Source of the DNA: Actinoplanes sp. L3-i22
GTDB taxonomy: Bacteria > Actinomycetota > Actinomycetes > Mycobacteriales > Micromonosporaceae
Assembly (NCBI RefSeq): GCF_019704555.1
Contig: NZ_AP024745.1
Coordinates: 1,980,001-2,044,000, forward strand
Length of the DNA: 64,000 nucleotides
Reading direction: 5' to 3'
In this document: piece by piece, positions 1 to 64,000 of the stretch
Layout: the number at the start of each line of letters is the position of its first letter
Position numbering within the stretch: the first letter of the stretch is position 1
The notes under the pieces: generated by a model
Databases searched by the model: none
Told to the model about the DNA's origin: nothing
The model's input: the letters and a program-made list of their open reading frames with translations, nothing else
Made by a program: the position numbers and the translations under genes

Positions 1-88
1 CCGGGGCTGTTTCCGAGGCCTTGAGCCCGCCGACACCCACCCGGGTCGAGGCGGGCCTTTCGCTTGCGCTCAAGGCAACTGCTTCCGG

Positions 89-118
89 GGTACGGCGGGG
101 CCGGGCTCCCGCCGTACC
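89..118. terminator. Hairpin downstream of the acetyltransferase gene
   Basis: A perfect 11-bp stem (89-99 with 108-118) encloses an 8-base loop. It lies about 50 bases past the stop of the minus-strand acetyltransferase gene and has no T tract, so it fits a GC-rich actinobacterial terminator. The rest of 1-165 shows only a short TTGATC direct repeat near 131-148. Confidence 0.5.
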
Positions 119-165
119 GAAGCCGGCCGTTGATCTTGATCTTGATCCTGGCCCGGGAAACCGGG

Positions 166-768
166 TCAGAGCGGGCTGGTGTCCCGGCCCAGGAAGAGCG
201 CGCCGGAGTCCTGAACCGGCAGGTCCCGGAAGCCGAGCCGCTGGTAGAACGCGTAGGCGCCGTGGTTCGACGGCGCCATGCCCAGGTGCACCCGGTGCAC
301 CCCGGCGGCCCGCAGCCCGGCCAGGAACGCGGCCATCAGCCCCCGGCCCTGCCCCCGCCCCTGCCACTCCGGCAGCAGGTCGATGTGCAGGTGCGCGGGG
401 TGGCCGGCGAGCTCGGGGTGGATCATCCGCTCCGGGTGCCGGTGCAGGTCCAGCATCTCCTCGTCGCGCGGGTCGCCGTCGACCAGCCGCGCCGCGGTGA
501 CCGGCAGCCACTCGGCCCGGTAGCGCTCGACGAACTTCGCGGTGTCCGCGGCGCCGATCACGTAGCCGACCGCGCGCCCGGTCCCGTCGTCGAGCACGTG
601 CGCGTGCTCCGGCTCCAGGATCACGTAGGGCGCCGCCCAGATGTCCCCGAGCAGGCGGTCGGAGCTGTACTTCCCCCGGGCGTCCTGGCCCGCGTCACCG
701 GTGCGGACGCAGATGTCGTAGATGGCGTCGAGGTCGCTCGATCGGTAGGCGCGTATCGCAACTGGCAC
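166..768 (-). CDS. GNAT-family N-acetyltransferase
   Basis: This 200-residue protein has a GNAT fold. An acetyl-CoA pyrophosphate loop with the pattern QGRGQGRG lies near residues 135-142, followed by a helix and the typical C-terminal strand-turn AYAFYQRLGF. The acyl acceptor cannot be read from the sequence. The N-terminal half resembles the GNAT group related to the acetyltransferase-like domain of O-GlcNAcase, but that is an impression only. The start is a GTG at 766-768. The divergent VOC gene begins only 24 bases away, so the two promoters must overlap or the messages are nearly leaderless. No membrane segment or signal peptide is seen; it is cytoplasmic. Confidence 0.85.
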   Translation of the reverse strand: MPVAIRAYRSSDLDAIYDICVRTGDAGQDARGKYSSDRLLGDIWAAPYVILEPEHAHVLDDGTGRAVGYVIGAADTAKFVERYRAEWLPVTAARLVDGDPRDEEMLDLHRHPERMIHPELAGHPAHLHIDLLPEWQGRGQGRGLMAAFLAGLRAAGVHRVHLGMAPSNHGAYAFYQRLGFRDLPVQDSGALFLGRDTSPL

Positions 769-792
769 CTACCGAAGTCTACGGATGGCAGC

Positions 793-1206
793 ATGGTCGG
801 AATGAACTGGACTCTCGAGGTGGTCGTCGTCCCGGTCGCCGATATCGACCGGGCCAAGAAGTTCTACGCCGAGCAACTCGGCTTCCAGGTCGACCACGAC
901 ACGTCCTTCGGCGAGGTGCGCATCGTGCAGCTGACCCCGCCGGGCAGCGGCTGCTCGATCGTGATCGGCCGGGGCGCGGTGCCGGACATGCCGCCCGGCT
1001 CGCTGAAGGGCCTGCAGCTGGTGGTCCGCGACATCCGGGCGGCGCACGCCGAGCTGGTGGCTCGCGGGGTCGACGTCAGCGAGGTGACCACGCTGGGGGA
1101 GAACCCGACGCCGACCCCGGATCCGCTGGACAACGTCGGGTTCGTCTTCTTCAGCGACCCGGACGGGAACGGCTGGGCGGTGCAGCAGATCTCGTCGCGC
1201 GCCTGA
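793..1206 (+). CDS. VOC-superfamily (glyoxalase/bleomycin-resistance-like) protein
   Basis: The protein has about 137 residues and one vicinal-oxygen-chelate module pair. The opening strand reads WTLEVVVVPVADIDRAKKFY, which is typical of the family, and the end reads FVFFSDPDGNGWAVQQI, where a metal-ligand acidic residue is usually found. Family members bind a divalent metal and act on small molecules as lyases, dioxygenases or drug-binding proteins; the substrate here is unknown. An in-frame ATG at 802 would give 134 residues and is equally plausible. The gene is divergent from the acetyltransferase and converges on pgl with only 4 bases between stops. Confidence 0.85.
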   Translation: MVGMNWTLEVVVVPVADIDRAKKFYAEQLGFQVDHDTSFGEVRIVQLTPPGSGCSIVIGRGAVPDMPPGSLKGLQLVVRDIRAAHAELVARGVDVSEVTTLGENPTPTPDPLDNVGFVFFSDPDGNGWAVQQISSRA

Positions 1207-1210
1207 CTTT

Positions 1211-1927
1211 CTAGCGCTTCGAGGCCGCCGCCTCATCAAGAAGGAACAGCGTCTTGCGTACGCCGTGAGCCTGTCCCGCCGGAAGGTCCCCGCCCCGCAG
1301 CACCGTGCCGATCGGCTCGGCCTTGTCCGGCCCGGCCGCCACCAGCCACACCTCGTCGGCGTTCCGGATCGTCGCCAGGGTCAGCGTGATCCGGGTCGGC
1401 GGCGGCTTCGGGCTGTCGTAGGTGGCCACCGCGACCCCGCTGCGCTCCAGCACCGGGTGCCCGGGGAAGAGCGACGCCACGTGCCCGTCCTCGCCCACGC
1501 CGAGCATCAGCACGTCGAAGCGGAGCCCGGCCGCGGTCAGCTCCGCGGAGTAGCGCGCGGCGGCCGCCTCCGCGTCGTCGCCGTCCGGCCCGTCGCTGGC
1601 CGGCATCGCGTGCACCCGGGCCGGGTCCAGCGGCAGCGCGTCCAGCACCGCCGCCCGGGCCTGGGTCTCGTTGCGGTCCGGGTCACCGGCCGGCAGGAAG
1701 CGCTCGTCGCCCCACCACAGGTCCACCCGGGACCAGTCGATCGCCGCCGCGGCCGGCAGCTCCCGCAGCTGACCCAGCACCTTGGCGGCCACCCGGCCAC
1801 CGGTCAGCACCACGCTCGCCGTGCCGTGCACCGCCTGCGCGTCGATGATCCGGATGACGAGCCGTGCCGCCACCGTGGACGCCAGGATGTCGGCGTCCGG
1901 AACCACCACGACCACGGTCTCACTCAA
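1211..1927 (-). CDS. pgl: 6-phosphogluconolactonase
   Basis: It hydrolyses 6-phosphogluconolactone to 6-phosphogluconate, the second step of the oxidative pentose phosphate pathway. The 238-residue length is normal. The motifs are those of the DevB/SOL family: LTGGR near residue 42, WWGDERFLP near 72 and MLGVGEDGHVASLFPG near 142. The start is a TTG, supported by an AAGGAG ribosome-binding site seven to eight bases upstream. It is the last gene of the minus-strand operon tkt-tal-zwf-opcA-pgl; the 71-base gap after opcA is the longest between zwf and pgl. Confidence 0.95.
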   Translation of the reverse strand: MSETVVVVVPDADILASTVAARLVIRIIDAQAVHGTASVVLTGGRVAAKVLGQLRELPAAAAIDWSRVDLWWGDERFLPAGDPDRNETQARAAVLDALPLDPARVHAMPASDGPDGDDAEAAAARYSAELTAAGLRFDVLMLGVGEDGHVASLFPGHPVLERSGVAVATYDSPKPPPTRITLTLATIRNADEVWLVAAGPDKAEPIGTVLRGGDLPAGQAHGVRKTLFLLDEAAASKR

Positions 1928-1998
1928 GTTGGCTCTCCTTTGGTGACGAAAGGGCCGCCCGCCACCGGCGGACGGCCCCTCACTCGAAAAAACGATGC

Positions 1999-2997
1999 TC
2001 AGCCGGCCATCGCGTCGGTCGGGCTGGCCGCCCGGGCCGCCAGCGCCGGATCCTTCCAGACGTGCACGCGCATCGGCGGGCGGAGGTCCAGACCGGACAG
2101 GCCGGCCATCGCCCCGAGCGCCTCCGCGTAGATCTGGTCGGCGTCGAGCCGGCGCAGCTCCTCGGCGAGCTCGTCGCCGACCGGCCGCTTCGGCAGCGGC
2201 ATGTACCGGTCCTCCTGACCGGTCCGGCTGAACAGCGCGGTGCCCTCCTCGCGGGTGACCCGCACGCAGTCGCCGTTCTCACACTGCAGCTCGACCGAGA
2301 GCAGCCGCGGGGACCGGTCGGTGTGCTGGAGCACCGGCTCGATGCCGAGCCGGGACTTCAGCCAGCCGAGCATCAGCCAGGCGGTCGGGTCCTTCTCCGG
2401 CGCCACGATCGTCGCGCCGGTCACCCGGGCGTCGGTGGTGTCGAAGGCGCCGGCCACCAGGGTCCGCCACAGCGTGATCCGGGTCCAGGTGAGGTCGGTG
2501 TCGCCGGGCGCGTAGTCGACCGCCCGCTGCCGCAGCGCGGCCACCGGGTCGGGCGCCTGCGCGCTGTCGGTGATCCGGCGGTCCGAGATGATGCCGAGGA
2601 AGTCGTTGGCGATCATGTTCGGCGGCTCCTCGTGCCACCAGGTGACCACCGGGACGTCCGGGGCGAGCAGCGGGATGACGACCGACTCGGCGTGCAGCGC
2701 CAGCCGGCCGTACATCCGCATCACGACCGCCTCGGCCGGGCCCAGCCGGCCGCCGACGACGATCTCCGCGTCCAGCCGGCTGCGGCCGTCCAGGTCGGAG
2801 CGGACCACGATGAGCACCCGGCACGGGTGGGCCGCCGCCGCGATCGTCGCGGCCGCCTCGGCCTCCCGGACCTTCTTCTCCTCGACCACGGCGATCAGGG
2901 TGAGCGCCAGGCCGGAGGCGACGCCCCCGGCGCTGCGGCGTTCCGCGGTGAGGGCCTTGACGACCTCGTTACCGGTGGTGTCCCACAGCCCGATCAT
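1999..2997 (-). CDS. opcA: Glucose-6-phosphate dehydrogenase assembly protein OpcA
   Basis: OpcA is the actinobacterial and cyanobacterial partner needed for full activity of glucose-6-phosphate dehydrogenase. The 332-residue protein starts MIGLWDTTGNEVVKAL and contains the conserved central stretch VVTWWHEEPP and a C-terminal VHVWKDP. The ATG at 2995-2997 overlaps the zwf stop by the ATGA arrangement, which fixes the start and implies translational coupling to its partner. A purine-rich GGAGGCGAG inside the zwf end serves as ribosome-binding site. An upstream open frame reaching 3849 is only the zwf shadow and is not part of this gene. Confidence 0.93.
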   Translation of the reverse strand: MIGLWDTTGNEVVKALTAERRSAGGVASGLALTLIAVVEEKKVREAEAAATIAAAAHPCRVLIVVRSDLDGRSRLDAEIVVGGRLGPAEAVVMRMYGRLALHAESVVIPLLAPDVPVVTWWHEEPPNMIANDFLGIISDRRITDSAQAPDPVAALRQRAVDYAPGDTDLTWTRITLWRTLVAGAFDTTDARVTGATIVAPEKDPTAWLMLGWLKSRLGIEPVLQHTDRSPRLLSVELQCENGDCVRVTREEGTALFSRTGQEDRYMPLPKRPVGDELAEELRRLDADQIYAEALGAMAGLSGLDLRPPMRVHVWKDPALAARAASPTDAMAG

Positions 2998-4511
2998 GCT
3001 CGCCTCCAGGCGCGGCCTTCGTTTTCCAGCATTTCGTCGGACGCCCGCGGGCCCCACTCGCCGGACCGGTACGGCTCCGGTGTGGTGCCCGCCCAGGCCG
3101 CCTCCAGCGGGTCGATGACCCGCCAGGACTGCTCCACCTCGGCGGCGTCCGGGAACAGCGTCCGGTCGCCGATCAGCACGTCCAGCACCAGGCGTTCGTA
3201 CGCCTCCGGGCTGGACTCGGTGAAGGCCTCGCCGTACTGGAAGTCCATCGCGATGTCGCGGACCTCCATGGCGGTGCCGGGCACCTTGGAGCCGAACTTG
3301 AGCACCACGCCCTCGTCCGGCTGCACGCGCAGGATCAGCTGGTTGTGGCCCAGCATCTCCACGTCGGCCGGATCGAACGGCAGGTGCGGCGCCTTCTTGA
3401 AGAGGATCGCGATCTCGGTGACCCGGCGCGGCATCCGCTTGCCGACCCGCACGTAGAACGGGACGCCCGCCCAGCGCCGGTTCTGGATGCCCAGGCGGAC
3501 CGCGACGTACGTCTCGGTCTTGGAATCCGCCGGGATGTTCTTCTCCTCCAGGTAGCCCGGAGCGCGCTCGCCGGCCACCCAGCCCGGCAGGTACTGCCCG
3601 CGGACCGAGCCCTTGGTGATGTCGGCCGGCAGGCTGATCGCCTTGAGCACCTTCAGCTTCTCGGCCCGCACCTCCTGCGGGTCGAAGCTGGTGGGCTCCT
3701 CCATGCCGACCAGCGCGAGCAGCTGGAGCAGGTGGTTCTGCAGCACGTCGCGGGCGGCGCCGGACGCGTCGTAGAACGCGGCCCGGGTGCCGATGCCGAC
3801 GTCCTCGGCCATGGTGATCTGCACCGAGTCGACGTACTTCGAGTTCCACACCGGCTCGAACAGGCTGTTCGCGAAGCGCAGGGCCAGGATGTTCTGGACC
3901 GTCTCCTTGCCCAGGTAGTGGTCGATCCGGTAGACGTCGGCCGGATGGAACACGTCGTCGACGAGCTGGTTCAGCGAGACCGCGGTGGCCAGGTCGTTGC
4001 CGAACGGCTTCTCCACCACCACCCGGCGCCAGCCGCCGAGCTTGTCGCTGTCCGCCAGGCCGGTGCGGTTGAGCTGGTTGAGCACCAGCGGGAACGCGGC
4101 CGGCGGGATCGAGAAGTAGAAGGCCGTATTGCCCTGGATGCCGTTGCGCTCGCGCAACTGGTCCAGGGTCTCGGAGAGTTTGTCGAAGTCGTCGTCGTTG
4201 TCGAACGAGCCGGGAACGAACTGGAACTGGCTCGAGAGCCGCTGCCAGACGTCTTCCCGCCAGGGCGTACGCGCGCCCTTCTTGGCGGCGGCGTAGGCCA
4301 GCGACTCGAAGTCGCCGTCGCCCCAGTCCGCCCGGGCGAAGCCCACCACGACGAAACCGGGAGGCAGCAGACCACGGTTGGCCAGGTCGTACACGGCCGG
4401 GATGAGCTTCTTACGGGACAGGTCACCGGTGACCCCGAAGATCACCAGAGCGCAGGGCTCCGGAATCCGCGGAAGACGTCGGTCCTGTGCGGTACGCAGC
4501 GGATTACCCAC
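2994..4511 (-). CDS. zwf: Glucose-6-phosphate 1-dehydrogenase
   Basis: It oxidises glucose 6-phosphate with NADP and feeds the oxidative pentose phosphate pathway. The 505-residue length is standard. The dinucleotide-binding motif GVTGDLSRKK lies near residues 27-36 and the substrate-site motif RIDHYLGKE near 198-206. The GTG start at 4509-4511 has a weak AGGA upstream. The gene overlaps opcA by four bases and follows tal after a gap of about 75 bases. Confidence 0.97.
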   Translation of the reverse strand: MGNPLRTAQDRRLPRIPEPCALVIFGVTGDLSRKKLIPAVYDLANRGLLPPGFVVVGFARADWGDGDFESLAYAAAKKGARTPWREDVWQRLSSQFQFVPGSFDNDDDFDKLSETLDQLRERNGIQGNTAFYFSIPPAAFPLVLNQLNRTGLADSDKLGGWRRVVVEKPFGNDLATAVSLNQLVDDVFHPADVYRIDHYLGKETVQNILALRFANSLFEPVWNSKYVDSVQITMAEDVGIGTRAAFYDASGAARDVLQNHLLQLLALVGMEEPTSFDPQEVRAEKLKVLKAISLPADITKGSVRGQYLPGWVAGERAPGYLEEKNIPADSKTETYVAVRLGIQNRRWAGVPFYVRVGKRMPRRVTEIAILFKKAPHLPFDPADVEMLGHNQLILRVQPDEGVVLKFGSKVPGTAMEVRDIAMDFQYGEAFTESSPEAYERLVLDVLIGDRTLFPDAAEVEQSWRVIDPLEAAWAGTTPEPYRSGEWGPRASDEMLENEGRAWRRA

Positions 4512-4586
4512 GTTGCCATCCTGCCAGTTTTTCGCGAACGGAGCGGCCTGTCGCGAAGTGTTCCGCGACAGGCCGCAAGGTATTCG

Positions 4587-5702
4587 TCAGGCGCCGGCGC
4601 CGGCCGCCTTCAGCGACTTGTCGACGTTGACGAGCAGGTCCTTCCAGGCCGACTCGAACTTGTCGACACCCTCGTCCTCGAGGACCTTCACGACGTCGTC
4701 GAAGTCGATGCCCACCGACGCCAGGTCGGCGAAGACCTGCTTGGCGTCGCCGTAGTTGCCGGTGACGGTGTCACCCTTGGTCTCGCCGTGGTCCGCGTAC
4801 GCCACGATGACCGACTCCGGCATGGTGTTCACCGTGCCGGGCGCGATCAGCTCCTCGACGTAGATCGTGTCGCGGAAGTCCGGGCTCTTGGTGGACGTGG
4901 AGGCCCACAGCGGCCGCTGCGGGTTGGCTCCGGCGGAGGCCAGCGCCTTCCAGCGGTCGGTGCCGAAGACCTCCTCGTACGCCTCGTAGGCCAGCCGCGC
5001 GTTGGCGATCGCGGCCTTGCCCTTGAGGCCCTTGGCCTCGTCGCTGCCGATCTTGTCGAGGCGCTTGTCCACCTCGGAGTCGACCCGGGAGACGAAGAAC
5101 GACGCCACCGAGCCGATCTTGGACAGGTCGTGGCCGTTCGCCTTCGCCTGCTCCAGACCGGTCAGGAACGCGTCCATGACCGCCCGGTAGCGCTCCAGCG
5201 AGAAGATCAGCGTGACGTTGACGCTGATGCCGGCCGCCAGCGTCGACGTGATCGCGGGCAGGCCGGCCAGCGTCGCCGGGATCTTGATGTACAGGTTCGG
5301 CCGGTCGACGAGCCACCACAGCGTCTTCGCCTCGGCGACGGTCGACGCGGTCTCGTGCGCCTTGCGCGGGTCCACCTCGATCGAGACCCGGCCGTCGACC
5401 CCGTTGGAGGCGTCGTACGCCGGGCGCAGCACGTCGGCGGCGGCGCGGACGTCGGCGCCGGTCATCAACCGGACCGCCTCCTCCACCGTCACGCCCTGGA
5501 CGGCCAGGTCACGCAGCTGCGAGTCGTAGGCGTCCGCGTCGGACAGCGCCTTCTGGAAGATGCTCGGGTTCGTGGTGACCCCGACCATGTGCTGCTCGCG
5601 GCGCATCTTGTCGAGCGAGCCGCTGGTCAGGCGAACGCGGGAGAGGTCGTCGAGCCACACTGCCACGCCCTGGGCGGACAGCTCAGCCAGTCTGTCGGTC
5701 AT
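4587..5702 (-). CDS. tal: Transaldolase
   Basis: It transfers a dihydroxyacetone unit between sugar phosphates in the non-oxidative pentose phosphate pathway. The protein has 371 residues, as usual for actinobacterial transaldolase. The Schiff-base lysine is in NLYIKIPAT near residue 139; the early motif TTNPSIF near residue 43 is also intact. The ATG at 5700-5702 is preferred over a TTG nine bases upstream because the AGGAG ribosome-binding site touches the TTG but is well spaced from the ATG. The tkt stop is 15 bases upstream, so the two are co-transcribed. Confidence 0.96.
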
Positions 5703-5717
5703 TACCTTCAACTCCTG

Positions 5718-7832
5718 TCAGTTGCCGGTCTTGTGACCGGTGATCTCGCCGACCTTGGCCAGCGAGGCGTTGGCCTTCGCCACGACGTTGTCCGCGGTGA
5801 AACCGAACTGCTCGAAAAGGATCTTGGCGGGGGCGCTGGCGCCGTAGTGCTCGATGCTGACCGCCTCGCCGGCGTCGCCGAGGATGCGGTCCCAGCTCAT
5901 CCGGATGCCGGCCTCGACGGTGACCCGGGCCTTCACCCCGTTCGGGATGACCTCCTGCTGGTACGCCACGTCCTGCTGGAAGAACCACTCCTGGCAGGGC
6001 ATCGAGACGACCCGCGTCGGGGTGCCCTCGGCCTCCAGGCGCTCCTGCGCGGTCAGCGCGATCTGCACCTCGGAGCCGCTGGCGATCAGGATCACCTTCG
6101 GGGTGCCGGTGGACGCCTCGGACAGCACGTAGCCGCCCTTGAGGGTGCCCTCGGCGGACGCGAACTTCGTCCGGTCGACGGTCGGCAGGTTCTGCCGGGA
6201 CAGCGCCAGCGCGGTCGGCCGGTCGGTGTGCTCCAGCGCGCCGCGCCAGGCCCACGCGGTCTCGTTGGCGTCGGCCGGGCGGACCACGTCGAGGCCGACG
6301 ATCGCGCGCAGCGCGGTCAGCGTCTCGATCGGCTGGTGCGTCGGGCCGTCCTCGCCGAGGCCGATCGAGTCGTGCGTCCAGACGAAGGTGACCGGCAGCT
6401 TCATCAGCGCGGAGAGCCGGACGGCGCCCCGCATGTAGTCGCTGAAGACCAGGAACGTGCCGCCGTACGGCCGCGTGCCACCGTGCACCGCGATGCCGTT
6501 CAGGATCGAGCCCATGCCGTGCTCACGGATGCCGAAGTGCAGCGTGCGGCCGTACTCGTTACCCGGGAAGGCCTTGGTGGCGTACTCCGACGGGATGAAG
6601 GACGGCTCGCCCTCCATGGTCGTGTTGTTGCTCTCCGCCAGGTCGGCGGACCCGCCCCACAGCTCGGGCAGGATCGGCGCGAGCGCCTTCAGGATCTTGC
6701 CGGACGCGGCCCGGGTGGCCAGGCCCTTCTCGTCCGCGGGGAACTCCGGCAGCGCCTTGTGCCAGCCGTCCGGCAGGGTCCGGGTGGCGAGCCGGTCGAA
6801 GAGCGCCTTGCCCTCGGCGTTGCCGGCGGCCCAGGCGTCGAACGCCTTCTGCCACTCGGCGTGCTCGGCCTTGCCGCGCTCGACGGCCTGCTGCGCGTGC
6901 TTGACGACCTCGTCGTCGATGGCGAACGGCTCGTCGGCGAAGCCGAGCAGCTCCTTGGTGGCGGTGATCTCGGCGGCACCCAGCGCCGAGCCGTGGATCT
7001 TGCCGGTGTTCCGCTTCTTCGGCGCCGGCCAGCCGATGATCGTCTTGAGGACGATGAACGACGGCTTGTCGGTCACCTGCTTGGCGGCCTGGATCGCCGC
7101 CCAGAGCGCCTCGACGTCCTCCACGTACGGCTCGGAGGAGCGCCAGTCGACGGTCTGGACGTGCCAGCCGTACGCGGCGTACCGGGCGCCGACGTCCTCG
7201 GACTTGGCGATCCGGGTGTCGTCCTCGATGGAGATCTGGTTGTCGTCGTAGATCACCGTGAGGTTGCCGAGCTTCTGCACCGAGGCGAGCGCGCTCGACT
7301 CGTGGCTGACGCCCTCCTCGATGTCGCCGTCCGAGGCGATCGAGTAGACGTAGTGGTCGAACGGGGACTCGCCGGCGGCGGACGCCGGGTCGAACAGGCC
7401 ACGCTCGCGGCGGGCCGACATGGCCATGCCGATCGCGTTGCCGATGCCCTGGCCCAGCGGGCCGGTGGTGATCTCCACACCGGGGGTGTGGCCGTACTCC
7501 GGGTGACCCGGGGTCAACGAGTCCCACTGGCGCAGCGACTGCAGGTCGGCCAGCGAGGTGCTGTAACCACTGAGGAAGAGCTGAATGTAGAGGGTGAGGC
7601 TGGAGTGACCGCAGGACAGCACGAACCGGTCGCGGCCCGCCCAGTGGGGGTCGGTCGGGTCGTGCCGCAGCACGCGGTTGAACAGCAGATAGGCGGCCGG
7701 TGCCAGGCTCATGGCCGTGCCGGGGTGGCCGTTGCCGGCCTTCTCGACGGCATCCATGGCCAGCACCCGAACCGTGTCGACCGCCTTGCGGTCGAGGTCG
7801 GACCAGTTGAGAGCAGGAATGTTGGCACCCAC
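5718..7832 (-). CDS. tkt: Transketolase
   Basis: This thiamine-diphosphate enzyme moves two-carbon units between sugar phosphates. The 704-residue protein shows the N-terminal GNGHPGTAMSLAP, the GPLGQGIGNAIGMA loop, the cofactor-binding SDGDIEEG with a downstream DDNQ near residues 168-198, and the catalytic glutamate in FGIREHGMGS near 437. The start is a GTG at 7830-7832 with GAGGGAG upstream. It is the first gene of the pentose phosphate operon and is divergent from ctaB, a pairing common in actinobacteria. Confidence 0.97.
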   Translation of the reverse strand: MGANIPALNWSDLDRKAVDTVRVLAMDAVEKAGNGHPGTAMSLAPAAYLLFNRVLRHDPTDPHWAGRDRFVLSCGHSSLTLYIQLFLSGYSTSLADLQSLRQWDSLTPGHPEYGHTPGVEITTGPLGQGIGNAIGMAMSARRERGLFDPASAAGESPFDHYVYSIASDGDIEEGVSHESSALASVQKLGNLTVIYDDNQISIEDDTRIAKSEDVGARYAAYGWHVQTVDWRSSEPYVEDVEALWAAIQAAKQVTDKPSFIVLKTIIGWPAPKKRNTGKIHGSALGAAEITATKELLGFADEPFAIDDEVVKHAQQAVERGKAEHAEWQKAFDAWAAGNAEGKALFDRLATRTLPDGWHKALPEFPADEKGLATRAASGKILKALAPILPELWGGSADLAESNNTTMEGEPSFIPSEYATKAFPGNEYGRTLHFGIREHGMGSILNGIAVHGGTRPYGGTFLVFSDYMRGAVRLSALMKLPVTFVWTHDSIGLGEDGPTHQPIETLTALRAIVGLDVVRPADANETAWAWRGALEHTDRPTALALSRQNLPTVDRTKFASAEGTLKGGYVLSEASTGTPKVILIASGSEVQIALTAQERLEAEGTPTRVVSMPCQEWFFQQDVAYQQEVIPNGVKARVTVEAGIRMSWDRILGDAGEAVSIEHYGASAPAKILFEQFGFTADNVVAKANASLAKVGEITGHKTGN

Positions 7833-8095
7833 GTCTGTTGTGCTCCCTCGGGCAGGATTGTGGAACCCTTTTCGGCTTGACCCTATCCAGTAGGGCTAAA
7901 CGTCTGCGCAGCGAACGCCGTAGGCACATACGCTGTGAGCGGACACACGGTTGAAGTGTGTGATGGTCTCCACCCGTGCCGGGTGCCCCGAGCAGCGGAG
8001 ACGGTGGCGCGTAGGCTGTCCGGGCGGCTCGGCCGGGTCGATCATCGACCGGCAGGCGGCCGCGAGTTGGTCCAAATGCCGGAAGGTGGCTGTCC
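7833..8095. promoter_or_regulatory. Divergent tkt/ctaB promoter region with a palindrome
   Basis: These 263 bases must hold promoters for the pentose phosphate operon and for ctaB. An inverted repeat ACACAC-7-GTGTGT at 7943-7961 is the clearest dyad and could be an operator. No certain -10/-35 pair was assigned. Confidence 0.45.
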
Positions 8096-9058
8096 GTGAG
8101 CATGATCACCGAGCGTTCCGTCCAGCGACGGTCGCCCGGCGTGGCGGAGCCTGCGCCACGCGTCGAGACACGACGTGACCGGATGGCGGTGTTCCGCGCG
8201 TACGTCGCGCTGACCAAGCCGGCCATCGTCGAACTGCTGCTGGTCACCACGGTGCCGACGATGATGCTGGCCGCCGGCGGGTGGCCGGACCTGGTCACCT
8301 TCTTCGCGGTGCTGGTCGGGGGCGCACTGGCGGGTGGCGCGGCGAGCGCGCTCAACTGTTACATCGACCGCGACATCGACGTCCTGATGAAGCGGACCAA
8401 GCGGCGGCCGCTGCCGACCCACCAGATCACCCCGCGCGCGGTGCTGATCTTCGGGTTGACGCTGGCGGTGGTGTCGGTGGTGCTGATGGCGCTGCTGACC
8501 AACTGGCTGGCGACCGCGCTGACCGCGTTCTCGATCTTCTACTACGACGTGATCTACACGCTGTGGCTGAAGCGCCGCACCCCGGCGAACACGTTCTGGG
8601 GCGGCGTCTGCGGGGCCGCGCCGGTGGTCATCGGCTGGGCCGCGGTCACCGGTTCGATCTCCGCGATGGGCTGGGCCCTGTTCGCAGTTGTCTTCTTCTG
8701 GCAGATGCCGCATTTCTACGCACTCGCCATCAAGTACAAGGACGACTACGCCCGGGCCGGCATCCCGATGCTCCCGGTGGTGCGCTCGGTGGCCCGGGTG
8801 AACTTCGAGATCATCCTCTACACCGTCCTCACCGTGGCGTCGTCGCTCGCCGCCTGGCCGCTCGGCCGGGGCCTCGGGCTCGGCTGGATCTACGGCGGGG
8901 TGGCGATCGTGACCGGCGTCGCGTTCCTCGGTGAGTCGGTGCGGCTGGTCTACCAGACCCGCAACGGCGGCATGGTGAAGCCGATGCGCCTGTTCCAGCT
9001 CTCCATCACGTACCTGACGCTGCTCTTCATGGCGATCGCCGTCGATGCGCTGGTCTGA
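8096..9058 (+). CDS. ctaB: Protoheme IX farnesyltransferase (haem O synthase)
   Basis: It farnesylates haem B to haem O, the precursor of haem A for aa3-type cytochrome oxidase, in the membrane. The 320-residue protein is a UbiA-type prenyltransferase with about nine hydrophobic helices. The two aspartate motifs are visible: [15 protein letters not shown] near residue 98 and [14 protein letters not shown] near 150. The start used is GTG 8096 with GGAAGG upstream; an ATG two codons later is an alternative. The first 30 residues are hydrophilic, and the catalytic domain begins at [17 protein letters not shown]. The matching haem A synthase, ctaA, lies 1.8 kb away. Confidence 0.96.
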
Positions 9059-9283
9059 GATCGCCCTCGGTGATCTGGTTACGGGGAAGTCGCACACGAT
9101 GCCCGGATTGTGACGCGTGTCAACTACTGTCCGTCACTCATTAGGCTGATCTTAGTTAACCGACATATCGGTCGCAATTCGGGCATAACAATGCGTCAAA
9201 AAGCTAAACCCGCAGGTAACGGGTGTCACAAAAGGCATCCGGAGTACCCCGCGGCGCGTCGCTGATTGCTTAGGCTGCGAGTC
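9059..9283. promoter_or_regulatory. AT-richer intergenic region with a dyad
   Basis: This 225-base gap is clearly less GC-rich than its surroundings. It holds a perfect dyad ACCGA-4-TCGGT at 9159-9172, directly preceded by GTTAAC, which is a candidate operator or promoter element for the small protein at 9284. Confidence 0.4.
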
Positions 9284-9577
9284 ATGGCAGAAGGTTCCGT
9301 AACGACGCTGACATCTGAGATCAAGTCTTTCGCCGCCGGGCACGGCGGTGCGAAGGCGGTCATCGAGTACGTCGGCAAGCGCGGCGCCCGCATCGTTCTC
9401 GTCGGCGAGGACGGCGAGTGGTCCGACCAGTTCGCCCAGGACACCGGCGTCGCGCGGCAGGCGTGCGAGGGTGCGGGCGTGCAGATCGAGAACGAGTGGG
9501 AGCGCGAGCTCCTGGAGCAGATGCGGCCCAGCAACGACCTCTGGCGGTCGATGGCACGCCGGAGCATGGCGCGCTGA
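9284..9577 (+). CDS. Small conserved protein of unknown function
   Basis: The 97-residue protein is soluble, with an alpha/beta pattern (AVIEYVGKRGARIVLVGEDGEW) followed by an acidic helix ERELLEQM. No named family is recognised. The start ATG at 9284 is the first residue of the well-behaved sequence; the frame upstream is not protein-like. Its TGA overlaps the ATG of the next gene by one base (TGATG), so it is translationally coupled to the ATP-grasp protein and may act with it. Confidence 0.75.
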   Translation: MAEGSVTTLTSEIKSFAAGHGGAKAVIEYVGKRGARIVLVGEDGEWSDQFAQDTGVARQACEGAGVQIENEWERELLEQMRPSNDLWRSMARRSMAR

Positions 9578-10458
9578 TGCCCGCCGTCGACGCCCGGGTC
9601 GCCCTGGTCACCTGCGCCGCCTTCCCCGACCTGTGGGAGGACGACCACCCGCTGCGCGACGGTCTGCGCGAGCGCGGCGTGGTCGTGGACGTGGTGCGCT
9701 GGGACGACACGGACGCCGACTGGTCCGTCTACGACCTCACCGTGATCCGCTCGCCGTGGGACTACGTCGCCCGCCACGACCAGTTCGTGGCGTGGGCGCG
9801 CGGCGTCCCGCGGCTGGCCAATCCGGCCGACATCATCGCCTGGAACACCGACAAGCGGTACCTCGGCGAGCTCGCCGCCGCCGGCGTCCCGGTCATCCCG
9901 ACCGGCTTCGTCGCCCCCGGTGAGACCTGGGACCCACCGGCCACCGGCGAGTGGGTGGTCAAGCCGACCGTCTCGGCCGGCAGCCAGGACACCGCCCGCT
10001 ACCTCCTGCCCGCCCAGCAGGCAGCGGCCCGGGCACATGTCACCCGCCTCACCGGCGCCGGCCGCACCGCGATGATCCAGCCGTATCTCTCCGCGGTGGA
10101 CACGCTCGGCGAGACCGCGCTGCTGTTCCTTCCGGACGCCGCCGGCGACCTGACGTTCAGCCACGCCGTCCGCAAGGGACCGATGCTCACCGAGCACGGC
10201 GAGCACGAGATCAACCCGGGCAGCGAGGACATCACCCCGCGCACCCCGTCGGAGGCCGAGCTCGAGGTCGCCCGCCGCGCCCTCGCCGCCGTCCCGGACG
10301 GCGCGAAGCGCCTGCTCTACGCCCGGATCGACGTCATCCAGGGCCCGGCCGGCACGCCGCTGATGCTCGAGTTCGAACTGACCGAGCCCTCCCTGTTCCT
10401 CAGCGAGTCCCCGGACGCCGCCGCCCGCCTCACCAGCGCCGTCCTCGCGAGACTCTGA
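9577..10458 (+). CDS. ATP-grasp protein, DcsG-like
   Basis: The 293-residue protein begins ARVALVTCAAFPDL and has the ATP-grasp layout: an N-terminal Rossmann-like part with a conserved VIRSPWDY near residue 52, a lysine in WVVKPTVSAGS near 127, and the metal-site LEFELTEPSLF near 264. It resembles the cycloserine-biosynthesis ligase DcsG and its many actinobacterial homologues, which join a carboxylate to an amine using ATP. No other cycloserine genes are present, so the substrate is unknown. The start is set by the one-base overlap with the upstream small gene. Confidence 0.85.
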   Translation: MPAVDARVALVTCAAFPDLWEDDHPLRDGLRERGVVVDVVRWDDTDADWSVYDLTVIRSPWDYVARHDQFVAWARGVPRLANPADIIAWNTDKRYLGELAAAGVPVIPTGFVAPGETWDPPATGEWVVKPTVSAGSQDTARYLLPAQQAAARAHVTRLTGAGRTAMIQPYLSAVDTLGETALLFLPDAAGDLTFSHAVRKGPMLTEHGEHEINPGSEDITPRTPSEAELEVARRALAAVPDGAKRLLYARIDVIQGPAGTPLMLEFELTEPSLFLSESPDAAARLTSAVLARL

Positions 10459-10570
10459 CCCCTTAAAGACCACAATCTTTCCGCGGTACGGCCGTTCGGC
10501 CCGCCAACCGCACCAGCCCGTCCACGACCCACGGTCCGCGACGCCCGCGCCCCACCGGGCCGCCACGGCG

Positions 10571-10700
10571 CCGCCGCCTGGTGCGCGGGTGCGCGAGGTG
10601 GTCTCGCTCCGGGCCGCCGCCGCGCCGCCGCGCCGCCGCGCCGCCGCCCGGTGCGCGGGTGCGCGAGGTGGTCTCGTCCCGGGCCGCCGCCGCGCCGCCG
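10571..10700. repeat. Direct repeat, two 60-bp copies at 70-bp spacing
   Basis: Copies at 10571-10630 and 10641-10700 differ at only a few positions (including 10579/10649 and around 10607/10677). They are joined by CCG-rich sequence and followed by a third fragment of the repeat start. It looks like a recent local duplication. Confidence 0.8.
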
Positions 10701-10799
10701 CCCGGTGCCGACCGCCGCGTCCCCTCAGCCGGTTCCGTGCCCGGCTGTGGTTCCGCCGGTGACCATCCTGGCAGGAATCGAGATGCCGCGTCGGTTGCC

Positions 10800-10825
10800 T
10801 GTGGACAGTGCGCCACTGTGGAAAA
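10800..10825. promoter_or_regulatory. Two DnaA-box-like 9-mers
   Basis: TGTGGACAG at 10800-10808 and TGTGGAAAA at 10817-10825 each differ by one base from a DnaA-box consensus (TTGTCCACA or TTATCCACA read on the minus strand). They have the same orientation and are 17 bases apart, start to start. Confidence 0.4.
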
Positions 10826-10842
10826 CCGCCGCTGAGCGGCGG
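10826..10842. terminator. Short hairpin at the ctaA 3' end
   Basis: CCGCCGC and GCGGCGG form a 7-bp stem around a TGA loop, 15 bases beyond the ctaA stop. It is a plausible transcription end for the convergent pair, though it lacks a T tract. Confidence 0.45.
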
Positions 10843-10856
10843 CGTGTGCTAGGGGA

Positions 10857-11837
10857 TCAGGCGGCGGGGACCGGCTCCTGGGCCGGCGTCGGCGCTGCGG
10901 AGGTGGGCGCCTCCTGCGGGAGGGCCGCCCGCTCGCGCATCGACCACAGCACCCCGAGCGTCGCCGTCCAGACCAGGCCGGCGCCGAGCATGTGGGCGGC
11001 GACCAGCGCCACCGGCAGGTGCGTGAAGTACTGCACGAAGCCGATCAGCCCCTGTGCGAACTCCACCACGACCAGCGTCAGCGCCGCGCGGACGGCGGCC
11101 GCCGGGGCCGGGACCGCGCGGAGCGCGAACCACAGCGCCACCGAGAGGCCGATCAGCAGGAACACCAGGTCCGCGTGGACCTGGGAGATCGCCGCCGGGT
11201 CCAGCCCGTTGCGCTTGGCGCCGCGGTCGCCGGAGTGCGGGCCGCTGCCGGTCACGATCACGCCGACCGCGACGACGGCCAGGCTGGCCAGCGTGGTGAG
11301 CGCGCCGAGGACGCGCAGCGGGGCGGGGACCAGCGGGGCCGGGCGGGCGTCGCCCTCGTCGATCCGGCGCCAGAACGCGTACGCCACGGTGATCAGCGCG
11401 ATCGAGAGCAGGAAGTGCAGCCCGACCACCCACGGGTTCAGGTGGGTCAGCACGGTGATCCCGCCGACCACGCCCTGCATCGGGATGCCGAACCCGACCG
11501 CGACCGACAGCCAGACCAGGGACCGGCGGCGCGGCCGGTGGCCGAGCGCGCCCAGGAAGCACGCGATGGCCAGGAAGACCAGCACGAACGTGAGCATCCG
11601 GTTGCCGAACTCGATGACGCCGTGCACGCCCATCGCGGACGTCGTCGTGTAGGACCCGTCCGTGCACTTGGGCCAGGTGGGGCAGCCGAGGCCGGAGTCG
11701 GTGAGCCGGACCGCCGCGCCGGTGACGATCAGCGCGACGTTGGCGACCAGGGACGCCAGGGCCAGCGGGCGCAACCAGGCGGCGAACGGGCGTAACAGCG
11801 GCGCGAAGGACTTCACCCGTGGCATCGTACGCGCCAA
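10857..11837 (-). CDS. ctaA: Haem A synthase (COX15/CtaA)
   Basis: It oxidises haem O to haem A in the membrane for cytochrome c oxidase. The 326-residue protein has eight predicted hydrophobic helices, an early GAAVRLTDSGLGCPTWPKC segment typical of the family, and conserved histidines (GVHGVIEFGNR, LHFLLS, HADLVFL, AHMLGAG) that would bind haem. Its tail after the last helix is Pro/Ala-rich. The frame can start at TTG 11835-11837 or, four codons later, at ATG 11823-11825; the ATG is as likely. It is divergent from the SUF operon. Confidence 0.94.
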   Translation of the reverse strand: MARTMPRVKSFAPLLRPFAAWLRPLALASLVANVALIVTGAAVRLTDSGLGCPTWPKCTDGSYTTTSAMGVHGVIEFGNRMLTFVLVFLAIACFLGALGHRPRRRSLVWLSVAVGFGIPMQGVVGGITVLTHLNPWVVGLHFLLSIALITVAYAFWRRIDEGDARPAPLVPAPLRVLGALTTLASLAVVAVGVIVTGSGPHSGDRGAKRNGLDPAAISQVHADLVFLLIGLSVALWFALRAVPAPAAAVRAALTLVVVEFAQGLIGFVQYFTHLPVALVAAHMLGAGLVWTATLGVLWSMRERAALPQEAPTSAAPTPAQEPVPAA

Positions 11838-11921
11838 TTTGATCTTGAATTTAAGGCCCGGTGTGGTGGATCACCGAAGGCCGGTTTGCAGCTCCCGGAG
11901 GAAATACGTAACGTTGGCGTA
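11838..11921. promoter_or_regulatory. Divergent ctaA/sufR control region
   Basis: Only 84 bases separate the two start regions. A GGAGGAAA run sits at 11895-11902, and the near-palindrome ACGTAACGT lies in the following bases, just before the sufR start. SufR usually represses its own operon, so an operator is expected here; the exact site is not established. Confidence 0.45.
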
Positions 11922-12689
11922 GTGAAATACCAGGTGCAGCTAGGCGACGGTGCCGCGGCGACTGCCGCGGCGTCGGACGGCCGCACCCGCGATCGGGTCG
12001 CCCAGCTCCTGCAGCGTGGCCCGGCCACCGCCGCGGAGATCGGCGGCCAGCTGGGCCTGAGCCCGGCCGCGATCCGCAAGCACCTGGACGCGATGCTCGC
12101 CGATCAGCTGGTCGAGACCCGCGAGGTGCGCCGCACCGGCCCGCGCGGCCGGGGCCGCCCGGCCAAGGCGTTCGTGCTCACCGCCGCCGCCCGTGAGGAT
12201 CTCAACCCGCACCACTACGACAATATCGCCGCCGCGGCGCTGCGCTGGATCGCCCAGCACCACGGCCCGGAGGCGGTCTCCGCGTTCGCCGGATCCCAGA
12301 TCCAGGCGCTGGAGGACCGCTGCCGCACGGCCCTGCAGGAGGCCGGCCCCGACCCGCTCGCGCGGGCGGAGGCGCTCGCCGACGCGCTGACCGCGGAGGG
12401 CTACGCTGCCAGCGCGACCACGATCGCGTCCGGCGGACAGTTGTGCCAGCACCACTGCCCGGTGGCCCACGTGGCTGCCGAGTTTCCTCAGCTGTGCGAC
12501 GCCGAGACCGAAGTCATCTCCCGGCTCATCGGCACCCACGTGCAGCGCCTCGCCACCATCGCGCACGGCGACGGGGTGTGCACCACGCACATCCCCGCCC
12601 CCATCCAACCGCCCCGCCCGCCGCCCCTAAAACGGACTGCGACTGCCTTTATGCACACCGCCGCAAACACGGTTAGGACAGATACATGA
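11922..12689 (+). CDS. sufR: SufR, Fe-S-sensing transcriptional repressor of the SUF operon
   Basis: The protein has about 255 residues. An N-terminal winged helix ([30 protein letters not shown] region) is followed by the basic wing [12 protein letters not shown] and a long helical sensor region. The cysteine cluster [10 protein letters not shown] near residue 170, a third cysteine 12 residues later in FPQLCDAE and a fourth in DGVCTTH fit the Fe-S cluster site of SufR. The tail is an unusual Pro/Lys-rich stretch running into sufB with a 4-base ATGA overlap. The start is uncertain: GTG 11922 is used, but its GGAGG site is about 22 bases away, and a TTG at 11886 is also in frame. Confidence 0.88.
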
Positions 12690-14107
12690 CTGACCAGATC
12701 GTCACTCAGGAAGAGCACCTGGCCGCACTCGGTAAGTACGAGTACGGCTGGGCCGACGCCGATGTCGCGGGTGCGACCGCGCAGCGTGGCCTCTCCGAGG
12801 CGGTGGTGCGCAACATCTCCGCGCTGAAGAGCGAGCCGCAGTGGATGCTCGACCTGCGTCTGAAGGGCCTGCGTCTGTTCGACCGCAAGCCGATGCCGTC
12901 GTGGGGCGCCGACCTCACCGGCATCGACTTCCAGAACATCAAGTACTTCGTGCGCTCCACCGAGAAGCAGGCCGCCACCTGGGACGACCTGCCCGCGGAC
13001 ATCAAGAACACGTACGACAAGCTGGGCATCCCGGAGGCCGAGAAGCAGCGCCTCGTCTCCGGCGTCGCCGCGCAGTACGAGTCCGAGGTCGTCTACCACG
13101 CGATCCGCGAGGACCTGGAGGCGCAGGGCGTCCTGTTCCTGGACACCGACACCGCCCTGCGCGAGCACGAGGAGCTCTTCCGGGAGTACTTCGGCACGGT
13201 GATCCCGGTCGGTGACAACAAGTTCGCCGCGCTGAACACCGCGACCTGGTCCGGCGGCTCGTTCATCTACGTGCCGAAGGGTGTGCACGTCGACATCCCG
13301 CTGCAGGCCTACTTCCGGATCAACACGGAGAACATGGGCCAGTTCGAGCGCACGCTGATCATCGCCGACGAGGGCAGCTACATCCACTACGTCGAGGGCT
13401 GCACGGCGCCGATCTACTCGTCCGACTCGCTGCACTCCGCGGTCGTCGAGATCGTCGTGAAGAAGAACGCCCGGGTCCGTTACACGACCATCCAGAACTG
13501 GTCGAACAACGTCTACAACCTGGTCACCAAGCGCGCCACCTGCGAAGAGGGCGCGACCATGGAGTGGGTCGACGGCAACATCGGCTCCAAGGTGACCATG
13601 AAGTACCCGGCGGTCTACATGACCGGCGCGCACGCCAAGGGCGAGGTGCTGTCGATCGCGATGGCCGGCGCGGGTCAGCACCAGGACTCCGGCGCCAAGA
13701 TGGTGCACGCCGCGCCGCACACCTCCTCGACGATCATCTCCAAGTCGATCGCCCGTGGCGGTGGCCGTACGTCGTACCGCGGTCTCGTCCAGGTCCTCGA
13801 GGGCTCCGCGCACTCGAAGAGCACGGTCAAGTGCGACGCGCTGCTGGTCGACACGATCTCCCGCTCGGACACGTACCCGTACGTGGACATCCGCGAGGAC
13901 GACGTGAACATGGGCCACGAGGCGACCGTCTCCAAGGTCAGCGAGGACCAGCTCTTCTACCTGATGAGCCGCGGTCTGACCGAGGACGAGGCGATGGCCA
14001 TGATCGTGCGTGGCTTCATCGAGCCGATCGCCAAGGAGCTCCCGATGGAGTACGCGCTGGAGCTGAACCGGCTGATCGAGCTGCAGATGGAAGGGGCCGT
14101 GGGTTAA
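12686..14107 (+). CDS. sufB: Fe-S cluster assembly scaffold SufB
   Basis: SufB is the scaffold of the cytoplasmic SufBC2D complex, on which sulfur and iron are assembled into clusters. The 473-residue length and the sequence ([20 protein letters not shown] near residue 187, [12 protein letters not shown] near 236, [14 protein letters not shown] near 327) are those of canonical SufB. The conserved cysteine in [16 protein letters not shown] near residue 384 is present. The ATG overlaps the sufR stop, so regulator and scaffold are coupled. Confidence 0.98.
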
Positions 14108-14144
14108 AACCCGGCCACCTATTCAAAGCGGACATAAGGAAGAA

Positions 14145-15272
14145 ATGACAACCGAGGTCATCGCCCCGCCGAGCACCAAGTCGCAGGTGCTGCGCTCCTT
14201 CGACGTCACCGACTACCCGGCCCTCAACGGCCGGGAGGAGGAGTGGCGTTTCACCCCGCTCAAGCGGCTCCGTGACCTGGTCAAGGCCACGTCGTTGACC
14301 GGCGCCGCCCCGTCGGTGGAGCACGGCGACCTGCCCGCCGGCGTGACGGTGTTCAGCGCCGACGACGTGGACCCGGTGCTCACCCCGTTCGACCGGGTCA
14401 GCGCGCTGGCCTACGGCTCGGCCGCCGGCGTCACCGTGATCGAGGTGGCGGCCGAGGCCGAGCCGGCCGAGGCCGCCGTGATCCAGGTGGTCGGCAAGGG
14501 CGGCGACGCCGCGGCCGCGCGCACCGTGGTGCGGGTCGGCAACTTCGCCAAGGCCACGATCGTGCTGGAGCAGACCGGCACGGTCACCCTGGCCGACAAC
14601 ATCGAGGTCGTGATCGGCGACAGCGCCCAGCTCACCCTGGTCACGGTCGCCGACTGGGACCGCGACGCGGTGCAGGCCCAGCACGTCAAGTTCCGGGTCG
14701 GCAAGGACGCCCGGGTGCAGCACGTGCAGGTCACCCTCGGTGGCGACCTGGTCCGCCAGTTCACCAGCGTGGAATACGCCGGTCGCGGCGGCGACGCCGA
14801 GCTCTGGGGGCTGTACTTCGCCGACGCCGGCCAGCACCAGGAGCACCGTCAACTGGTCGACCACAGCGTGCCGGACTGCCGCAGCTACGTGGGTTACCGC
14901 GGGGCGCTGCAGGGCGCGTCCGCGCACACCGTCTGGGTCGGGGACGTGCTGATCCGGGCCGCTGCCACCGGCACGGACACCTATGAGATCAACCGGAACC
15001 TCGTCCTGACCGACGGGGCGCGGGCTGACTCCGTACCCAATCTGGAAATTGAAACCGGCGAAGTGGCCGGTGCGGGACACGCGAGCGCGACCGGTCGCTT
15101 CGATGACGAGCAGCTGTTCTACCTGATGGCGCGCGGCATCCCGGAGGGCGAGGCGCGCAAGCTGGTGGTCCGCGGCTTCTTCGCCGAGCTGATCAACAAG
15201 ATCCCGGTCGAAGCGTTGCGCGAGCGCCTGGGCGACGCCATCGAGGCCCGTCTGGTGGAGGCCGGCGCTTAA
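14145..15272 (+). CDS. sufD: Fe-S cluster assembly protein SufD
   Basis: SufD pairs with SufB in the SufBC2D scaffold. The 375-residue protein carries the beta-helix core and the C-terminal family block TGRFDDEQLFYLMARGIPEGEARKLV split over residues about 315-340, followed by FFAELINKIP. An AAGGAAG ribosome-binding site precedes the ATG. The TAA stop touches the ATG of the Rieske gene, leaving no gap. Confidence 0.96.
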   Translation: MTTEVIAPPSTKSQVLRSFDVTDYPALNGREEEWRFTPLKRLRDLVKATSLTGAAPSVEHGDLPAGVTVFSADDVDPVLTPFDRVSALAYGSAAGVTVIEVAAEAEPAEAAVIQVVGKGGDAAAARTVVRVGNFAKATIVLEQTGTVTLADNIEVVIGDSAQLTLVTVADWDRDAVQAQHVKFRVGKDARVQHVQVTLGGDLVRQFTSVEYAGRGGDAELWGLYFADAGQHQEHRQLVDHSVPDCRSYVGYRGALQGASAHTVWVGDVLIRAAATGTDTYEINRNLVLTDGARADSVPNLEIETGEVAGAGHASATGRFDDEQLFYLMARGIPEGEARKLVVRGFFAELINKIPVEALRERLGDAIEARLVEAGA

Positions 15273-15605
15273 ATGGCTTTCGAGAACGTCGGCCCGGTGA
15301 CCGACATCGCGAAAGGCACCGCCCTCCAGGTGGAGGTCGACGGTGTCGAGATCGCGGTGGTGCACGCCGACGACGACAACTTCTACGCGGTACGGGACGA
15401 GTGCAGCCACGCCTCGGTGGCGCTCTCCGAGGGTGAGATCGACGGGTGCACGCTGGAATGCTGGCTGCACGGATCCCGTTTCGATCTTCGTACCGGGGAG
15501 CCCTCCGGACCGCCCGCCATCGACCCGGTGGCGGTCTACCCCGTCGAGATCCGCGACGGAGACATCTACGTTTCGACGACACCGAGCAATGGAGTAGAGC
15601 CGTGA
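15273..15605 (+). CDS. Rieske-type [2Fe-2S] ferredoxin of the SUF operon
   Basis: The 110-residue protein is a single Rieske domain. Ligands are visible as ECSHA near residue 44 and CWLHGSRFD near 63, the C-x-H and C-x2-H pairs that hold a [2Fe-2S] cluster. Such stand-alone ferredoxins sit between sufD and sufC in many actinobacteria and are thought to supply electrons, or to be clients, during cluster assembly; that role is inferred. It starts directly after the sufD stop and overlaps sufC by four bases (GTGA). Confidence 0.94.
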   Translation: MAFENVGPVTDIAKGTALQVEVDGVEIAVVHADDDNFYAVRDECSHASVALSEGEIDGCTLECWLHGSRFDLRTGEPSGPPAIDPVAVYPVEIRDGDIYVSTTPSNGVEP

Positions 15606-16360
15606 GCACCCTGGAGATCCGCGACCTGCAGGTTTCGGTGAAGCTGCCGGATGGCGAGCTGAAGCCGATCCTCGCCGGGGTCGACCTCACCATCAAGTCG
15701 GGCGAGACGCACGCCATCATGGGCCCGAACGGCTCCGGCAAGTCGACGCTGGCCTACTCCATCGCCGGCCACCCGAAGTACCAGATCACCGGCGGCTCGG
15801 TGACCCTGGACGGCCAGGACATCCTGGCCCTGACCGTGGACGAGCGGGCCCGGGCCGGCCTCTTCCTGGCGATGCAGTACCCGGTCGAGGTCCCCGGCGT
15901 CTCGGTGGCCAACTTCCTGCGGACCGCGAAGACCGCGATCGACGGCGAGGCGCCGAAGCTGCGCACCTGGGCCGGCGAGCTGCGCGGGGCCATGGAGAAG
16001 CTGCAGATGGACCCGGCGTTCGCCCAGCGCAACGTCAACGAGGGCTTCTCCGGCGGCGAGAAGAAGCGGCACGAGATCATGCAGCTCGAGCTGCTCAAGC
16101 CGAAGATGGCGATCCTCGACGAGACCGACTCCGGCCTCGACATCGACGCGCTGCGGATCGTCAGCGAGGGCGTCAACCGGGTCCGGGCGAACGGCGAGAC
16201 CGGCTTCCTGCTGATCACCCACTACGTCCGGATCCTGCGCTACATCAAGCCGGACTTCGTGCACGTCTTCGTCGGCGGCAAGATCGTCGAGGAGGGCGGC
16301 TCCGAACTGGCCGACCGTCTCGAGGCCGAAGGCTACGAGAAGTTCCTCGCCAAGGCCTGA
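15602..16360 (+). CDS. sufC: Fe-S cluster assembly ATPase SufC
   Basis: SufC is the soluble ABC-type ATPase that drives conformational change in SufBC2D. The 252-residue protein has Walker A GPNGSGKST near residue 40, the signature FSGGEKKRHEI near 150 and Walker B AILDETDSGLD near 170, which is the SufC-specific variant. The switch histidine is in LLITHYVRIL. The start is the GTG at 15602, inside the Rieske stop; a longer frame from 15446 is not supported by any ribosome-binding site. Confidence 0.97.
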   Translation: MSTLEIRDLQVSVKLPDGELKPILAGVDLTIKSGETHAIMGPNGSGKSTLAYSIAGHPKYQITGGSVTLDGQDILALTVDERARAGLFLAMQYPVEVPGVSVANFLRTAKTAIDGEAPKLRTWAGELRGAMEKLQMDPAFAQRNVNEGFSGGEKKRHEIMQLELLKPKMAILDETDSGLDIDALRIVSEGVNRVRANGETGFLLITHYVRILRYIKPDFVHVFVGGKIVEEGGSELADRLEAEGYEKFLAKA

Positions 16361-16371
16361 GGAGACCGAGC

Positions 16372-17601
16372 ATGAGTTTCGACGTCGAGCGGGTGCGCAA
16401 GGACTTCCCGATCTTCGAGCGGGAGGTGAACGGCCACCCGCTGGTCTACCTGGACAGCGCCAACACCTCGCAGAAGCCGGTGCAGGTGCTCGACGTCATG
16501 CGCGCGCACCAGGAGAAGCACAACGGCAACGTGTCGCGCTCGGTGCACACCCTGGGCACCGAGTCGACCGAGATGTACGAGGGCGCGCGGGCGAAGATCG
16601 CGAGCTTCATCGGTGCGGGCAGCCCCGATGAAGTGATCTTCACCAAGAACTCCACCGAGGCGATCAACCTGGTCGCGCACTCCGCCGGGCAGTTCCTCAA
16701 GCTCGGCCCGGGCGACGAGATCGTGATCTCCGAGATGGAGCACCACTCGAACCTGGTGCCCTGGCAGCTGCTCTGCGAGCGGACCGGGGCCACGCTGCGC
16801 TGGTTCGGCATCACCGACGAGGGCCGGCTCGACGAGTCCCAGCTCGCCGAGCTGGTCAACGAGCGCACCAAACTGGTCTCGGTCGCGCACATGTCCAACG
16901 TGCTCGGCACGATCAACGACCCAGCCGCGCTGGTGGCCCGGGCCCGTCAGGTCGGCGCGCTGGTCATGCTGGACGCCTCCCAGTCGGTGCCGCACTTCCC
17001 GGTGGACGTGCGCGCGCTCGGTGTCGACTTCATCGCGTTCACCGGCCACAAGATGCTCGGCCCGACCGGCATCGGCGTGCTGTGGGGCCGGTTCGACCTG
17101 CTCGCGCAGATGCCGCCGTTCCTGGCCGGCGGCTCGATGATCGAGACGGTCACGATGGCGAAGACCACGTTCGCCGCGCCGCCCGCCCGCTTCGAGGCCG
17201 GCACCCCGCCGATCACCGAGGCGATCGGGCTCGGCGCGGCGGTGGACTACCTGACCGGCATCGGCATGGACGAGATCCACCGGCACGAGCAGGAGATCAC
17301 CGCGTACGCGCTGGACCAGCTCGCGGCGGTCCCCGGCGTGCGCATCTACGGCCCGGCGTCCCCGGTCAACCGGGGTGGCACCGTGTCGTTCGGCGTCGAG
17401 GGGGTACACCCCCATGACGTCGGGCAGATCCTGGACGCGCTCGGCGTCGAGGTGCGGGTCGGCCACCACTGTGCCCGCCCGGTCTGCGTGCGGTTCGGGG
17501 TGCCGGCGATGACCCGGGCCTCGTTCTACCTCTACACGACCACGGCCGAGATCGACGCCCTGGCGCGCGGTCTCGACCAGGTCCGGAAGGTGTTCGGCTG
17601 A
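16372..17601 (+). CDS. sufS: Cysteine desulfurase SufS
   Basis: This PLP enzyme removes sulfur from cysteine and hands it on as persulfide. The 409-residue protein is a group II desulfurase: the PLP lysine lies in FTGHKMLGPTG near residue 226 and the catalytic cysteine in VGHHCARPVC near 366. A GAGGAGACC ribosome-binding site precedes the ATG. Its stop overlaps the sufU start by one base (TGATG), matching the tight SufS-SufU partnership known in Gram-positive bacteria. Confidence 0.97.
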   Translation: MSFDVERVRKDFPIFEREVNGHPLVYLDSANTSQKPVQVLDVMRAHQEKHNGNVSRSVHTLGTESTEMYEGARAKIASFIGAGSPDEVIFTKNSTEAINLVAHSAGQFLKLGPGDEIVISEMEHHSNLVPWQLLCERTGATLRWFGITDEGRLDESQLAELVNERTKLVSVAHMSNVLGTINDPAALVARARQVGALVMLDASQSVPHFPVDVRALGVDFIAFTGHKMLGPTGIGVLWGRFDLLAQMPPFLAGGSMIETVTMAKTTFAAPPARFEAGTPPITEAIGLGAAVDYLTGIGMDEIHRHEQEITAYALDQLAAVPGVRIYGPASPVNRGGTVSFGVEGVHPHDVGQILDALGVEVRVGHHCARPVCVRFGVPAMTRASFYLYTTTAEIDALARGLDQVRKVFG

Positions 17602-18053
17602 TGCTCGACGGGCTGTACCAGGACATCATCCTGGACCACTACAAGCACCCGCACGGACGTGGGCTGCGCGACCCGTTCGACGGGGAGGCGCACCACGTCA
17701 ACCCGACCTGCGGTGACGAGATCACCATGCGGGTCAATCAAGATCTTTCCGAGATTTCGTACGACGGTCTGGGCTGCTCGATCAGCCAGGCGTCCGCGTC
17801 CGTGCTGCACGAGCTGCTGCAGGGCCAGGATGTCCACGACGCGTCGCGGATCCACCACGCGTTCGTGGAGCTGATGCAGAGCCGTGGCACCGTCGAGCCG
17901 GACGAGGACGTGCTCGGCGACGGCATCGCCTTCGCCGGGGTGGCGAAGTTCCCGGCTCGGGTGAAGTGTGCGTTGCTGCCGTGGATGGCATTCAAGGACG
18001 CGGCGGCCCGGGCCGGCGTCGAGGTGGGCGCGAGCCCGGAGGTGAAGGCATGA
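17601..18053 (+). CDS. sufU: Zinc-dependent sulfurtransferase SufU
   Basis: SufU accepts persulfide sulfur from SufS; in Gram-positive bacteria it is a zinc-bound transferase rather than a scaffold. The 150-residue protein keeps the three cysteines, in NPTCGDEI near residue 36, GLGCSISQ near 60 and VKCALLPW near 123, and the aspartate next to the first. It overlaps both neighbours, sufS by one base and the sufT-like gene by four. Confidence 0.96.
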   Translation: MLDGLYQDIILDHYKHPHGRGLRDPFDGEAHHVNPTCGDEITMRVNQDLSEISYDGLGCSISQASASVLHELLQGQDVHDASRIHHAFVELMQSRGTVEPDEDVLGDGIAFAGVAKFPARVKCALLPWMAFKDAAARAGVEVGASPEVKA

Positions 18054-18697
18054 GCAGCGAGACCGATACCGTGACCCACGACCACTCCCATGACCACCAC
18101 GGCCACGACCATGACCACCACGGCCACGACCATGACCACCATGGCCACGACCACGGCCACCACGGTCACTCGGACGACGGTGACACCGCGCGGACGCTGG
18201 CGGCCGCCCCGGCCGGCGTGACGTCGGCCGCCGACGACGAGGTGCCGAACTGGCTGGCCGAGGAGCGGGCCGCGGCCGCCGACGCCGGCGAGGTCGTCGA
18301 GGTCCCGGCGGCCGGTGTCTCGGCCGTCCCGGCCGTCGCGGAGACCGCGCCGGAGAAGACCGGGCCGGTCAAGAAGGCCACCCAGGACGAGGTCGAAGAG
18401 GCCATGAAGGACGTCGTCGACCCCGAGCTCGGGATCAACGTCGTCGACCTCGGCCTCGTCTACGGCACCCACGTCGACGACGACAACGTGGTCACGCTGG
18501 ACATGACGCTGACGTCGGCGGCCTGCCCGCTGACCGACGTGATCGAGGACCAGACCCGGCAGGCGCTGACCACCGGCCCCGGTGGCGGCCTGGTCCAGGA
18601 CTTCCGGATCAACTGGGTGTGGCTGCCGCCGTGGGGCCCGGACAAGATCACTGATGACGGTCGCGAGCAGCTCAGGGCTCTCGGCTTCAACGTCTGA
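18050..18697 (+). CDS. sufT: SufT-like MIP18/DUF59 protein with histidine-rich N-terminus
   Basis: The C-terminal 100 residues form a DUF59/MIP18 domain (VEEAMKDVVDPELGINVVDLGL near residue 110-130 and the cysteine in TSAACPLTDV near 160), the domain of SufT and of eukaryotic late Fe-S targeting factors. The first 45 residues are almost only His, Asp and Gly (HDHHGHD repeats), followed by a 60-residue Ala/Glu-rich linker; this is not part of the usual SufT protein. The histidine tract could bind zinc, nickel or iron and act as a metal store or chaperone, which is inference. The ATG overlaps the sufU stop, so it is the last gene of the SUF operon. Confidence 0.9.
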   Translation: MSSETDTVTHDHSHDHHGHDHDHHGHDHDHHGHDHGHHGHSDDGDTARTLAAAPAGVTSAADDEVPNWLAEERAAAADAGEVVEVPAAGVSAVPAVAETAPEKTGPVKKATQDEVEEAMKDVVDPELGINVVDLGLVYGTHVDDDNVVTLDMTLTSAACPLTDVIEDQTRQALTTGPGGGLVQDFRINWVWLPPWGPDKITDDGREQLRALGFNV

Positions 18698-18727
18698 CCT
18701 GCTGGGTCGGGTCGGAAACGTACGTCC

Positions 18728-18762
18728 AAAGGGCGGCGCGCGAGAAGCGTGCCGCCTTTTGT
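18728..18762 (+). terminator. Terminator of the SUF operon
   Basis: A hairpin GGCGGCGCGC-GAGAA-GCGTGCCGCC with a run of four T at its 3' side (about 18732-18760) ends the operon. It is the clearest classical intrinsic terminator of the window. Confidence 0.8.
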
Positions 18763-18787
18763 CATTTTCCGGTGGTAGAAACCGGAC

Positions 18788-19543
18788 ATGACTCCGACTG
18801 CGCCCTTCCCCGAGCTGGTCACCCTGGTCGAGGAGCGGTCCGCGACGCTGCGGGCCGCCGCCGCGAGCGCCCCCGACATGGGTGCCCGGGTGCCCGGCTG
18901 TCCCGACTGGTCACTGCGTGACCTGGTCGCCCACCTCGGCGAGGTGCAGCGCTTCTGGGCGCTGGTGGTGACCGAGGCCGACCCGACCGGCCCGCCGCCG
19001 CGGGACCGCAAGGGCAGCACGTTCCCACAGAGCGACCTGCTCGAATGGTTCGGCGAGTCGACCCGGATGCTCGGGGCCGCCCTGCGCGCGGCCGGCCCGG
19101 ACACGCCGTGCTGGGCGTGGTGGCCGGCGGGGGCGGCGCCGTACACCGCGGGGGCGATCGCGCGGCATCAGGTGCAGGAGACGGCCGTGCACGCGTACGA
19201 CGCGCTGGAAGCCCTCGGCAAGCCGGAACCGCTGCCAGCCGGGGTGGCCGTCGACGGTGTCGGCGAGTTCCTCAGCACCTGTCTCGGGGCCCTCGGGGCG
19301 TGGCCGCACCGGCCGGCGCGGGTGCAGTTCCAGGCGATCGAGGGGCCGTCCTGGACGGTCGACCTCTCGCCGTCCGGGGCGACCGTGGACCCGGCGGCCA
19401 GCGGCGAGCCGGTGACCCGGATCCAGGGGACGGCCAGTGACCTGGTGCTGTTCCTCTATCGCCGGATCGCGCTGGAGGACGTCCGCATCGACGGGGACCG
19501 GGAGGTGGCCACCCAGCTCCGCACCTGGTCCCAGATCAACTGA
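18788..19543 (+). CDS. Maleylpyruvate isomerase/mycothiol-dependent enzyme family protein (TIGR03083)
   Basis: The 251-residue protein has the two-part MDMPI layout: an N-terminal DinB-like helical bundle with metal-ligand histidines in DLVAHLGEVQRFW near residue 44 and in IARHQVQETAVHAYDA near 135, then a C-terminal alpha/beta domain. Family members include mycothiol-dependent isomerases and transferases of actinobacteria, but most members have no known substrate. Mycothiol use fits the host lineage and is inferred. It is a single gene after the SUF terminator. Confidence 0.85.
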   Translation: MTPTAPFPELVTLVEERSATLRAAAASAPDMGARVPGCPDWSLRDLVAHLGEVQRFWALVVTEADPTGPPPRDRKGSTFPQSDLLEWFGESTRMLGAALRAAGPDTPCWAWWPAGAAPYTAGAIARHQVQETAVHAYDALEALGKPEPLPAGVAVDGVGEFLSTCLGALGAWPHRPARVQFQAIEGPSWTVDLSPSGATVDPAASGEPVTRIQGTASDLVLFLYRRIALEDVRIDGDREVATQLRTWSQIN

Positions 19544-19671
19544 CCCGCCCGCGCCCGCGCCCCGCGTTCGCCCGCGTTTGCCTCGGACCGCGCCCGCCCG
19601 CCGCCTGATCCCGCCCGTGCCCGGCCTCGATCCGCGGCCGGGCCGTGCGGAAACTCCGGCATCGCGCCTGG

Positions 19672-21228
19672 TCAGGACCAGGCGCGATGCAGGGCCACCG
19701 CGAGCCGCCGCAGCCACGGCAACTCGTGCCCCTCGGCGACCAGCTCCGGATACTCCAGGGCGAAGTTGTCCCACTGCACATCCGGCCAGCCCAGCACCGA
19801 CTGCGCGCTGAACTCGTCGGCCTCGCCCCCCAGCTCCGGCCGCATCAGGTCCCGGACCAGCGCGAGGTCGACACCGGTGTGCTCGGCCAGCAGCACCGCG
19901 TCGTACAGGTCCTTGCCCTGCGGATAGCGGTCGGTCGCCAGCCACAGCAGTTTCCAGGCCAGCGACAGCCCGGCGGTCGCCGCCGGCACCGGGCGCTGCA
20001 CACCGGGCACCCGAACCAGCTCCGGCGGGATCGGCAACTCCTCGCCGAAGACCAGGTCGACCTGCACGGACCCGTCCGGGATGCCGCGCTGCTGGAACGG
20101 GATCACCAGGCGGAGACCGTCGGCCCGCTCGTAGGTCCAGATCGCGGACCGCCCGACCCGGTCCGGTCGCAGCCCGGCACCGGGCCGCTGAGCCAGCTCG
20201 GCGACGACCCCCTCGATCAGCGCCTGCGCCTCCGCACCGCCGCTGGTGACGGTGGCCGGCGTGACCACGAAGTCCAGGTCACCCGGCTCCCGGGCGGCCG
20301 CGCCGACCCAGGCCGGCATGGCGGCGCTGCCGCGGAGCACCAGATACCGCCCCCAGAATCCGCCGGCCAGCACGGTGAGGACGTGTCGCAGCGCGGCCCG
20401 CCGGGCGGCCCGCCAGCGCTCGCCGACCTCCGGATCGTCGAAGACCGGCTCGCCGGCCCGGTAGGCGTCGGCATGCTGCTTCAGCGCCGGGTCGAAGACC
20501 AGCCGCTGCAGCACGCCCGTGCGCTGCGGCACCGCGTGATAGGTGGCCGGGAAGTCGCGCGAGTACTCCGGAGCGATCCGGTCCCGGCGGTCGTCCCGCG
20601 CGGCGGCGGAGCCCGGCAGCCAGCCGCTGTCCAGCCGCAGGTTGTCGTCGAGCACCACGTACTCCTGCTCGACCGAGACCACCTCGTGCCCGGCCGCCCG
20701 CAGCGCGCCGGCCAGCAGCTCGAGCCGCTCCGACGCGACCGCCCGCCCGACCCGGTGGCAGCGCTGGTTGACGAACCGGACCTCGGCGCCGTCGGCCGAC
20801 CTCGCCCGCGCGTTCCGCGACAGGCGGGCGCCGTGCGACTCGGCCAGCTCGGTGATCGGCCCGAGCTCGGTCCCGGCCGGCAGGCGCAGCTTGAGATGAT
20901 GCTCGAAATATCGATACGCCGGCTCGCCGTGGACGTCGGACTCCTGCTGGGGCACCCCGACGGCCCACGGCGTCGCCTCGATCTTGGCGCGGATCGGCTC
21001 CAGCCCGGCCGCCCGCAGCCGGTCGCACCAGTCCTGCACGGCGACGACCTGGGCCATGAACGTGCCGCTGCCGTGCAGGGTCAGCATCGGCTGCGACGCC
21101 GACTCGCCCCGGTCCAGCTCGATGTGCAGGAACTTCACCCCGTGCTCGGCCGCGAACCCGGCCAGCGCCCCGGCCTGCCCGGCCGGCACGGTCACATGCG
21201 TCTCGAAGTCCCCCGATATCTCTGTCAC
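19672..21228 (-). CDS. AbiEii-like nucleotidyltransferase with a duplicated N-terminal domain
   Basis: The protein has about 518 residues. Its C-terminal part is a nucleotidyltransferase of the AbiEii/AbiGii type: LRGSAAMPAW followed by PGDLDFVV near residue 318 gives the GS and D-x-D metal motif, VDLVFGEE gives a third acidic site, and KDLYDAVLLAEHTG near 437 is the family's helical signature. The first 190 residues contain two related units that start FETHVTVPAGQ and FEHHLKLRLPAG and each continue with a helix and strand; no family is recognised for them. No AbiEi-type antitoxin gene is adjacent, so a toxin role is not shown. The start is a GTG at 21226-21228. Confidence 0.75.
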   Translation of the reverse strand: MTEISGDFETHVTVPAGQAGALAGFAAEHGVKFLHIELDRGESASQPMLTLHGSGTFMAQVVAVQDWCDRLRAAGLEPIRAKIEATPWAVGVPQQESDVHGEPAYRYFEHHLKLRLPAGTELGPITELAESHGARLSRNARARSADGAEVRFVNQRCHRVGRAVASERLELLAGALRAAGHEVVSVEQEYVVLDDNLRLDSGWLPGSAAARDDRRDRIAPEYSRDFPATYHAVPQRTGVLQRLVFDPALKQHADAYRAGEPVFDDPEVGERWRAARRAALRHVLTVLAGGFWGRYLVLRGSAAMPAWVGAAAREPGDLDFVVTPATVTSGGAEAQALIEGVVAELAQRPGAGLRPDRVGRSAIWTYERADGLRLVIPFQQRGIPDGSVQVDLVFGEELPIPPELVRVPGVQRPVPAATAGLSLAWKLLWLATDRYPQGKDLYDAVLLAEHTGVDLALVRDLMRPELGGEADEFSAQSVLGWPDVQWDNFALEYPELVAEGHELPWLRRLAVALHRAWS

Positions 21229-21297
21229 GGCCGGGAGCCTAAGCCGTCCCTCCGACAATTTCGGCAAGATATCGAGCGGCGCGCATAGGATCCGGAG

Positions 21298-22155
21298 GTG
21301 GACACCTTCATCGCCCCCGATGGTCTCCGACTCGCTCTGCACCGCTCCGGCTCCGGCGAGCCGCTGGTGTGTCTCCCCGGTGGTCCGATGCAGGCCGGGA
21401 CGTATCTCGGGGACCTCGGCGGCCTCTCCGCGCATCGGCTGCTGTTGATCCCGGACCTGCGCGGCACCGGCGACTCGGGTGCGCCGGCGGATCCCGCGAC
21501 GTACCGTTGCGACCGCCAGGTCCCGGACGTCGAGGCGTTGCGCGAGCGGGTCCGCCTGGAGCGCTTCGACCTGCTCGGGCACTCCGCCGGCGCCAGCCTC
21601 GCGCTGCTCTACGCGGTCGCGCACCCGACCCGCGTGCGCCGGCTCGTGCTGGTCAACCCGAGCCCGCGCGCGGTGAACCTGGAGATCTCCGACACCGACC
21701 GGCAGCGGATCGCCGAGGCGCGGCGCGGCGAACCCTGGTTCCCGGAGGCGTTCGCCGCCCTCGAACGCGTGCGGACCGGCCGGGCCACCCCGGCCGACGG
21801 CCGCGCCCTCGCACCGTTCATCTACGGCCGCTGGGACGCGGAGACCCAGGCCTATTCGGCCCGCGAGGCAGGGCAGAAGAACAAGGTCGCGGCCGCGACC
21901 TACAACGCCGCGGGGGCTTTCAACCCCGATTGGGTACGGGCGGAGCTCGCCCGTCTGCCCGCATCCGTGCTGGTGATCGCGGGCGAGGCGGACATGCAGT
22001 TGCCGCCGAAGCACGCCGCCGAGTACGCGGGCCTGTTCCCGCACGCGGAAGTGGCGATGGTGCCGGACGGCGGCCACTTCGCGTGGCTGGACGACGCGGA
22101 CTGGTTCGTACAGAAAGTCATCGGGTTCTTAAAAAATCGATCAACAGTGAGTTGA
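21298..22155 (+). CDS. Alpha/beta hydrolase (proline iminopeptidase-like)
   Basis: The 285-residue protein has a complete hydrolase triad: the nucleophile serine in LGHSAGASLAL near residue 97, an aspartate in IAGEADMQLP near 231 and the histidine in DGGHFAW near 260. An oxyanion-type CLPGGPMQAG lies near residue 27. The layout resembles prolyl aminopeptidases and related esterases. The GTG start at 21298 follows a GGAGG that is very close. It is divergent from the nucleotidyltransferase and its last 38 bases overlap the convergent hydrolase gene. Confidence 0.88.
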   Translation: MDTFIAPDGLRLALHRSGSGEPLVCLPGGPMQAGTYLGDLGGLSAHRLLLIPDLRGTGDSGAPADPATYRCDRQVPDVEALRERVRLERFDLLGHSAGASLALLYAVAHPTRVRRLVLVNPSPRAVNLEISDTDRQRIAEARRGEPWFPEAFAALERVRTGRATPADGRALAPFIYGRWDAETQAYSAREAGQKNKVAAATYNAAGAFNPDWVRAELARLPASVLVIAGEADMQLPPKHAAEYAGLFPHAEVAMVPDGGHFAWLDDADWFVQKVIGFLKNRSTVS

Positions 22156-22861
22156 TCACGTCGGGTCGCTCCAGACTCGGCAGGTGACCGGCCCAGTCGA
22201 GCTCGACGTGCCGCGCGTCCGGCAGAGTCGCGGCCAGGTGCAGCGCGATGTCCCGGAAATCCGGAAGGTCGTGTTTCCCGGAGACCAGTAGCGTCCGCGC
22301 GACGATCGTGGCCAGATCCCACTCGACGTCGATCTGCTCCGGCTCCGGCAGATCCGGTGGCTGCAGCTCGAAGACCCGGCGCTGCATGACCCGCACCGCG
22401 GCCCGCTGCTCCGGCCCGGCCGCGGGCCCGAGCCACTGCTCGACGTTCACCTCCACCGCGCCGTCGAGATCCCCGGCACTCAGCAGCGCATCCTCCCGCT
22501 CGGCGAACGCCCGCCGCTCGGCGCTCTTCGGAAACCCGGGCAGCGCCGAACAGAGCAGCACCAGCCCGGCGACCCGCTCCGGCCAGCGCGCGGCGATCTC
22601 CAGCGCGATCTGCCCACCCCCGGAGGCCCCGACCACGGTCACCGGCCCCTCCGCGACCAGCTCGACAACATCCTCGGCGTCGTTCCAGGGCGTCCCCGGG
22701 AGCGGACTCTCCCCAAACCCCCGGAAGTCACACCGAGTCACCCGGAACCCAGCCGCGACAAGCGCAGAAACCTGCGAATCCCACATCCGTCGATCACAGA
22801 CGGTCGAGTGCAACAACAGGACACCGGGCCCATCCCCGGCCACATCACACGCAATCCTCAT
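22118..22861 (-). CDS. Alpha/beta hydrolase
   Basis: The 247-residue protein begins MRIACDVAGDGPGVLLLHSTV. The nucleophile elbow is GASGGGQIAL near residue 90, the acid is in VSGKHDLPDF and the histidine in DWAGHLPSLERP near 229. Substrate is unknown; the family includes 3-oxoadipate enol-lactonase and many esterases. The reading frame stays open far upstream through a repeat array, but that part is low-complexity Gly/Ala/Arg and is not accepted. Its 3' end overlaps the opposite-strand hydrolase by 38 bases. Confidence 0.87.
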   Translation of the reverse strand: MRIACDVAGDGPGVLLLHSTVCDRRMWDSQVSALVAAGFRVTRCDFRGFGESPLPGTPWNDAEDVVELVAEGPVTVVGASGGGQIALEIAARWPERVAGLVLLCSALPGFPKSAERRAFAEREDALLSAGDLDGAVEVNVEQWLGPAAGPEQRAAVRVMQRRVFELQPPDLPEPEQIDVEWDLATIVARTLLVSGKHDLPDFRDIALHLAATLPDARHVELDWAGHLPSLERPDVINSLLIDFLRTR

Positions 22862-22953
22862 CCGATCGACCCTAGTGACAGCCCCCCTCCACCCGCACCC
22901 GGGTTCCAGCCCACCCAGCCCCACCAACCACCCAGCCCCGCCAGCTACCCCGC

Positions 22954-23330
22954 GCCAACCGCCCCGCCCCGCGCCAACCGCCCCGCCCCGCGCCAACCGC
23001 CCCGCCCCGCGCCAACCGCCCCGCCCCGCGCCAACCGCCCCGCCCCGCGCCAACCGCCCCGCCCCGCGCCAACCGCCCCGCCCCGCGCCAACCGCCCCGC
23101 CCCGCGCCAACCGCCCCGCCCCGCGCTGCCGGCCCGCCCCGCGCCGCCCAGCCCTGCCGCCGTGCCCCGCGCCGCCTCGCGCCGTGCCCCGCGCCGCCTC
23201 GCGCCGTGCCCCGGCGCCGTGCCCCGGCGCCGTGCCCCGGCGCCGTGCCCCGCGCCGCCCCGCGCCCCGCCGCGCCGCCCAGCCCTGCCGGCCCGCCTCG
23301 CGCCGCCTCGCCCCGCCGCGCCAACCGCGC
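22954..23330. repeat. Tandem array with 19-bp period (array 1) and degenerate tail
   Basis: Nine near-perfect copies of a 19-bp unit beginning GCCAACCGCCCC start at 22954, 22973, 22992, 23011, 23030, 23049, 23068, 23087 and 23106. The array decays after 23125 into GCCGTGCCCCG-type repeats. The period is not a multiple of three, which argues against coding. Confidence 0.9.
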
Positions 23331-23489
23331 CGCGCCGTCAAACGGCCTCGACCCCCTCCGCCGCCGATGGCTGGTGTCCGTCTCCAGGGCGTGCGTCGGC
23401 TGCGGGTGATGGGTGGCTGAGGCCGGCTTTCCAGGCGGCGTAGCGGCTGGGTGCGGTGGGCGACGCCGGATTGCGGTTCCTGGATGGCT

Positions 23490-23555
23490 GAGGTTGCCCT
23501 GTCGGCCGTATTTTATTTCGGCAACAATTGAGGTTGCATTACCAAAGTCGGCAAC
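23490..23555. promoter_or_regulatory. Alternating GAGGTTGC / TCGGCAAC motifs
   Basis: GAGGTTGC occurs at 23490-23497 and 23530-23537; TCGGCAAC at 23518-23525 and 23548-23555. GTTGC and GCAAC are complementary, so adjacent motifs form dyads. The block lies 44 bases before the first possible start of the next gene, as expected of an operator cluster or a structured leader. Confidence 0.45.
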
Positions 23556-23598
23556 ATTCGCAGGATGTGCTGAAGAATGGCGGGACAAGCGCTTACAC

Positions 23599-24255
23599 AT
23601 GAGCCTCGGCGGCTGCCATGATTGTTCTATGACGCAGCTATCATTGTTTAGTAGGAGCCAAATCAGTGGCCTGCGGGACCGGACAGCATTCCGCAATTAT
23701 TCGGCAAGCCGCGACGAATTCCGCCGCGAACACGAAAGGCACCGAGCCTGGGGCCTGAAGCGCCGCCACGCCGAACGCCTACGCCAGATCCGCGCCCGAA
23801 CCACCGCACCGCCAACCGCACCGCCAACCGCACCACCCGCCTCGGGCACCGTCGCACCACCTGCGACCGACCCCGCCGCGGATACCGCCGCACGACCCAC
23901 CGACGGCCCCACTCCGCCCGCCGCCGTGCCGCCAGCCCCACCCCGGACATCGCCGCCCGCTGCCGCGCCGCCCGCTGCCGCGCCGCCCGCTGCCGCGCCG
24001 CCCGCTGCCGCGCCGCCCGCTGCCGCGCCGCCCGCTGCCGCGCCGCCCGCTGCCGCGCCGCCCGCTGCCGCGCCGCCCGCTGCCGCGCCGCCCGCTGCCG
24101 CGCCGCCCGCTGCCGCGCCGCCCGCTGCCGCGCCGCCCGGGGCTGTGCCGCGCGGGGCCGGCCTTGCCCCGGACGCTGCCTCTGTGCAGGACGCCGGGCC
24201 CCCGCAGGCTTCAGCCCTCGCGCATGGTGCCGGGCCCGCGCATGGTGCCGGCTAG
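23599..24255 (+). CDS. Orphan protein: basic helical head with a (PAAAP)n tail
   Basis: The first 60 residues are ordinary protein: MTQLSLFSRSQISGLRDRTA, then a strongly basic helix (EFRREHERHRAWGLKRRHAER). The rest is Pro/Ala-rich, with 12 exact copies of the pentapeptide PAAAP. The head resembles a small conserved Micromonosporaceae protein of unknown role, which I recognise only loosely. Two starts are possible: ATG 23599 (218 residues) or ATG 23629 (208 residues), the latter fitting the conserved head better. Codon use in the head and the leader is AT-richer than the neighbours. The 15-bp DNA period keeps the frame, supporting coding. Function unknown. Confidence 0.55.
   Translation: MSLGGCHDCSMTQLSLFSRSQISGLRDRTAFRNYSASRDEFRREHERHRAWGLKRRHAERLRQIRARTTAPPTAPPTAPPASGTVAPPATDPAADTAARPTDGPTPPAAVPPAPPRTSPPAAAPPAAAPPAAAPPAAAPPAAAPPAAAPPAAAPPAAAPPAAAPPAAAPPAAAPPAAAPPGAVPRGAGLAPDAASVQDAGPPQASALAHGAGPAHGAG
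23956..24135 (+). repeat. Twelve copies of a 15-bp unit inside the orphan gene
   Basis: The unit CCCGCTGCCGCGCCG is repeated twelve times without change and encodes PAAAP. Perfect identity implies recent expansion or ongoing homogenisation. Confidence 0.93.
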
Positions 24256-24283
24256 CAGTTGTCCCCAACGCGAGCCATCCGGG

Positions 24284-24455
24284 CGGAGCCCGCGCGGCCC
24301 TGCGGAGCCCGCGCGGCCCTGCGGAGCCCGCGCGGCCCTGCGGAGCCCGCGCGGCCCTGCGGAGCCCGCGCGGCCCTGCGGAGCCCGCGCGGCCCTGCGG
24401 AGCCCGCGCGGCCCTGCGGAGCCCGCGCGGCCCTGCGGAGCCCGCGCGGACGGGA
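24284..24455. repeat. Tandem array with 19-bp period (array 2)
   Basis: Nine copies of the 19-bp unit CGGAGCCCGCGCGGCCCTG start at 24284 and every 19 bases to 24436. The unit is unrelated to array 1 but has the same length. Confidence 0.92.
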
Positions 24456-24911
24456 GCCGCCCGAGCGGCTCCTATGCGGCTCGCGCGGACGGGAGTCGCC
24501 TGGCGGGGCCTGCGCGGCCCGCGTGGCCCCACGCGCACGGGAGCCGCCCGAGCAGCTCCCGTGCGGCCCCGTGCGGACGGGAGCCGCCAGGGCTGAGCCC
24601 GCGCGGCCGGCAACCGATCGGCCGCAGGCCGGCACGTCCGTTGAGGCGGTCACGTCCGCTGACGCGCGTCCGTCGCCGGCCGGAAGCAGCGCCCGCGGGC
24701 GTGCGCCGAAATCGCCCACTCGAATTCCGTCGAAAACAAATTCCACCTACCGTCCCCCGAGGGGAAATGATTCCTCCCGTCTAGTGAAAGCTGCTGACAC
24801 CTCCACCCTGAATGGCGAAATTTATCGCCACGACCCGCTGACTATTGACCCGGCCCCCAGTGGCCCCTCCGCAGACCATTATGGCAAATTCGGGAAGACC
24901 GCAGGGCCGCC

Positions 24912-24959
24912 TGTGGATAACCCATCGCCGCGGAAACAATCAGAGATGAGTCGTCCACA
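24912..24959. promoter_or_regulatory. Perfect DnaA box plus a one-mismatch box
   Basis: TGTGGATAA at 24912-24920 is a perfect TTATCCACA box on the minus strand. TCGTCCACA at 24951-24959 differs by one base from the actinobacterial box TTGTCCACA and lies on the plus strand. The two boxes face each other. Confidence 0.5.
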
Positions 24960-25015
24960 GATGACCCGCGAACCGCGATCACGGAGCCGAAGTGACCGGC
25001 TCGCGCCTCACCGGG

Positions 25016-25164
25016 TTCTTAAAACCGCAACCACCCACGGACATCGCCCTGGAGGGCTTCGCGTCCTGGGCGCGCCAGCGCCCTGCGAAGCCCGCAAGGG
25101 TCCCCGCGGGAGCGACGATCAGTTATCGGCCGCAGCCGAGGCAATGAAGAACTTGAATTTGATC
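25016..25164 (-). repeat. Dispersed structured element, copy A
   Basis: About 149 bp of the five-copy family, in reverse orientation. The central stem is perfect: 25054-25062 pairs with 25085-25093 (GGGCTTCGC/GCGAAGCCC) around an inner GGGCGC/GCGCCC-type hairpin. It ends about 50 bases before the histidine phosphatase start, so it could sit in that gene's leader. Confidence 0.85.
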
Positions 25165-25215
25165 CTCACGCCCCGCACCTTCCCGGCGACACACCGTCAC
25201 AGATAGGGTCCGATC

Positions 25216-25911
25216 ATGGCGACAGTCGCAGAACTGATCCTGATCAGACACGGGCAGAGCCTCGCGAACGTCCTCTTTCCGGAGGCCGATGCGCAGGAGC
25301 TGCTGGAGGTCGCCCTGAGCGGCCGCGATGCGGATGTCCCGCTGACCGATCTCGGTCAGCAGCAGGCCCGAGCGGTAGGCGCCTGGCTGGCCGCCCTGCC
25401 GGGCGATCAGCGCCCGGAGACGATTGTCACTTCGCCATATCTGCGGGCAAAAGAAACCTGGCGGCTAGCCGCGGAAGCCTCGGGCCTGGCGACCCCGGAG
25501 CCCCGGACGGACGACCGGCTCGTCGACCGCCTGCTCGGTGAGCTGGAGATGATGACCCGCGCGGCGATCGCGGCGCGGTATCCGGAGGAGGCCGAGCGGC
25601 TGTCCGAGTCCGGCATGTGGGAGTACCGGCCGCCCGGCGGCGAGTCGTTCGCCGACATCCGGGTGCGGCTGACCGCCTTCCTCGACGACCTGCACCGCGA
25701 GCACGCCGACCGGCGTGTGGTCGTGGTCGCGCACGACGCCGTGGTGCTGATGACCCGTGCGGTGCTCGAGGATCTGGACTGGGCCGAGCTGGCCGCGCTC
25801 GAACAGGCCGAGGGGTCGGTGCGGAATGCGTCGATCAGCCGGTTCGTGAACGACGGAAACAGTCTCAAACTTGACCGATACAACGTGATCGACCACCTGC
25901 CACCGGCCTGA
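25216..25911 (+). CDS. Histidine phosphatase (phosphoglycerate-mutase-like)
   Basis: The 231-residue protein carries the phosphohistidine motif LIRHGQSLAN near residues 8-17 and the second catalytic histidine in VVVVAHDAVVLM near 177. Other family residues are the arginine in TSPYLRAKETW near 78 and the acid in GELEMM near 110. Family members remove phosphate from small metabolites or sugar phosphates; this one's substrate is not evident. The ATG start is preceded by repeat element A. Confidence 0.92.
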   Translation: MATVAELILIRHGQSLANVLFPEADAQELLEVALSGRDADVPLTDLGQQQARAVGAWLAALPGDQRPETIVTSPYLRAKETWRLAAEASGLATPEPRTDDRLVDRLLGELEMMTRAAIAARYPEEAERLSESGMWEYRPPGGESFADIRVRLTAFLDDLHREHADRRVVVVAHDAVVLMTRAVLEDLDWAELAALEQAEGSVRNASISRFVNDGNSLKLDRYNVIDHLPPA

Positions 25912-25973
25912 ACCATCGAAACGACATCGACGAGTATCTTCCAAAGATTTCTTTGCATGGATAGGTTGGGTCG

Positions 25974-26510
25974 ATGCCCGCACCCTCCGGCGCGCCCGGT
26001 CCGCACACGTTGCGTGGCCTGGCGCACCCGCTCCGCGTCCGGATCCTCGCCCTCCTCCGCGAGCACGGCGCCTCCACCGCCACCCGCGTCGCGGAGCGGC
26101 TCGGCGAGTCGTCCGGAGCGACCAGCTACCACCTGCGCCAGCTCGCCGCCTATGGCTTCGTCGAGGACGTGCCGGGGCGCGGCGCCGGCCGGGAACGCTG
26201 GTGGCGGACCGTCGCGCGGCGCAACGACACCGCCCACCACCTGCGGGCGGCCGCGGCCGACGGCTTCCACCGGCTGCACGAGTTCCTCGGCGGCGCCGAC
26301 GACATGCCACCCGAGCTGCTGGCCGGGGTCGCGATCGACGACCTCACCCTGCGGCTGACCCCGGCCCAGGCGGTGGAGCTGGTGTCCCGGATCCGCGCGC
26401 TGCTCGGCGACCTGCCCACCGAGCCCGGCAGCGAGGAGTTCGTCGTGCAGTGGCAGGTGTTCCCGCGGCTCGCCCCGCGGAGGCAGGCGTCGAGGAGGAA
26501 CCAGCGGTGA
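25974..26510 (+). CDS. ArsR-type winged-helix transcriptional regulator
   Basis: The 178-residue protein has a winged helix at residues about 10-75 (LRGLAHPLRVRILALLREHG, then TRVAERLGESSGATSYHLRQL as the recognition region) and a C-terminal alpha domain of about 90 residues. No arsenic-type cysteine pair is visible, so the signal is unknown. The GTGA overlap with the downstream transporter indicates that it controls, and is co-made with, the efflux gene. An ATTT-rich leader with CAAAGATTTC near 25942-25950 is the only AT-rich promoter-like stretch. Confidence 0.88.
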   Translation: MPAPSGAPGPHTLRGLAHPLRVRILALLREHGASTATRVAERLGESSGATSYHLRQLAAYGFVEDVPGRGAGRERWWRTVARRNDTAHHLRAAAADGFHRLHEFLGGADDMPPELLAGVAIDDLTLRLTPAQAVELVSRIRALLGDLPTEPGSEEFVVQWQVFPRLAPRRQASRRNQR

Positions 26511-27751
26511 GGCGCGGACTGGCCGGACTCCTCACGGCCGAGGCGATCTCCCTGCTCGGCAGCCGGATCACCTTCGTGGCGCTGCCCTGGCTGGTGCTGA
26601 CCACCACCGGGTCGGCGCTGATGGCCGGCGTCGCCGGGTTCGCCGAGATGCTGCCCTACGTGCTCGCCGGCCTGCTCGGCGGCCCGATCGTGGACCGGGT
26701 CGGCCCTCGCTCGACCGCGGTCGCCGCCGACGTGGCCAGTGTGCTCGCGGTCAGCGGCATCCCGATCCTCGCGGCGACCGAGAACGTGTCGTACCACACC
26801 CTGCTCGGCCTGATCGCCGTCGCCGGAGCGCTGCGCGGCTTCGGTGACACGGCGAAGCGCGCCCTGCTGCCCCGGGTGATCGCCGGAGCCGGCCTGAGCA
26901 CCGAGCGCGGCACCACCCTCTACGACGGGATCAGCCGCGCCGCCACCCTGCTCGGCCTGCCGCTGGCCGGCCTGCTGGTCGCCGCGGTCGGCCCGGCCCG
27001 GGTGCTGCTGGTCGACGCGGCGACGTTCGGCGTCTGCGCCATCCTGATCTCGGTCTACGTGCGCACCGGAGCGACCGCCCCGGTCCCGGCCGGGGAGGAC
27101 GAGGGCGGCTACGCGGCGGCGCTGCGCTGCGGGTTCCGCTACGTCCGCCAGGATCGTCTGATCATCGGCATCATGTCGCTGCTGTTCGCGACGAACCTCT
27201 TCGACCAGGCGTTCGCGACCGTCTTCGTCCCGGTCTGGGTCCGCGAAGGCCCGCACGGCCCCGCCGCGTTAGGTGTCCTGGGCAGCGCTTTCGGCGCCGG
27301 CGCGGTGGCCGGCAACATCCTGTGGACGATCGTCAGCCCCCGCCTGCCCCGCCGCGCCACGTTCGCGGTCTGCTTCCTGCTCGGCGGCCCGGCGCAGCTG
27401 TTCGCCCTGGCCCTGTCCGACACGTTGTGGCTGGTCCTGGTGGTGGCCGCGGTCGCCGGCGCGCTGATGTCCACGATCAACCCGATCCTGCTGGCCGCCG
27501 TCTACGAACGAGTCCCGTTCCGCGTCCAGGGCCGCGTCATGAGCGTCCTCATCGCCTTCTCCTGGGCGGGCATCCCGCTGGGCGGCATCCTGGGCGGCTG
27601 GGCCGCCGACGAGCTCGGGCTGCGCACGGGCGCATTGCTCGCCGGAATCGGCTATCTCGCGGTCACCCTCGGCCCATTCCTCTTCTCCGCGTGGCATTCC
27701 CTCGACGAACATCGCGTGATCACCACAAAGACGCTGGTCACCGCAAAATAA
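26507..27751 (+). CDS. MFS transporter (drug-efflux-like)
   Basis: The 414-residue protein has twelve hydrophobic segments and the MFS A-like loop GGPIVDRVGPR near residue 59. It resembles the macrolide/multidrug MFS group. The GTG start lies inside the stop of the ArsR-type gene. An earlier frame from 26201 belongs to the regulator's shadow. The TAA stop is directly followed by repeat element B. The substrate is unknown; the regulator pairing suggests inducible export. Confidence 0.9.
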   Translation: MRRGLAGLLTAEAISLLGSRITFVALPWLVLTTTGSALMAGVAGFAEMLPYVLAGLLGGPIVDRVGPRSTAVAADVASVLAVSGIPILAATENVSYHTLLGLIAVAGALRGFGDTAKRALLPRVIAGAGLSTERGTTLYDGISRAATLLGLPLAGLLVAAVGPARVLLVDAATFGVCAILISVYVRTGATAPVPAGEDEGGYAAALRCGFRYVRQDRLIIGIMSLLFATNLFDQAFATVFVPVWVREGPHGPAALGVLGSAFGAGAVAGNILWTIVSPRLPRRATFAVCFLLGGPAQLFALALSDTLWLVLVVAAVAGALMSTINPILLAAVYERVPFRVQGRVMSVLIAFSWAGIPLGGILGGWAADELGLRTGALLAGIGYLAVTLGPFLFSAWHSLDEHRVITTKTLVTAK

Positions 27752-27906
27752 TCAAAATCAAGGTCCAGAAATTCATTGCCTCGGCTGCGGCCAATAACTG
27801 ATCGTCGCTCCCGCGGGGACCCTTCCGGTCTTTGCTGGCCGCTGGCGCGTCCAAAACGCAAAGCCCTACAGGGCGACGTCCGAGGGTGGTCCCGCTTCAA
27901 AAGAAC
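27750..27906 (+). repeat. Dispersed structured element, copy B
   Basis: The most diverged copy. It begins at the stop codon of the MFS gene. The stem arms 27827-27835 (GGTCTTTGC) and 27858-27866 (GCAAAGCCC) pair at eight of nine positions; two arm positions are changed together relative to copies C and D, keeping the pairing. The inner hairpin has decayed. Confidence 0.82.
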
Positions 27907-28324
27907 CCCGCCACCCGCCGGCCACTCCCGGCCCAGCCGCGCCTCACCCCGGGCCGGCTCCCGGAGACCCGCAAACACGACGAGACATCCCTGAGGCCCA
28001 GCCGAACAACGCGAGCGTCGCATGATGCGAACGAGATCGCCGGGCCGACCAGGAGTTTCTCGCTCGTCTGAGCTGACGGTAATTCGGTGGCCGGGCTGCT
28101 GGAGCGGCCCGCATGATGACGGCGTGATCGAGCTGAAGGCCTACCCCGCTGTCCTGATCGCTGCGGCCGAACGGCCCGCGCGACAGCAGCCGGCCGTCCG
28201 GGAAACGGCGGTGCCGAAGCAGCTGTCATGAGCGCCCGGTTCTCGAGCCGGGTTGCGGTCATGAATGGCTGGTCGTTTGCCGGGGAGCGGTCATGAGTGG
28301 CTGGTCGTTTGCCGGGGGGCGGTC
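27752..28324. other. Gene-free stretch after the MFS gene
   Basis: It holds element B, an unremarkable stretch (27910-28230), a CCCGG/CCGGG dyad near 28236-28254 and the 32-bp duplication in front of the LysE gene. No credible coding frame was found. Confidence 0.55.
28257..28320 (+). repeat. 32-bp tandem duplication carrying extra start codons
   Basis: Two copies (28257-28288 and 28289-28320), each beginning GGTCATGA, stand directly before the real GGTCATGAGC at 28321. Each carries its own ATG (28261, 28293), but 32 is not a multiple of three, so each ATG is in a different frame. Confidence 0.88.
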
Positions 28325-28927
28325 ATGAGCGCCGCGTTTCTGGCCGGGGTGGTGGCCGGGTATGGCATCGCGGTGCCCGTCGGGGCGATCGGGGCCCTGA
28401 TCGCGGGGCTCAGCGCCCGGACGTCGCTGCGGGTCGGGGCCGCCGCCGGGATGGGTGCGGCCACCGCGGACGGGATCTACGCCGGCATCGCGGTGGCCGG
28501 GGGAGCGGCGGTGGCGAGTGTGATCGCGCCGGTCGCCGAGCCGCTGCGCTGGTTCGGGGCGGTCGTGCTGCTCGGGTTCGCGGCGTGGACCGCGTGGGGC
28601 GCGATCCGTGGGCCGGGAAGTGGCGAGCGGGCGGACCGGCCGACCACGGCGTTCCGTGCGTATGCCGGGATCCTCGGACTGACCCTGCTCAACCCGGCCA
28701 CCGTGATCTACTTCGCGGCGCTGGTCCTCGGCAGCGGTGGTGCGGGCGGCGGTGTCTGGTTCGTGCTGGGCGCGTTCCTGGCCTCGGCGAGCTGGCAGCT
28801 CCTGATCGCCGGCGGCGGTTCGCTGGTGGGCCGCCTGCTGACCGGTCCCCGGGGTCGCCTGCTCACGGCGTTCACGTCCAGCCTGGTGATCGCCGTCCTG
28901 GCGATCCGGCTGGTCACCGGCTCCTGA
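28325..28927 (+). CDS. LysE-family amino-acid exporter
   Basis: The 200-residue membrane protein has about six hydrophobic helices and the LysE pattern: an N-terminal GYGIAVPVGAIGALIAGLSAR, then the conserved LTLLNPATVIYFAAL near residue 118. LysE/RhtB proteins export amino acids or other small amines; the substrate is unknown. The start at 28325 is chosen because the protein-like sequence begins there; the upstream 32-bp duplication supplies two decoy ATGs. The last codons and the stop are repeated several times downstream. Confidence 0.86.
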   Translation: MSAAFLAGVVAGYGIAVPVGAIGALIAGLSARTSLRVGAAAGMGAATADGIYAGIAVAGGAAVASVIAPVAEPLRWFGAVVLLGFAAWTAWGAIRGPGSGERADRPTTAFRAYAGILGLTLLNPATVIYFAALVLGSGGAGGGVWFVLGAFLASASWQLLIAGGGSLVGRLLTGPRGRLLTAFTSSLVIAVLAIRLVTGS

Positions 28928-29070
28928 CCGGCCCGGCTGGTCATCGGCTTCTGACCGGCCCGGCTGGTTACCGGCTTCTGACCGGCCCGGCTGGTTACCG
29001 GCTCCTGACCGGCCGGCTGATCACCGGCTCCTGACCGGCCCGGCTGGTCACCGGCTCGCGGCGATCCGGC
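28910..29070 (+). repeat. 27-bp tandem repeats duplicating the LysE gene's end and stop codon
   Basis: Units starting at 28910, 28937, 28964, 28991, 29017 and 29044 repeat the sequence that encodes RLVTGS and the TGA. One unit is 26 bp. Most units keep a TGA, so the array is a chain of copied gene ends. A more diverged copy follows to about 29092. Confidence 0.9.
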
Positions 29071-29145
29071 TGGGCATCGGCTGCTGACCGATCCGGCACC
29101 CGGTTCGAGGCCCGGATCAAAGGGTTGCGCGCGAGGATTCGTACC

Positions 29146-30333
29146 TTATAGGTGTTTTGATGCTTCTCGGATTGACAGCGGGGACAGGACGGCGGCGTGG
29201 GCGGTCAGGTAGGAGCGGACCGCGGCCGGGTCGGTGCGGGCGTAGTGGCGCAGCGCCCAGCCGATCGCCTTGCGGACGAAGAAGTCCCGGTGGCCGGCCT
29301 GCCGGGTGCAGTAGGTGAACAGCCGGGTCGTGTCGGTCTCCGTGCCGTAGTGCAGCTGGTGCAGGATCGCCGTGCGGACCAGCCACAGGTTCGCCGAGCC
29401 TGACCAGTCGTCCATCCGGCTGGTCAGGGCCGGGTGGCGGCGGACCAGGCCGCCGACGAAGCGGGTGGCGAGCGGGTCGATCGTGTCCCACCAGGACTTC
29501 GTGGTGATCAGCTCGTCGGCGACGGCGAGGAAGCCCGGGCCCGGGACCTTGACGTGGGTGACCAGGTAGTCGCAGGCGAACTGCTGGTACTCCCGCTCGT
29601 CGCGGGCCCAGCAGGCGCGGGCGATCGTGGCGAGCTCGGCCTCGGTCGGCCGCGGCAGGCCGGTCAGGGTGGCCCGGGCCGCGGATCGCCGCGCGCCGGC
29701 GCTCAGGCCGAGGAACGGGAACTGGTCCCGCATGTACGCCTCCATCGCCGGAGCACGCACGTCGTCCCGCCCGGCCTCGAAGTCGTTGGTCAGCCGCCCC
29801 ATCAACGTCGTCGCCAGCCCAGAAGAACCGGCAAATCGACCAAAATCACCCGGCTCGGCAAGTCGCGTGGGCCCGGCAGGCGCCGCGGGCTCAGCCCCAT
29901 CGGAGTCGGCCAGGCCGGCCGAGGTGGCGGTGCTGGCCGGGCCGGCCGAGGTGGCGGTGCTGGCCGGGCCGGCCGAGGTGGCGGTGCTGGCCGGGCCGGC
30001 CGAGGTGGCGGTGCTGGCCGGGCCGGCCGAGGTGGCGGTGCTGGCCGGGCCGGCCGAGGTGGCGGTGCTGGCCGGGCCGGCCGAGGTGGCGGTGCTGGCC
30101 GGGCCGGCCGAGGTGGCGGTGCTGGCCGGGCCGGCCGAGGTGGCGGTGCTGGCCGGGCCGGCCGAGGTGGCGGTGCTGGCCGGGGCGGGTGAGGTGGCGG
30201 TGCTGGTCAGGGCGGCTGCGGTGGCGGTGCCGCCCAGGGCGGCCGAGGTGGCGGAGCTGGCCGGGCCGTCAGCGGCGGCCGGGCGGGCGGCATCGGCAGC
30301 GGCGCCGGAAGAGCCGGAAGAGGACGTCCTCAT
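29146..30333 (-). CDS. DNA alkylation repair protein (AlkD-like) with repetitive N-terminus
   Basis: The C-terminal 220 residues are an AlkD-type all-helical HEAT-like domain. Family features are MEAYMRDQFPFLGL, the helix REYQQFACDYL, the aromatic TTKSWWDTIDPLA and the end RKAIGWALRHYARTDP. AlkD proteins excise positively charged alkylated bases. In the long form (395 residues) the first 180 residues are Ala/Ser/Thr/Gly-rich, with about ten copies of a nonapeptide of the type STATSAGPA. A start at ATG 29800-29802 would give a normal 218-residue AlkD, so the long start may be wrong. However, the 27-bp period keeps the frame. Confidence 0.78.
   Translation of the reverse strand: MRTSSSGSSGAAADAARPAAADGPASSATSAALGGTATAAALTSTATSPAPASTATSAGPASTATSAGPASTATSAGPASTATSAGPASTATSAGPASTATSAGPASTATSAGPASTATSAGPASTATSAGPASTATSAGLADSDGAEPAAPAGPTRLAEPGDFGRFAGSSGLATTLMGRLTNDFEAGRDDVRAPAMEAYMRDQFPFLGLSAGARRSAARATLTGLPRPTEAELATIARACWARDEREYQQFACDYLVTHVKVPGPGFLAVADELITTKSWWDTIDPLATRFVGGLVRRHPALTSRMDDWSGSANLWLVRTAILHQLHYGTETDTTRLFTYCTRQAGHRDFFVRKAIGWALRHYARTDPAAVRSYLTAHAAVLSPLSIREASKHL
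29921..30217 (-). repeat. 27-bp tandem array at the AlkD-like gene's 5' end
   Basis: Eleven nearly identical 27-bp units start at 29921 and every 27 bases to 30191; degenerate units continue to about 30260. The unit encodes a nine-residue repeat on the minus strand and is also open on the plus strand. Confidence 0.92.
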
Positions 30334-30365
30334 GCCGCGGATCCTGCCACCGTAGTCTGACAAGA

Positions 30366-30998
30366 ATGGGTGAACGGCCGGCCGCCGGCGGCGGGAAATG
30401 GGTGGACGTCGCACCGGAGCGGCTCGAACGCTGGCTGGTGAACTTCGCGGGCCGGCACGGGCCGTACCGGGAAACGGGTTTGACCTTGATCGCCGAGGAC
30501 GGCGCGGAAGCGACGCTGCAGGCACCCCCGGGCGCGGGCGAGCCGGCGACCGTGGACGAGCTGATCGCCGCGGCGCACGCGAAGCGCCGGATCGGTTTGC
30601 TGCTCGCGCGCAAAGGGGCGGTCGCGGCCGGCGTCGCCGACGGCACCGAGCTGGTCTCCTCCAAGGTGGACACTCACTATGTGCAAGGACGGACAGCCGC
30701 CGGTGGCTGGTCGCAGCAGCGCTTCGCGCGCCGCCGCGACAATCAGGCCAAGGCGGCCACCGCGGACGGCGCCGGCATCGCCGGACGCATTCTTCTTCCC
30801 GAGGTACGCACGTTGACCGCGCTCGTGACCGGTGGCGACCGCGCCGCCGTCGACGCGATCCTGGCCGACCGCGCCCTCGCGCCGCTCGCCGAACTGCGCG
30901 CCGGCCGCCTGCTGGACGTCCCGGAGCCACGCCACGTCGTCCTGGTCAGCGCGGTAGCGATGGCCCGCGCGGTCCCGATCCTGATCCGAGAGCCGTAA
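30366..30998 (+). CDS. VLRF1-type peptidyl-tRNA release factor (acVLRF1)
   Basis: The 210-residue protein matches the actinobacterial Vms1-like release factor 1 family. The key loop GGWSQQRFARRR lies near residues 112-123; in the Vms1/eRF1-like fold the glutamine region acts at the peptidyl-tRNA ester bond. Such proteins are thought to free stalled nascent chains during ribosome rescue, so this is a candidate quality-control factor acting on 50S-nascent-chain complexes. That role is from family knowledge. The ATG at 30366 is 32 bases from the divergent AlkD-like gene's long start. The stop lies in a short tandem repeat. Confidence 0.85.
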   Translation: MGERPAAGGGKWVDVAPERLERWLVNFAGRHGPYRETGLTLIAEDGAEATLQAPPGAGEPATVDELIAAAHAKRRIGLLLARKGAVAAGVADGTELVSSKVDTHYVQGRTAAGGWSQQRFARRRDNQAKAATADGAGIAGRILLPEVRTLTALVTGGDRAAVDAILADRALAPLAELRAGRLLDVPEPRHVVLVSAVAMARAVPILIREP

Positions 30999-31030
30999 GA
31001 GAAGCGAGCCGTAAGAGAAGCGAGCCGTAG
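30989..31030 (+). repeat. 16-bp tandem repeat covering the VLRF1 gene's stop codon
   Basis: The unit GAGCCGTAAGAGAAGC starts at 30989 and 31005, with a partial copy at 31021. The gene's TAA stop lies in the first unit and is copied in the second. Confidence 0.88.
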
Positions 31031-31040
31031 AAACAGAGAT

Positions 31041-31079
31041 CCGGCCGCCGTCCCGCGCCAGGTGCGGGTCGGCGGCCGG
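31041..31079. terminator. Bidirectional hairpin between convergent genes
   Basis: Perfect 10-bp arms CCGGCCGCCG (31041-31050) and CGGCGGCCGG (31070-31079) flank an inner CCCGC/GCGGG stem. It can end both the VLRF1 gene and the zinc-peptidase gene. Confidence 0.7.
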
Positions 31080-31101
31080 AAGTCACCGCGGGTGCAACGA
31101 G

Positions 31102-32025
31102 TCAGTCACCCTCTTTGACAGCCCCCGGAGCAAAGGTGTCGCACTGCTTCGGATCGCCCGAGTTGTACCCGGTACTGAACCACTTCTGCCGATCCGCCGA
31201 CGTCCCGTGCGTGAACTCGGCCGGGTTGATCGTGCCACCGCCACGTTGCTGCAGTGTGTCGTCACCGATCTGCCCGGCGGTCTGGATGCCCTCCTGGATG
31301 TCCGTCGCGGTCAGGCTCTTGAAGATCTTCTGGCCCTTGGCGTCGGTGGTGCTGGTCGCGCCCTTGGCCCAGGCCCCGGCATAGCAGTCGGCCTGCAGCT
31401 CCAGCTTGACCGACTCGAGGTTGGCCTGGTCCGGATTCGAGTTCTGCGCCTGGCGCATCTTCGCCTCGGTGCCGAGCAGGTCCTGCACGTGGTGGCCGTA
31501 CTCGTGGGCCAGCACGTACGGCTGCGCGAACTCGCCCGGAGCGCCGAGCTCCTTCGCCAGCTGCTGGTAGAAGGTCAGGTCGATGTAGACCTTGTTGTCG
31601 GCGGGGCAGTAGAACGGGCCGACGCCGGAGTCGGCGGCGCCGCAGCCGGTGCTGACCCGATTCGAGAAGATCTTGGTGGTGGCCTTCTCGTACTGCTTGC
31701 CGAACGCCTTGGGCAGCTCGGTGGCCCAGTATGCCTGGATCGAGTTGACGTAGAGGACGTTGCGGCAGTCCATCTGCTTGGTGGCGTCCGACTGCTTGCA
31801 CTCGGACTCGATGGCCGCGTTGTCGCTGCTCGACGAGCCGCTGCCACCGCCCAGGTTGTTGATGCCGAAGTACCCGCCGACCAGGGCGAGCAGCACCGTG
31901 ACGATGATGCCGGTCAGGCCACCACCACCGATCGGCAGGCCGCCGATGCCGCCTCCGCCACCGCCCGATCCACGAGCGTCCTCGACCTGACTGGTGTCGA
32001 TCTCGGCGTTCTCATTGAGTTCCAT
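31102..32025 (-). CDS. Membrane-anchored neutral zinc metallopeptidase (YpfJ-like)
   Basis: The 307-residue protein has a Gly-rich head, one transmembrane helix at about residues 37-58 (TGIIVTVLLALVGGYFGI) and an extracellular domain. The zinc motif LAHEYGHHVQD lies near residue 172 and the third-ligand region LELQADCYAGAW near 208. The length and motifs fit the YpfJ/putative neutral zinc metallopeptidase family, whose substrates are unknown. Paired cysteines suggest disulfides outside the cell. It is divergent from the ABC-F gene. Confidence 0.93.
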   Translation of the reverse strand: MELNENAEIDTSQVEDARGSGGGGGGIGGLPIGGGGLTGIIVTVLLALVGGYFGINNLGGGSGSSSSDNAAIESECKQSDATKQMDCRNVLYVNSIQAYWATELPKAFGKQYEKATTKIFSNRVSTGCGAADSGVGPFYCPADNKVYIDLTFYQQLAKELGAPGEFAQPYVLAHEYGHHVQDLLGTEAKMRQAQNSNPDQANLESVKLELQADCYAGAWAKGATSTTDAKGQKIFKSLTATDIQEGIQTAGQIGDDTLQQRGGGTINPAEFTHGTSADRQKWFSTGYNSGDPKQCDTFAPGAVKEGD

Positions 32026-32227
32026 GCCGTCCTCACTTCGCCACGGTTGCCAGGCGTGTACCCGATGATCTTGCCCGCTAATCGAGTGGGAGGTCGCACC
32101 GCCCGCCGGGTAGTATGGCCGCGTGCTGCTCTGCGAAGGCTGACCTGCCCAGCGCCGACCGTCCATCGGGATGGCCGGCGTTTTACTGCGCCCTGAGTCA
32201 GCCCCATCATCGAGAGCGAGAATTTTC

Positions 32228-33832
<1,605 letters not shown>

Positions 33833-34274
33833 CCTCGTTGCGGACGGCTGCCGGTGATCCTTGGATCATCGGCATCGTCAGTTGTCAACTGGTGCCCACA
33901 CAGACAGTGCGATGTTCGGGCGTTTGCGGGCACGTCGGACTTGCGCCCGTACGCGCCGCACGTCCCGCACAGCCCCGTCACAGTGCATGCACAGCGTGTC
34001 CGTACGGTGTCGCACAGTGCTGCCTCGATCGAGTGTTTCTGCAGGTGATCGATGGTCTTGGAGAGGCTGCCGAGTCTCCGGGGGCGCCCCGTAAATGTCG
34101 CCCGCGCCGCTGTCAGCAAACAGTCTGACATTGATGCCCGTGGTAACCGTCAAGTTCCTGACAGTAATAAATGGGCACGTTCCTCGGCACGAGATGCCTG
34201 GCGCATGATCGTTGGAGGCGGTGTAATAGGTGGGACCGTATCTGACCGCACTGTCTGCGACGTGAGGATTCAAG
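33833..34274. promoter_or_regulatory. 442-base AT-richer intergenic region with dyads
   Basis: The region has lower GC than its neighbours and no protein-like frame. It contains a perfect palindrome CAGTTG-T-CAACTG at 33879-33891 and a widely spaced inverted repeat: CAGACAGTGC at 33901-33910 and GCACTGTCTG at 34248-34257, the latter 17 bases before the HTH gene. Several CACAGTG-like and TGACAGT-like words recur between them. It may be a long leader or a looping operator region. Confidence 0.45.
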
Positions 34275-34502
34275 ATGGCAGCCACTGGCACAGCTACCAG
34301 TACTGAGAAGGGTCGTCGAATCGTCGGTAGCGAGCGGCAGTCGCTCGCCAAGGACCTGGTGAAGCGTTACACCTCGGGGGAGAGCATCCGGGCCCTTGCC
34401 GCTTCCACCGGCCGCTCCTATGGATTCGTCCACCGCGTGCTCACCGAATCGGGCGTGCAGTTGCGCCAGCGTGGCGGCGCCCGCCGTCGCAAGAAGGCGT
34501 GA
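34275..34502 (+). CDS. Small helix-turn-helix protein
   Basis: The 75-residue basic protein is built around a helix-turn-helix: SLAKDLVKRYTSGESIRALAASTG then RSYGFVHRVLTESG, with a C-terminal tail of Arg/Lys (RQRGGARRRKKA). Similar proteins sit beside the ABC-F gene in Streptomyces and relatives. It may be a nucleoid-associated or regulatory DNA-binding protein; the target is unknown. Its stop overlaps the next start by GTGA. The long AT-richer leader upstream suggests tight control. Confidence 0.86.
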   Translation: MAATGTATSTEKGRRIVGSERQSLAKDLVKRYTSGESIRALAASTGRSYGFVHRVLTESGVQLRQRGGARRRKKA

Positions 34503-35299
34503 CAGCCGACAACGCCCAGCCGGTAAACACGTCAACGGCCGATGAAGTAGGCGTTCGCTACGAACAGGCCGGGCCGGTCGCGACGGTCTCGTTGTGCCGG
34601 CCCGACGTTCTCAATGCACAGACTCCGGCCATGTGGGCGGAGCTCAGCAACATTTCCCGGAAATTGCCTGGCGACGTCCGCGTCGTCATTGTGCGAGCCG
34701 AAGGCCGTGCGTTTTCGGCAGGCCTGGATCTGTCTGTTGCCAAGGGTGACAGCGATTCCTCACTGGCTCGTCTGGCGCAGTTGTCAGCCGCTGACTGCGC
34801 CGATCGGATTGCGGGGTTCCAGACCGCGTTCACGTGGTTGCGCAGTCCGTCCATCGTGTCCATCGCGGCGGTGCAGGGACATGCCATTGGCGCCGGCTTC
34901 CAGTTGGCGTTGAACTGTGACATGCGAGTGCTCGCCGAGGACGCACGGTTCTCGATGGCCGAGGTGAAACTCGGTCTGGTGCCCGATCTGGGTGGGACGA
35001 AACGACTCGCCGAGCTGGTCGGGCCGTCCCGGGCACTGGAGATCTGCCTGACCGGTCGGCGGATCCCCGCCGACGAGGCGGACCGGATCGGCCTCGCCAC
35101 CGCCGTGGTGCCGCGGACCGAGCTGGACTCCGCGGTCGCCGACCTGACAGCCGCCGTGCTGGCCGGGGACGCGGGCGCGGTCGCCGAGATCAAGGGCCTG
35201 CTGGCCGGGGCACCCGGCCGGTCGTACGCGGAGCAGGACCGCGCCGAGCGGGAAGCACAGACCCGCCGGCTAGCGGAGTTGCTGGGGCCCGGAGAGTGA
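34499..35299 (+). CDS. Enoyl-CoA hydratase/isomerase family protein
   Basis: The 266-residue protein is a crotonase-fold enzyme: RAEGRAFSAGLDLS near residue 65 and VQGHAIGAGFQLALNCDMRV near 125 form the oxyanion hole, and KLGLVPDLGGTKRLAELVG near 160 covers the region of the usual catalytic acid. There the usual glutamate position before the second glycine is aspartate-leucine, so hydratase activity is uncertain. The GTG start overlaps the HTH stop, so the two are coupled. Confidence 0.9.
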   Translation: MTADNAQPVNTSTADEVGVRYEQAGPVATVSLCRPDVLNAQTPAMWAELSNISRKLPGDVRVVIVRAEGRAFSAGLDLSVAKGDSDSSLARLAQLSAADCADRIAGFQTAFTWLRSPSIVSIAAVQGHAIGAGFQLALNCDMRVLAEDARFSMAEVKLGLVPDLGGTKRLAELVGPSRALEICLTGRRIPADEADRIGLATAVVPRTELDSAVADLTAAVLAGDAGAVAEIKGLLAGAPGRSYAEQDRAEREAQTRRLAELLGPGE

Positions 35300-35326
35300 G
35301 AACCGCCCAGGGCAGCGGGGCGGTTC
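35300..35326. terminator. Hairpin after the enoyl-CoA hydratase gene
   Basis: GAACCGCC (35300-35307) and GGCGGTTC (35319-35326) form an 8-bp stem immediately after the stop codon. It separates this gene from the ABC exporter leader. Confidence 0.6.
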
Positions 35327-35344
35327 CCACCGAGGAATAGTGCT

Positions 35345-35379
35345 GTCACCTCCCGGGTTGCTGACTCCCGGGAGGTGAC
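35345..35379 (+). promoter_or_regulatory. Perfect 13-bp hairpin that sequesters the ribosome-binding site
   Basis: Arms 35345-35357 and 35367-35379 are fully complementary around a 9-base loop. The 3' arm contains GGAGGTGA, a near-ideal Shine-Dalgarno sequence seven bases before the ATG at 35386. The 5' arm therefore contains TCACCTCC, identical to the 16S rRNA 3' end. Translation of the ABC exporter would need this stem to open. Confidence 0.75.
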
Positions 35380-35385
35380 GGGTAA

Positions 35386-37269
35386 ATGAGCATGACGAGC
35401 TGGAACATGCTGCGCTCGATCCAGAGTGCCGACCGGGTCGCGAAGCACCAGGTCACACCGGGCATCACACGACGGATCGCGCGTTTCGCCCAGCCCTACC
35501 GCCGGGACATCGCGGTGTTCCTGCTCGCCGTGGTGTTCGACGCCGGCATCGGCGTGGCCACCCCGCTGCTCGCCGGTGACGTGATCAACACGATCACCAA
35601 GGGCGGGTCGGAGGCGGCCGCCACGGTGATCCGGATCGCGCTGTTCATCGCCGGGCTCGCGGTCGCCGACGCGCTGCTCTCGCTCGCCCAGCGGTGGTAC
35701 TCGGCGCGCATCGGCGAGGGGATCATCCTCAGCCTGCGCACCCGGGTCTACGACCACGTCCAGCGGATGCCGCTGCAGTTCTTCACCCGCACCCAGACCG
35801 GTGCACTGGTCAGCCGGCTCAACAACGACGTGGTCGGCGCGCAGCGCGCGTTCACGTCGACGCTCTCCGGGGTGCTCAGCAACGCCATCCAGCTGATCCT
35901 CACCGCGGTGGTGATGTTCAGCCTGTCCTGGCCGATCACCGTGCTGTCGCTGGTGCTGCTGCCGCTCTTCATCATCCCGGCCCGGCGGGTCGGCAAGCGG
36001 CTCGCCGAGATCACCCGGGAGTCCTACGACCTCGACGCGAAGATGAACGCGACGATGACCGAGCGGTTCAACGTGTCCGGGGCGCTGCTGGTCAAGCTGT
36101 TCGGCCGCCCGGAGGCCGAGGCCGCTAAGTTCGGCGAGCGGGCCGAGCGGGTGCGCGACATCGGCGTACAGCAGGCGATGTTCTCCCGGACCTTCTTCGT
36201 CGCGATGTTGCTGGTCGCGTCGCTGGCGCAGGCGCTGACCTACGGCGTCGGCGGCTGGCTCGCGGTGCACGGCGAGGTCTCGGCCGGCACCGTGGTGACG
36301 CTCGCGCTGCTGCTCACCCGGCTCTACGGCCCGCTCACCGCGCTGAGCAACGTCCGGGTCGACGTGATGAGCGCGCTGGTCTCGTTCGACCGGGTCTTCG
36401 AGGTGCTCGACCTGGAGCCGGGGATCGCCGAGAAGCCGGACGCGACGCCGATCCCGGCGGGCTCCGGGCGGATCGAGTTCCGGGACGTGCGGTTCCGCTA
36501 CCCGAGCGCGGCCGAGGTGTCCCTGGCGACGCTGGAGGACGTGACCGCCCTGGACCGGACGGAGAACGCGCCGGTCCTGCACGGCGTCGACTTCACCGTC
36601 GAGCCGGGGCAGCTGGTCGCGCTGGTCGGCCCGTCCGGCGCCGGCAAGTCGACCACGTCGATGCTGGTCTCCCGGGTCTACGACGTCTCCGGCGGCGCGG
36701 TGCTGGTCGGCGGCGTCGACGTGCGCGACGCGACCCTGGACTCGCTGCGGGACACCGTCGGCGTGGTCACCCAGGACTCCCATCTGTTCCACGAGACGAT
36801 CAAAGAGAATTTGGCGTACGCCCGTCCCGGCGCCACCGAGGACGAGATGTGGGCCGCCCTGGACGGCGCGCAGGTCGGTGACCTGGTCCGGGACCTGCCG
36901 GAGGGGCTGGACACCGTGGTGGGGGAGCGCGGCTACCGGTTCTCCGGCGGCGAGAAGCAGCGGATCGCGATCGCCCGGCTCCTGCTCAAGCAGCCGTCGA
37001 TCGTGATCCTCGACGAGGCCACCGCCCACCTGGACAGCGAGTCCGAGGCGGCCGTGCAGCGGGCCCTGTCCGCGGCGCTGAAGGGCCGGACCGCGCTGGT
37101 CATCGCGCACCGGCTCTCCACGATCCGGGAGGCCGACCTGATCGTCGTGCTCGAGCACGGCCGGGTCGTCGAGCGGGGCACGCACGAGGAACTGGTCGAG
37201 GCCGGCGGGCTGTACTCGGATCTGTACCGTACCCAGTTCGCCACCCCGGCGCTTACCGTGGAGCCGTGA
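35386..37269 (+). CDS. ABC exporter, fused membrane and ATPase domains
   Basis: The 627-residue half-transporter has six transmembrane helices at about residues 35-335 and an ATPase domain with Walker A GPSGAGKST near 415, signature FSGGEKQRIAIARLL near 520 and Walker B IVILDEATAHLD near 542. It resembles lipid/multidrug exporters that work as homodimers. Substrate is unknown. The start ATG has an exceptionally strong ribosome-binding site buried in the upstream hairpin. The following small membrane protein gene overlaps it by four bases. Confidence 0.95.
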   Translation: MSMTSWNMLRSIQSADRVAKHQVTPGITRRIARFAQPYRRDIAVFLLAVVFDAGIGVATPLLAGDVINTITKGGSEAAATVIRIALFIAGLAVADALLSLAQRWYSARIGEGIILSLRTRVYDHVQRMPLQFFTRTQTGALVSRLNNDVVGAQRAFTSTLSGVLSNAIQLILTAVVMFSLSWPITVLSLVLLPLFIIPARRVGKRLAEITRESYDLDAKMNATMTERFNVSGALLVKLFGRPEAEAAKFGERAERVRDIGVQQAMFSRTFFVAMLLVASLAQALTYGVGGWLAVHGEVSAGTVVTLALLLTRLYGPLTALSNVRVDVMSALVSFDRVFEVLDLEPGIAEKPDATPIPAGSGRIEFRDVRFRYPSAAEVSLATLEDVTALDRTENAPVLHGVDFTVEPGQLVALVGPSGAGKSTTSMLVSRVYDVSGGAVLVGGVDVRDATLDSLRDTVGVVTQDSHLFHETIKENLAYARPGATEDEMWAALDGAQVGDLVRDLPEGLDTVVGERGYRFSGGEKQRIAIARLLLKQPSIVILDEATAHLDSESEAAVQRALSAALKGRTALVIAHRLSTIREADLIVVLEHGRVVERGTHEELVEAGGLYSDLYRTQFATPALTVEP

Positions 37270-37481
37270 CGGGTCTCCTGGTCTTCGCGGTGGTGCTGGC
37301 GGTCCTGCTGTGGGCGTTCGCCCGCTTCGGGAGCTGGGTGAAACGCAAGGGCATCGGCGGCGGCATCATGGGGCCGATCGACGAGGTGTGGCGCCCCAGC
37401 GCGGACCGGTCGCGCCGGGAGACCGCCATCCACGAGCAGCGGGTGCTGCCGCCGCGGCCGGGCGACGACAGTCCTCAGTAG
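37266..37481 (+). CDS. Small single-helix membrane protein
   Basis: The 71-residue protein has one N-terminal transmembrane helix (TGLLVFAVVLAVLLWAFARF), then a basic segment and a hydrophilic tail. No family is recognised. The GTG start overlaps the exporter stop (GTGA), so it is co-translated and may be an accessory subunit. Its 3' end overlaps the opposite-strand glycosylase gene by seven bases. Confidence 0.75.
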   Translation: MTGLLVFAVVLAVLLWAFARFGSWVKRKGIGGGIMGPIDEVWRPSADRSRRETAIHEQRVLPPRPGDDSPQ

Positions 37482-38029
37482 AACGCTGCTTCCCGCAGGG
37501 CGCCGAACTCGCGGATCAGGTCCGGGAGCTGGAAGTGCGCGTTCAGGCCGCTCGGGTTCGGCAGCACCCAGACCGGGACGCCGCCGACCGGGTCCGGCTG
37601 GCGGCCGATCTTCGCCTTGGGGCGCGCGAACGCGGTCCGATAGGCGGTGACGCCGAGCACGGCCAGGAACCGGGGCTGCTCACGGCGTACCAAATCGGCA
37701 AGAAGGTCTCCACCAGCGACCAGTTCCCGCGGGGCGAGCTCGTCGGCGCGGGCGGTAGCCCGCGCCACGACGTTGGTGATGCCGAGACCCAGCGCGGGCA
37801 GCAGATGCTGCTCCGAAGGATGCAGCAGGCGATCGGTGAAACCGGCGCCGTGCAGCGTCGGCCAGAACCGGTTGCCCGGGCGCGCGAAGTGATGACCGGT
37901 CGCCGCCGAGTAGAGGCTCGGGTTGATCCCGGAGAACAGCACCCGCAGGTCCGGCCCGACGAGATCCGGAATGGTCCGCCCACCGGCGGCCGCGACCTCG
38001 GCCGCCGAAGGCTTGACGAAATCGGTCAC
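37475..38029 (-). CDS. mug: G/U mismatch-specific uracil-DNA glycosylase
   Basis: The 184-residue protein matches the Mug/TDG family: the active-site motif LFSGINPSLYSAATGHHFA lies near residues 31-49, and the second motif VLPNPSGLNAHF near 157-168 contains the DNA-intercalation loop. The conserved asparagine in GINPS is present. It removes uracil or ethenocytosine opposite guanine. The GTG start overlaps the upstream SDR stop by four bases. Confidence 0.93.
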   Translation of the reverse strand: MTDFVKPSAAEVAAAGGRTIPDLVGPDLRVLFSGINPSLYSAATGHHFARPGNRFWPTLHGAGFTDRLLHPSEQHLLPALGLGITNVVARATARADELAPRELVAGGDLLADLVRREQPRFLAVLGVTAYRTAFARPKAKIGRQPDPVGGVPVWVLPNPSGLNAHFQLPDLIREFGALREAAFY

Positions 38030-38784
38030 AGGGCGCGCAGGGAGCCGCCGTCGACCGGCACCACGCAGCCGGTGATGTAGCTCGCGGCCGGCGACAGCAG
38101 GAACGCCGCGACCCGGCCGAACTCGGACGGCTCGCCGATCCGCCGGACCGGGATCTTCTCCGACACCTCCGCCGCGGCGGTCGCCGGATCGCCGGTGAGC
38201 TGGAACAACTCCCGGTTCCGGTCGGTCATGAACCGGCCCGGCATGATCCCGAGCACCCGGATGCCGCGCGGACCGTACTCGTCGGCCATGTCCTTCGCGG
38301 CCATCGCCAGCCCCGGGCGCAACCCGTTGGACAGGCCCAGCCCGGTCAGCGGCGCCTTGACGGAAGTGGACAGCACCAGGCCGATCGCACCGCCCTCGGG
38401 CAGCGCCGACGCGAACGTCCGCACCGCGCGCACCGAGCCCAGGAACACCGTCTCGAACGCGGCCCGCCACTGGTCGTCGCTCATGCTCGCGGCCGTGCCC
38501 GGGGCCGGCCCGCCGACCGAGATCAGCGCCCCGTCCAGCCGCCCGAACCGCTCGGTCGCGGTGTCCACCAGCTCGCGCGGCGCGTCCGGATCGGTCAGGT
38601 CGGCGGTGACCCCGACGGCGTTCTCCGCACCGAGCTGGTCGATCGCGTCGGCGATCTTGTCCGCGTCGCGGGAGGAGATCACCACCCGGGCACCGTCGTC
38701 GATCAGCGCCTGCGCGGTGGCGAGACCCAGCCCCCGCGAGGCGCCGGTGAGGATGAAGACACGATCGGCCAGCCCGAGATCCAT
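38026..38784 (-). CDS. SDR-family protein with non-canonical active site
   Basis: The 252-residue protein has the Rossmann motif LTGASRGLGLATAQAL near residues 12-27 and ends in a normal VVPVDGGSL. The usual catalytic Tyr-x3-Lys is missing: the matching stretch reads LGLSNGLRPGLAMAAKDMA, giving Ser and Arg at those positions. A subgroup of SDRs with such an SN-x2-R motif exists, so this may be an ancestral variation. Reaction unknown. It is coupled to the glycosylase gene. Confidence 0.86.
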   Translation of the reverse strand: MDLGLADRVFILTGASRGLGLATAQALIDDGARVVISSRDADKIADAIDQLGAENAVGVTADLTDPDAPRELVDTATERFGRLDGALISVGGPAPGTAASMSDDQWRAAFETVFLGSVRAVRTFASALPEGGAIGLVLSTSVKAPLTGLGLSNGLRPGLAMAAKDMADEYGPRGIRVLGIMPGRFMTDRNRELFQLTGDPATAAAEVSEKIPVRRIGEPSEFGRVAAFLLSPAASYITGCVVPVDGGSLRAL

Positions 38785-38789
38785 GCCGC

Positions 38790-39533
38790 CTATCCTCCCA
38801 GAGCGGCGGCGGTGGCCGCGTCGGCCGGGAGGAACGCCTCGATCGCCAGCTCGGCGAGGGTCACGTCGCGGGGCGTGCCGAGCACCGAGGTCATGGTGAA
38901 GAAGCTGAGACCGGCGTACCGGAACGGGATGACGACCCCGAGCGGCCCGCCGGCGATCTCGCCGCCCGGATATCCGCCCAGCTCGGCGCGGAGATCGCGG
39001 AGCACCGGATCGGCGGTCGCGGCGATCTGCCGGTCCAGCCGGTGCAGCAGGTGCGTGCGCCACTCGGCCAGGTTCCCGGTCCGCGGCGCCAGGCCGTCCG
39101 GGTGCAGGGCCAGCCGCAGCACGTTCACCGGCGGCTCCAGCAGCTCCGGCGCGCAGTCCTCGGTGAAACGCGTCACCGCCGGGTTCGCGTCGATCATCGT
39201 CCAATGCCGATCGACCAGGACCGCCGGATTCGGCCCGTGCCCGGCCAGCACCTGCCGCAGCCCGGTCAGGATCTCCGCCAGCGGCGGACCACCCAGGTCC
39301 GATTCGGAATAGGCCGGCGCGAAACCGCCGGCCAGCAGCAACTCGTTGCGACTGCGCAGGGGTACGTCCAGCTGCTCCGCCAACCGCAGGATCATCTCCC
39401 GGGTCGGCCGGGACCGGCCGGTCTCCACGAAGGACAGATGCCGCGCCGAGACACCGGCCCGGCCGGAGAGGTCGAGCTGGCTCAGTCGCCGTTCGTCCCG
39501 CCAGGTCCGCAACAACTGCCCCACGTCGCTCAT
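38790..39533 (-). CDS. XRE-type regulator with MmyB-like ligand domain
   Basis: The 247-residue protein has an N-terminal helix-turn-helix (LLRTWRDERRLSQLDLSGRAGVSARHLSFVETG, residues about 7-39) and the MmyB-like C-terminal domain, with WTMIDANPAVTRF near residue 110 and the PFRYAGLSFFTMTSVLGTPRDVTL block near 200. Relatives repress an adjacent oxidoreductase gene and bind a small, possibly fatty-acid-like ligand. The promoter region shared with the SnoaL-like gene carries a strong dyad. It lies five bases upstream of the SDR and is probably co-transcribed with it. Confidence 0.9.
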   Translation of the reverse strand: MSDVGQLLRTWRDERRLSQLDLSGRAGVSARHLSFVETGRSRPTREMILRLAEQLDVPLRSRNELLLAGGFAPAYSESDLGGPPLAEILTGLRQVLAGHGPNPAVLVDRHWTMIDANPAVTRFTEDCAPELLEPPVNVLRLALHPDGLAPRTGNLAEWRTHLLHRLDRQIAATADPVLRDLRAELGGYPGGEIAGGPLGVVIPFRYAGLSFFTMTSVLGTPRDVTLAELAIEAFLPADAATAAALGG

Positions 39534-39544
39534 GCCGTGAGCCT

Positions 39545-39580
39545 ATTACCTCTCGGGTAATCGCCAGCATTACCTGGTAG
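39545..39580. promoter_or_regulatory. Probable operator of the XRE regulator
   Basis: A perfect dyad ATTACC-5-GGTAAT (39545-39561) is followed by a second ATTACC with an adjacent GGTA (39569-39578). The sites lie 12 bases upstream of the regulator start and 39 bases before the SnoaL-like gene, a position suited to control of both. Confidence 0.65.
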
Positions 39581-39618
39581 CGGCAGGCTGAGGTCAGTTC
39601 CCATCGTGAGAGGACGAG

Positions 39619-39990
39619 ATGATGAGTGACTTCGACGCCGTGATCGAGCGGTACCTGGCCGTCTGGAACGAGACCGATCCGGCCGCCCGCCGCGCCGCGA
39701 TCGCCGGCCTGTTCGCCGACGACGTCCACTACGTCGACCCGGTCGCGGCGGTGCACGGGCACGCCGGGCTGGACGGGCTGATCGGGGCGGTCCACCAGCA
39801 GTTCCCCGGCCTGGTGTTCAGCGCCGGCGGGCCGGTGGACGCGCACCACGACCAGGCCCGGTTCACCTGGCACCTGGGCCGGCCGGGCGAGGAGCCGCTG
39901 GTGATCGGATTCGACGTGGCCGAGCGGGACACGTCCGGACGGATCGCCCGGGTGTACGGCTTCATCGACAAGGCCCCGTCGGGTATGTAG
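39619..39990 (+). CDS. SnoaL-like (NTF2-fold) protein
   Basis: The 123-residue protein has the cone-shaped NTF2 fold pattern: an opening helix VIERYLAVWNETDPAARRAAI, then LFADDVHYVDPVAAVHGHAGLDGLI, and three or four closing strands. Members are isomerases, cyclases or binding proteins. Function unknown. It is divergent from the XRE regulator and lies five bases before the SDR gene at 39996, so it probably forms an operon with it under that regulator. Confidence 0.87.
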   Translation: MMSDFDAVIERYLAVWNETDPAARRAAIAGLFADDVHYVDPVAAVHGHAGLDGLIGAVHQQFPGLVFSAGGPVDAHHDQARFTWHLGRPGEEPLVIGFDVAERDTSGRIARVYGFIDKAPSGM

Positions 39991-39995
39991 AGAGC

Positions 39996-40730
39996 ATGAC
40001 GGCTTTGGTGACCGGCGCGTCCCGGGGACTCGGCGCGGAGATCGCGCGACGGCTCGCCCGGGACGGCCACCCGGTCGCGGTGAACTACCTGCCCGACCGG
40101 GCGGACGCCGAGCGGGTCGCCGCCGGGATCGTCGCGGCCGGCGGCGTCGCGGCCGCCTTCCGGGCCGACGTGACCGATCCCGCGGCGGTGACCTCGCTGG
40201 TCGCGGCGGTCCAGCAGCGGTTCGGGCCGGTCGCGGTGCTGGTCGCCAACGCGACCGGGCCGCAGCCGGCGGTCCCCGCGCTGGAGCTGACCTGGCAGGA
40301 CCATCTGAACCAGCTGGAGTTCTTCGTCAAGTCGCCGACCCTGCTGATGCGGGCCGTCGCGCCGGGGATGCGGGCGCTCGGCGGCGGGCGGATCATCCAC
40401 ATCGGCTCGGACCTGCCGGAACGCGCCGAGCCCGGGATGTCCGCCTACAGCGCGGCGAAAGCGGCCCAGGCCTCGCTGACCCGGACGCGGGCGCGGGAAC
40501 TGGGGCCGGACGGCATCACGGTGAACATCGTGGCGCCCGGCTGGATCCCGGTGGAACGGCACGCCGCGGTGGACGTCGCGCACGTGGAGGCGTACCGGCG
40601 GGACGTTCCGCTGGGCCGGATGGGCACGCCGGCCGAGGTGGCGGACGTGGTCGCGTTCCTGGCCTCGGACCAGTCCCGCTTCGTCACCGGCGAGCGGATC
40701 ACCGTCAACGGCGGCCACACCATCGGTTGA
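39996..40730 (+). CDS. SDR-family oxidoreductase (FabG-like)
   Basis: The 244-residue protein has the TGASRGLGAEIAR nucleotide motif near residue 6, an intact active site (HIGSDL then YSAAKAAQ near residue 150) and a C-terminal RITVNGGHTIG. It probably uses NADP(H); the substrate is unknown. It lies five bases after the SnoaL-like gene. The two SDRs at this locus differ: this one has the normal Tyr-x3-Lys and the other does not. Confidence 0.92.
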   Translation: MTALVTGASRGLGAEIARRLARDGHPVAVNYLPDRADAERVAAGIVAAGGVAAAFRADVTDPAAVTSLVAAVQQRFGPVAVLVANATGPQPAVPALELTWQDHLNQLEFFVKSPTLLMRAVAPGMRALGGGRIIHIGSDLPERAEPGMSAYSAAKAAQASLTRTRARELGPDGITVNIVAPGWIPVERHAAVDVAHVEAYRRDVPLGRMGTPAEVADVVAFLASDQSRFVTGERITVNGGHTIG

Positions 40731-40733
40731 ACG

Positions 40734-41384
40734 TCAGGCGCGGGTCGACATGATCGCGGACAGGCCCTGGATCACGTTGCCGACCACGTGGGTCGGGGCG
40801 AAGCGGTTGTCCATCCACTCGCGGCCGCGGTGCAGCCAGACGCTGGGCAGGCCGAGCGCCGCCGCGCCGCCGATGTCGGACTCGGGGCTGTCGCCGACGA
40901 CCCAGGCGCCGGCCAGCCGCATCCGGACGCGCTGGGCGGCGAGGGCGAAGATCCGCGGGTTCGGCTTGCTCACCCCGGCCTGCTCCGAAATCACCCAGTC
41001 GGCGACATAGCGGTCCAGGCCGGTGCGCCGGATGCGGCCCTCGGACTGCTCGGCCGCGCCGTTGGTGACGACGACCGGGATCAGGCCCGCGTCGGCGGCG
41101 ATCTCCAAGGCGCAGCCGACCATCGGATCGAGGCGCTCGAACGCGAGCGGTCCCTCGTGGAGCTCGTCGACGAGGTCGATCGCCGGCACTCGTAGCTGGT
41201 AGCGGTCCCGCAGCTGGTCGGCGAGGTCCCACCGGGAGGTCAGGCCGTCGGCGTCCACGGCGACCAGCCAGTCAAGATCATCTTGCGAGGCGCCGATCTC
41301 GTCGAGGAAGCCTTTCGCCCACAGCCGGAACGCACCGCTGCGGTCGAGCAGGGTGTCGTCCAGGGCGAGGAAGACTAGAGGCAC
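40734..41384 (-). CDS. HAD-superfamily protein lacking the nucleophilic aspartate
   Basis: The 216-residue protein is a HAD hydrolase by fold: motif II VVTNGAAEQ near residue 105, the lysine in GVSKPNPRIF near 136 and motif IV VVGDSPESDIGGA near 167 are intact. Motif I reads FLALDDTLLD instead of FLDLDDTLLD, so the aspartate that forms the phospho-enzyme is alanine. The codon is GCC, one base from GAC. It is therefore probably not a normal phosphatase. It starts at a GTG and converges on the SDR gene with three bases between stops. Confidence 0.88.
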   Translation of the reverse strand: MPLVFLALDDTLLDRSGAFRLWAKGFLDEIGASQDDLDWLVAVDADGLTSRWDLADQLRDRYQLRVPAIDLVDELHEGPLAFERLDPMVGCALEIAADAGLIPVVVTNGAAEQSEGRIRRTGLDRYVADWVISEQAGVSKPNPRIFALAAQRVRMRLAGAWVVGDSPESDIGGAAALGLPSVWLHRGREWMDNRFAPTHVVGNVIQGLSAIMSTRA

Positions 41385-41538
41385 TCGCGCACCTTACGTG
41401 AGGTGCGGCGGAAGCGAACAGTCCAGGACTGTAAACAAAGCGCGGAACCCTTGACGTAATTCGCATCATCCGATCGAGGCTTAAAAAGCCGTACGTACGG
41501 ATTGCTAGTCTGCGGGGCCACATGACACGATCAACCGC
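41385..41538. promoter_or_regulatory. Promoter region of the TetR regulator
   Basis: This 154-base region is AT-rich in part (TTGACGTAAT at 41451, TTAAAAA at 41481). It separates the divergent HAD and TetR genes and holds the palindromic operator described next. Confidence 0.5.
41489..41508 (+). promoter_or_regulatory. Candidate AcnR operator in front of the TetR gene
   Basis: CCGTACGTACGG is a perfect 12-bp palindrome followed by ATTGCTAG. A 17-of-20 match recurs in the acnA promoter at 48392-48411. Confidence 0.65.
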
Positions 41539-42117
41539 ATGCCCAGGGTAAGCCAGGACCAGCTCGACGCCCGCCGCCACGAGATTCTCACGGCGGCGCG
41601 GGGCTGTTTCGCGCGGTTCGGCTACGAGGGCGCCACGGTCCGCCTCCTGGAGGAGGCGACGGGCATGTCCCGCGGCGCTATTTTCCACCATTTTCGTGAC
41701 AAGGAGTCGCTGTTCCTGGCGGTCGCCGAGGACGACGCGGTCACCATGGCCGAGACCGTCGCCCGCAACGGCCTGGTCCAGGTGATGCGCGACCTGCTCG
41801 ACCGCGCCGGCACCAGCGACGGCGACACGGCCGGCTGGCTCGGCACCCAGCTCGAGGTGTCCCACCGGCTGCGCACCGACCCGGCCTTCGCGAAGCGGTG
41901 GGCCCAGCGCTCGGCCGCGATCGCCGACGCGACCCGGGAACGCCTCCAGCGCCAGCGCGAGGCCGGGGTGCTGCGCCAGGACGTGCCGGTCGACGTGCTG
42001 ACCCAGTTCCTCGAACTGGCCTACGACGGCCTGGTCCTGCACCTGGCCACCGGCCGTCCGCCCGGCGACCTCGCCCGCGTCCTGGACCTGGTCGAGGACG
42101 CCGTCCGCCACCACTAG
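41539..42117 (+). CDS. acnR: TetR-family regulator, probable aconitase repressor AcnR
   Basis: The 192-residue protein has the TetR head (ARRHEILTAARGCFARFGYEG and the helix-turn-helix TVRLLEEATGMSRGAIFHHFRDKESLF at residues about 12-60) and a helical ligand domain. The opening MPRVSQDQLDARRHEI is very close to that of AcnR proteins of actinobacteria. acnA lies 6 kb away, and both promoters carry the same palindromic motif, which supports the name. AcnR represses acn and itself, with citrate and magnesium as effectors in Corynebacterium. Its last codons and stop are tandemly repeated downstream. Confidence 0.8.
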   Translation: MPRVSQDQLDARRHEILTAARGCFARFGYEGATVRLLEEATGMSRGAIFHHFRDKESLFLAVAEDDAVTMAETVARNGLVQVMRDLLDRAGTSDGDTAGWLGTQLEVSHRLRTDPAFAKRWAQRSAAIADATRERLQRQREAGVLRQDVPVDVLTQFLELAYDGLVLHLATGRPPGDLARVLDLVEDAVRHH

Positions 42118-42175
42118 GCCGCCGCCCGCCTCCACTGGGCCGCCGCCCGCCACCACTAGGTCGCCGCCCGCCGGC
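42098..42175 (+). repeat. 21-bp tandem repeats duplicating the TetR gene's end
   Basis: CCACTAGG-type cores at 42111, 42132 and 42153 lie exactly 21 bp apart, each preceded by CGCC(G)CCCGCC. The gene's TAG is in the first unit; it is changed to TGG in the second and is TAG again in the third. Confidence 0.85.
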
Positions 42176-42240
42176 CATCGGCGCGGGCGGATCACCCTGC
42201 CGCCAGACGGCGATCTCGCTGGTTGGTCGCGCTTCATTAT

Positions 42241-42386
42241 CAAGATCAAATTCTTTATTGCCTCGGCTGCGGCCAATAACTGACCGTCGCTCCCGCGGGG
42301 ACCCTTCCGGGCCTCGCAAGGGCGCGGGGCGCCCAGAACGCGAGGCCCTACAGGGCGATGTCCGCGGGTGGTAGCGGTTTCAAAGG
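42241..42386 (+). repeat. Dispersed structured element, copy C
   Basis: This is a near-consensus copy. The stem 42309-42317 (GGGCCTCGC) pairs perfectly with 42340-42348 (GCGAGGCCC), and the inner GGGCGC-GGG-GCGCCC hairpin is intact. It lies between the TetR gene and the RIO kinase gene. Confidence 0.87.
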
Positions 42387-42616
42387 ACCCACGCGAGGCG
42401 GCGGCCGGGTCGAGGCCCAGCCGCGTGTCGCGGTGTCGGCGATAAATCGGTTGCGGTGGTGCTGCGGGGTGGGCGAGAGTCGGCGGCGCTGGGAACGTGC
42501 TGTTCGGCCGATCTGGGCCGGCGCGAGAGAGAAGGGGGTGGCCACGAGATGGCTGTCTTTGTGATGCCCGCTGTTACGGCTTCCCCGAAAACTTCTTTCT
42601 CCGAGGAGAATCTCCA

Positions 42617-43534
42617 GTGCGTGAGCACGATTCCGACGGGCCGGCGACGATGCGCCGCGGCCGTCGCAAGTTCGACGACGACGAGTCCGATTTCCTGAAG
42701 CGTGGCCGGCTGGAGCCGGCCCTCAAGGAGGACCCCGACCTGCCCGAGGAGGGCGATCGGTGGTCCAGCTGGGACGGTGCGCTGCACGGTCCCGACCCCA
42801 GACCTGACTGGGTCCGCGCCGAGCACGGCGCGGTGGACACCGAGCTCGGGATCCTGAAGACCGGCAAGGAAGCGGACGTCTTCCTGGTCCGGCGCTGGCT
42901 GCCGGCGACCGGGCAGGTCAGCATGATCGCCGCCAAGCGGTACCGGGACGGCGAGCACCGGATGTTCCACCGGGACGCCGGCTATCTCGAGGGCCGCCGG
43001 GTGCGCCGCTCCCGGGAGATGCGGGCGATGACGAACCGCACCTCGTTCGGCAAGGAGCTGATCGCCGGGCAGTGGGCGGCCGCCGAGTTCGACGCGCTCG
43101 GGCGGCTGTGGCAGATCGGCCAGGAGAGTGGGCTGGTCTGTGTGCCGTACCCGGTGCAGCTGATCGGCACCGAGGTGATGCTGGAGTTCATCGGCGACTG
43201 GGAGACCGGGGAGGCCGCGCCGCGGCTCGCCCAGATCCGGTCGGGCGCCGACGAGCTCGAGAGCCTGTGGGGGCAGATGACCGACGCGCTGTCGGTGCTG
43301 GCCCGGGCGCAGGTGGCGCACGGCGACCTGTCGCCCTACAACACGCTGGTGCACCAGGGGCGGCTGGTCCTGATCGACCTGCCGCAGATCGTGGACGTGG
43401 TCGCCAACCCGCGCGGCGCCGAGTTCATCGCCCGGGACGTGACAAACGTGGCGAACTGGTTCCGCGCCCGCGGTCTGCCGGTGGACGCCGAGCGGCTGAT
43501 CGACCGGTTGCTGTTCGAGGCGGGACTGCGGTGA
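42617..43534 (+). CDS. RIO-type serine protein kinase
   Basis: The 305-residue protein has a RIO1-like kinase domain: the ATP loop LKTGKEADVFLV near residue 78, the lysine in IAAKRYRDGEHRMF near 101, the catalytic loop VAHGDLSPYNTLV near 233 and the metal-binding LIDLPQIVD near 250. In archaea and eukaryotes RIO kinases act in ribosome maturation; the bacterial role is not established. The GTG at 42617 has a GAGGAGAA site six bases upstream; an ATG at 42650 is an alternative. Confidence 0.92.
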   Translation: MREHDSDGPATMRRGRRKFDDDESDFLKRGRLEPALKEDPDLPEEGDRWSSWDGALHGPDPRPDWVRAEHGAVDTELGILKTGKEADVFLVRRWLPATGQVSMIAAKRYRDGEHRMFHRDAGYLEGRRVRRSREMRAMTNRTSFGKELIAGQWAAAEFDALGRLWQIGQESGLVCVPYPVQLIGTEVMLEFIGDWETGEAAPRLAQIRSGADELESLWGQMTDALSVLARAQVAHGDLSPYNTLVHQGRLVLIDLPQIVDVVANPRGAEFIARDVTNVANWFRARGLPVDAERLIDRLLFEAGLR

Positions 43535-43867
43535 GGGGCCGCCCGCGGCCCGGCCCGCGTCCGATCCCGACCCTGGCCTCCCGGATCACCGGATGCCGCC
43601 GCCCACGCGACACCCGCCCAGCGGGCCGCTGAGTTGCCGCCGCCGGCACAGCGTCTGCTCGGCTGGGTGGGCGGCTTGCTCCGGCTCGCTCGGCAGCGCG
43701 AGGCGTTGTCGGTGCCGGCGTGGGCGCTGCCCGGCTGGGCGGTGAGTGGCCGGGGCCCGTGGGGCATCGGCTCAGCGGGCGGCTGAGCTGACGACGCCCG
43801 CTCGGCGGATCGCTGAGCGGGCGGTGACGTGGTGCGCGGCCGCCGGGCGAGGGCGGCCGCGACCGGG
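43535..43867. other. 333-base gene-free spacer with hairpins
   Basis: This lies between the convergent RIO and DUF2630 genes. It holds a hairpin GCTCAG-7-CTGAGC at 43770-43788 and an 8-bp stem GCCCGCTC/GAGCGGGC at 43796-43822 that may end the DUF2630 transcript. The remainder is GCCGC-rich without coding signal. Confidence 0.5.
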
Positions 43868-44113
43868 TCACTGCAGGTAGTTCTCGACCTCGCTGACGCT
43901 GTGGGCCTGCTCGGTGTCGGGGTTGTTGCCGAACTCACGGGCGGCCCGGCGGCGGCGGAGCAGGTCCCAGCACTGGTCGAGGGACTCCTCGACGTCCTTG
44001 AGGCGGGCGTGCTCCTCGGTGGAGGAGATCGAGCCCTGGCTCAGCTGCTGCCGCAGCTGGTGCTCCTCTTCGACCAGGCCGTGAATGCGGGTCAGCACAC
44101 TGTTGTCATCCAT
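43868..44113 (-). CDS. DUF2630 family protein
   Basis: The 81-residue protein is a predicted helical hairpin: IHGLVEEEHQLRQQLSQGSISSTEEHARL then VEESLDQCWDLLRRRRAARE and a short tail. Its length and pattern match the actinobacterial DUF2630 family, of unknown function. The heptad-like Leu/Glu spacing suggests a coiled coil or oligomer. Confidence 0.9.
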   Translation of the reverse strand: MDDNSVLTRIHGLVEEEHQLRQQLSQGSISSTEEHARLKDVEESLDQCWDLLRRRRAAREFGNNPDTEQAHSVSEVENYLQ

Positions 44114-44517
44114 CCCCGAAGCCTATTCACCTCGGCGGCGAACGCGGAGGACCCCCACACGTGTCCGATGTCGCACTGACCCGCTCCGGGCCGGCCGCGC
44201 GTGGCCGGTCGGCGCCCGATGAGGCGTGATCGGGCCCGGCCGCCGCCCGATGGCGCGTGACTGAGGCCGGCCGGCGAACGACGGTGCGTGGCTCCGAGGG
44301 GGCCGCGCATCACGGTGCGTGGCTCGGAGGGGGCGGGGCGTGACGGTGCGTGGCTCCGTTGAGGCGGGCGTGGCGATTCGGGGGATTTGGTGGGGGCGGG
44401 GTGGTTTGGGGCTGCCCGCGAACGGCGACCGTCTATGCGCGGATCGGCGACCCCCGCCGGGCGAGTCAGCGGAATTTGATCAGTGTCTCTAGATTCATCG
44501 ACGTGGCTACGGGATGG
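44114..44517. other. 404-base gene-free stretch with a 31-bp triplication
   Basis: The words ACGGTGCGTGGCTC at 44281, 44312 and 44343 mark three tandem copies of a 31-bp unit. The last 60 bases are AT-richer and probably hold the promoter of the TPR gene. No coding frame is supported before 44503. Confidence 0.6.
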
Positions 44518-45297
44518 ATGCGGCGGCTGAGACAGGTGACCGGGGACGGTGCCGGCCCGGCTCAGCGGGCGCTGGCCTCGCTCGGTGCGGCGCGGCGGGC
44601 GCACGACGCGGGTGATCCGGCGACCGCGGTGCGGCTCAGCGGGGAGGCGGTGACCCGGTTGCGGGCGCTCGTCGGGTCCGGGGCGCGGGTGGCCGAGCCG
44701 TCGCTGTGCCGGGCCCTGCTCGATCAGTCCGGGTATCTCCAGGAGCGGTCGGCGTACGACGAGGCGGTGGCGGCTGCCGAGGAGGCGGTGACGCTGGCCC
44801 GGGCCGAGCCGGGGCGGGCGCCGATGCTGGTGGTCGCACTGACCGCGCTGGCCGTGCGGCTGGTGGGCGCCGGGCGGGTGGCGGACGGGGCGGAGGCGGC
44901 CCGGGAGGCGTTGACGATCGGGGACGTCCGGCCGGATCCGGAGCCGGCCCGGCTGGCGACCGGCCTGGCCGGGGCTCTCGGCCGGGCGGGATGGCACGAC
45001 GAGGCGCTGGTGCAGAGCGAGCGGGCGGTCGGCATGTGGCGTGCGCTGGGCGGCGGGGCGGGGTATCCGCTCGGGCAGGCGTTCAGTGATCACGCCGGGC
45101 TGCTGTACTCGGCGGGGCGCTGGGCGGACGCGATCGAGTACAGCGCCGAGGCCGTGGCGTACTGGGGTGGCCGGCCCGCGGAGCAGCCGGATCGGCTGGC
45201 GCTCGCGCTGACCAACCACGCGATCATGCTGGGCCGGGTCGGCCGGGACGAGGAGGCGCTGGCCGCCGCGGCCGCCGCCGAGGCACTGCGCGGTTGA
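44518..45297 (+). CDS. Tetratricopeptide-repeat protein
   Basis: The 259-residue protein is all-helical and Ala/Arg-rich, with about five TPR-like units (for example LLDQSGYLQERSAYDEAVAAAEEAV and LGRAGWHDEALVQSERAV). Such proteins hold partners together; the partner here is unknown. The start is uncertain, because GTG 44503 and ATG 44518 are both in frame and neither has a good ribosome-binding site. The stop is directly followed by repeat element D. Confidence 0.78.
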   Translation: MRRLRQVTGDGAGPAQRALASLGAARRAHDAGDPATAVRLSGEAVTRLRALVGSGARVAEPSLCRALLDQSGYLQERSAYDEAVAAAEEAVTLARAEPGRAPMLVVALTALAVRLVGAGRVADGAEAAREALTIGDVRPDPEPARLATGLAGALGRAGWHDEALVQSERAVGMWRALGGGAGYPLGQAFSDHAGLLYSAGRWADAIEYSAEAVAYWGGRPAEQPDRLALALTNHAIMLGRVGRDEEALAAAAAAEALRG

Positions 45298-45452
45298 CTT
45301 TGATCTTCGGGTTGAACCGCAACCACCCGCGGACGTCGCCCTGGAGGGCCTCGCGTTCTGGGCGCCCCGCGCCCTGCGAGGCCCGGAAGGGTCCCCGCGG
45401 GAGCGACGATCAGTTATCGGCCGCAGCCGAGGCAAAAAAGATCTTGAAGTTT
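45298..45452 (-). repeat. Dispersed structured element, copy D
   Basis: A near-consensus reverse copy fills most of the space between the convergent TPR and acnA genes. The stem 45346-45354/45376-45384 (GGGCCTCGC/GCGAGGCCC) is perfect, and the element ends carry complementary GATCTT/AAGATC. Confidence 0.87.
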
Positions 45453-45514
45453 GGTCTGGAAATGCGGAACGCCCCGCTTCCTTGGGGGAAGCGGGGCGCC
45501 GGTGCGGTGCAGCG

Positions 45515-48301
<2,787 letters not shown>

Positions 48302-48351
48302 ACCCAGCGACTGGAAGTCAAGTCTTTCGCACCGAAAGGGCGACCTTCGGG

Positions 48352-48368
48352 TTAGGTTTGCCTAACTC
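48352..48368. promoter_or_regulatory. IdeR/DtxR-type iron box in front of acnA
   Basis: TTAGGTTTGCCTAACTC matches 14 of the first 17 bases of the iron-box consensus and has a perfect TTAGG-4-CCTAA dyad. It lies about 50 bases upstream of the acnA start. Iron-loaded IdeR would bind here. Confidence 0.65.
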
Positions 48369-48391
48369 TCGGCTGTGCCGTATCAGCTAAA

Positions 48392-48411
48392 CCGTACGTC
48401 CGTCTTGCTAG
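48392..48411 (+). promoter_or_regulatory. Candidate AcnR operator in front of acnA
   Basis: CCGTACGTCCGT followed by CTTGCTAG matches the site before the TetR gene at 17 of 20 positions. It lies 91 bases upstream of the acnA start and just beyond the iron box. Confidence 0.65.
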
Positions 48412-48508
48412 CCATCGCAAGGCGGGGTGCACGTCCTGATCCTCGCAGCCGGGCCGGGTCCACCGGGCACGGGTTTGCGTTCGTCGATATCCGGGCACGT
48501 TCGCGCGC

Positions 48509-48898
48509 ATGACGACCCAGGCGGATCTGGATCAGCTCACCGACTTCTTCGGCCGGTACGGGGCCGCGCTCACCACCGGCGACATCGCCGTCATCGCGGG
48601 CTGCCACGCGCTGCCCGGGATGGTGGTGGCCGACTCGTACAGCTTCACGTTCAGCTCACCGGCCGCGGTGGCGCTGTCGTTTCTGGGCGCCGCTCCCACG
48701 TATCGGGATCAGCGGATCGTCGCGGCCCACGCGCAACTGCACGACGTGCAGCGGGTCTCGACCGCCCTGTCACTGGTCGAGGTCGAGTGGGAATACCTGG
48801 ACAGCGGTGGTGGAGCGGTGTCCGGCGAGCGCTACCGGTACCTGATCCGGACCGGCGCGGACGGGCCGCTGATCACCACGGTGATCGCTTCCCGCTGA
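48509..48898 (+). CDS. NTF2-like small protein
   Basis: The 129-residue protein shows the SnoaL/NTF2 pattern: helix LDQLTDFFGRYGAALTTGDIAVIAGCHALP, then YSFTFSSPAAVALSFLG and several strands (VEVEWEYLDSGG, YRYLIRTGADG). No catalytic residues can be assigned. It lies just before the pullulanase gene and may be co-transcribed with it. Function unknown. Confidence 0.78.
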   Translation: MTTQADLDQLTDFFGRYGAALTTGDIAVIAGCHALPGMVVADSYSFTFSSPAAVALSFLGAAPTYRDQRIVAAHAQLHDVQRVSTALSLVEVEWEYLDSGGGAVSGERYRYLIRTGADGPLITTVIASR

Positions 48899-48923
48899 AA
48901 ACGTCGTATCCCGGTGCGACGAT

Positions 48924-51900
48924 GTGGCGGTGTCGTGGCTGATCGTTCACTACCACCGTCCTGACGGCGACTACTCGGGCTGGTCGCTCCACGCGTGGGG
49001 GGATGTCGCCCCCGGCCAGGAAGTGACCTTCCCCGGTGGGCAGCCGTTCGCCGGGGAAGACGCGGACGGGCGTTTCGCCTGGGTGCGGCTCGCCCCCGGG
49101 GCCACCGAGGCGGGCTTCGTCGTGGTGCACTCCGCCGGCGCCAAAGACGTCGACCTCGACCGGGCCGTTGACGTCCGCACCCAGCGGGAGATCTGGCTGC
49201 GCTCCGGTGACCAGCGGATCCATTCCGCGCCCGGGACGCCGCCTGCGCCGCCTGCGGCGGACGAAGCCGTGATCCACTACCGGCGACCGGGCGGGGACTA
49301 CTCCGGGTGGGGCCTGCACTGCTGGGAGGGCGTTCCGCTCTCGATCAAAACCTATTGGCGTACGCCGTTGGCACCCGCCGGCTTCGACGGGTTCGGCGCG
49401 GTGTTCCGGGTGCCGCTCAAGCCGGACGCCGTCGGCCTGCGGTACGTGCTGCACCACGGTGAGGAGAAGGACCTCCCCGACGACCAGCGCCTCGACCTGA
49501 CCGTCACCCGGGAGGTCTGGCTGGTGGCCGGCGAGGTCGAGCCGATCCGCCCGGAGCTGGGCACCCTCGGCCCGGAGCTGGACCCGGCCCGCTCGCACGC
49601 CGTCTTCCTGGACCGGACGACCATCGCGCTGCCCGAGTGGCTCGCCGCCCGGGCCACCACGTTCGAGCTGCTCAGCGGCAAGACCGCGCTGCCGCTCACG
49701 CCCCGGCCGGGCGGGCTGTTCCAGGCGCAGAGCCGCCGCTTCCCGCACCTGCGGGCGTACCGGGCCTATGCCGTCCGCGACCTGGCCGACGTCGAGCTCG
49801 GCGAGCTGCTGCGCGACCGGCTGCTGATCGAGGGCCGGGTCACCGGCGGCGAGGTGACCGCCCGGACGTCGGTGCAGCTCGCCGGCGTCCTCGACGACCT
49901 GTACCTGGAGGCCGCCGACGCCGACCTGGGCCTGACCCTGGACGTGGACGTCCCGCGGCTCGCGGTCTGGGCGCCGACCGCCCGGGACGTGCGGCTCGAG
50001 CTCTACCGCGACCCGTCGGCGGAGCCGCGCCTGATCCCGATGGACCGGGACGACCTCAACGGCGTGTGGTCGGTTCCGGTCAAGCGCAAGTGGCTCGGGC
50101 GGTACTACCGGTACCGGGTGGAGGTCTGGCAGCCGGCCGCCCAGCGGATCGTGACGACCAGCGTGACGGATCCGTACTCGGTGTCGCTGGCCGCCGACTC
50201 CACCCACAGCCAGCTCGTCGACCTGTTCGGCGACCCGGAGCTGGCCCCGCCCGGCTGGGCCGGGCTGACCAAGCCGGACCCGGTCGCGCCGGCCCGGATG
50301 CAGATCGCCGAGGTCTCGGTCCGGGACTTCTCGATCTTCGACGGCTCGCTGCCGCCCGAGGAACGCGGCACGTTCCTCGGCTTCACCCGGCCCGGCTCGG
50401 ACGGGATGCGGCACCTGCGCTCGCTCGCCGAGGCCGGGCTCACCCACCTGCACCTGCTGCCGGTCAACGACTTCGCGACCGTCCCGGACCACCGCGCCGA
50501 CCAGGCCCGGCCCGCCTGCGACCTGGCCGCCTTCCCGCCGGACTCGCCCGAGCAGCAGCAGGCCGTGACGGCCGTCGCCGACCGGGACGGCTACAACTGG
50601 GGCTACGACCCGTGGCACTGGACGACGCCGGAGGGCAGCTACGCCACCGACCCGGGCGGGACCGCGCGGATCCGGCAGCTGCGCGCCGCGGTGGCCGCGC
50701 TCAACGGGGCCGGGCTGCGGGTGGTGCTGGACGTCGTCTACAACCACACGATGGGCGACGGGCTCGACCGGTTCAGCGTGCTCGACCGGATCGTCCCGGG
50801 CTATTACCACCGGCTGCTCGCCGACGGGAGCACCGCCGAGTCGACCTGCTGCCCGAACACGGCGCCGGAGCACATGATGATGGGCAAGCTCGTCATCGAC
50901 TCGCTGGTGACGTGGGCCAAGGCGTACAAAATCGATGGTTTTCGGTTTGATCTGATGGGTCATCACCCGCGGTCGAACATCCTGGAGGCGCGGCTCGCCC
51001 TCGATCACCGCGTCGACCACGGGCGGGACATCTGCCTCTACGGCGAGGGCTGGAACTTCGGCGAGGTCGCCTACGACGCGCGGTTCGCCCAGGCCACCCA
51101 GGTGAACATGGCCGGCACCGGGATCGGCTCGTTCAACGACCGGATGCGCGACGCGGCCCGTGGCGGCGGCGCGTTCGGCGACGACCCGGGCGTGCCCGGC
51201 TTCGCCACCGGGCTCGGGTCGCGGACCCCCGGGTTCCTGCACGACCTGATCAAAGTCGGACTTGCGGGCGGGCTGGCGACGTATCGGTTCGTCAACCACG
51301 ACGGGGTGGAGCGCAGCGGGGCGCAGGTCGACTACAACGGCTCGCCGTGCGGGTACGCCGCCTCGCCGGACGAGACGGTCAACTACGTCGACGCGCACGA
51401 CAACGAGATCCTGTACGACGCGATGGCGTTCAAACTGCCGGTCACCACCCGTGCGGTCGACCGGGCCCGGATGCAGGTGCTCGCGCTGGCGCTGGTGGTG
51501 CTCGGGCAGGGGGCCGGGTTCGTGGCGCTCGGCAGTGAGCGGCTGCGGTCCAAGTCGCTCGACCGGAACTCGTTCAACTCGGGGGACTGGTTCAACCAGA
51601 TCCGCTGGGACCCGGGGCAGGGCAACGGGTTCGGCGTCGGGCTGCCGCCGCACGCCGACAACGCCGACAAGTGGGACTTCGCCCGGCCGTTGCTGGCCGA
51701 CCCGGCGTTCGTGCCCAGCGCCGAGGTGATCAACCTGGCCGCGTCCCGGTACCGGGAGCTGCTCCGGATCCGCCGCTCGTCCCCGGTCTTCGGGCTGCCC
51801 ACCGCCGAGGAGGTGCAGCGGCGGGTGACGTTCCCGCTCGGCGGGCCCGGCGAGACCCCCGGCGTGATCGTGATGTGCCTGGACGGGACCGGCCTCGACG

Positions 51901-52115
51901 AGCGGTGGCGGCGGCTCGTCGTGGTCTTCAACGCCACCGACGAGCCGACCTGCCAGACCGTGCCGGACGAGGAGGGGCTGCGCCTGCACCCGGAGCTGAC
52001 CGCCTCCGCCGACCCGCTGCTGCGTGGCGCCTCGGCCGTCGACAAGCTCGACGGCGCCGAACTGACCGTCCCCGCCCGGCAGGTCGCGGTGTTCGTGGCC
52101 GACCTCGCCGGATGA
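48924..52115 (+). CDS. pulA: Pullulanase-type alpha-1,6-glucosidase
   Basis: The 1063-residue protein cleaves alpha-1,6 links in pullulan, glycogen or limit dextrin. Two starch-binding PUD/CBM41 repeats open it (VHYHRPDGDYSGWSLHAW near residue 8 and the similar HYRRPGGDYSGWGLHCW near 113). A GH13 core follows: VLDVVYNHT near 600, DGFRFDLMGHH with the nucleophile aspartate near 670, YGEGWNFGE with the acid/base near 706 and VDAHDNE near 822. There is no signal peptide, so it probably acts inside the cell on glycogen. The start is a GTG at 48924 or 48930. Confidence 0.92.
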   Translation: MAVSWLIVHYHRPDGDYSGWSLHAWGDVAPGQEVTFPGGQPFAGEDADGRFAWVRLAPGATEAGFVVVHSAGAKDVDLDRAVDVRTQREIWLRSGDQRIHSAPGTPPAPPAADEAVIHYRRPGGDYSGWGLHCWEGVPLSIKTYWRTPLAPAGFDGFGAVFRVPLKPDAVGLRYVLHHGEEKDLPDDQRLDLTVTREVWLVAGEVEPIRPELGTLGPELDPARSHAVFLDRTTIALPEWLAARATTFELLSGKTALPLTPRPGGLFQAQSRRFPHLRAYRAYAVRDLADVELGELLRDRLLIEGRVTGGEVTARTSVQLAGVLDDLYLEAADADLGLTLDVDVPRLAVWAPTARDVRLELYRDPSAEPRLIPMDRDDLNGVWSVPVKRKWLGRYYRYRVEVWQPAAQRIVTTSVTDPYSVSLAADSTHSQLVDLFGDPELAPPGWAGLTKPDPVAPARMQIAEVSVRDFSIFDGSLPPEERGTFLGFTRPGSDGMRHLRSLAEAGLTHLHLLPVNDFATVPDHRADQARPACDLAAFPPDSPEQQQAVTAVADRDGYNWGYDPWHWTTPEGSYATDPGGTARIRQLRAAVAALNGAGLRVVLDVVYNHTMGDGLDRFSVLDRIVPGYYHRLLADGSTAESTCCPNTAPEHMMMGKLVIDSLVTWAKAYKIDGFRFDLMGHHPRSNILEARLALDHRVDHGRDICLYGEGWNFGEVAYDARFAQATQVNMAGTGIGSFNDRMRDAARGGGAFGDDPGVPGFATGLGSRTPGFLHDLIKVGLAGGLATYRFVNHDGVERSGAQVDYNGSPCGYAASPDETVNYVDAHDNEILYDAMAFKLPVTTRAVDRARMQVLALALVVLGQGAGFVALGSERLRSKSLDRNSFNSGDWFNQIRWDPGQGNGFGVGLPPHADNADKWDFARPLLADPAFVPSAEVINLAASRYRELLRIRRSSPVFGLPTAEEVQRRVTFPLGGPGETPGVIVMCLDGTGLDERWRRLVVVFNATDEPTCQTVPDEEGLRLHPELTASADPLLRGASAVDKLDGAELTVPARQVAVFVADLAG

Positions 52116-53329
52116 TCGACGAAGCCCGCGAGCACATCGCGAACGTCGTCGCGCGCGGCCGGGTCGACTGCCTCACGATCGTCGACGACACCGTGGAGTA
52201 CCTGCACGGCGAGGGCGACCCGGCGGAGATCCGGGCGCTCGCCTGGCAGCTGGCCGGGCCGGCGTTCGAGGCGCACCTGGCCGCCCAGGCGGGCTGGCCG
52301 GAGCGGACCGACAGCGATCGGGTCACCGCCGCGTTCCGGGCGCTCGACGCGGCCGGGATCGTCGCGCGGGAGGAGTTCGCCTGCTGCCGGAACTGCGGGG
52401 TCACCGAGATCCGGGACGAGGCTTCGACCGGGCGGGGGTACGCGTTCTATCACCTGCAGGACGCGGAGGGAGCGGCTCGGGGCGAGGGGCTGCACATCGC
52501 CTTCGGCCCGTTCGCCGGCAGCGCCTCCGCGAGCGAGGAGATCGGCGCGGAGGTCGCGGCCGCACTGCGGGCCGAGGGGCTCGACGTGTCGTGGGACGGT
52601 TCGGCGGGCCGGCGGATCAGCGTGCGGATGGCCTGGGCCCAGCGCCGGCACGGGCGGATGGCGGCGTACCTGACCGAGAGTCCGGCCGCGTCGCCGGTGA
52701 TCGAGGTCGAGGTGATCCGCGGGCGTGCGGTCCCCGGCCTCGGCGGGCCGACGCCGGCGGTCCAGCTCGAACGGCTGGTGCTGCCCTGGCTGCCGGCCGG
52801 GGTGACGGTGCGGCTCACCTCGCCGGGCGAGGCGTCGGCCTCCCCGGGCGGGGTGTCGGCCTCGCCAGGCGGGGCGTCGGCCGAGGTGCATCGGGAGTTC
52901 GACCGGCTGGTCGGCGGGGACGGCCGCCGGGTGTCGAGATTCGCCGCGCTGCGGCTCCTGGACCCGTCGGCCGGGTCGGAGCCGGGCGACGCCGAGCCGG
53001 CGCTGCTGGACGTGACATTTCAGAGCATGCCGAGCGGACCGCGGGAGAGTCAGGCCCGGCCGCTGACCCTGCCGGAGACCCTCGACGTCCTGCGGAGGCT
53101 GCCGACCGGGACGAACTCCTGGCTGGCCGCGGGCAGCCGCTCCGACGAGCTGGTGCAGATGCGCTGGGAGGACGGGCAGCTCTGGCTGGAGACACCGGAC
53201 GTCGCCATCTCGGCCTCGATCGGCAAATACGCGACCCTGGCCGAGGCCGAGCAGGTGCTGACGATTCTGGCCGAGCAGGATCGGGTGGCGATCCGCGAAC
53301 TGCCCGACGTGATCACCAAGCCCTGGTGA
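52112..53329 (+). CDS. Conserved actinobacterial protein, DUF6891-like
   Basis: The 405-residue protein has an N-terminal acidic domain (MIDEAREHIANVVARGR) with a vicinal cysteine group FACCRNCGVTEI near residue 89 and YAFYHLQDAE near 111. A variable linker with SPGG repeats follows near 240-265, and a C-terminal alpha/beta domain contains ELVQMRWEDGQLWLETP near 346. The first part fits the DUF6891 family, which I assign with limited confidence. The cysteine motif may bind metal. The ATG overlaps the pullulanase stop by four bases, so the two are co-translated. Confidence 0.72.
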   Translation: MIDEAREHIANVVARGRVDCLTIVDDTVEYLHGEGDPAEIRALAWQLAGPAFEAHLAAQAGWPERTDSDRVTAAFRALDAAGIVAREEFACCRNCGVTEIRDEASTGRGYAFYHLQDAEGAARGEGLHIAFGPFAGSASASEEIGAEVAAALRAEGLDVSWDGSAGRRISVRMAWAQRRHGRMAAYLTESPAASPVIEVEVIRGRAVPGLGGPTPAVQLERLVLPWLPAGVTVRLTSPGEASASPGGVSASPGGASAEVHREFDRLVGGDGRRVSRFAALRLLDPSAGSEPGDAEPALLDVTFQSMPSGPRESQARPLTLPETLDVLRRLPTGTNSWLAAGSRSDELVQMRWEDGQLWLETPDVAISASIGKYATLAEAEQVLTILAEQDRVAIRELPDVITKPW

Positions 53330-53408
53330 CCGCCGGGCTCGACGCGCTGCGCTAGATTGCGCCGCGTGGCACGCCGGTGGTCGGCGGGCCGTCGAAGCGG
53401 AGGTCGTG

Positions 53409-53930
53409 GTGCGGTTCGAGCGTGCCCTGTGCGCGTTGGCCCTCGTCGGAGCGGTTGCCGGGTGCAGCTCGTCGTCCGACGACGCGAAAATCACCGATCC
53501 GGGCGCGTCGGCCCCGGCGTCGGCCGGAGCCCCGGTCGTGGCCGGGTCCGCGCCGGCCTGGACCGAGCCGGCGTCCTACTCGTTCGTGCTGACCCGGGGC
53601 TGCGACGCGGCCAAGCCGGTCGGCAAGTACCAGGCGACCGTGCAGGGCGGCAAGATCGCCAACTACGGCCGGGTGGGTGGCTCCACCGCCGCGCCGGACC
53701 CGTCGGCGGACGTCGACCTGGGGCCGGTCACCGGGGACGAGGGCGAGGAGATCGAGGTTCCGACGCTGGCGGAACTCGTCGAGATGGCGCAGACGAGCGC
53801 CGAGGACGGCGGTCAGGTCTCCACCGAGTACGACTCGGGCGACGGCCACCCGGTCAAGGTCTCGATCAACGTGACCGGCGAGGCGGACGGCACCGAGTGC
53901 TGGATCGTCTCCGACTACAAGGCCGGCTGA
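53409..53930 (+). CDS. Lipoprotein, DUF6174-like
   Basis: The protein has about 173 residues. The N-terminus is a lipoprotein signal: hydrophobic ALCALALVGAVAGC with lipobox VAGC and the cysteine near residue 19, then a Ser/Asp/Ala-rich linker. The mature domain (YSFVLTRGCDAAKPVGKYQATVQGG near 57 and VPTLAELVEMAQ near 117) matches the DUF6174 pattern of small secreted proteins. Two cysteines in the mature domain may form a disulfide. GTG 53406 or 53409 are both possible starts. Function unknown. Confidence 0.82.
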   Translation: MRFERALCALALVGAVAGCSSSSDDAKITDPGASAPASAGAPVVAGSAPAWTEPASYSFVLTRGCDAAKPVGKYQATVQGGKIANYGRVGGSTAAPDPSADVDLGPVTGDEGEEIEVPTLAELVEMAQTSAEDGGQVSTEYDSGDGHPVKVSINVTGEADGTECWIVSDYKAG

Positions 53931-53971
53931 CCCCGGCCCGTCGGACGCCGGCCGGGCTCGATCAGGCCCGG

Positions 53972-54457
53972 CTACAGGGCGGGATGGTCGAGGAACGCAG
54001 CCAGGAAGAACTCGGCTCCCGCCCCGAACGCGCCGGCCAGCGCGAACCCGATCGCCGCGTCGACCGGCCCCGGCGCGTGCTCGGCGGCCCAGTCGACCCG
54101 CACCTCGCCGGTGTCCGCGATGGTGAAGTCACCGACCGGGAAGCCGTCCCGCAGCAGCCGGCTGCTCTCCGGCGTCCGTGGCCGGTACACGTACTGATGG
54201 CCCTCGTGCTCGGCCACCACCCGGTAGGAGAACCGCGACCACCGCCCGGCCCCCGGCCGCAGCGTGACCGGCAGGTCGTCGACCATCATCCGCAGGTGCA
54301 GCCGGTCCCGCGTGCCGATCGGGACGTGCGGCTGCAGCTTCGGATCATGGACCCGCTCCACGACCGCGGTGTGCCGCCCGGCCCCGGCCCGGACCTCGAC
54401 GGCCACCACGCCGTCGCTCCGCCGGACGTCGACGATGAAGGCGCGGGCATCGGTCAC
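53972..54457 (-). CDS. Conserved protein of unknown function
   Basis: The 161-residue protein is mainly beta strands (VVAVEVRAGAGRHTAVVERV; FSYRVVAEHEGHQYVYRP), with a C-terminal hydrophobic stretch IGFALAGAFGAGAEFFLAAF that is too short and polar to be certain as a membrane segment. No family is recognised. The start is a GTG at 54455-54457. It stands alone between a lipoprotein gene and aminopeptidase P. Confidence 0.6.
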   Translation of the reverse strand: MTDARAFIVDVRRSDGVVAVEVRAGAGRHTAVVERVHDPKLQPHVPIGTRDRLHLRMMVDDLPVTLRPGAGRWSRFSYRVVAEHEGHQYVYRPRTPESSRLLRDGFPVGDFTIADTGEVRVDWAAEHAPGPVDAAIGFALAGAFGAGAEFFLAAFLDHPAL

Positions 54458-54615
54458 GGCGGCTCCCCGTTACGCGAGGTCGGCAGGGTCCGCCAATCCT
54501 CGCATCACCCCGCAAACCCCGCACCCGGACACGAGCCACCCGCAACGCCACGCCGCGCTGTGGCACCGCCCGGTGCCGAGTGCCCACCGGCGCCCGGCAC
54601 CGACACCCGGAACCG

Positions 54616-56088
54616 TCAGCCGGGCAGCCGGGGCCCGGCCTCCCGCTGAGCCGCCAGCCACGTCTCGACCTCACCCGACGTACGCGGAAGGCCGTCCGAG
54701 AGATTGCGGCAGCCATCGGCCGTGACCAGGACGTCGTCCTCGATCCGGATCCCCATGCCGCGCAGCTCCTCGGGCACCAGCTCGTCCTCCGGCTGGAAGT
54801 AGAGCCCCGGCTCCACCGTCAGCACGTAGCCCTCCCCGAGCGCCCCTTCCCGATAGGTCTCGTTCCGCGCGTGCGCGCAGTCGTGCACGTCGATCCCGAG
54901 CATGTGCCCGAAGCCGTGCAGCGTCCACCGCCGGTAGACCGTGCTGTCCTCGGCCATCGCCTCGTCCACGCTCACCGGCAGCAGGCCCAGGTCGTTCAGC
55001 CCCTCGGCGAGCACCCGCATGCACACCTGGTGCACGTCCTTGAAGAGCACGCCGGGCCGGATCGCGTCCATGCCGGCCTGCTGCGACGCGTACACGATTT
55101 CGTAGACCTGGCGCTGCAGCGGCGTGAACGTGCCGGAGACCGGGACCGTGCGGGTGATGTCGGCGGTGTAGAGGTTCGGCCCCTCCACACCCATGTCCAT
55201 CAGCAGCAGCTCACCGGGCGTGGTGACGCCGGTGTTCCGCACCCAGTGCAGGATCGTGGCGTGCGCGCCGGCGCCGACGATCGAGGTGTAGCCCACGTCG
55301 TTGCCGTCGTGCCGCGCCCGCAGCCCGAAGACGCCCTCGAGCAGGCGCTCCTTGACCCCGCGGTCGGCCGGCAGGACCCGGGCCACGTCCTCGAAGCCGA
55401 GCACGGTGGCGTCGATCGCGCCCTGCAACTGGGCGATCTCCCACTCGTCCTTGACCAGCTTGAGCTCGGAGATCGTCCAGGCCAGCTCACGGTCCCGCGG
55501 GCGGGCCCGGTCCGGCTCGTAGGCCAGGATCGCCCGGTCGACGTTCGGGTCGAGGCCGCGCAGCACGCGGGTGCGGCCGGGCGCGGACAGGGCCAGGGCG
55601 GAGCCCAGGTGGCCCAGCGAGGCCGTCTCCAGGCCCAACTCGGTCGATTTCTCGCCGAGGGTGTGGGTGCGGCCGACCCAGAGCTCGCCGTTGCGGTCCC
55701 GGAAGAACCGGTCGGTCTCCTTGGAATTGCGCTCCCGGGTGAAGACCACCGCCTCGTGCCCGGACGCGGTCGGGTGCAGCACGAGCACACTGTCCGGATC
55801 GCGGTCGCCGGTCAGGTAGAAGAAGTCGCTGCCCGGCCGGAACGGATAGTCCGTGTCGTTGGCGCGGACCTTCTCGTTCCCGCTCGGGATGATCAACGTC
55901 TCACCGGGGAACGCCTCGGAGAGGGCCGCCCGGCGCTTCGCATAGTTCGGCACCTCGGGCACCGGCGCGACGGAGATCGGATCCTCCCGCCAGCCGGTGC
56001 GCATGAACTGCAGAAACGCTTCCGGGAAGGCGGGGTCGTGCGACTCCGTCTTCGGCGCGGGCTGCGCGCCGCCGTCCTTCTGCGCCAT
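54616..56088 (-). CDS. pepP: Xaa-Pro aminopeptidase (aminopeptidase P)
   Basis: The 490-residue protein removes N-terminal residues that precede proline. The N-terminal creatinase-like domain starts after residue 25 (FMRTGWREDP) and contains FPGETLIIPSGNEKVRANDTDYPFRPGSDFFYL split over 65-95. The C-terminal pita-bread domain carries the metal ligands in LLMDMGVEGPNLYTADITRT near 300, HGFGHMLGIDVHD near 396 and EPGLYFQPEDELV near 430. No signal peptide is present. The start is an ATG at 56086-56088; element E lies about 80 bases upstream of it. Confidence 0.95.
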   Translation of the reverse strand: MAQKDGGAQPAPKTESHDPAFPEAFLQFMRTGWREDPISVAPVPEVPNYAKRRAALSEAFPGETLIIPSGNEKVRANDTDYPFRPGSDFFYLTGDRDPDSVLVLHPTASGHEAVVFTRERNSKETDRFFRDRNGELWVGRTHTLGEKSTELGLETASLGHLGSALALSAPGRTRVLRGLDPNVDRAILAYEPDRARPRDRELAWTISELKLVKDEWEIAQLQGAIDATVLGFEDVARVLPADRGVKERLLEGVFGLRARHDGNDVGYTSIVGAGAHATILHWVRNTGVTTPGELLLMDMGVEGPNLYTADITRTVPVSGTFTPLQRQVYEIVYASQQAGMDAIRPGVLFKDVHQVCMRVLAEGLNDLGLLPVSVDEAMAEDSTVYRRWTLHGFGHMLGIDVHDCAHARNETYREGALGEGYVLTVEPGLYFQPEDELVPEELRGMGIRIEDDVLVTADGCRNLSDGLPRTSGEVETWLAAQREAGPRLPG

Positions 56089-56171
56089 TGTGGGGTGCCT
56101 CCGTTCGCCAGCTGTAACCCGACGTTACCGCTTGCCCCCGACGAAAAGCAGGGCCGGTGGTTCGCCCCCAC

Positions 56172-56330
56172 ATTCAAGATCAAATTCAGGCCCAAACCCA
56201 AATTCTTCATTTCCCCGGTCCGCCGGGGTGCGGATCGTCGCTCCCGCGGGGACCCTTCCGGGCTTCGCAAGGGCGCGGGGCGCCCAAAACGCAAAGCCCT
56301 ACAGGGCGACGTCCGTGGCTGGGCACGGTC
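56172..56330 (+). repeat. Dispersed structured element, copy E
   Basis: The core and stem are kept: 56270-56278 (GGGCTTCGC) with 56291-56299 (GCAAAGCCC), eight of nine pairs. The 5' part is replaced by a different sequence that still forms a hairpin, CCCCGG-TCCG-CCGGGG at about 56213-56228. Confidence 0.83.
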
Positions 56331-56362
56331 TACCCCAACCCCAACCCCAACCCCACGTCGCA

Positions 56363-56628
56363 GTCCCAACCCCACGTCGCCGTCCCGGCCCCACGTCGCC
56401 GTCCCGGCCTCGCGCCGCCGTCCCGGCCTCGCGCCGCCGTCCCAACCCCACGCCGCCGTCCCGGCCTCGCGCCGCCGTCCCGGCCTCGCGCCGCCGTCCC
56501 GGCCTCGCGCCGCCGTCCCAACCCCACGCCGCCGTCCCGGCCTCGCGCCGCCGTCCCGGCCTCGCGCCGCCGTCCCGGCCTCGCGCCGCAGCCCCAACCT
56601 CGCGCCGCCGTCCCGGCCTCGCGCCGTG
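56363..56628. repeat. Tandem array with 19-bp period (array 3)
   Basis: About fourteen copies of a 19-bp unit of the type GTCCCGGCCTCGCGCCGCC start at 56363 and repeat every 19 bases. Some units carry CAACCCCAC in place of CGGCCTCGC, in an alternating pattern. Confidence 0.92.
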
Positions 56629-56686
56629 GCTCCAGCCGCGCCCAGCTCCGGCCGGTCTCATAGCAGGTGCGCGGCGGCCTGATGGG

Positions 56687-56712
56687 TTATCCACATCGAT
56701 GCGTTGTCCACA
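56687..56712 (+). promoter_or_regulatory. Two perfect DnaA boxes
   Basis: TTATCCACA at 56687-56695 and TTGTCCACA at 56704-56712 are both perfect consensus boxes, on the same strand and 17 bases apart, start to start. The second form is the preferred box in actinobacteria. Confidence 0.6.
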
Positions 56713-56840
56713 GGCCGGAAACGTGATCATGGGCTGTTCCGGGACAATGGCGAGTGGTGGATCCCCCAGGGTTGGGTGGGCTGGGGGGTTGCGCTGTCAC
56801 GGGTCGGGGCGAGATCTCGGGGCGGCCTCGTCGGCGCAGG

Positions 56841-57638
56841 TCAGTGGGCGTTGCCGTACCCGAAAGGCAGTTTGAGACAACCCACGCGAGCCCCGGCGGT
56901 CCCGGCGACGCCCGGCGTGGTTTTGGTCGTCTCCGCGTGCAGGACCAGGGACTTCGGCAGCTGGTCGTCGGGGAACATCCAGTGCTGCTCCCGGCTGACC
57001 GTCGCGGCCCCGCGGGCGTTCGTGGTGAAGTCGAGCCAGATCTCGTTCGCCGGGTTGGCGTAGCGGGGGTCCGCCGACGGCTTCTCCCTGGTCGCGGCCG
57101 GGTCGTGCTGGTGCTGGTAGTGCGGCCCGGCGCCCTTCGGGTCCTGAGCGCACTCGGCGACGTGCATGTGCGCCCCGTAGGCGCGGGCCGGCACCAGTCC
57201 GGTCACCTCGAGCCGCACCCACAGGTTGTGCCCGGTCGAGCTGAACTCGACCTGCGCGGTCGCCCCGAGCGGCACGATCTTCGGGTCATAGGTGATCGCC
57301 TGGGCGCCGGGCCGCCAGGTCTGAAAGACGGCCGGCCCGGGCGCCGGAGCACCCGCCCCAAGCCGGCCAGCACCAGAGCGCAGGCCAGCGCCGGAGCGCA
57401 GGCCAGCGCCGGAGCGCAGGCCAGCGCCGGAGTGCAGGGCAGCGCCGGAGTGCAGGGCAGCGCCGGAGTGCAGGGCAGCGCGAGGCGATGGGGCCGCGCC
57501 AGCTGGCTGAGCCGCGTCGGACGGCTGAGCGGCCCGCTGCGCGGGGCTGACGGGCGGGGCGGCGGCCGCGGGCTGGGCGGCCAGACAGGCCGCGGCGAGG
57601 GCCGCAGGCAGAGTGTGAAGCATTCGGCTGGCAAACAT
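56841..57638 (-). CDS. Secreted Cu/Zn-superoxide-dismutase-like protein
   Basis: The 265-residue protein has a signal peptide (LPAALAAACLAAQPAAAA) and a 60-residue Pro/Ala linker containing six copies of LHSGAA/LRSGAG-type hexapeptides. A SodC-like beta-barrel follows. Probable copper ligands are the histidines in YGAHMHVAECAQ near residue 160 and in HYQHQHDP and LVLHAETTKTTPGVAG near 235; cysteines in AECAQ and RVGCLKL could form the disulfide. Whether a full active site is present is uncertain because metal-ligand spacing departs from classical SodC. It ends in GYGNAH. Confidence 0.8.
   Translation of the reverse strand: MFASRMLHTLPAALAAACLAAQPAAAAPPVSPAQRAAQPSDAAQPAGAAPSPRAALHSGAALHSGAALHSGAGLRSGAGLRSGAGLRSGAGRLGAGAPAPGPAVFQTWRPGAQAITYDPKIVPLGATAQVEFSSTGHNLWVRLEVTGLVPARAYGAHMHVAECAQDPKGAGPHYQHQHDPAATREKPSADPRYANPANEIWLDFTTNARGAATVSREQHWMFPDDQLPKSLVLHAETTKTTPGVAGTAGARVGCLKLPFGYGNAH
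57376..57483 (-). repeat. Six 18-bp repeats in the SodC-like gene's linker
   Basis: Units start at 57376, 57394, 57412, 57430, 57448 and 57466. The period is a multiple of three and encodes the hexapeptide linker repeats. Confidence 0.9.
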
Positions 57639-57794
57639 GCCTTAATTCTCTCAAAAGAGGATTTATCCGGTGAGGGAACCTCAGGCTGGATTTCCCCGCC
57701 CCGGAGCGCGAGGCTGAAACCCCACCCCGGCGAAGCGCGAACCCCCTGCGGCAAGCGCCCCGCCGACCGGACGAAAAACGGACGAAGGAGCGGC

Positions 57795-58730
57795 ATGGGC
57801 TACGCGGTGGTGCTCGGCGAGGCGCTGATCGACCTGCTCGAAGCCGACCTCGGCGGTGAGCAGATCTACCGCCAGGCGATCGGTGGCGCGCCGCTCAACG
57901 TCGCGGTGGGCGTCGCCCGGCTGGGCGGCCGGGTGGAGTACGCCGGCACCCTGAGCACCGACGTCCTCGGTGACCGGATCGCCGCGTTCCTGCGCGAGGC
58001 CGGCGTCGGCGACAAGAGCGTCCGCCGGGTGCCCGTCCCGACCACCCTGGCGGTGACCACGTTCGAGGGCGCCGAGCCGGCGTTCACGTTCTACGGCGAG
58101 CCCCCGTCGTACGCCCTGCTCGCCCCGGACGACCTGGACCGCCCGTCGCTGTCCGGCGGCGACGTCCTCTACACCGGCTCGATCTGCCTGCTCCGCGAGC
58201 CGTTCCGGGCGACCGCCCGGGCGGCCTGGGCCGAGTTCGACGGTCTCCGCGTCTTCGACCCGAACGTCCGCCCGAAGCTGCTGCCCGACGCGGCCGCCCT
58301 GGACGCCCTGCGGGACCTGGTCGAGGAGTTCTTCGCCGCCGCCGATCTGGTGAAGCTCAGCTCCGCCGACGCCCAGCTGCTCTACGGCGACAGCGATCCG
58401 GCCGCGGCCGCCGACCGGATCCGCGCGCTCGGCGCGAAGGCGGTCGTGGTGACCTGCGGCGCCCAGGGCGCGCACGTGGCGGCGCAGGACGGCGCCGCCA
58501 TGCTCCCGGCCCCGTCGGTCGCCGCGATCGACGCCACCGGCGCCGGCGACTCGGTGATGGGCGCCCTGGTCAGCCGGTTGCTGGCGGAGGGCCGTCCCGG
58601 CGGCCTGGCGGACTGGCAGCGGCACGTCCGGTTCGCGCTGGCGGTCGCCGGCCTGGTCTGCGAGCGTCAGGGCGGCGCCACGGCGATGCCGACCCCGGCC
58701 GAGGTGACCGCCCGCTGGGGCGAGATCTGA
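57795..58730 (+). CDS. PfkB-family sugar kinase (fructokinase-like)
   Basis: The 311-residue protein is a ribokinase-fold kinase. The sugar-binding GEALIDLL and GGAPLNVAVGVARLGG lie near residues 8 and 40; DPNVRPKLLP near 160 is typical of fructokinases; the catalytic motif DATGAGDSVMGAL lies near 252. A strong AAGGAG five bases before the ATG fixes the start. The last codon region joins a perfect hairpin that begins with its own stop codon. It probably phosphorylates fructose or a related sugar. Confidence 0.92.
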   Translation: MGYAVVLGEALIDLLEADLGGEQIYRQAIGGAPLNVAVGVARLGGRVEYAGTLSTDVLGDRIAAFLREAGVGDKSVRRVPVPTTLAVTTFEGAEPAFTFYGEPPSYALLAPDDLDRPSLSGGDVLYTGSICLLREPFRATARAAWAEFDGLRVFDPNVRPKLLPDAAALDALRDLVEEFFAAADLVKLSSADAQLLYGDSDPAAAADRIRALGAKAVVVTCGAQGAHVAAQDGAAMLPAPSVAAIDATGAGDSVMGALVSRLLAEGRPGGLADWQRHVRFALAVAGLVCERQGGATAMPTPAEVTARWGEI

Positions 58731-58762
58731 GCCCGGTCTCGTGGATCACGAGACCGGGCTCA
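58728..58762. terminator. Perfect 16-bp hairpin joining two stop codons
   Basis: Arms 58728-58743 and 58747-58762 are fully complementary around a 3-base loop. The 5' arm starts with the kinase TGA; the 3' arm ends with the complement of the thioesterase TGA. It serves both convergent genes. Confidence 0.85.
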
Positions 58763-59158
58763 ACCGTCGAAGGCCCGGGCGATGAACTTCTGCCGATCGA
58801 GCAGCACCCGCTCGACCCGTACCTCGGCCACGACCCGCTCCCCGTCCCGCACGGTCACGTCGAAGTACAGCGTCCGCCCGTCCACCCGGACCAGCGTCGC
58901 CTGCGCCACCACGGTCCGCCCGAGCGGTGTCGGCGCCCGGTGCTCGACCTGGGCCCGGGTGCCCACGCTGGTGATCCCGCCGGGCATCTTCCGGGCGGTG
59001 GTGGCCACCGTGGCGGCCTCGGCGAGCGCGAGCACCCGCGGCGTGGCCAGCACCGGCACGTCACCGGAGCCGACGGACTGGGCGGTGTCGGCGTCGGTGA
59101 CCGTCAATTCCACCCGGGCACCCATCCCGGGCGCGAACTCCGGCAGCTCCATGCGCAC
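58760..59158 (-). CDS. Hotdog-fold thioesterase (FlK-like)
   Basis: The 132-residue protein has the hotdog pattern with the long helix VLALAEAATVATTARKMPGGITSVGTRAQVEHRAPT near residues 42-77. It resembles the fluoroacetyl-CoA thioesterase-like group, in which a Thr, a Glu and a His are catalytic; T, E and H are all present in this stretch. The acyl-CoA substrate is unknown. GTG 59156-59158 and ATG 59150-59152 are both possible starts. Confidence 0.88.
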   Translation of the reverse strand: MRMELPEFAPGMGARVELTVTDADTAQSVGSGDVPVLATPRVLALAEAATVATTARKMPGGITSVGTRAQVEHRAPTPLGRTVVAQATLVRVDGRTLYFDVTVRDGERVVAEVRVERVLLDRQKFIARAFDG

Positions 59159-59161
59159 AGC

Positions 59162-60640
59162 TTAGGCCTGCGGGGGCCGCTGCCAGTACGTGTCGTCGGC
59201 GGCCCGACCGACCGGCGGCGGCACGAAATCCACCGGAGGCGCCGCAAAACCAGCCGCGAAACCGGCCGCGGAGCCAGGCGCGGATCCGGCCGGGGCAACC
59301 GGCGAGACGGGCGCCACCGGCAGCGCCCGCCGAGCCTCCCGGGCCCGCCGCGCCAGCTCGTCCGCCAGCGCCCACGCCTCGGCGAGCTCCCGGTCCCGGG
59401 CCGCCGCCGACCGGGTCCCGGCCGTGTCCGCGTAGACCGTCGCGAGCCCCAGCATCCGCTGCAGCGGCCCCTGCACCACCCGGACGCTCTGCAGCCGGGC
59501 GTACGGCACGATCGTCATCTCCCGGGACACCCGCCCCTGCCGGGTCACCAGCACGTCCTGATGCAGCCCGACCCCCATGAACCGCAGCCCGACCGGGTGC
59601 AGCCACCGCACCCGGGCCGGCGGCGGCGTGGTGGCGAGGGTCAGCAGGTCGACGCCGGGCAGCACGGTCCCGATCAGGAACCGGGCCGCGTGCTGGTCGC
59701 CGACCGGCAGGAGCCGGTCCGAGCCGGTGTCGTTGCCGCGGTCCGGCGAGTCGTAGCCGGCCACGTCGAGCTGCAGGTAGAGCCAGTTGCTGAGCCGCCA
59801 CAGGAACGGCCAGGTGATCCGGACCGCCTGCACCCGGTTCAGCGGCAGCACCTGGCTGCGCGTCTCGGTCAGCCCGTAGTGCAGCAGCAGCCGCCCGCCC
59901 GGGTCCCGCGCCAGCCGGAAGTTCCAGTCCCGCAGCACCCGGCGGATCGGCTGGAGCAGCACGCCGGCCATCGCGGTGACGGTGCTGGCGATCCCGATGA
60001 AGGTCCACGAGCCCTCCATCACGAACTGGGTGACCACCCACGCGATACCGATCGGCAGCAGGAACGCCTGCGGGGTGAGCAGCTGGCTGATCAGCAGGTC
60101 CCGATTGCTGACCCGGAAGAGCGAGGTGGAGACCGCCCGGTTCACCGCCGGGTCCGCTTCGGCCGAGGCCGACGATTCGGGGGTACGGCCGGAGATCGCC
60201 AGCAGTCGTTCCCGGAGCGCCGACGCCTCGCGCACCGTCAGGTACGCCAGCGGCGCCTCGGTCTTGCTCCCGCCGACCACCTCGAGCCGCAGCTCGGCGA
60301 GCCCGGTGAGCTGGGCGAGCAGCGGCCGCCGGAGCTCCACGGACTGCAGCCGGTCGAGCGGGATGGCCCGGTTGCGCCGCCACAGCAGCCCGTCGGAGAT
60401 CCGCAGCTCCCGCGCCACGACCTGGTAGCCGGTGTTCCACCAGCCGACCGCCGAGAAGATCACCGCGCCGATCGCGACGACGCCGACGACGGCCGCGAAG
60501 TGGACCAGGCCGAGCCGGTTCAGGGTCTGCCAGGAGAGCGCCACGATGATCACCGAGAGCGTCTTGGCCCCGTGCAGCAGCGGGCTGAGCGGGTGCAGCC
60601 GCTGCCGGCCGGCCCGCTCGGGTGCCCCGGTGGTGGTCAC
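59162..60640 (-). CDS. Membrane protein with bacterial PH domains (YdbT-like)
   Basis: The 492-residue protein has paired transmembrane helices (TLSVIIVALSW, VGVVAIGAVIFSAVGWW) and repeated bacterial PH-2 domains. Two copies of the pattern RAIPLDRLQSVELRRPLLAQLTGLAELRLEV are visible. The tail is Pro/Ala-rich. It partners with the smaller YdbS-like protein upstream, whose stop its GTG start overlaps by four bases. The role of this pair is not established. Confidence 0.9.
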   Translation of the reverse strand: MTTTGAPERAGRQRLHPLSPLLHGAKTLSVIIVALSWQTLNRLGLVHFAAVVGVVAIGAVIFSAVGWWNTGYQVVARELRISDGLLWRRNRAIPLDRLQSVELRRPLLAQLTGLAELRLEVVGGSKTEAPLAYLTVREASALRERLLAISGRTPESSASAEADPAVNRAVSTSLFRVSNRDLLISQLLTPQAFLLPIGIAWVVTQFVMEGSWTFIGIASTVTAMAGVLLQPIRRVLRDWNFRLARDPGGRLLLHYGLTETRSQVLPLNRVQAVRITWPFLWRLSNWLYLQLDVAGYDSPDRGNDTGSDRLLPVGDQHAARFLIGTVLPGVDLLTLATTPPPARVRWLHPVGLRFMGVGLHQDVLVTRQGRVSREMTIVPYARLQSVRVVQGPLQRMLGLATVYADTAGTRSAAARDRELAEAWALADELARRAREARRALPVAPVSPVAPAGSAPGSAAGFAAGFAAPPVDFVPPPVGRAADDTYWQRPPQA

Positions 60641-61152
60641 AGGCCTTCGGCCCGGTCCTCGCCGAGGGCGGTGAGCCGGTCCCGCAGGCGGGCGGCCTCC
60701 TCGGGCGGCAGGCCGGGCACCCGGGCGTCACTGGCCGCGGCGGCGGTGTGCAGCTGCACGGTGGCCAGCCCGAACGCGCGCTCGATCGGGCCGGCGGTGA
60801 CGTCGACGTACTGCATCCGGGCGTACGGCACGATGGTCAGCCGCCGGACCAGCAGCCCGTGCCGCACCATCAGGTCGTTGTCGCGTTCGGCGTAGCCCCA
60901 GGCGCGCACGCCGCGGACCGCGACGGTCGCCCGCCAGACGCCGAACAGCAGCACCGCGGCGATCCCGGCGAGCCAGCCCCACTGGCGCAGGAAGATCCAC
61001 GCGACGGCGAGACCGGTCACGAAGATCGCCTGCCCGGCGGCCAGCCCGATCAGTTCCACGGTGATCAACTTGGGTGAGACGGGACGCCATTGCACCGTGT
61101 CCGGCCACGGCTGCAGGGCATCGACGGCGATGGGCACGGAAGGGTCACTCAC
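60637..61152 (-). CDS. Membrane protein with bacterial PH domain (YdbS-like)
   Basis: The 171-residue protein has two close transmembrane helices at about residues 33-75 and one PH-2 domain (VRHGLLVRRLTIVPYARMQYVDVTAGPIERAFGLATVQL over 95-135). It is the first gene of a two-gene unit with the YdbT-like protein. The ATG is at 61150-61152. It is separated by nine bases from the stop of the small zinc-finger-like gene upstream, so the three may form an operon. Confidence 0.92.
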   Translation of the reverse strand: MSDPSVPIAVDALQPWPDTVQWRPVSPKLITVELIGLAAGQAIFVTGLAVAWIFLRQWGWLAGIAAVLLFGVWRATVAVRGVRAWGYAERDNDLMVRHGLLVRRLTIVPYARMQYVDVTAGPIERAFGLATVQLHTAAAASDARVPGLPPEEAARLRDRLTALGEDRAEGL

Positions 61153-61161
61153 ATCTAGAGC

Positions 61162-61395
61162 CTAGGAGACGGAGGCATCGTCCGACGACACGAAAGGCGT
61201 CACTTCCCGGAGGAACGAGCGCGCTTCCAGGAACGCACCCAGGGTCACTCGATGATCGTCGCAGGCCAGCCACGTCTTGCGGTAATCCGGCGTATGCAAT
61301 TTGGGATTGTTCCAGAGCAATTGCCAGGCAGCGGGCGCACGGCAGCCTTTGGCGGAGCACTGCGGGGGAAGTTCCTCAACCATGTCGACCAACAT
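61162..61395 (-). CDS. Small conserved protein with a Cys/His cluster
   Basis: The 77-residue protein begins MLVDMVEELPPQCSAKGCRA and has cysteines in QCSAKGC and WLACDDHR, a C-x4-C plus C-x2-H arrangement that could bind zinc. Similar actinobacterial proteins are sometimes labelled acetone carboxylase, without evidence. The start is uncertain: ATG 61393-61395 or ATG 61381-61383. A longer TTG start at 61488 is rejected because it would cross a strong hairpin. The gene precedes the two PH-domain genes. Confidence 0.72.
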   Translation of the reverse strand: MLVDMVEELPPQCSAKGCRAPAAWQLLWNNPKLHTPDYRKTWLACDDHRVTLGAFLEARSFLREVTPFVSSDDASVS

Positions 61396-61729
61396 AAGGG
61401 AAACGACTCGGGAGAAATAAAAGGAGTTATGCGCCGGGCGACCACGGGGGAAGTCGCCCGGCGACACCGCAAATGCTACACGGTTCAAAGACTTACGTAT
61501 CCACCCGGTGAGCGTGCCCGTTCCGGCGGATCGCGCAGAAAGATCAACATGTTCGGCCGATAGTGCCCTGGGCTGCGGAGATCTTCGGCTGCCGGGATGA
61601 TGATGACGGCCAGGTGACGGGAGTGGTTTCTATGCTCCTAGGAACCTCTCAGCCGTGTGTAGTTGTCTGTCGTGTAAGTCTTGAGCGTCGGCATCCGCGC
61701 CGGCGCATCTTGACCGTTGTGGAGGACCG
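61396..61729. promoter_or_regulatory. 334-base divergent region before moxR
   Basis: The region separates the small Cys/His gene and the MoxR gene. It carries a perfect 11-bp hairpin at 61432-61463 and AT-richer sequence at 61470-61560. The GGAGG at 61721 is the MoxR ribosome-binding site. A plus-strand open frame starting at ATG 61429 has its AAGGAG only two bases away and is not accepted. Confidence 0.5.
61432..61463. promoter_or_regulatory. Perfect 11-bp hairpin in the Cys/His gene leader
   Basis: Arms 61432-61442 and 61453-61463 pair completely around a 10-base loop. It lies 37 bases upstream of the minus-strand start and far from the moxR start, so it would be in the leader of the minus-strand message. 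Confidence 0.5.
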
Positions 61730-62865
<1,136 letters not shown>

Positions 62866-62869
<4 letters not shown>

Positions 62870-63870
62870 GTCGACCCGTCGGCACCCCGCCGGCGCCGCT
62901 GGACGAGGCGGCGCGGGCCGAGGCCGTGCTCGCCCGCCTGCAGTTGCTGGTCACCCGGAAACTGGACGGCCTGCTCCAGGGCGACTACGTGGGCCTGTTG
63001 CCCGGCCCGGGCACCGAGGCCGGCGAGTCCCGGGAGTACCGTCCCGGCGACGACGTGCGCCGGATGGACTGGGCGGTCACCGCGCGCACCACGAAGCCGC
63101 ACGTGCGGCGGACGGTCGCCGACCGGGAACTGGAGACGTGGATGGCGATCGACCTGTCGGCCAGTCTCGACTTCGGCACCGCCAAGTGGCTCAAGAAGGA
63201 CCTGGTGATCGCCGCCGCGACCGCGGTGACCCACCTGACCGCGCGCGGCGGCAACCGGATCGGTGCGGTCGTCGGCACCGGCTCCGCCGTACCGGAAAGT
63301 GGGTCTTCCCGGTTTTTCAAGCGGCGGACGGCGGAGACCGGGGCGCCCGGCCCGTCGGTGGTGCGGATGCCGGCCCGGCCGGGCCGCAAGGAGGCGCAGG
63401 GCCTGCTGCGGGCGATCGCCCGGACCCGGGTGCGGCCCGGGCGCGCCGACCTGGGCGAGTTGATCGACCTGCTGAACCGGCCGCCCCGGCGGCGCGGCGT
63501 GGCGGTGGTCATCTCGGACTTCCTGGCCCCGGTGGAGAGCTGGTCGCGGCCGGTGCGCAAGCTCGGCGTGCGGCACGACGTGCTGGCCATCGAGGTGGTC
63601 GACCCGCGCGAGCTGGAGCTGCCCGACGTGGGCGTGCTCACCCTGAGCGACCCGGAGACCGGTGACCTGCACGAGGTGCAGACCGCCGATCCGGAGCTGC
63701 GGCAGCGGTACGCGGCCGCGGCCAACGAGCAGCGCGGCGCGATCGCCCGGGCCCTGCGCGCGGCCGGCGCCTCGCACCTGCGGCTGCGCACCGACACCGA
63801 CTGGCTGCTGGACATGGTCCGTTTCGTGGCCGCCCAACGACACGCACGCACCCGGGGGACCACTCGATGA
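62866..63870 (+). CDS. DUF58 domain protein (MoxR partner)
   Basis: The 334-residue protein has the DUF58 block: GLLPGPGTEAGESREYRPGDDVRRMDWAVTART over about residues 44-76 and a VWA-like domain (METWMAIDLSASLDFGT as the metal-adhesion-like strand near 88, AVVISDFLAP near 210). Such proteins pair with MoxR ATPases. The ATG overlaps the moxR stop and the TGA overlaps the next ATG, so three genes are coupled. Confidence 0.93.
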
Positions 63871-64000
63871 TCCGCTTCCTGGCTCCGTGGTGGCTGCTCA
63901 CGCTGCTGCCCGTTCTCGTCGTCGCCGGCGCCTACGTGTGGCGTCAGCTCCACAAGCGGTCGTACGCGATGCGCTTCACCAACGTCGACCTGCTGCGCAC
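63867..64000 (+). CDS. VWA/BatA-like membrane protein, 5' part only
   Basis: Only the first 44 residues lie in the window: MIRFLAPWWLLTLLPVLVVA is one transmembrane helix, followed by VWRQLHKRSYAMRFTNVDLL, the usual opening of the BatA/VWA aerotolerance-like proteins encoded after MoxR and DUF58. The gene runs off the end at 64000. The start overlaps the DUF58 stop by four bases. Confidence 0.8.
   Translation, partial: MIRFLAPWWLLTLLPVLVVAGAYVWRQLHKRSYAMRFTNVDLLR

Follow-up and report, generated by a model that had tools for sequence, protein, structure and literature searches.

A folded, dispersed repeat of about 200 copies, mostly at gene ends, in the chromosome of Actinoplanes sp. L3-i22

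The window, i.e. the whole stretch of 64,000 nucleotides from Actinoplanes sp. L3-i22 that was analysed, carries five copies of a repeat, here called A to E. A covariance model scanned across the window recovered all five with E-values from 1.6e-34 to 1.9e-30 (the next match had E 0.008), confirming the places and orientations originally given for them. The copies, and the parts of copy B, are as follows.

25016..25164, minus strand: copy A (model match 25021-25147)
27750..27906, plus strand: copy B (model match 27773-27899), which begins at the upstream gene's stop codon
27752..27774, plus strand: leader of copy B, A+T-rich NNTCAA-like units from the stop codon to the core
27800..27821, plus strand: near-fixed motif of copy B, GATCGTCGCTCCCGCGGGGACC
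27827..27835, plus strand: 5' strand of the 9-bp stem P4 of copy B, read on the plus strand
27836..27853, plus strand: inner hairpin P5 of copy B
27858..27866, plus strand: 3' strand of stem P4 of copy B, read on the plus strand
42241..42386, plus strand: copy C (model match 42255-42381)
45298..45452, minus strand: copy D (model match 45313-45438)
56172..56330, plus strand: copy E (model match 56207-56332), with a 19-bp tandem array behind it

Copy D lies behind a terminator-like hairpin of the minus-strand gene to its right. The pair changes in the stem are as had been described, with the fifth pair being T-A in copies A, B and E and C-G in C and D, and the seventh T-A in B, C-G in A, C and D, and C/A in E. 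At the place orthologous to that of copy A, the leader and the start of the element are present in two relatives, G014, where the contig ends inside the element, and G031, where the sequence turns to N inside it; no element was seen there in eight others. The place orthologous to that of copy B showed no element in ten relatives (0/10). Copy C has an element at the matching junctions of G014, G040 and G031, with none seen in seven other relatives, and copy E is absent from the aligned place in G060.

The initial annotation had described a family of five copies, a number that proved far too low. When the 22-nt core was searched with up to three mismatches we observed 199 matches genome-wide and none to the reversed motif, which puts the copy number of this one folded element in the 12.0 Mb chromosome at about 200; a search returning only the original five, which had been named as grounds for rejecting the family, did not come about. 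That the similarity is due to chance or to assembly artefact is practically inconceivable, having already been refuted by this count and by the covariation described below. Nothing speaks for it except contig breaks or N runs inside copies of draft relatives, whereas the present genome is closed (PMC8530027) and the element recurs in many separate assemblies.

Each element consists of an A+T-rich hexamer leader, a near-fixed motif of 18-22 nt and a long covarying hairpin arm, and measures about 125 nt without the leader. The copies sampled from this genome are skewed toward well-conserved ones, since the best matches were listed first. The leader holds TCAA or TTGA in 100 of 114 copies. Of the 114, 98 have GATC in the 55 nt to the left of the core and only 23 have it in the 62 nt to the right, so that the complementary ends GATCTT/AAGATC once attributed to the element are not general, and terminal inverted repeats, which would mark a MITE, are not a general feature of these copies. 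The only long inverted repeat seen is a distinct repeat that follows some copies downstream; the right side of many copies carries further repeats, and a few tandem duplications of the right end were seen (loci L052 and L192). By-eye comparison of the places listed, 100 for each pattern, indicates that core, 5' and 3' patterns mostly adjoin one another, and the one-sided truncation expected of a retro-element is thereby unsupported.

Selection on a folded nucleic acid, either RNA or a DNA hairpin, had been proposed from the five copies, and for the hairpin arm it is now well supported. Doubly changed cells number 109, compared with 32.3 +/- 4.3 in shuffled alignments and at most 43 in slid versions, an excess of paired substitutions whose absence would have told against the proposal; further pair types are no more numerous than in shuffles (98 of 500 reach the observed number). 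Under our own tree-based null, covariation exceeds the phylogenetic expectation for the arm, with little support for P1 and P2: four P3/P4 pairs surpass all values of 12 tree-simulated null alignments, and two do so against 10 such nulls in a 326-row set, which was gathered with a loose pattern, may include chance matches and a sister family, and was tested with a tree built from the same columns. Rows of the 61-row (A2) and 45-row (A3) alignments were chosen by hand. From 30 genus loci 17 were taken into alignments, the 13 left out being apparent chance matches, members of the sister family, N-containing sequences, and own or duplicate copies. Two further pairings were tried. A 5' hairpin was dropped because common subtypes break it, and a pairing of the 5' tail with the P2 loop, although perfect in 61 rows (C-G in 55, G-C in 6), reached only E 1.6, its best column being held in 75% of the 326 rows.

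The position of the copies relative to genes follows a clear rule. A home-made gene caller, trained on 24 ORFs of the window, places 115 of the 118 copies examined between genes, which had been claimed for all. A co-directional gene lies upstream in 94 of the 115, with the copy a median of 38 nt past its stop. By type of gap, 63 copies are convergent, 31 tandem sense, 12 tandem antisense and 8 divergent, and one has no downstream gene; sense outnumbers antisense in the tandem gaps (p 0.005), and in 41 of the 63 convergent gaps the copy is nearer the sense gene's stop (binomial p 0.02). Element-free gaps of at least 30 nt are convergent in 35 of 226 cases in the G014 regions and, in the window, in 6 of 28. 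In 37 of the 94 copies behind a co-directional gene the core begins 7-25 nt past the stop codon, a spacing in which a promoter would hardly fit, and thus the suggestion of a family of independent small RNAs is unsupported; of the suggestion that the copies are transcript ends, the part that is borne out is their position at gene ends. This gene-end rule, the strand of folding and the homogenisation within genomes were not foreseen by the initial annotation.

The strand on which the arm folds is probably the one antisense to the gene usually found upstream. Read on the plus strand, unpaired intermediates in P4, counted as events on the tree, are A·C in 72 cases and G·T in 2, the A·C events being spread across several positions; A·C on one strand is the G·U wobble on the complementary one, and therefore folding of the opposite strand is probable. 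Of 144 thinned copies, 137 also have the more stable arm on the minus strand, as do all 114 copies of L3-i22, where the advantage derives partly from constant bulge and loop bases and the copies are not independent evidence. P1, the short helix that closes the arm, has the opposite wobble bias (G·T 56, A·C 9), which counts against the explanation that we prefer below.

Many sites are common to L3-i22 and G014, a shared fraction that is biased upward because most G014 regions were picked around G014 copies. Among 15 pairs of sites occupied in both genomes (13 with both flanks aligned, 2 with one), the L3-i22 copy is nearer to copies of its own genome than to its ortholog in 13, and the G014 copy in 10. 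Mean identity is 0.78 to the ortholog and 0.88 (L3-i22) and 0.81 (G014) to own-genome copies. Relatives show sites without the element, none of them demonstrably a clean empty site, with flanks too diverged to fix the element's ends or a target duplication. Recent mobility is not demonstrated: the copies are old, many are shared, and of the 78 exact matches to the 5' pattern 72 fall in the chromosomal intervals 0-4 and 8-12 Mb.

The search of the genus that had been called for found the family, by covariance model, in 56 of 67 genomes, with copy numbers that differ strongly between species (counts from 52 places up are lower bounds). In a pattern scan of the genus the reversed control gave one match each in 2 of the 67 genomes, and single matches in that scan can therefore be chance. 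Of the 233 other genomes in the family draw, only 2 had the element, as weak matches, and the 80 matches listed, out of 119 in a pattern scan of named genomes, were all in Actinoplanes or Paractinoplanes. So far, then, the family occurs almost only in Actinoplanes. A phage or plasmid origin was considered and rejected, copy B having no match among 72,556 plasmid records or 50,697 phage records; IMG/VR held no exact match to a 25-position pattern. No family of Rfam release 15 reached its gathering score in the window, and the outcome in which the element is a known Rfam family thus did not materialise. A permissive Rfam scan of four loci listed 12 matches (E 0.028 to 9.7), all far below gathering scores; in it sR49 overlaps the left end of the L002 copy by a few bases. 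Among the papers in the short listings from open PubMed Central none gave an account of the family, and the part consulted of the Actinoplanes SE50/110 genome paper (PMC3364876) contains only a remark on short repetitive elements.

Which enzyme might move such copies was sought by profile. The Y1 transposase (PF01797) is present in 21 of the 67 genus genomes, with no match in L3-i22 (G000) nor in G001, G007, G027, G029, G037, G039, G042, G043 and G060, all of which have more than 20 model matches. RVT_1 (PF00078) occurs in 45 of the 67, including one match over the cut-off in L3-i22 (42.7 bits); no consistent link with the element exists, because it is missing from the copy-rich G060 (43 matches), G038 (at least 52) and G058 (23), and mobilisation by reverse transcriptase was rejected. 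G060, a single-contig genome, matches neither of the two profiles.

On balance, comparing sequences, we lean toward a genus-specific, non-autonomous dispersed family that would work like a REP or MITE family, and the best reading is that it is a new one, separate from both and without a known enzyme. Some trans-acting factor would recognise the arm as one folded strand, either RNA or single-stranded DNA, namely the strand antisense to the gene that usually lies upstream. Within a genome copies would spread or undergo conversion, and would persist mainly at the 3' ends of genes, where they would be least harmful or would benefit the 3' end of the mRNA. Among the three original guesses "MITE-like or REP-like" fits best, by copy number, variation between species and gene-end site; a REP/RAYT system is unsupported because no Y1 transposase match was found in this genome, and terminal inverted repeats are not general either. 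That this is a true REP family, mobilised by a RAYT (Y1) transposase, is very improbable, although the gene-end and convergent placement resembles that described for REPs in the part of PMC3733652 used here and copy number differs strongly between species: PF01797 is missing from the ten copy-rich genomes named above, an enzyme too diverged for the profile being the only escape, the unit is not one of 20-40 nt, and the consensus has no GTAG tag. A mobile element of another kind, i.e. a parasite resembling SINEs or REPs, with one folded strand as its substrate, which a mobiliser other than a Y1 transposase or RVT_1 would have spread to gene 3' ends in Actinoplanes and whose copies ongoing conversion would keep alike, we consider rather unlikely.

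Two readings would give the copies a function. One, which we regard as possible but doubtful, is that the element acts at mRNA 3' ends, lying in sense behind a gene, where it would end transcription or protect the mRNA and be held by selection at each site. The co-directional upstream genes, the lean toward the sense stop in convergent gaps, the sense excess in tandem gaps, the many sites shared with G014 and the joint occurrence of core, 5' and 3' patterns all speak for it. Some copies, however, already stand behind a terminator-like hairpin (by eye), the copies printed have no T run after the arm, arm stability is about equal in every gene context, P4 by its wobble bias favours the other strand, and 21 of the 115 copies have no co-directional upstream gene. 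The other, which seems unlikely, is an opposite-strand terminator or barrier, in which convergent or antisense transcripts would fold the minus-strand arm and stop before the neighbouring gene. The tolerance of A·C on the plus strand (G·U on the minus) in P4 and P3, the more stable minus-strand arm, with the contribution of constant bases noted above, and the 63 convergent locations agree with this, but in 39 of the 115 copies the downstream gene shares the element's strand, so that no convergent gene feeds them, the minus strand has no uninterrupted T run after the arm, and copies lie nearer the sense gene than the antisense one.

Actinoplanes are soil bacteria that produce antibiotics. In this genus a covarying, strand-asymmetric gene-end marker of some 200 copies makes a good natural experiment, and since copies at the same site mostly bear the signature of their own genome, concerted evolution can be traced site by site. 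The family may promote inversions in Actinoplanes genomes, to judge from one putative case here, and its mobiliser, if found, may be an enzyme outside both classes tested.

As far as the consulted parts of the sources go, two sets of known repeats invite comparison. REPs are high-copy intergenic palindromes of 20-40 bp with a terminal tag, found preferentially close to the 3' ends of genes that are convergent or unidirectional, and their CGTC super-family has no dedicated transposase (PMC3733652). Like the GTAG and CGTC super-families, the Actinoplanes element is high-copy, intergenic, placed at 3' ends in convergent or unidirectional gaps and variable in number between species, and as with CGTC REPs no dedicated transposase was found. 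Unlike REPs, it has a far longer body with a leader, a near-fixed motif and a multi-part arm; no palindrome of 20-40 bp ending in a GTAG or CGTC tag was found, and the CGTC in its motif is not followed, as in CGTC REPs, by an 8-9 bp palindrome starting with an A/T pair and a CCA-like tail. The repeats bcr1-bcr18 are interspersed and specific to the Bacillus cereus group, some being MITE-like and some having conserved structure, and about half occur in transcripts, often in UTRs, the structured bcr10 and bcr18 being reported in 5' UTRs (PMC3446304). Compared by description, the Actinoplanes family is likewise a taxon-restricted interspersed repeat with conserved secondary structure, but it belongs to a different taxon and, unlike bcr10 and bcr18, usually lies behind the 3' ends of genes.

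All five copies that the initial annotation had placed in the window were recovered when the window was re-examined:

25016-25164, minus strand, copy A
27750-27906, plus strand, copy B
42241-42386, plus strand, copy C
45298-45452, minus strand, copy D
56172-56330, plus strand, copy E

The family is not limited to these five, since a search of the whole genome of Actinoplanes sp. L3-i22 (a single contig of 12,014,766 bases) gave 199 matches to the core GATCGTCGCTCCCGCGGGGACC with up to three mismatches, 98 on one strand and 101 on the other, and none to the reversed pattern. The best BLAST matches, together with the first 100 core places listed, yielded our sample of 119 distinct copies, which is therefore biased towards well-conserved copies. 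Exact matches to the 5' pattern fall at 0-4 or 8-12 Mb in 72 of 78 cases and at 4-8 Mb in six; together with a cluster of five DnaA-box-like motifs at about 2.4-3.0 kb of the chromosome, this suggests that copies become rarer with distance from the likely origin.

Read in the orientation of the initial annotation, the element consists of an A+T-rich leader built from hexamers resembling NNTCAA, a 5' block that takes two main forms in this genome (94 and 25 of the 119 copies, by column 35), a near-fixed motif, an arm of three helices (P3, the 9-bp stem P4 and the inner hairpin P5) and a 3' block finishing near GCGG. The proposed covarying hairpin holds for this arm, while compensatory changes give little support to the remaining helices, P1 and P2. 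In 45 chosen copies drawn from many genomes, 91.0% of cells were paired under the proposed structure, and 109 were doubly changed, versus 32.3 +/- 4.3 with shuffled partners and 6 to 43 with slid versions; the count of further pair types was not above the shuffled controls. When 61 sequences were compared with null alignments simulated on a tree, four P3/P4 pairs exceeded every null value, as did four other column pairs, two being off-register neighbours of P3/P4 pairs and two lying in the 5' block. Two stem pairs exceeded every null value in a set of 326 rows, in which six column pairs in total had E < 0.5.

The substitutions also indicate which strand folds. Changes on the tree away from a Watson-Crick pair went to A.C 72 times and to G.T twice in P4, 10 and 2 times in P3, and 9 and 3 times in P5, with the A.C events of the arm distributed across several positions, whereas P1 had the reverse bias (9 to A.C, 56 to G.T). 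Unpaired columns had no such transition bias (C>T 204, G>A 225, T>C 213, A>G 173). An A.C on the strand read corresponds to a G.U on its complement, so selection appears to act on the arm as a complementary-strand fold. We have found no single model for both the P4 and the P1 biases.

The copies had been described as all intergenic, which is true of 115 of the 118 having context, the other three overlapping a predicted gene; in Actinoplanes cyaneus NBRC 14990 such overlap was seen in 2 of 33. A co-directional gene lies upstream of 94 of the 115 (63 convergent, 31 tandem), the rest being tandem antisense (12), divergent (8) or, once, without a downstream gene in view, and 15 of 30 A. cyaneus copies with both neighbours are convergent. 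Arm stability is roughly equal across all gene contexts. The median distance from stop codon to core is 38 nt, with 7-25 nt in 37 of the 94; at 50-100 nt an intervening terminator-like hairpin, judged by eye, is common. TAA stops occur in 13 of 40 genes ending within 30 nt of the core versus 6 of the 59 genes in the window (p 0.009), so the leader seems to provide the upstream gene's stop in some copies. At loci L127, L134 and L137 (relatives G034, G043 and G049) the element lies upstream of what we take to be a TrmH-type methyltransferase gene and, at L127 and L137 as read from their ORFs, also 3' of a presumably rplT-like gene; the G043 copy has a core unlike most others examined.

Comparison of 114 right flanks revealed additional repeats 3' of some copies. 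Some copies (L064, L068, L011, L053 and L087) are followed on the right by a different dispersed repeat, which contains the long inverted repeat GGCTGGCGCTCACGG ... CCGTGAGCGCCAGCC. In 13 of 114 copies the 300 nt lying to the right of the core contain the DnaA-box-like motif TTRTCCACA, 18 times in total, against a background of two in 412 random 300-nt pieces from the same loci, and several of these motifs fall inside another dispersed repeat adjoining the element. Loci L112, L115 and L122 hold an apparent sister family, similar in the 5' half and core and different in the 3' arm. Motifs and tandem arrays in the window are:

24912, DnaA-box-like TTRTCCACA motif
56687, DnaA-box-like TTRTCCACA motif
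56704, DnaA-box-like TTRTCCACA motif
22924-24480, tandem array, unit of 15 bases
29820-30305, tandem array, unit of 9 (or 27) bases
56289-56684, tandem array, unit of 19 bases

Among 67 genomes of the genus, an 18-nt core (up to one mismatch) was present in 34, with counts of 193, 101 and down to 1, its reversed control matching once in each of two; the covariance model, scored at up to 52 places per genome, detected the element in 56. Fuller scoring gave 43 matches in G060, 35 in G043 and 97 in G027. Across 300 genomes of the taxonomic family the model again gave 56 in the genus, plus two weak matches in one other genus, and named GTDB genomes gave 119 pattern matches, all Actinoplanes or Paractinoplanes among the 80 listed.

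Fifteen sites are occupied in the same orientation in both L3-i22 and A. cyaneus, 13 aligned on both flanks and two on one. An ATAACTG block is carried by 90 of 115 L3-i22 copies versus none of 33 in A. cyaneus, and at the shared sites by 10 of 15 L3-i22 partners and no A. cyaneus partner. Copies from the same genome were closer than the ortholog for the L3-i22 copy at 13 of the 15 sites and for the A. cyaneus copy at 10. Two L3-i22 sites inspected in A. cyaneus were both empty. At the site of copy A an element begins in A. cyaneus and A. liguriensis NRRL B-16723 and is absent in eight relatives; at that of copy B none was seen in any of 10 relatives examined, and copies C, D and E were not found in the syntenic stretch of G060. 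The segment from C to D is inverted in A. cyaneus and A. liguriensis relative to L3-i22, with an element at one junction in each. This is compatible with recombination between inverted copies, an origin we only infer, because the outgroup order differs too.

Arm structure, placement, spread, site sharing and genome-specific signatures are established for the element, which we favour regarding as non-autonomous and dispersed, recognised as a folded single strand, homogenised within genomes and retained at gene ends. Recognition of that strand would fall to a trans-acting factor and homogenisation to a conversion process, and the element may affect the mRNA. Profile searches for the Y1 transposase (RAYT, PF01797) and the RVT_1 reverse transcriptase (PF00078) found no mobilising enzyme. 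Copy-rich G060 had no match to either, so neither enzyme class can account for the element in general, unless its members have diverged beyond what the profiles recognise.

The initial suggestion of a MITE-like or REP-like element stands as regards behaviour, which resembles that of REP and of the Bacillus cereus group (bcr) repeats, but not as regards membership, as the element fails tests for both REP/RAYT and MITEs. Its general type is known, but the family itself is new. Two of its traits we would call uncommon: a dispersed arm whose wobble is strand-specific and, at sites shared with a relative, sequence signatures that are genome-wide.
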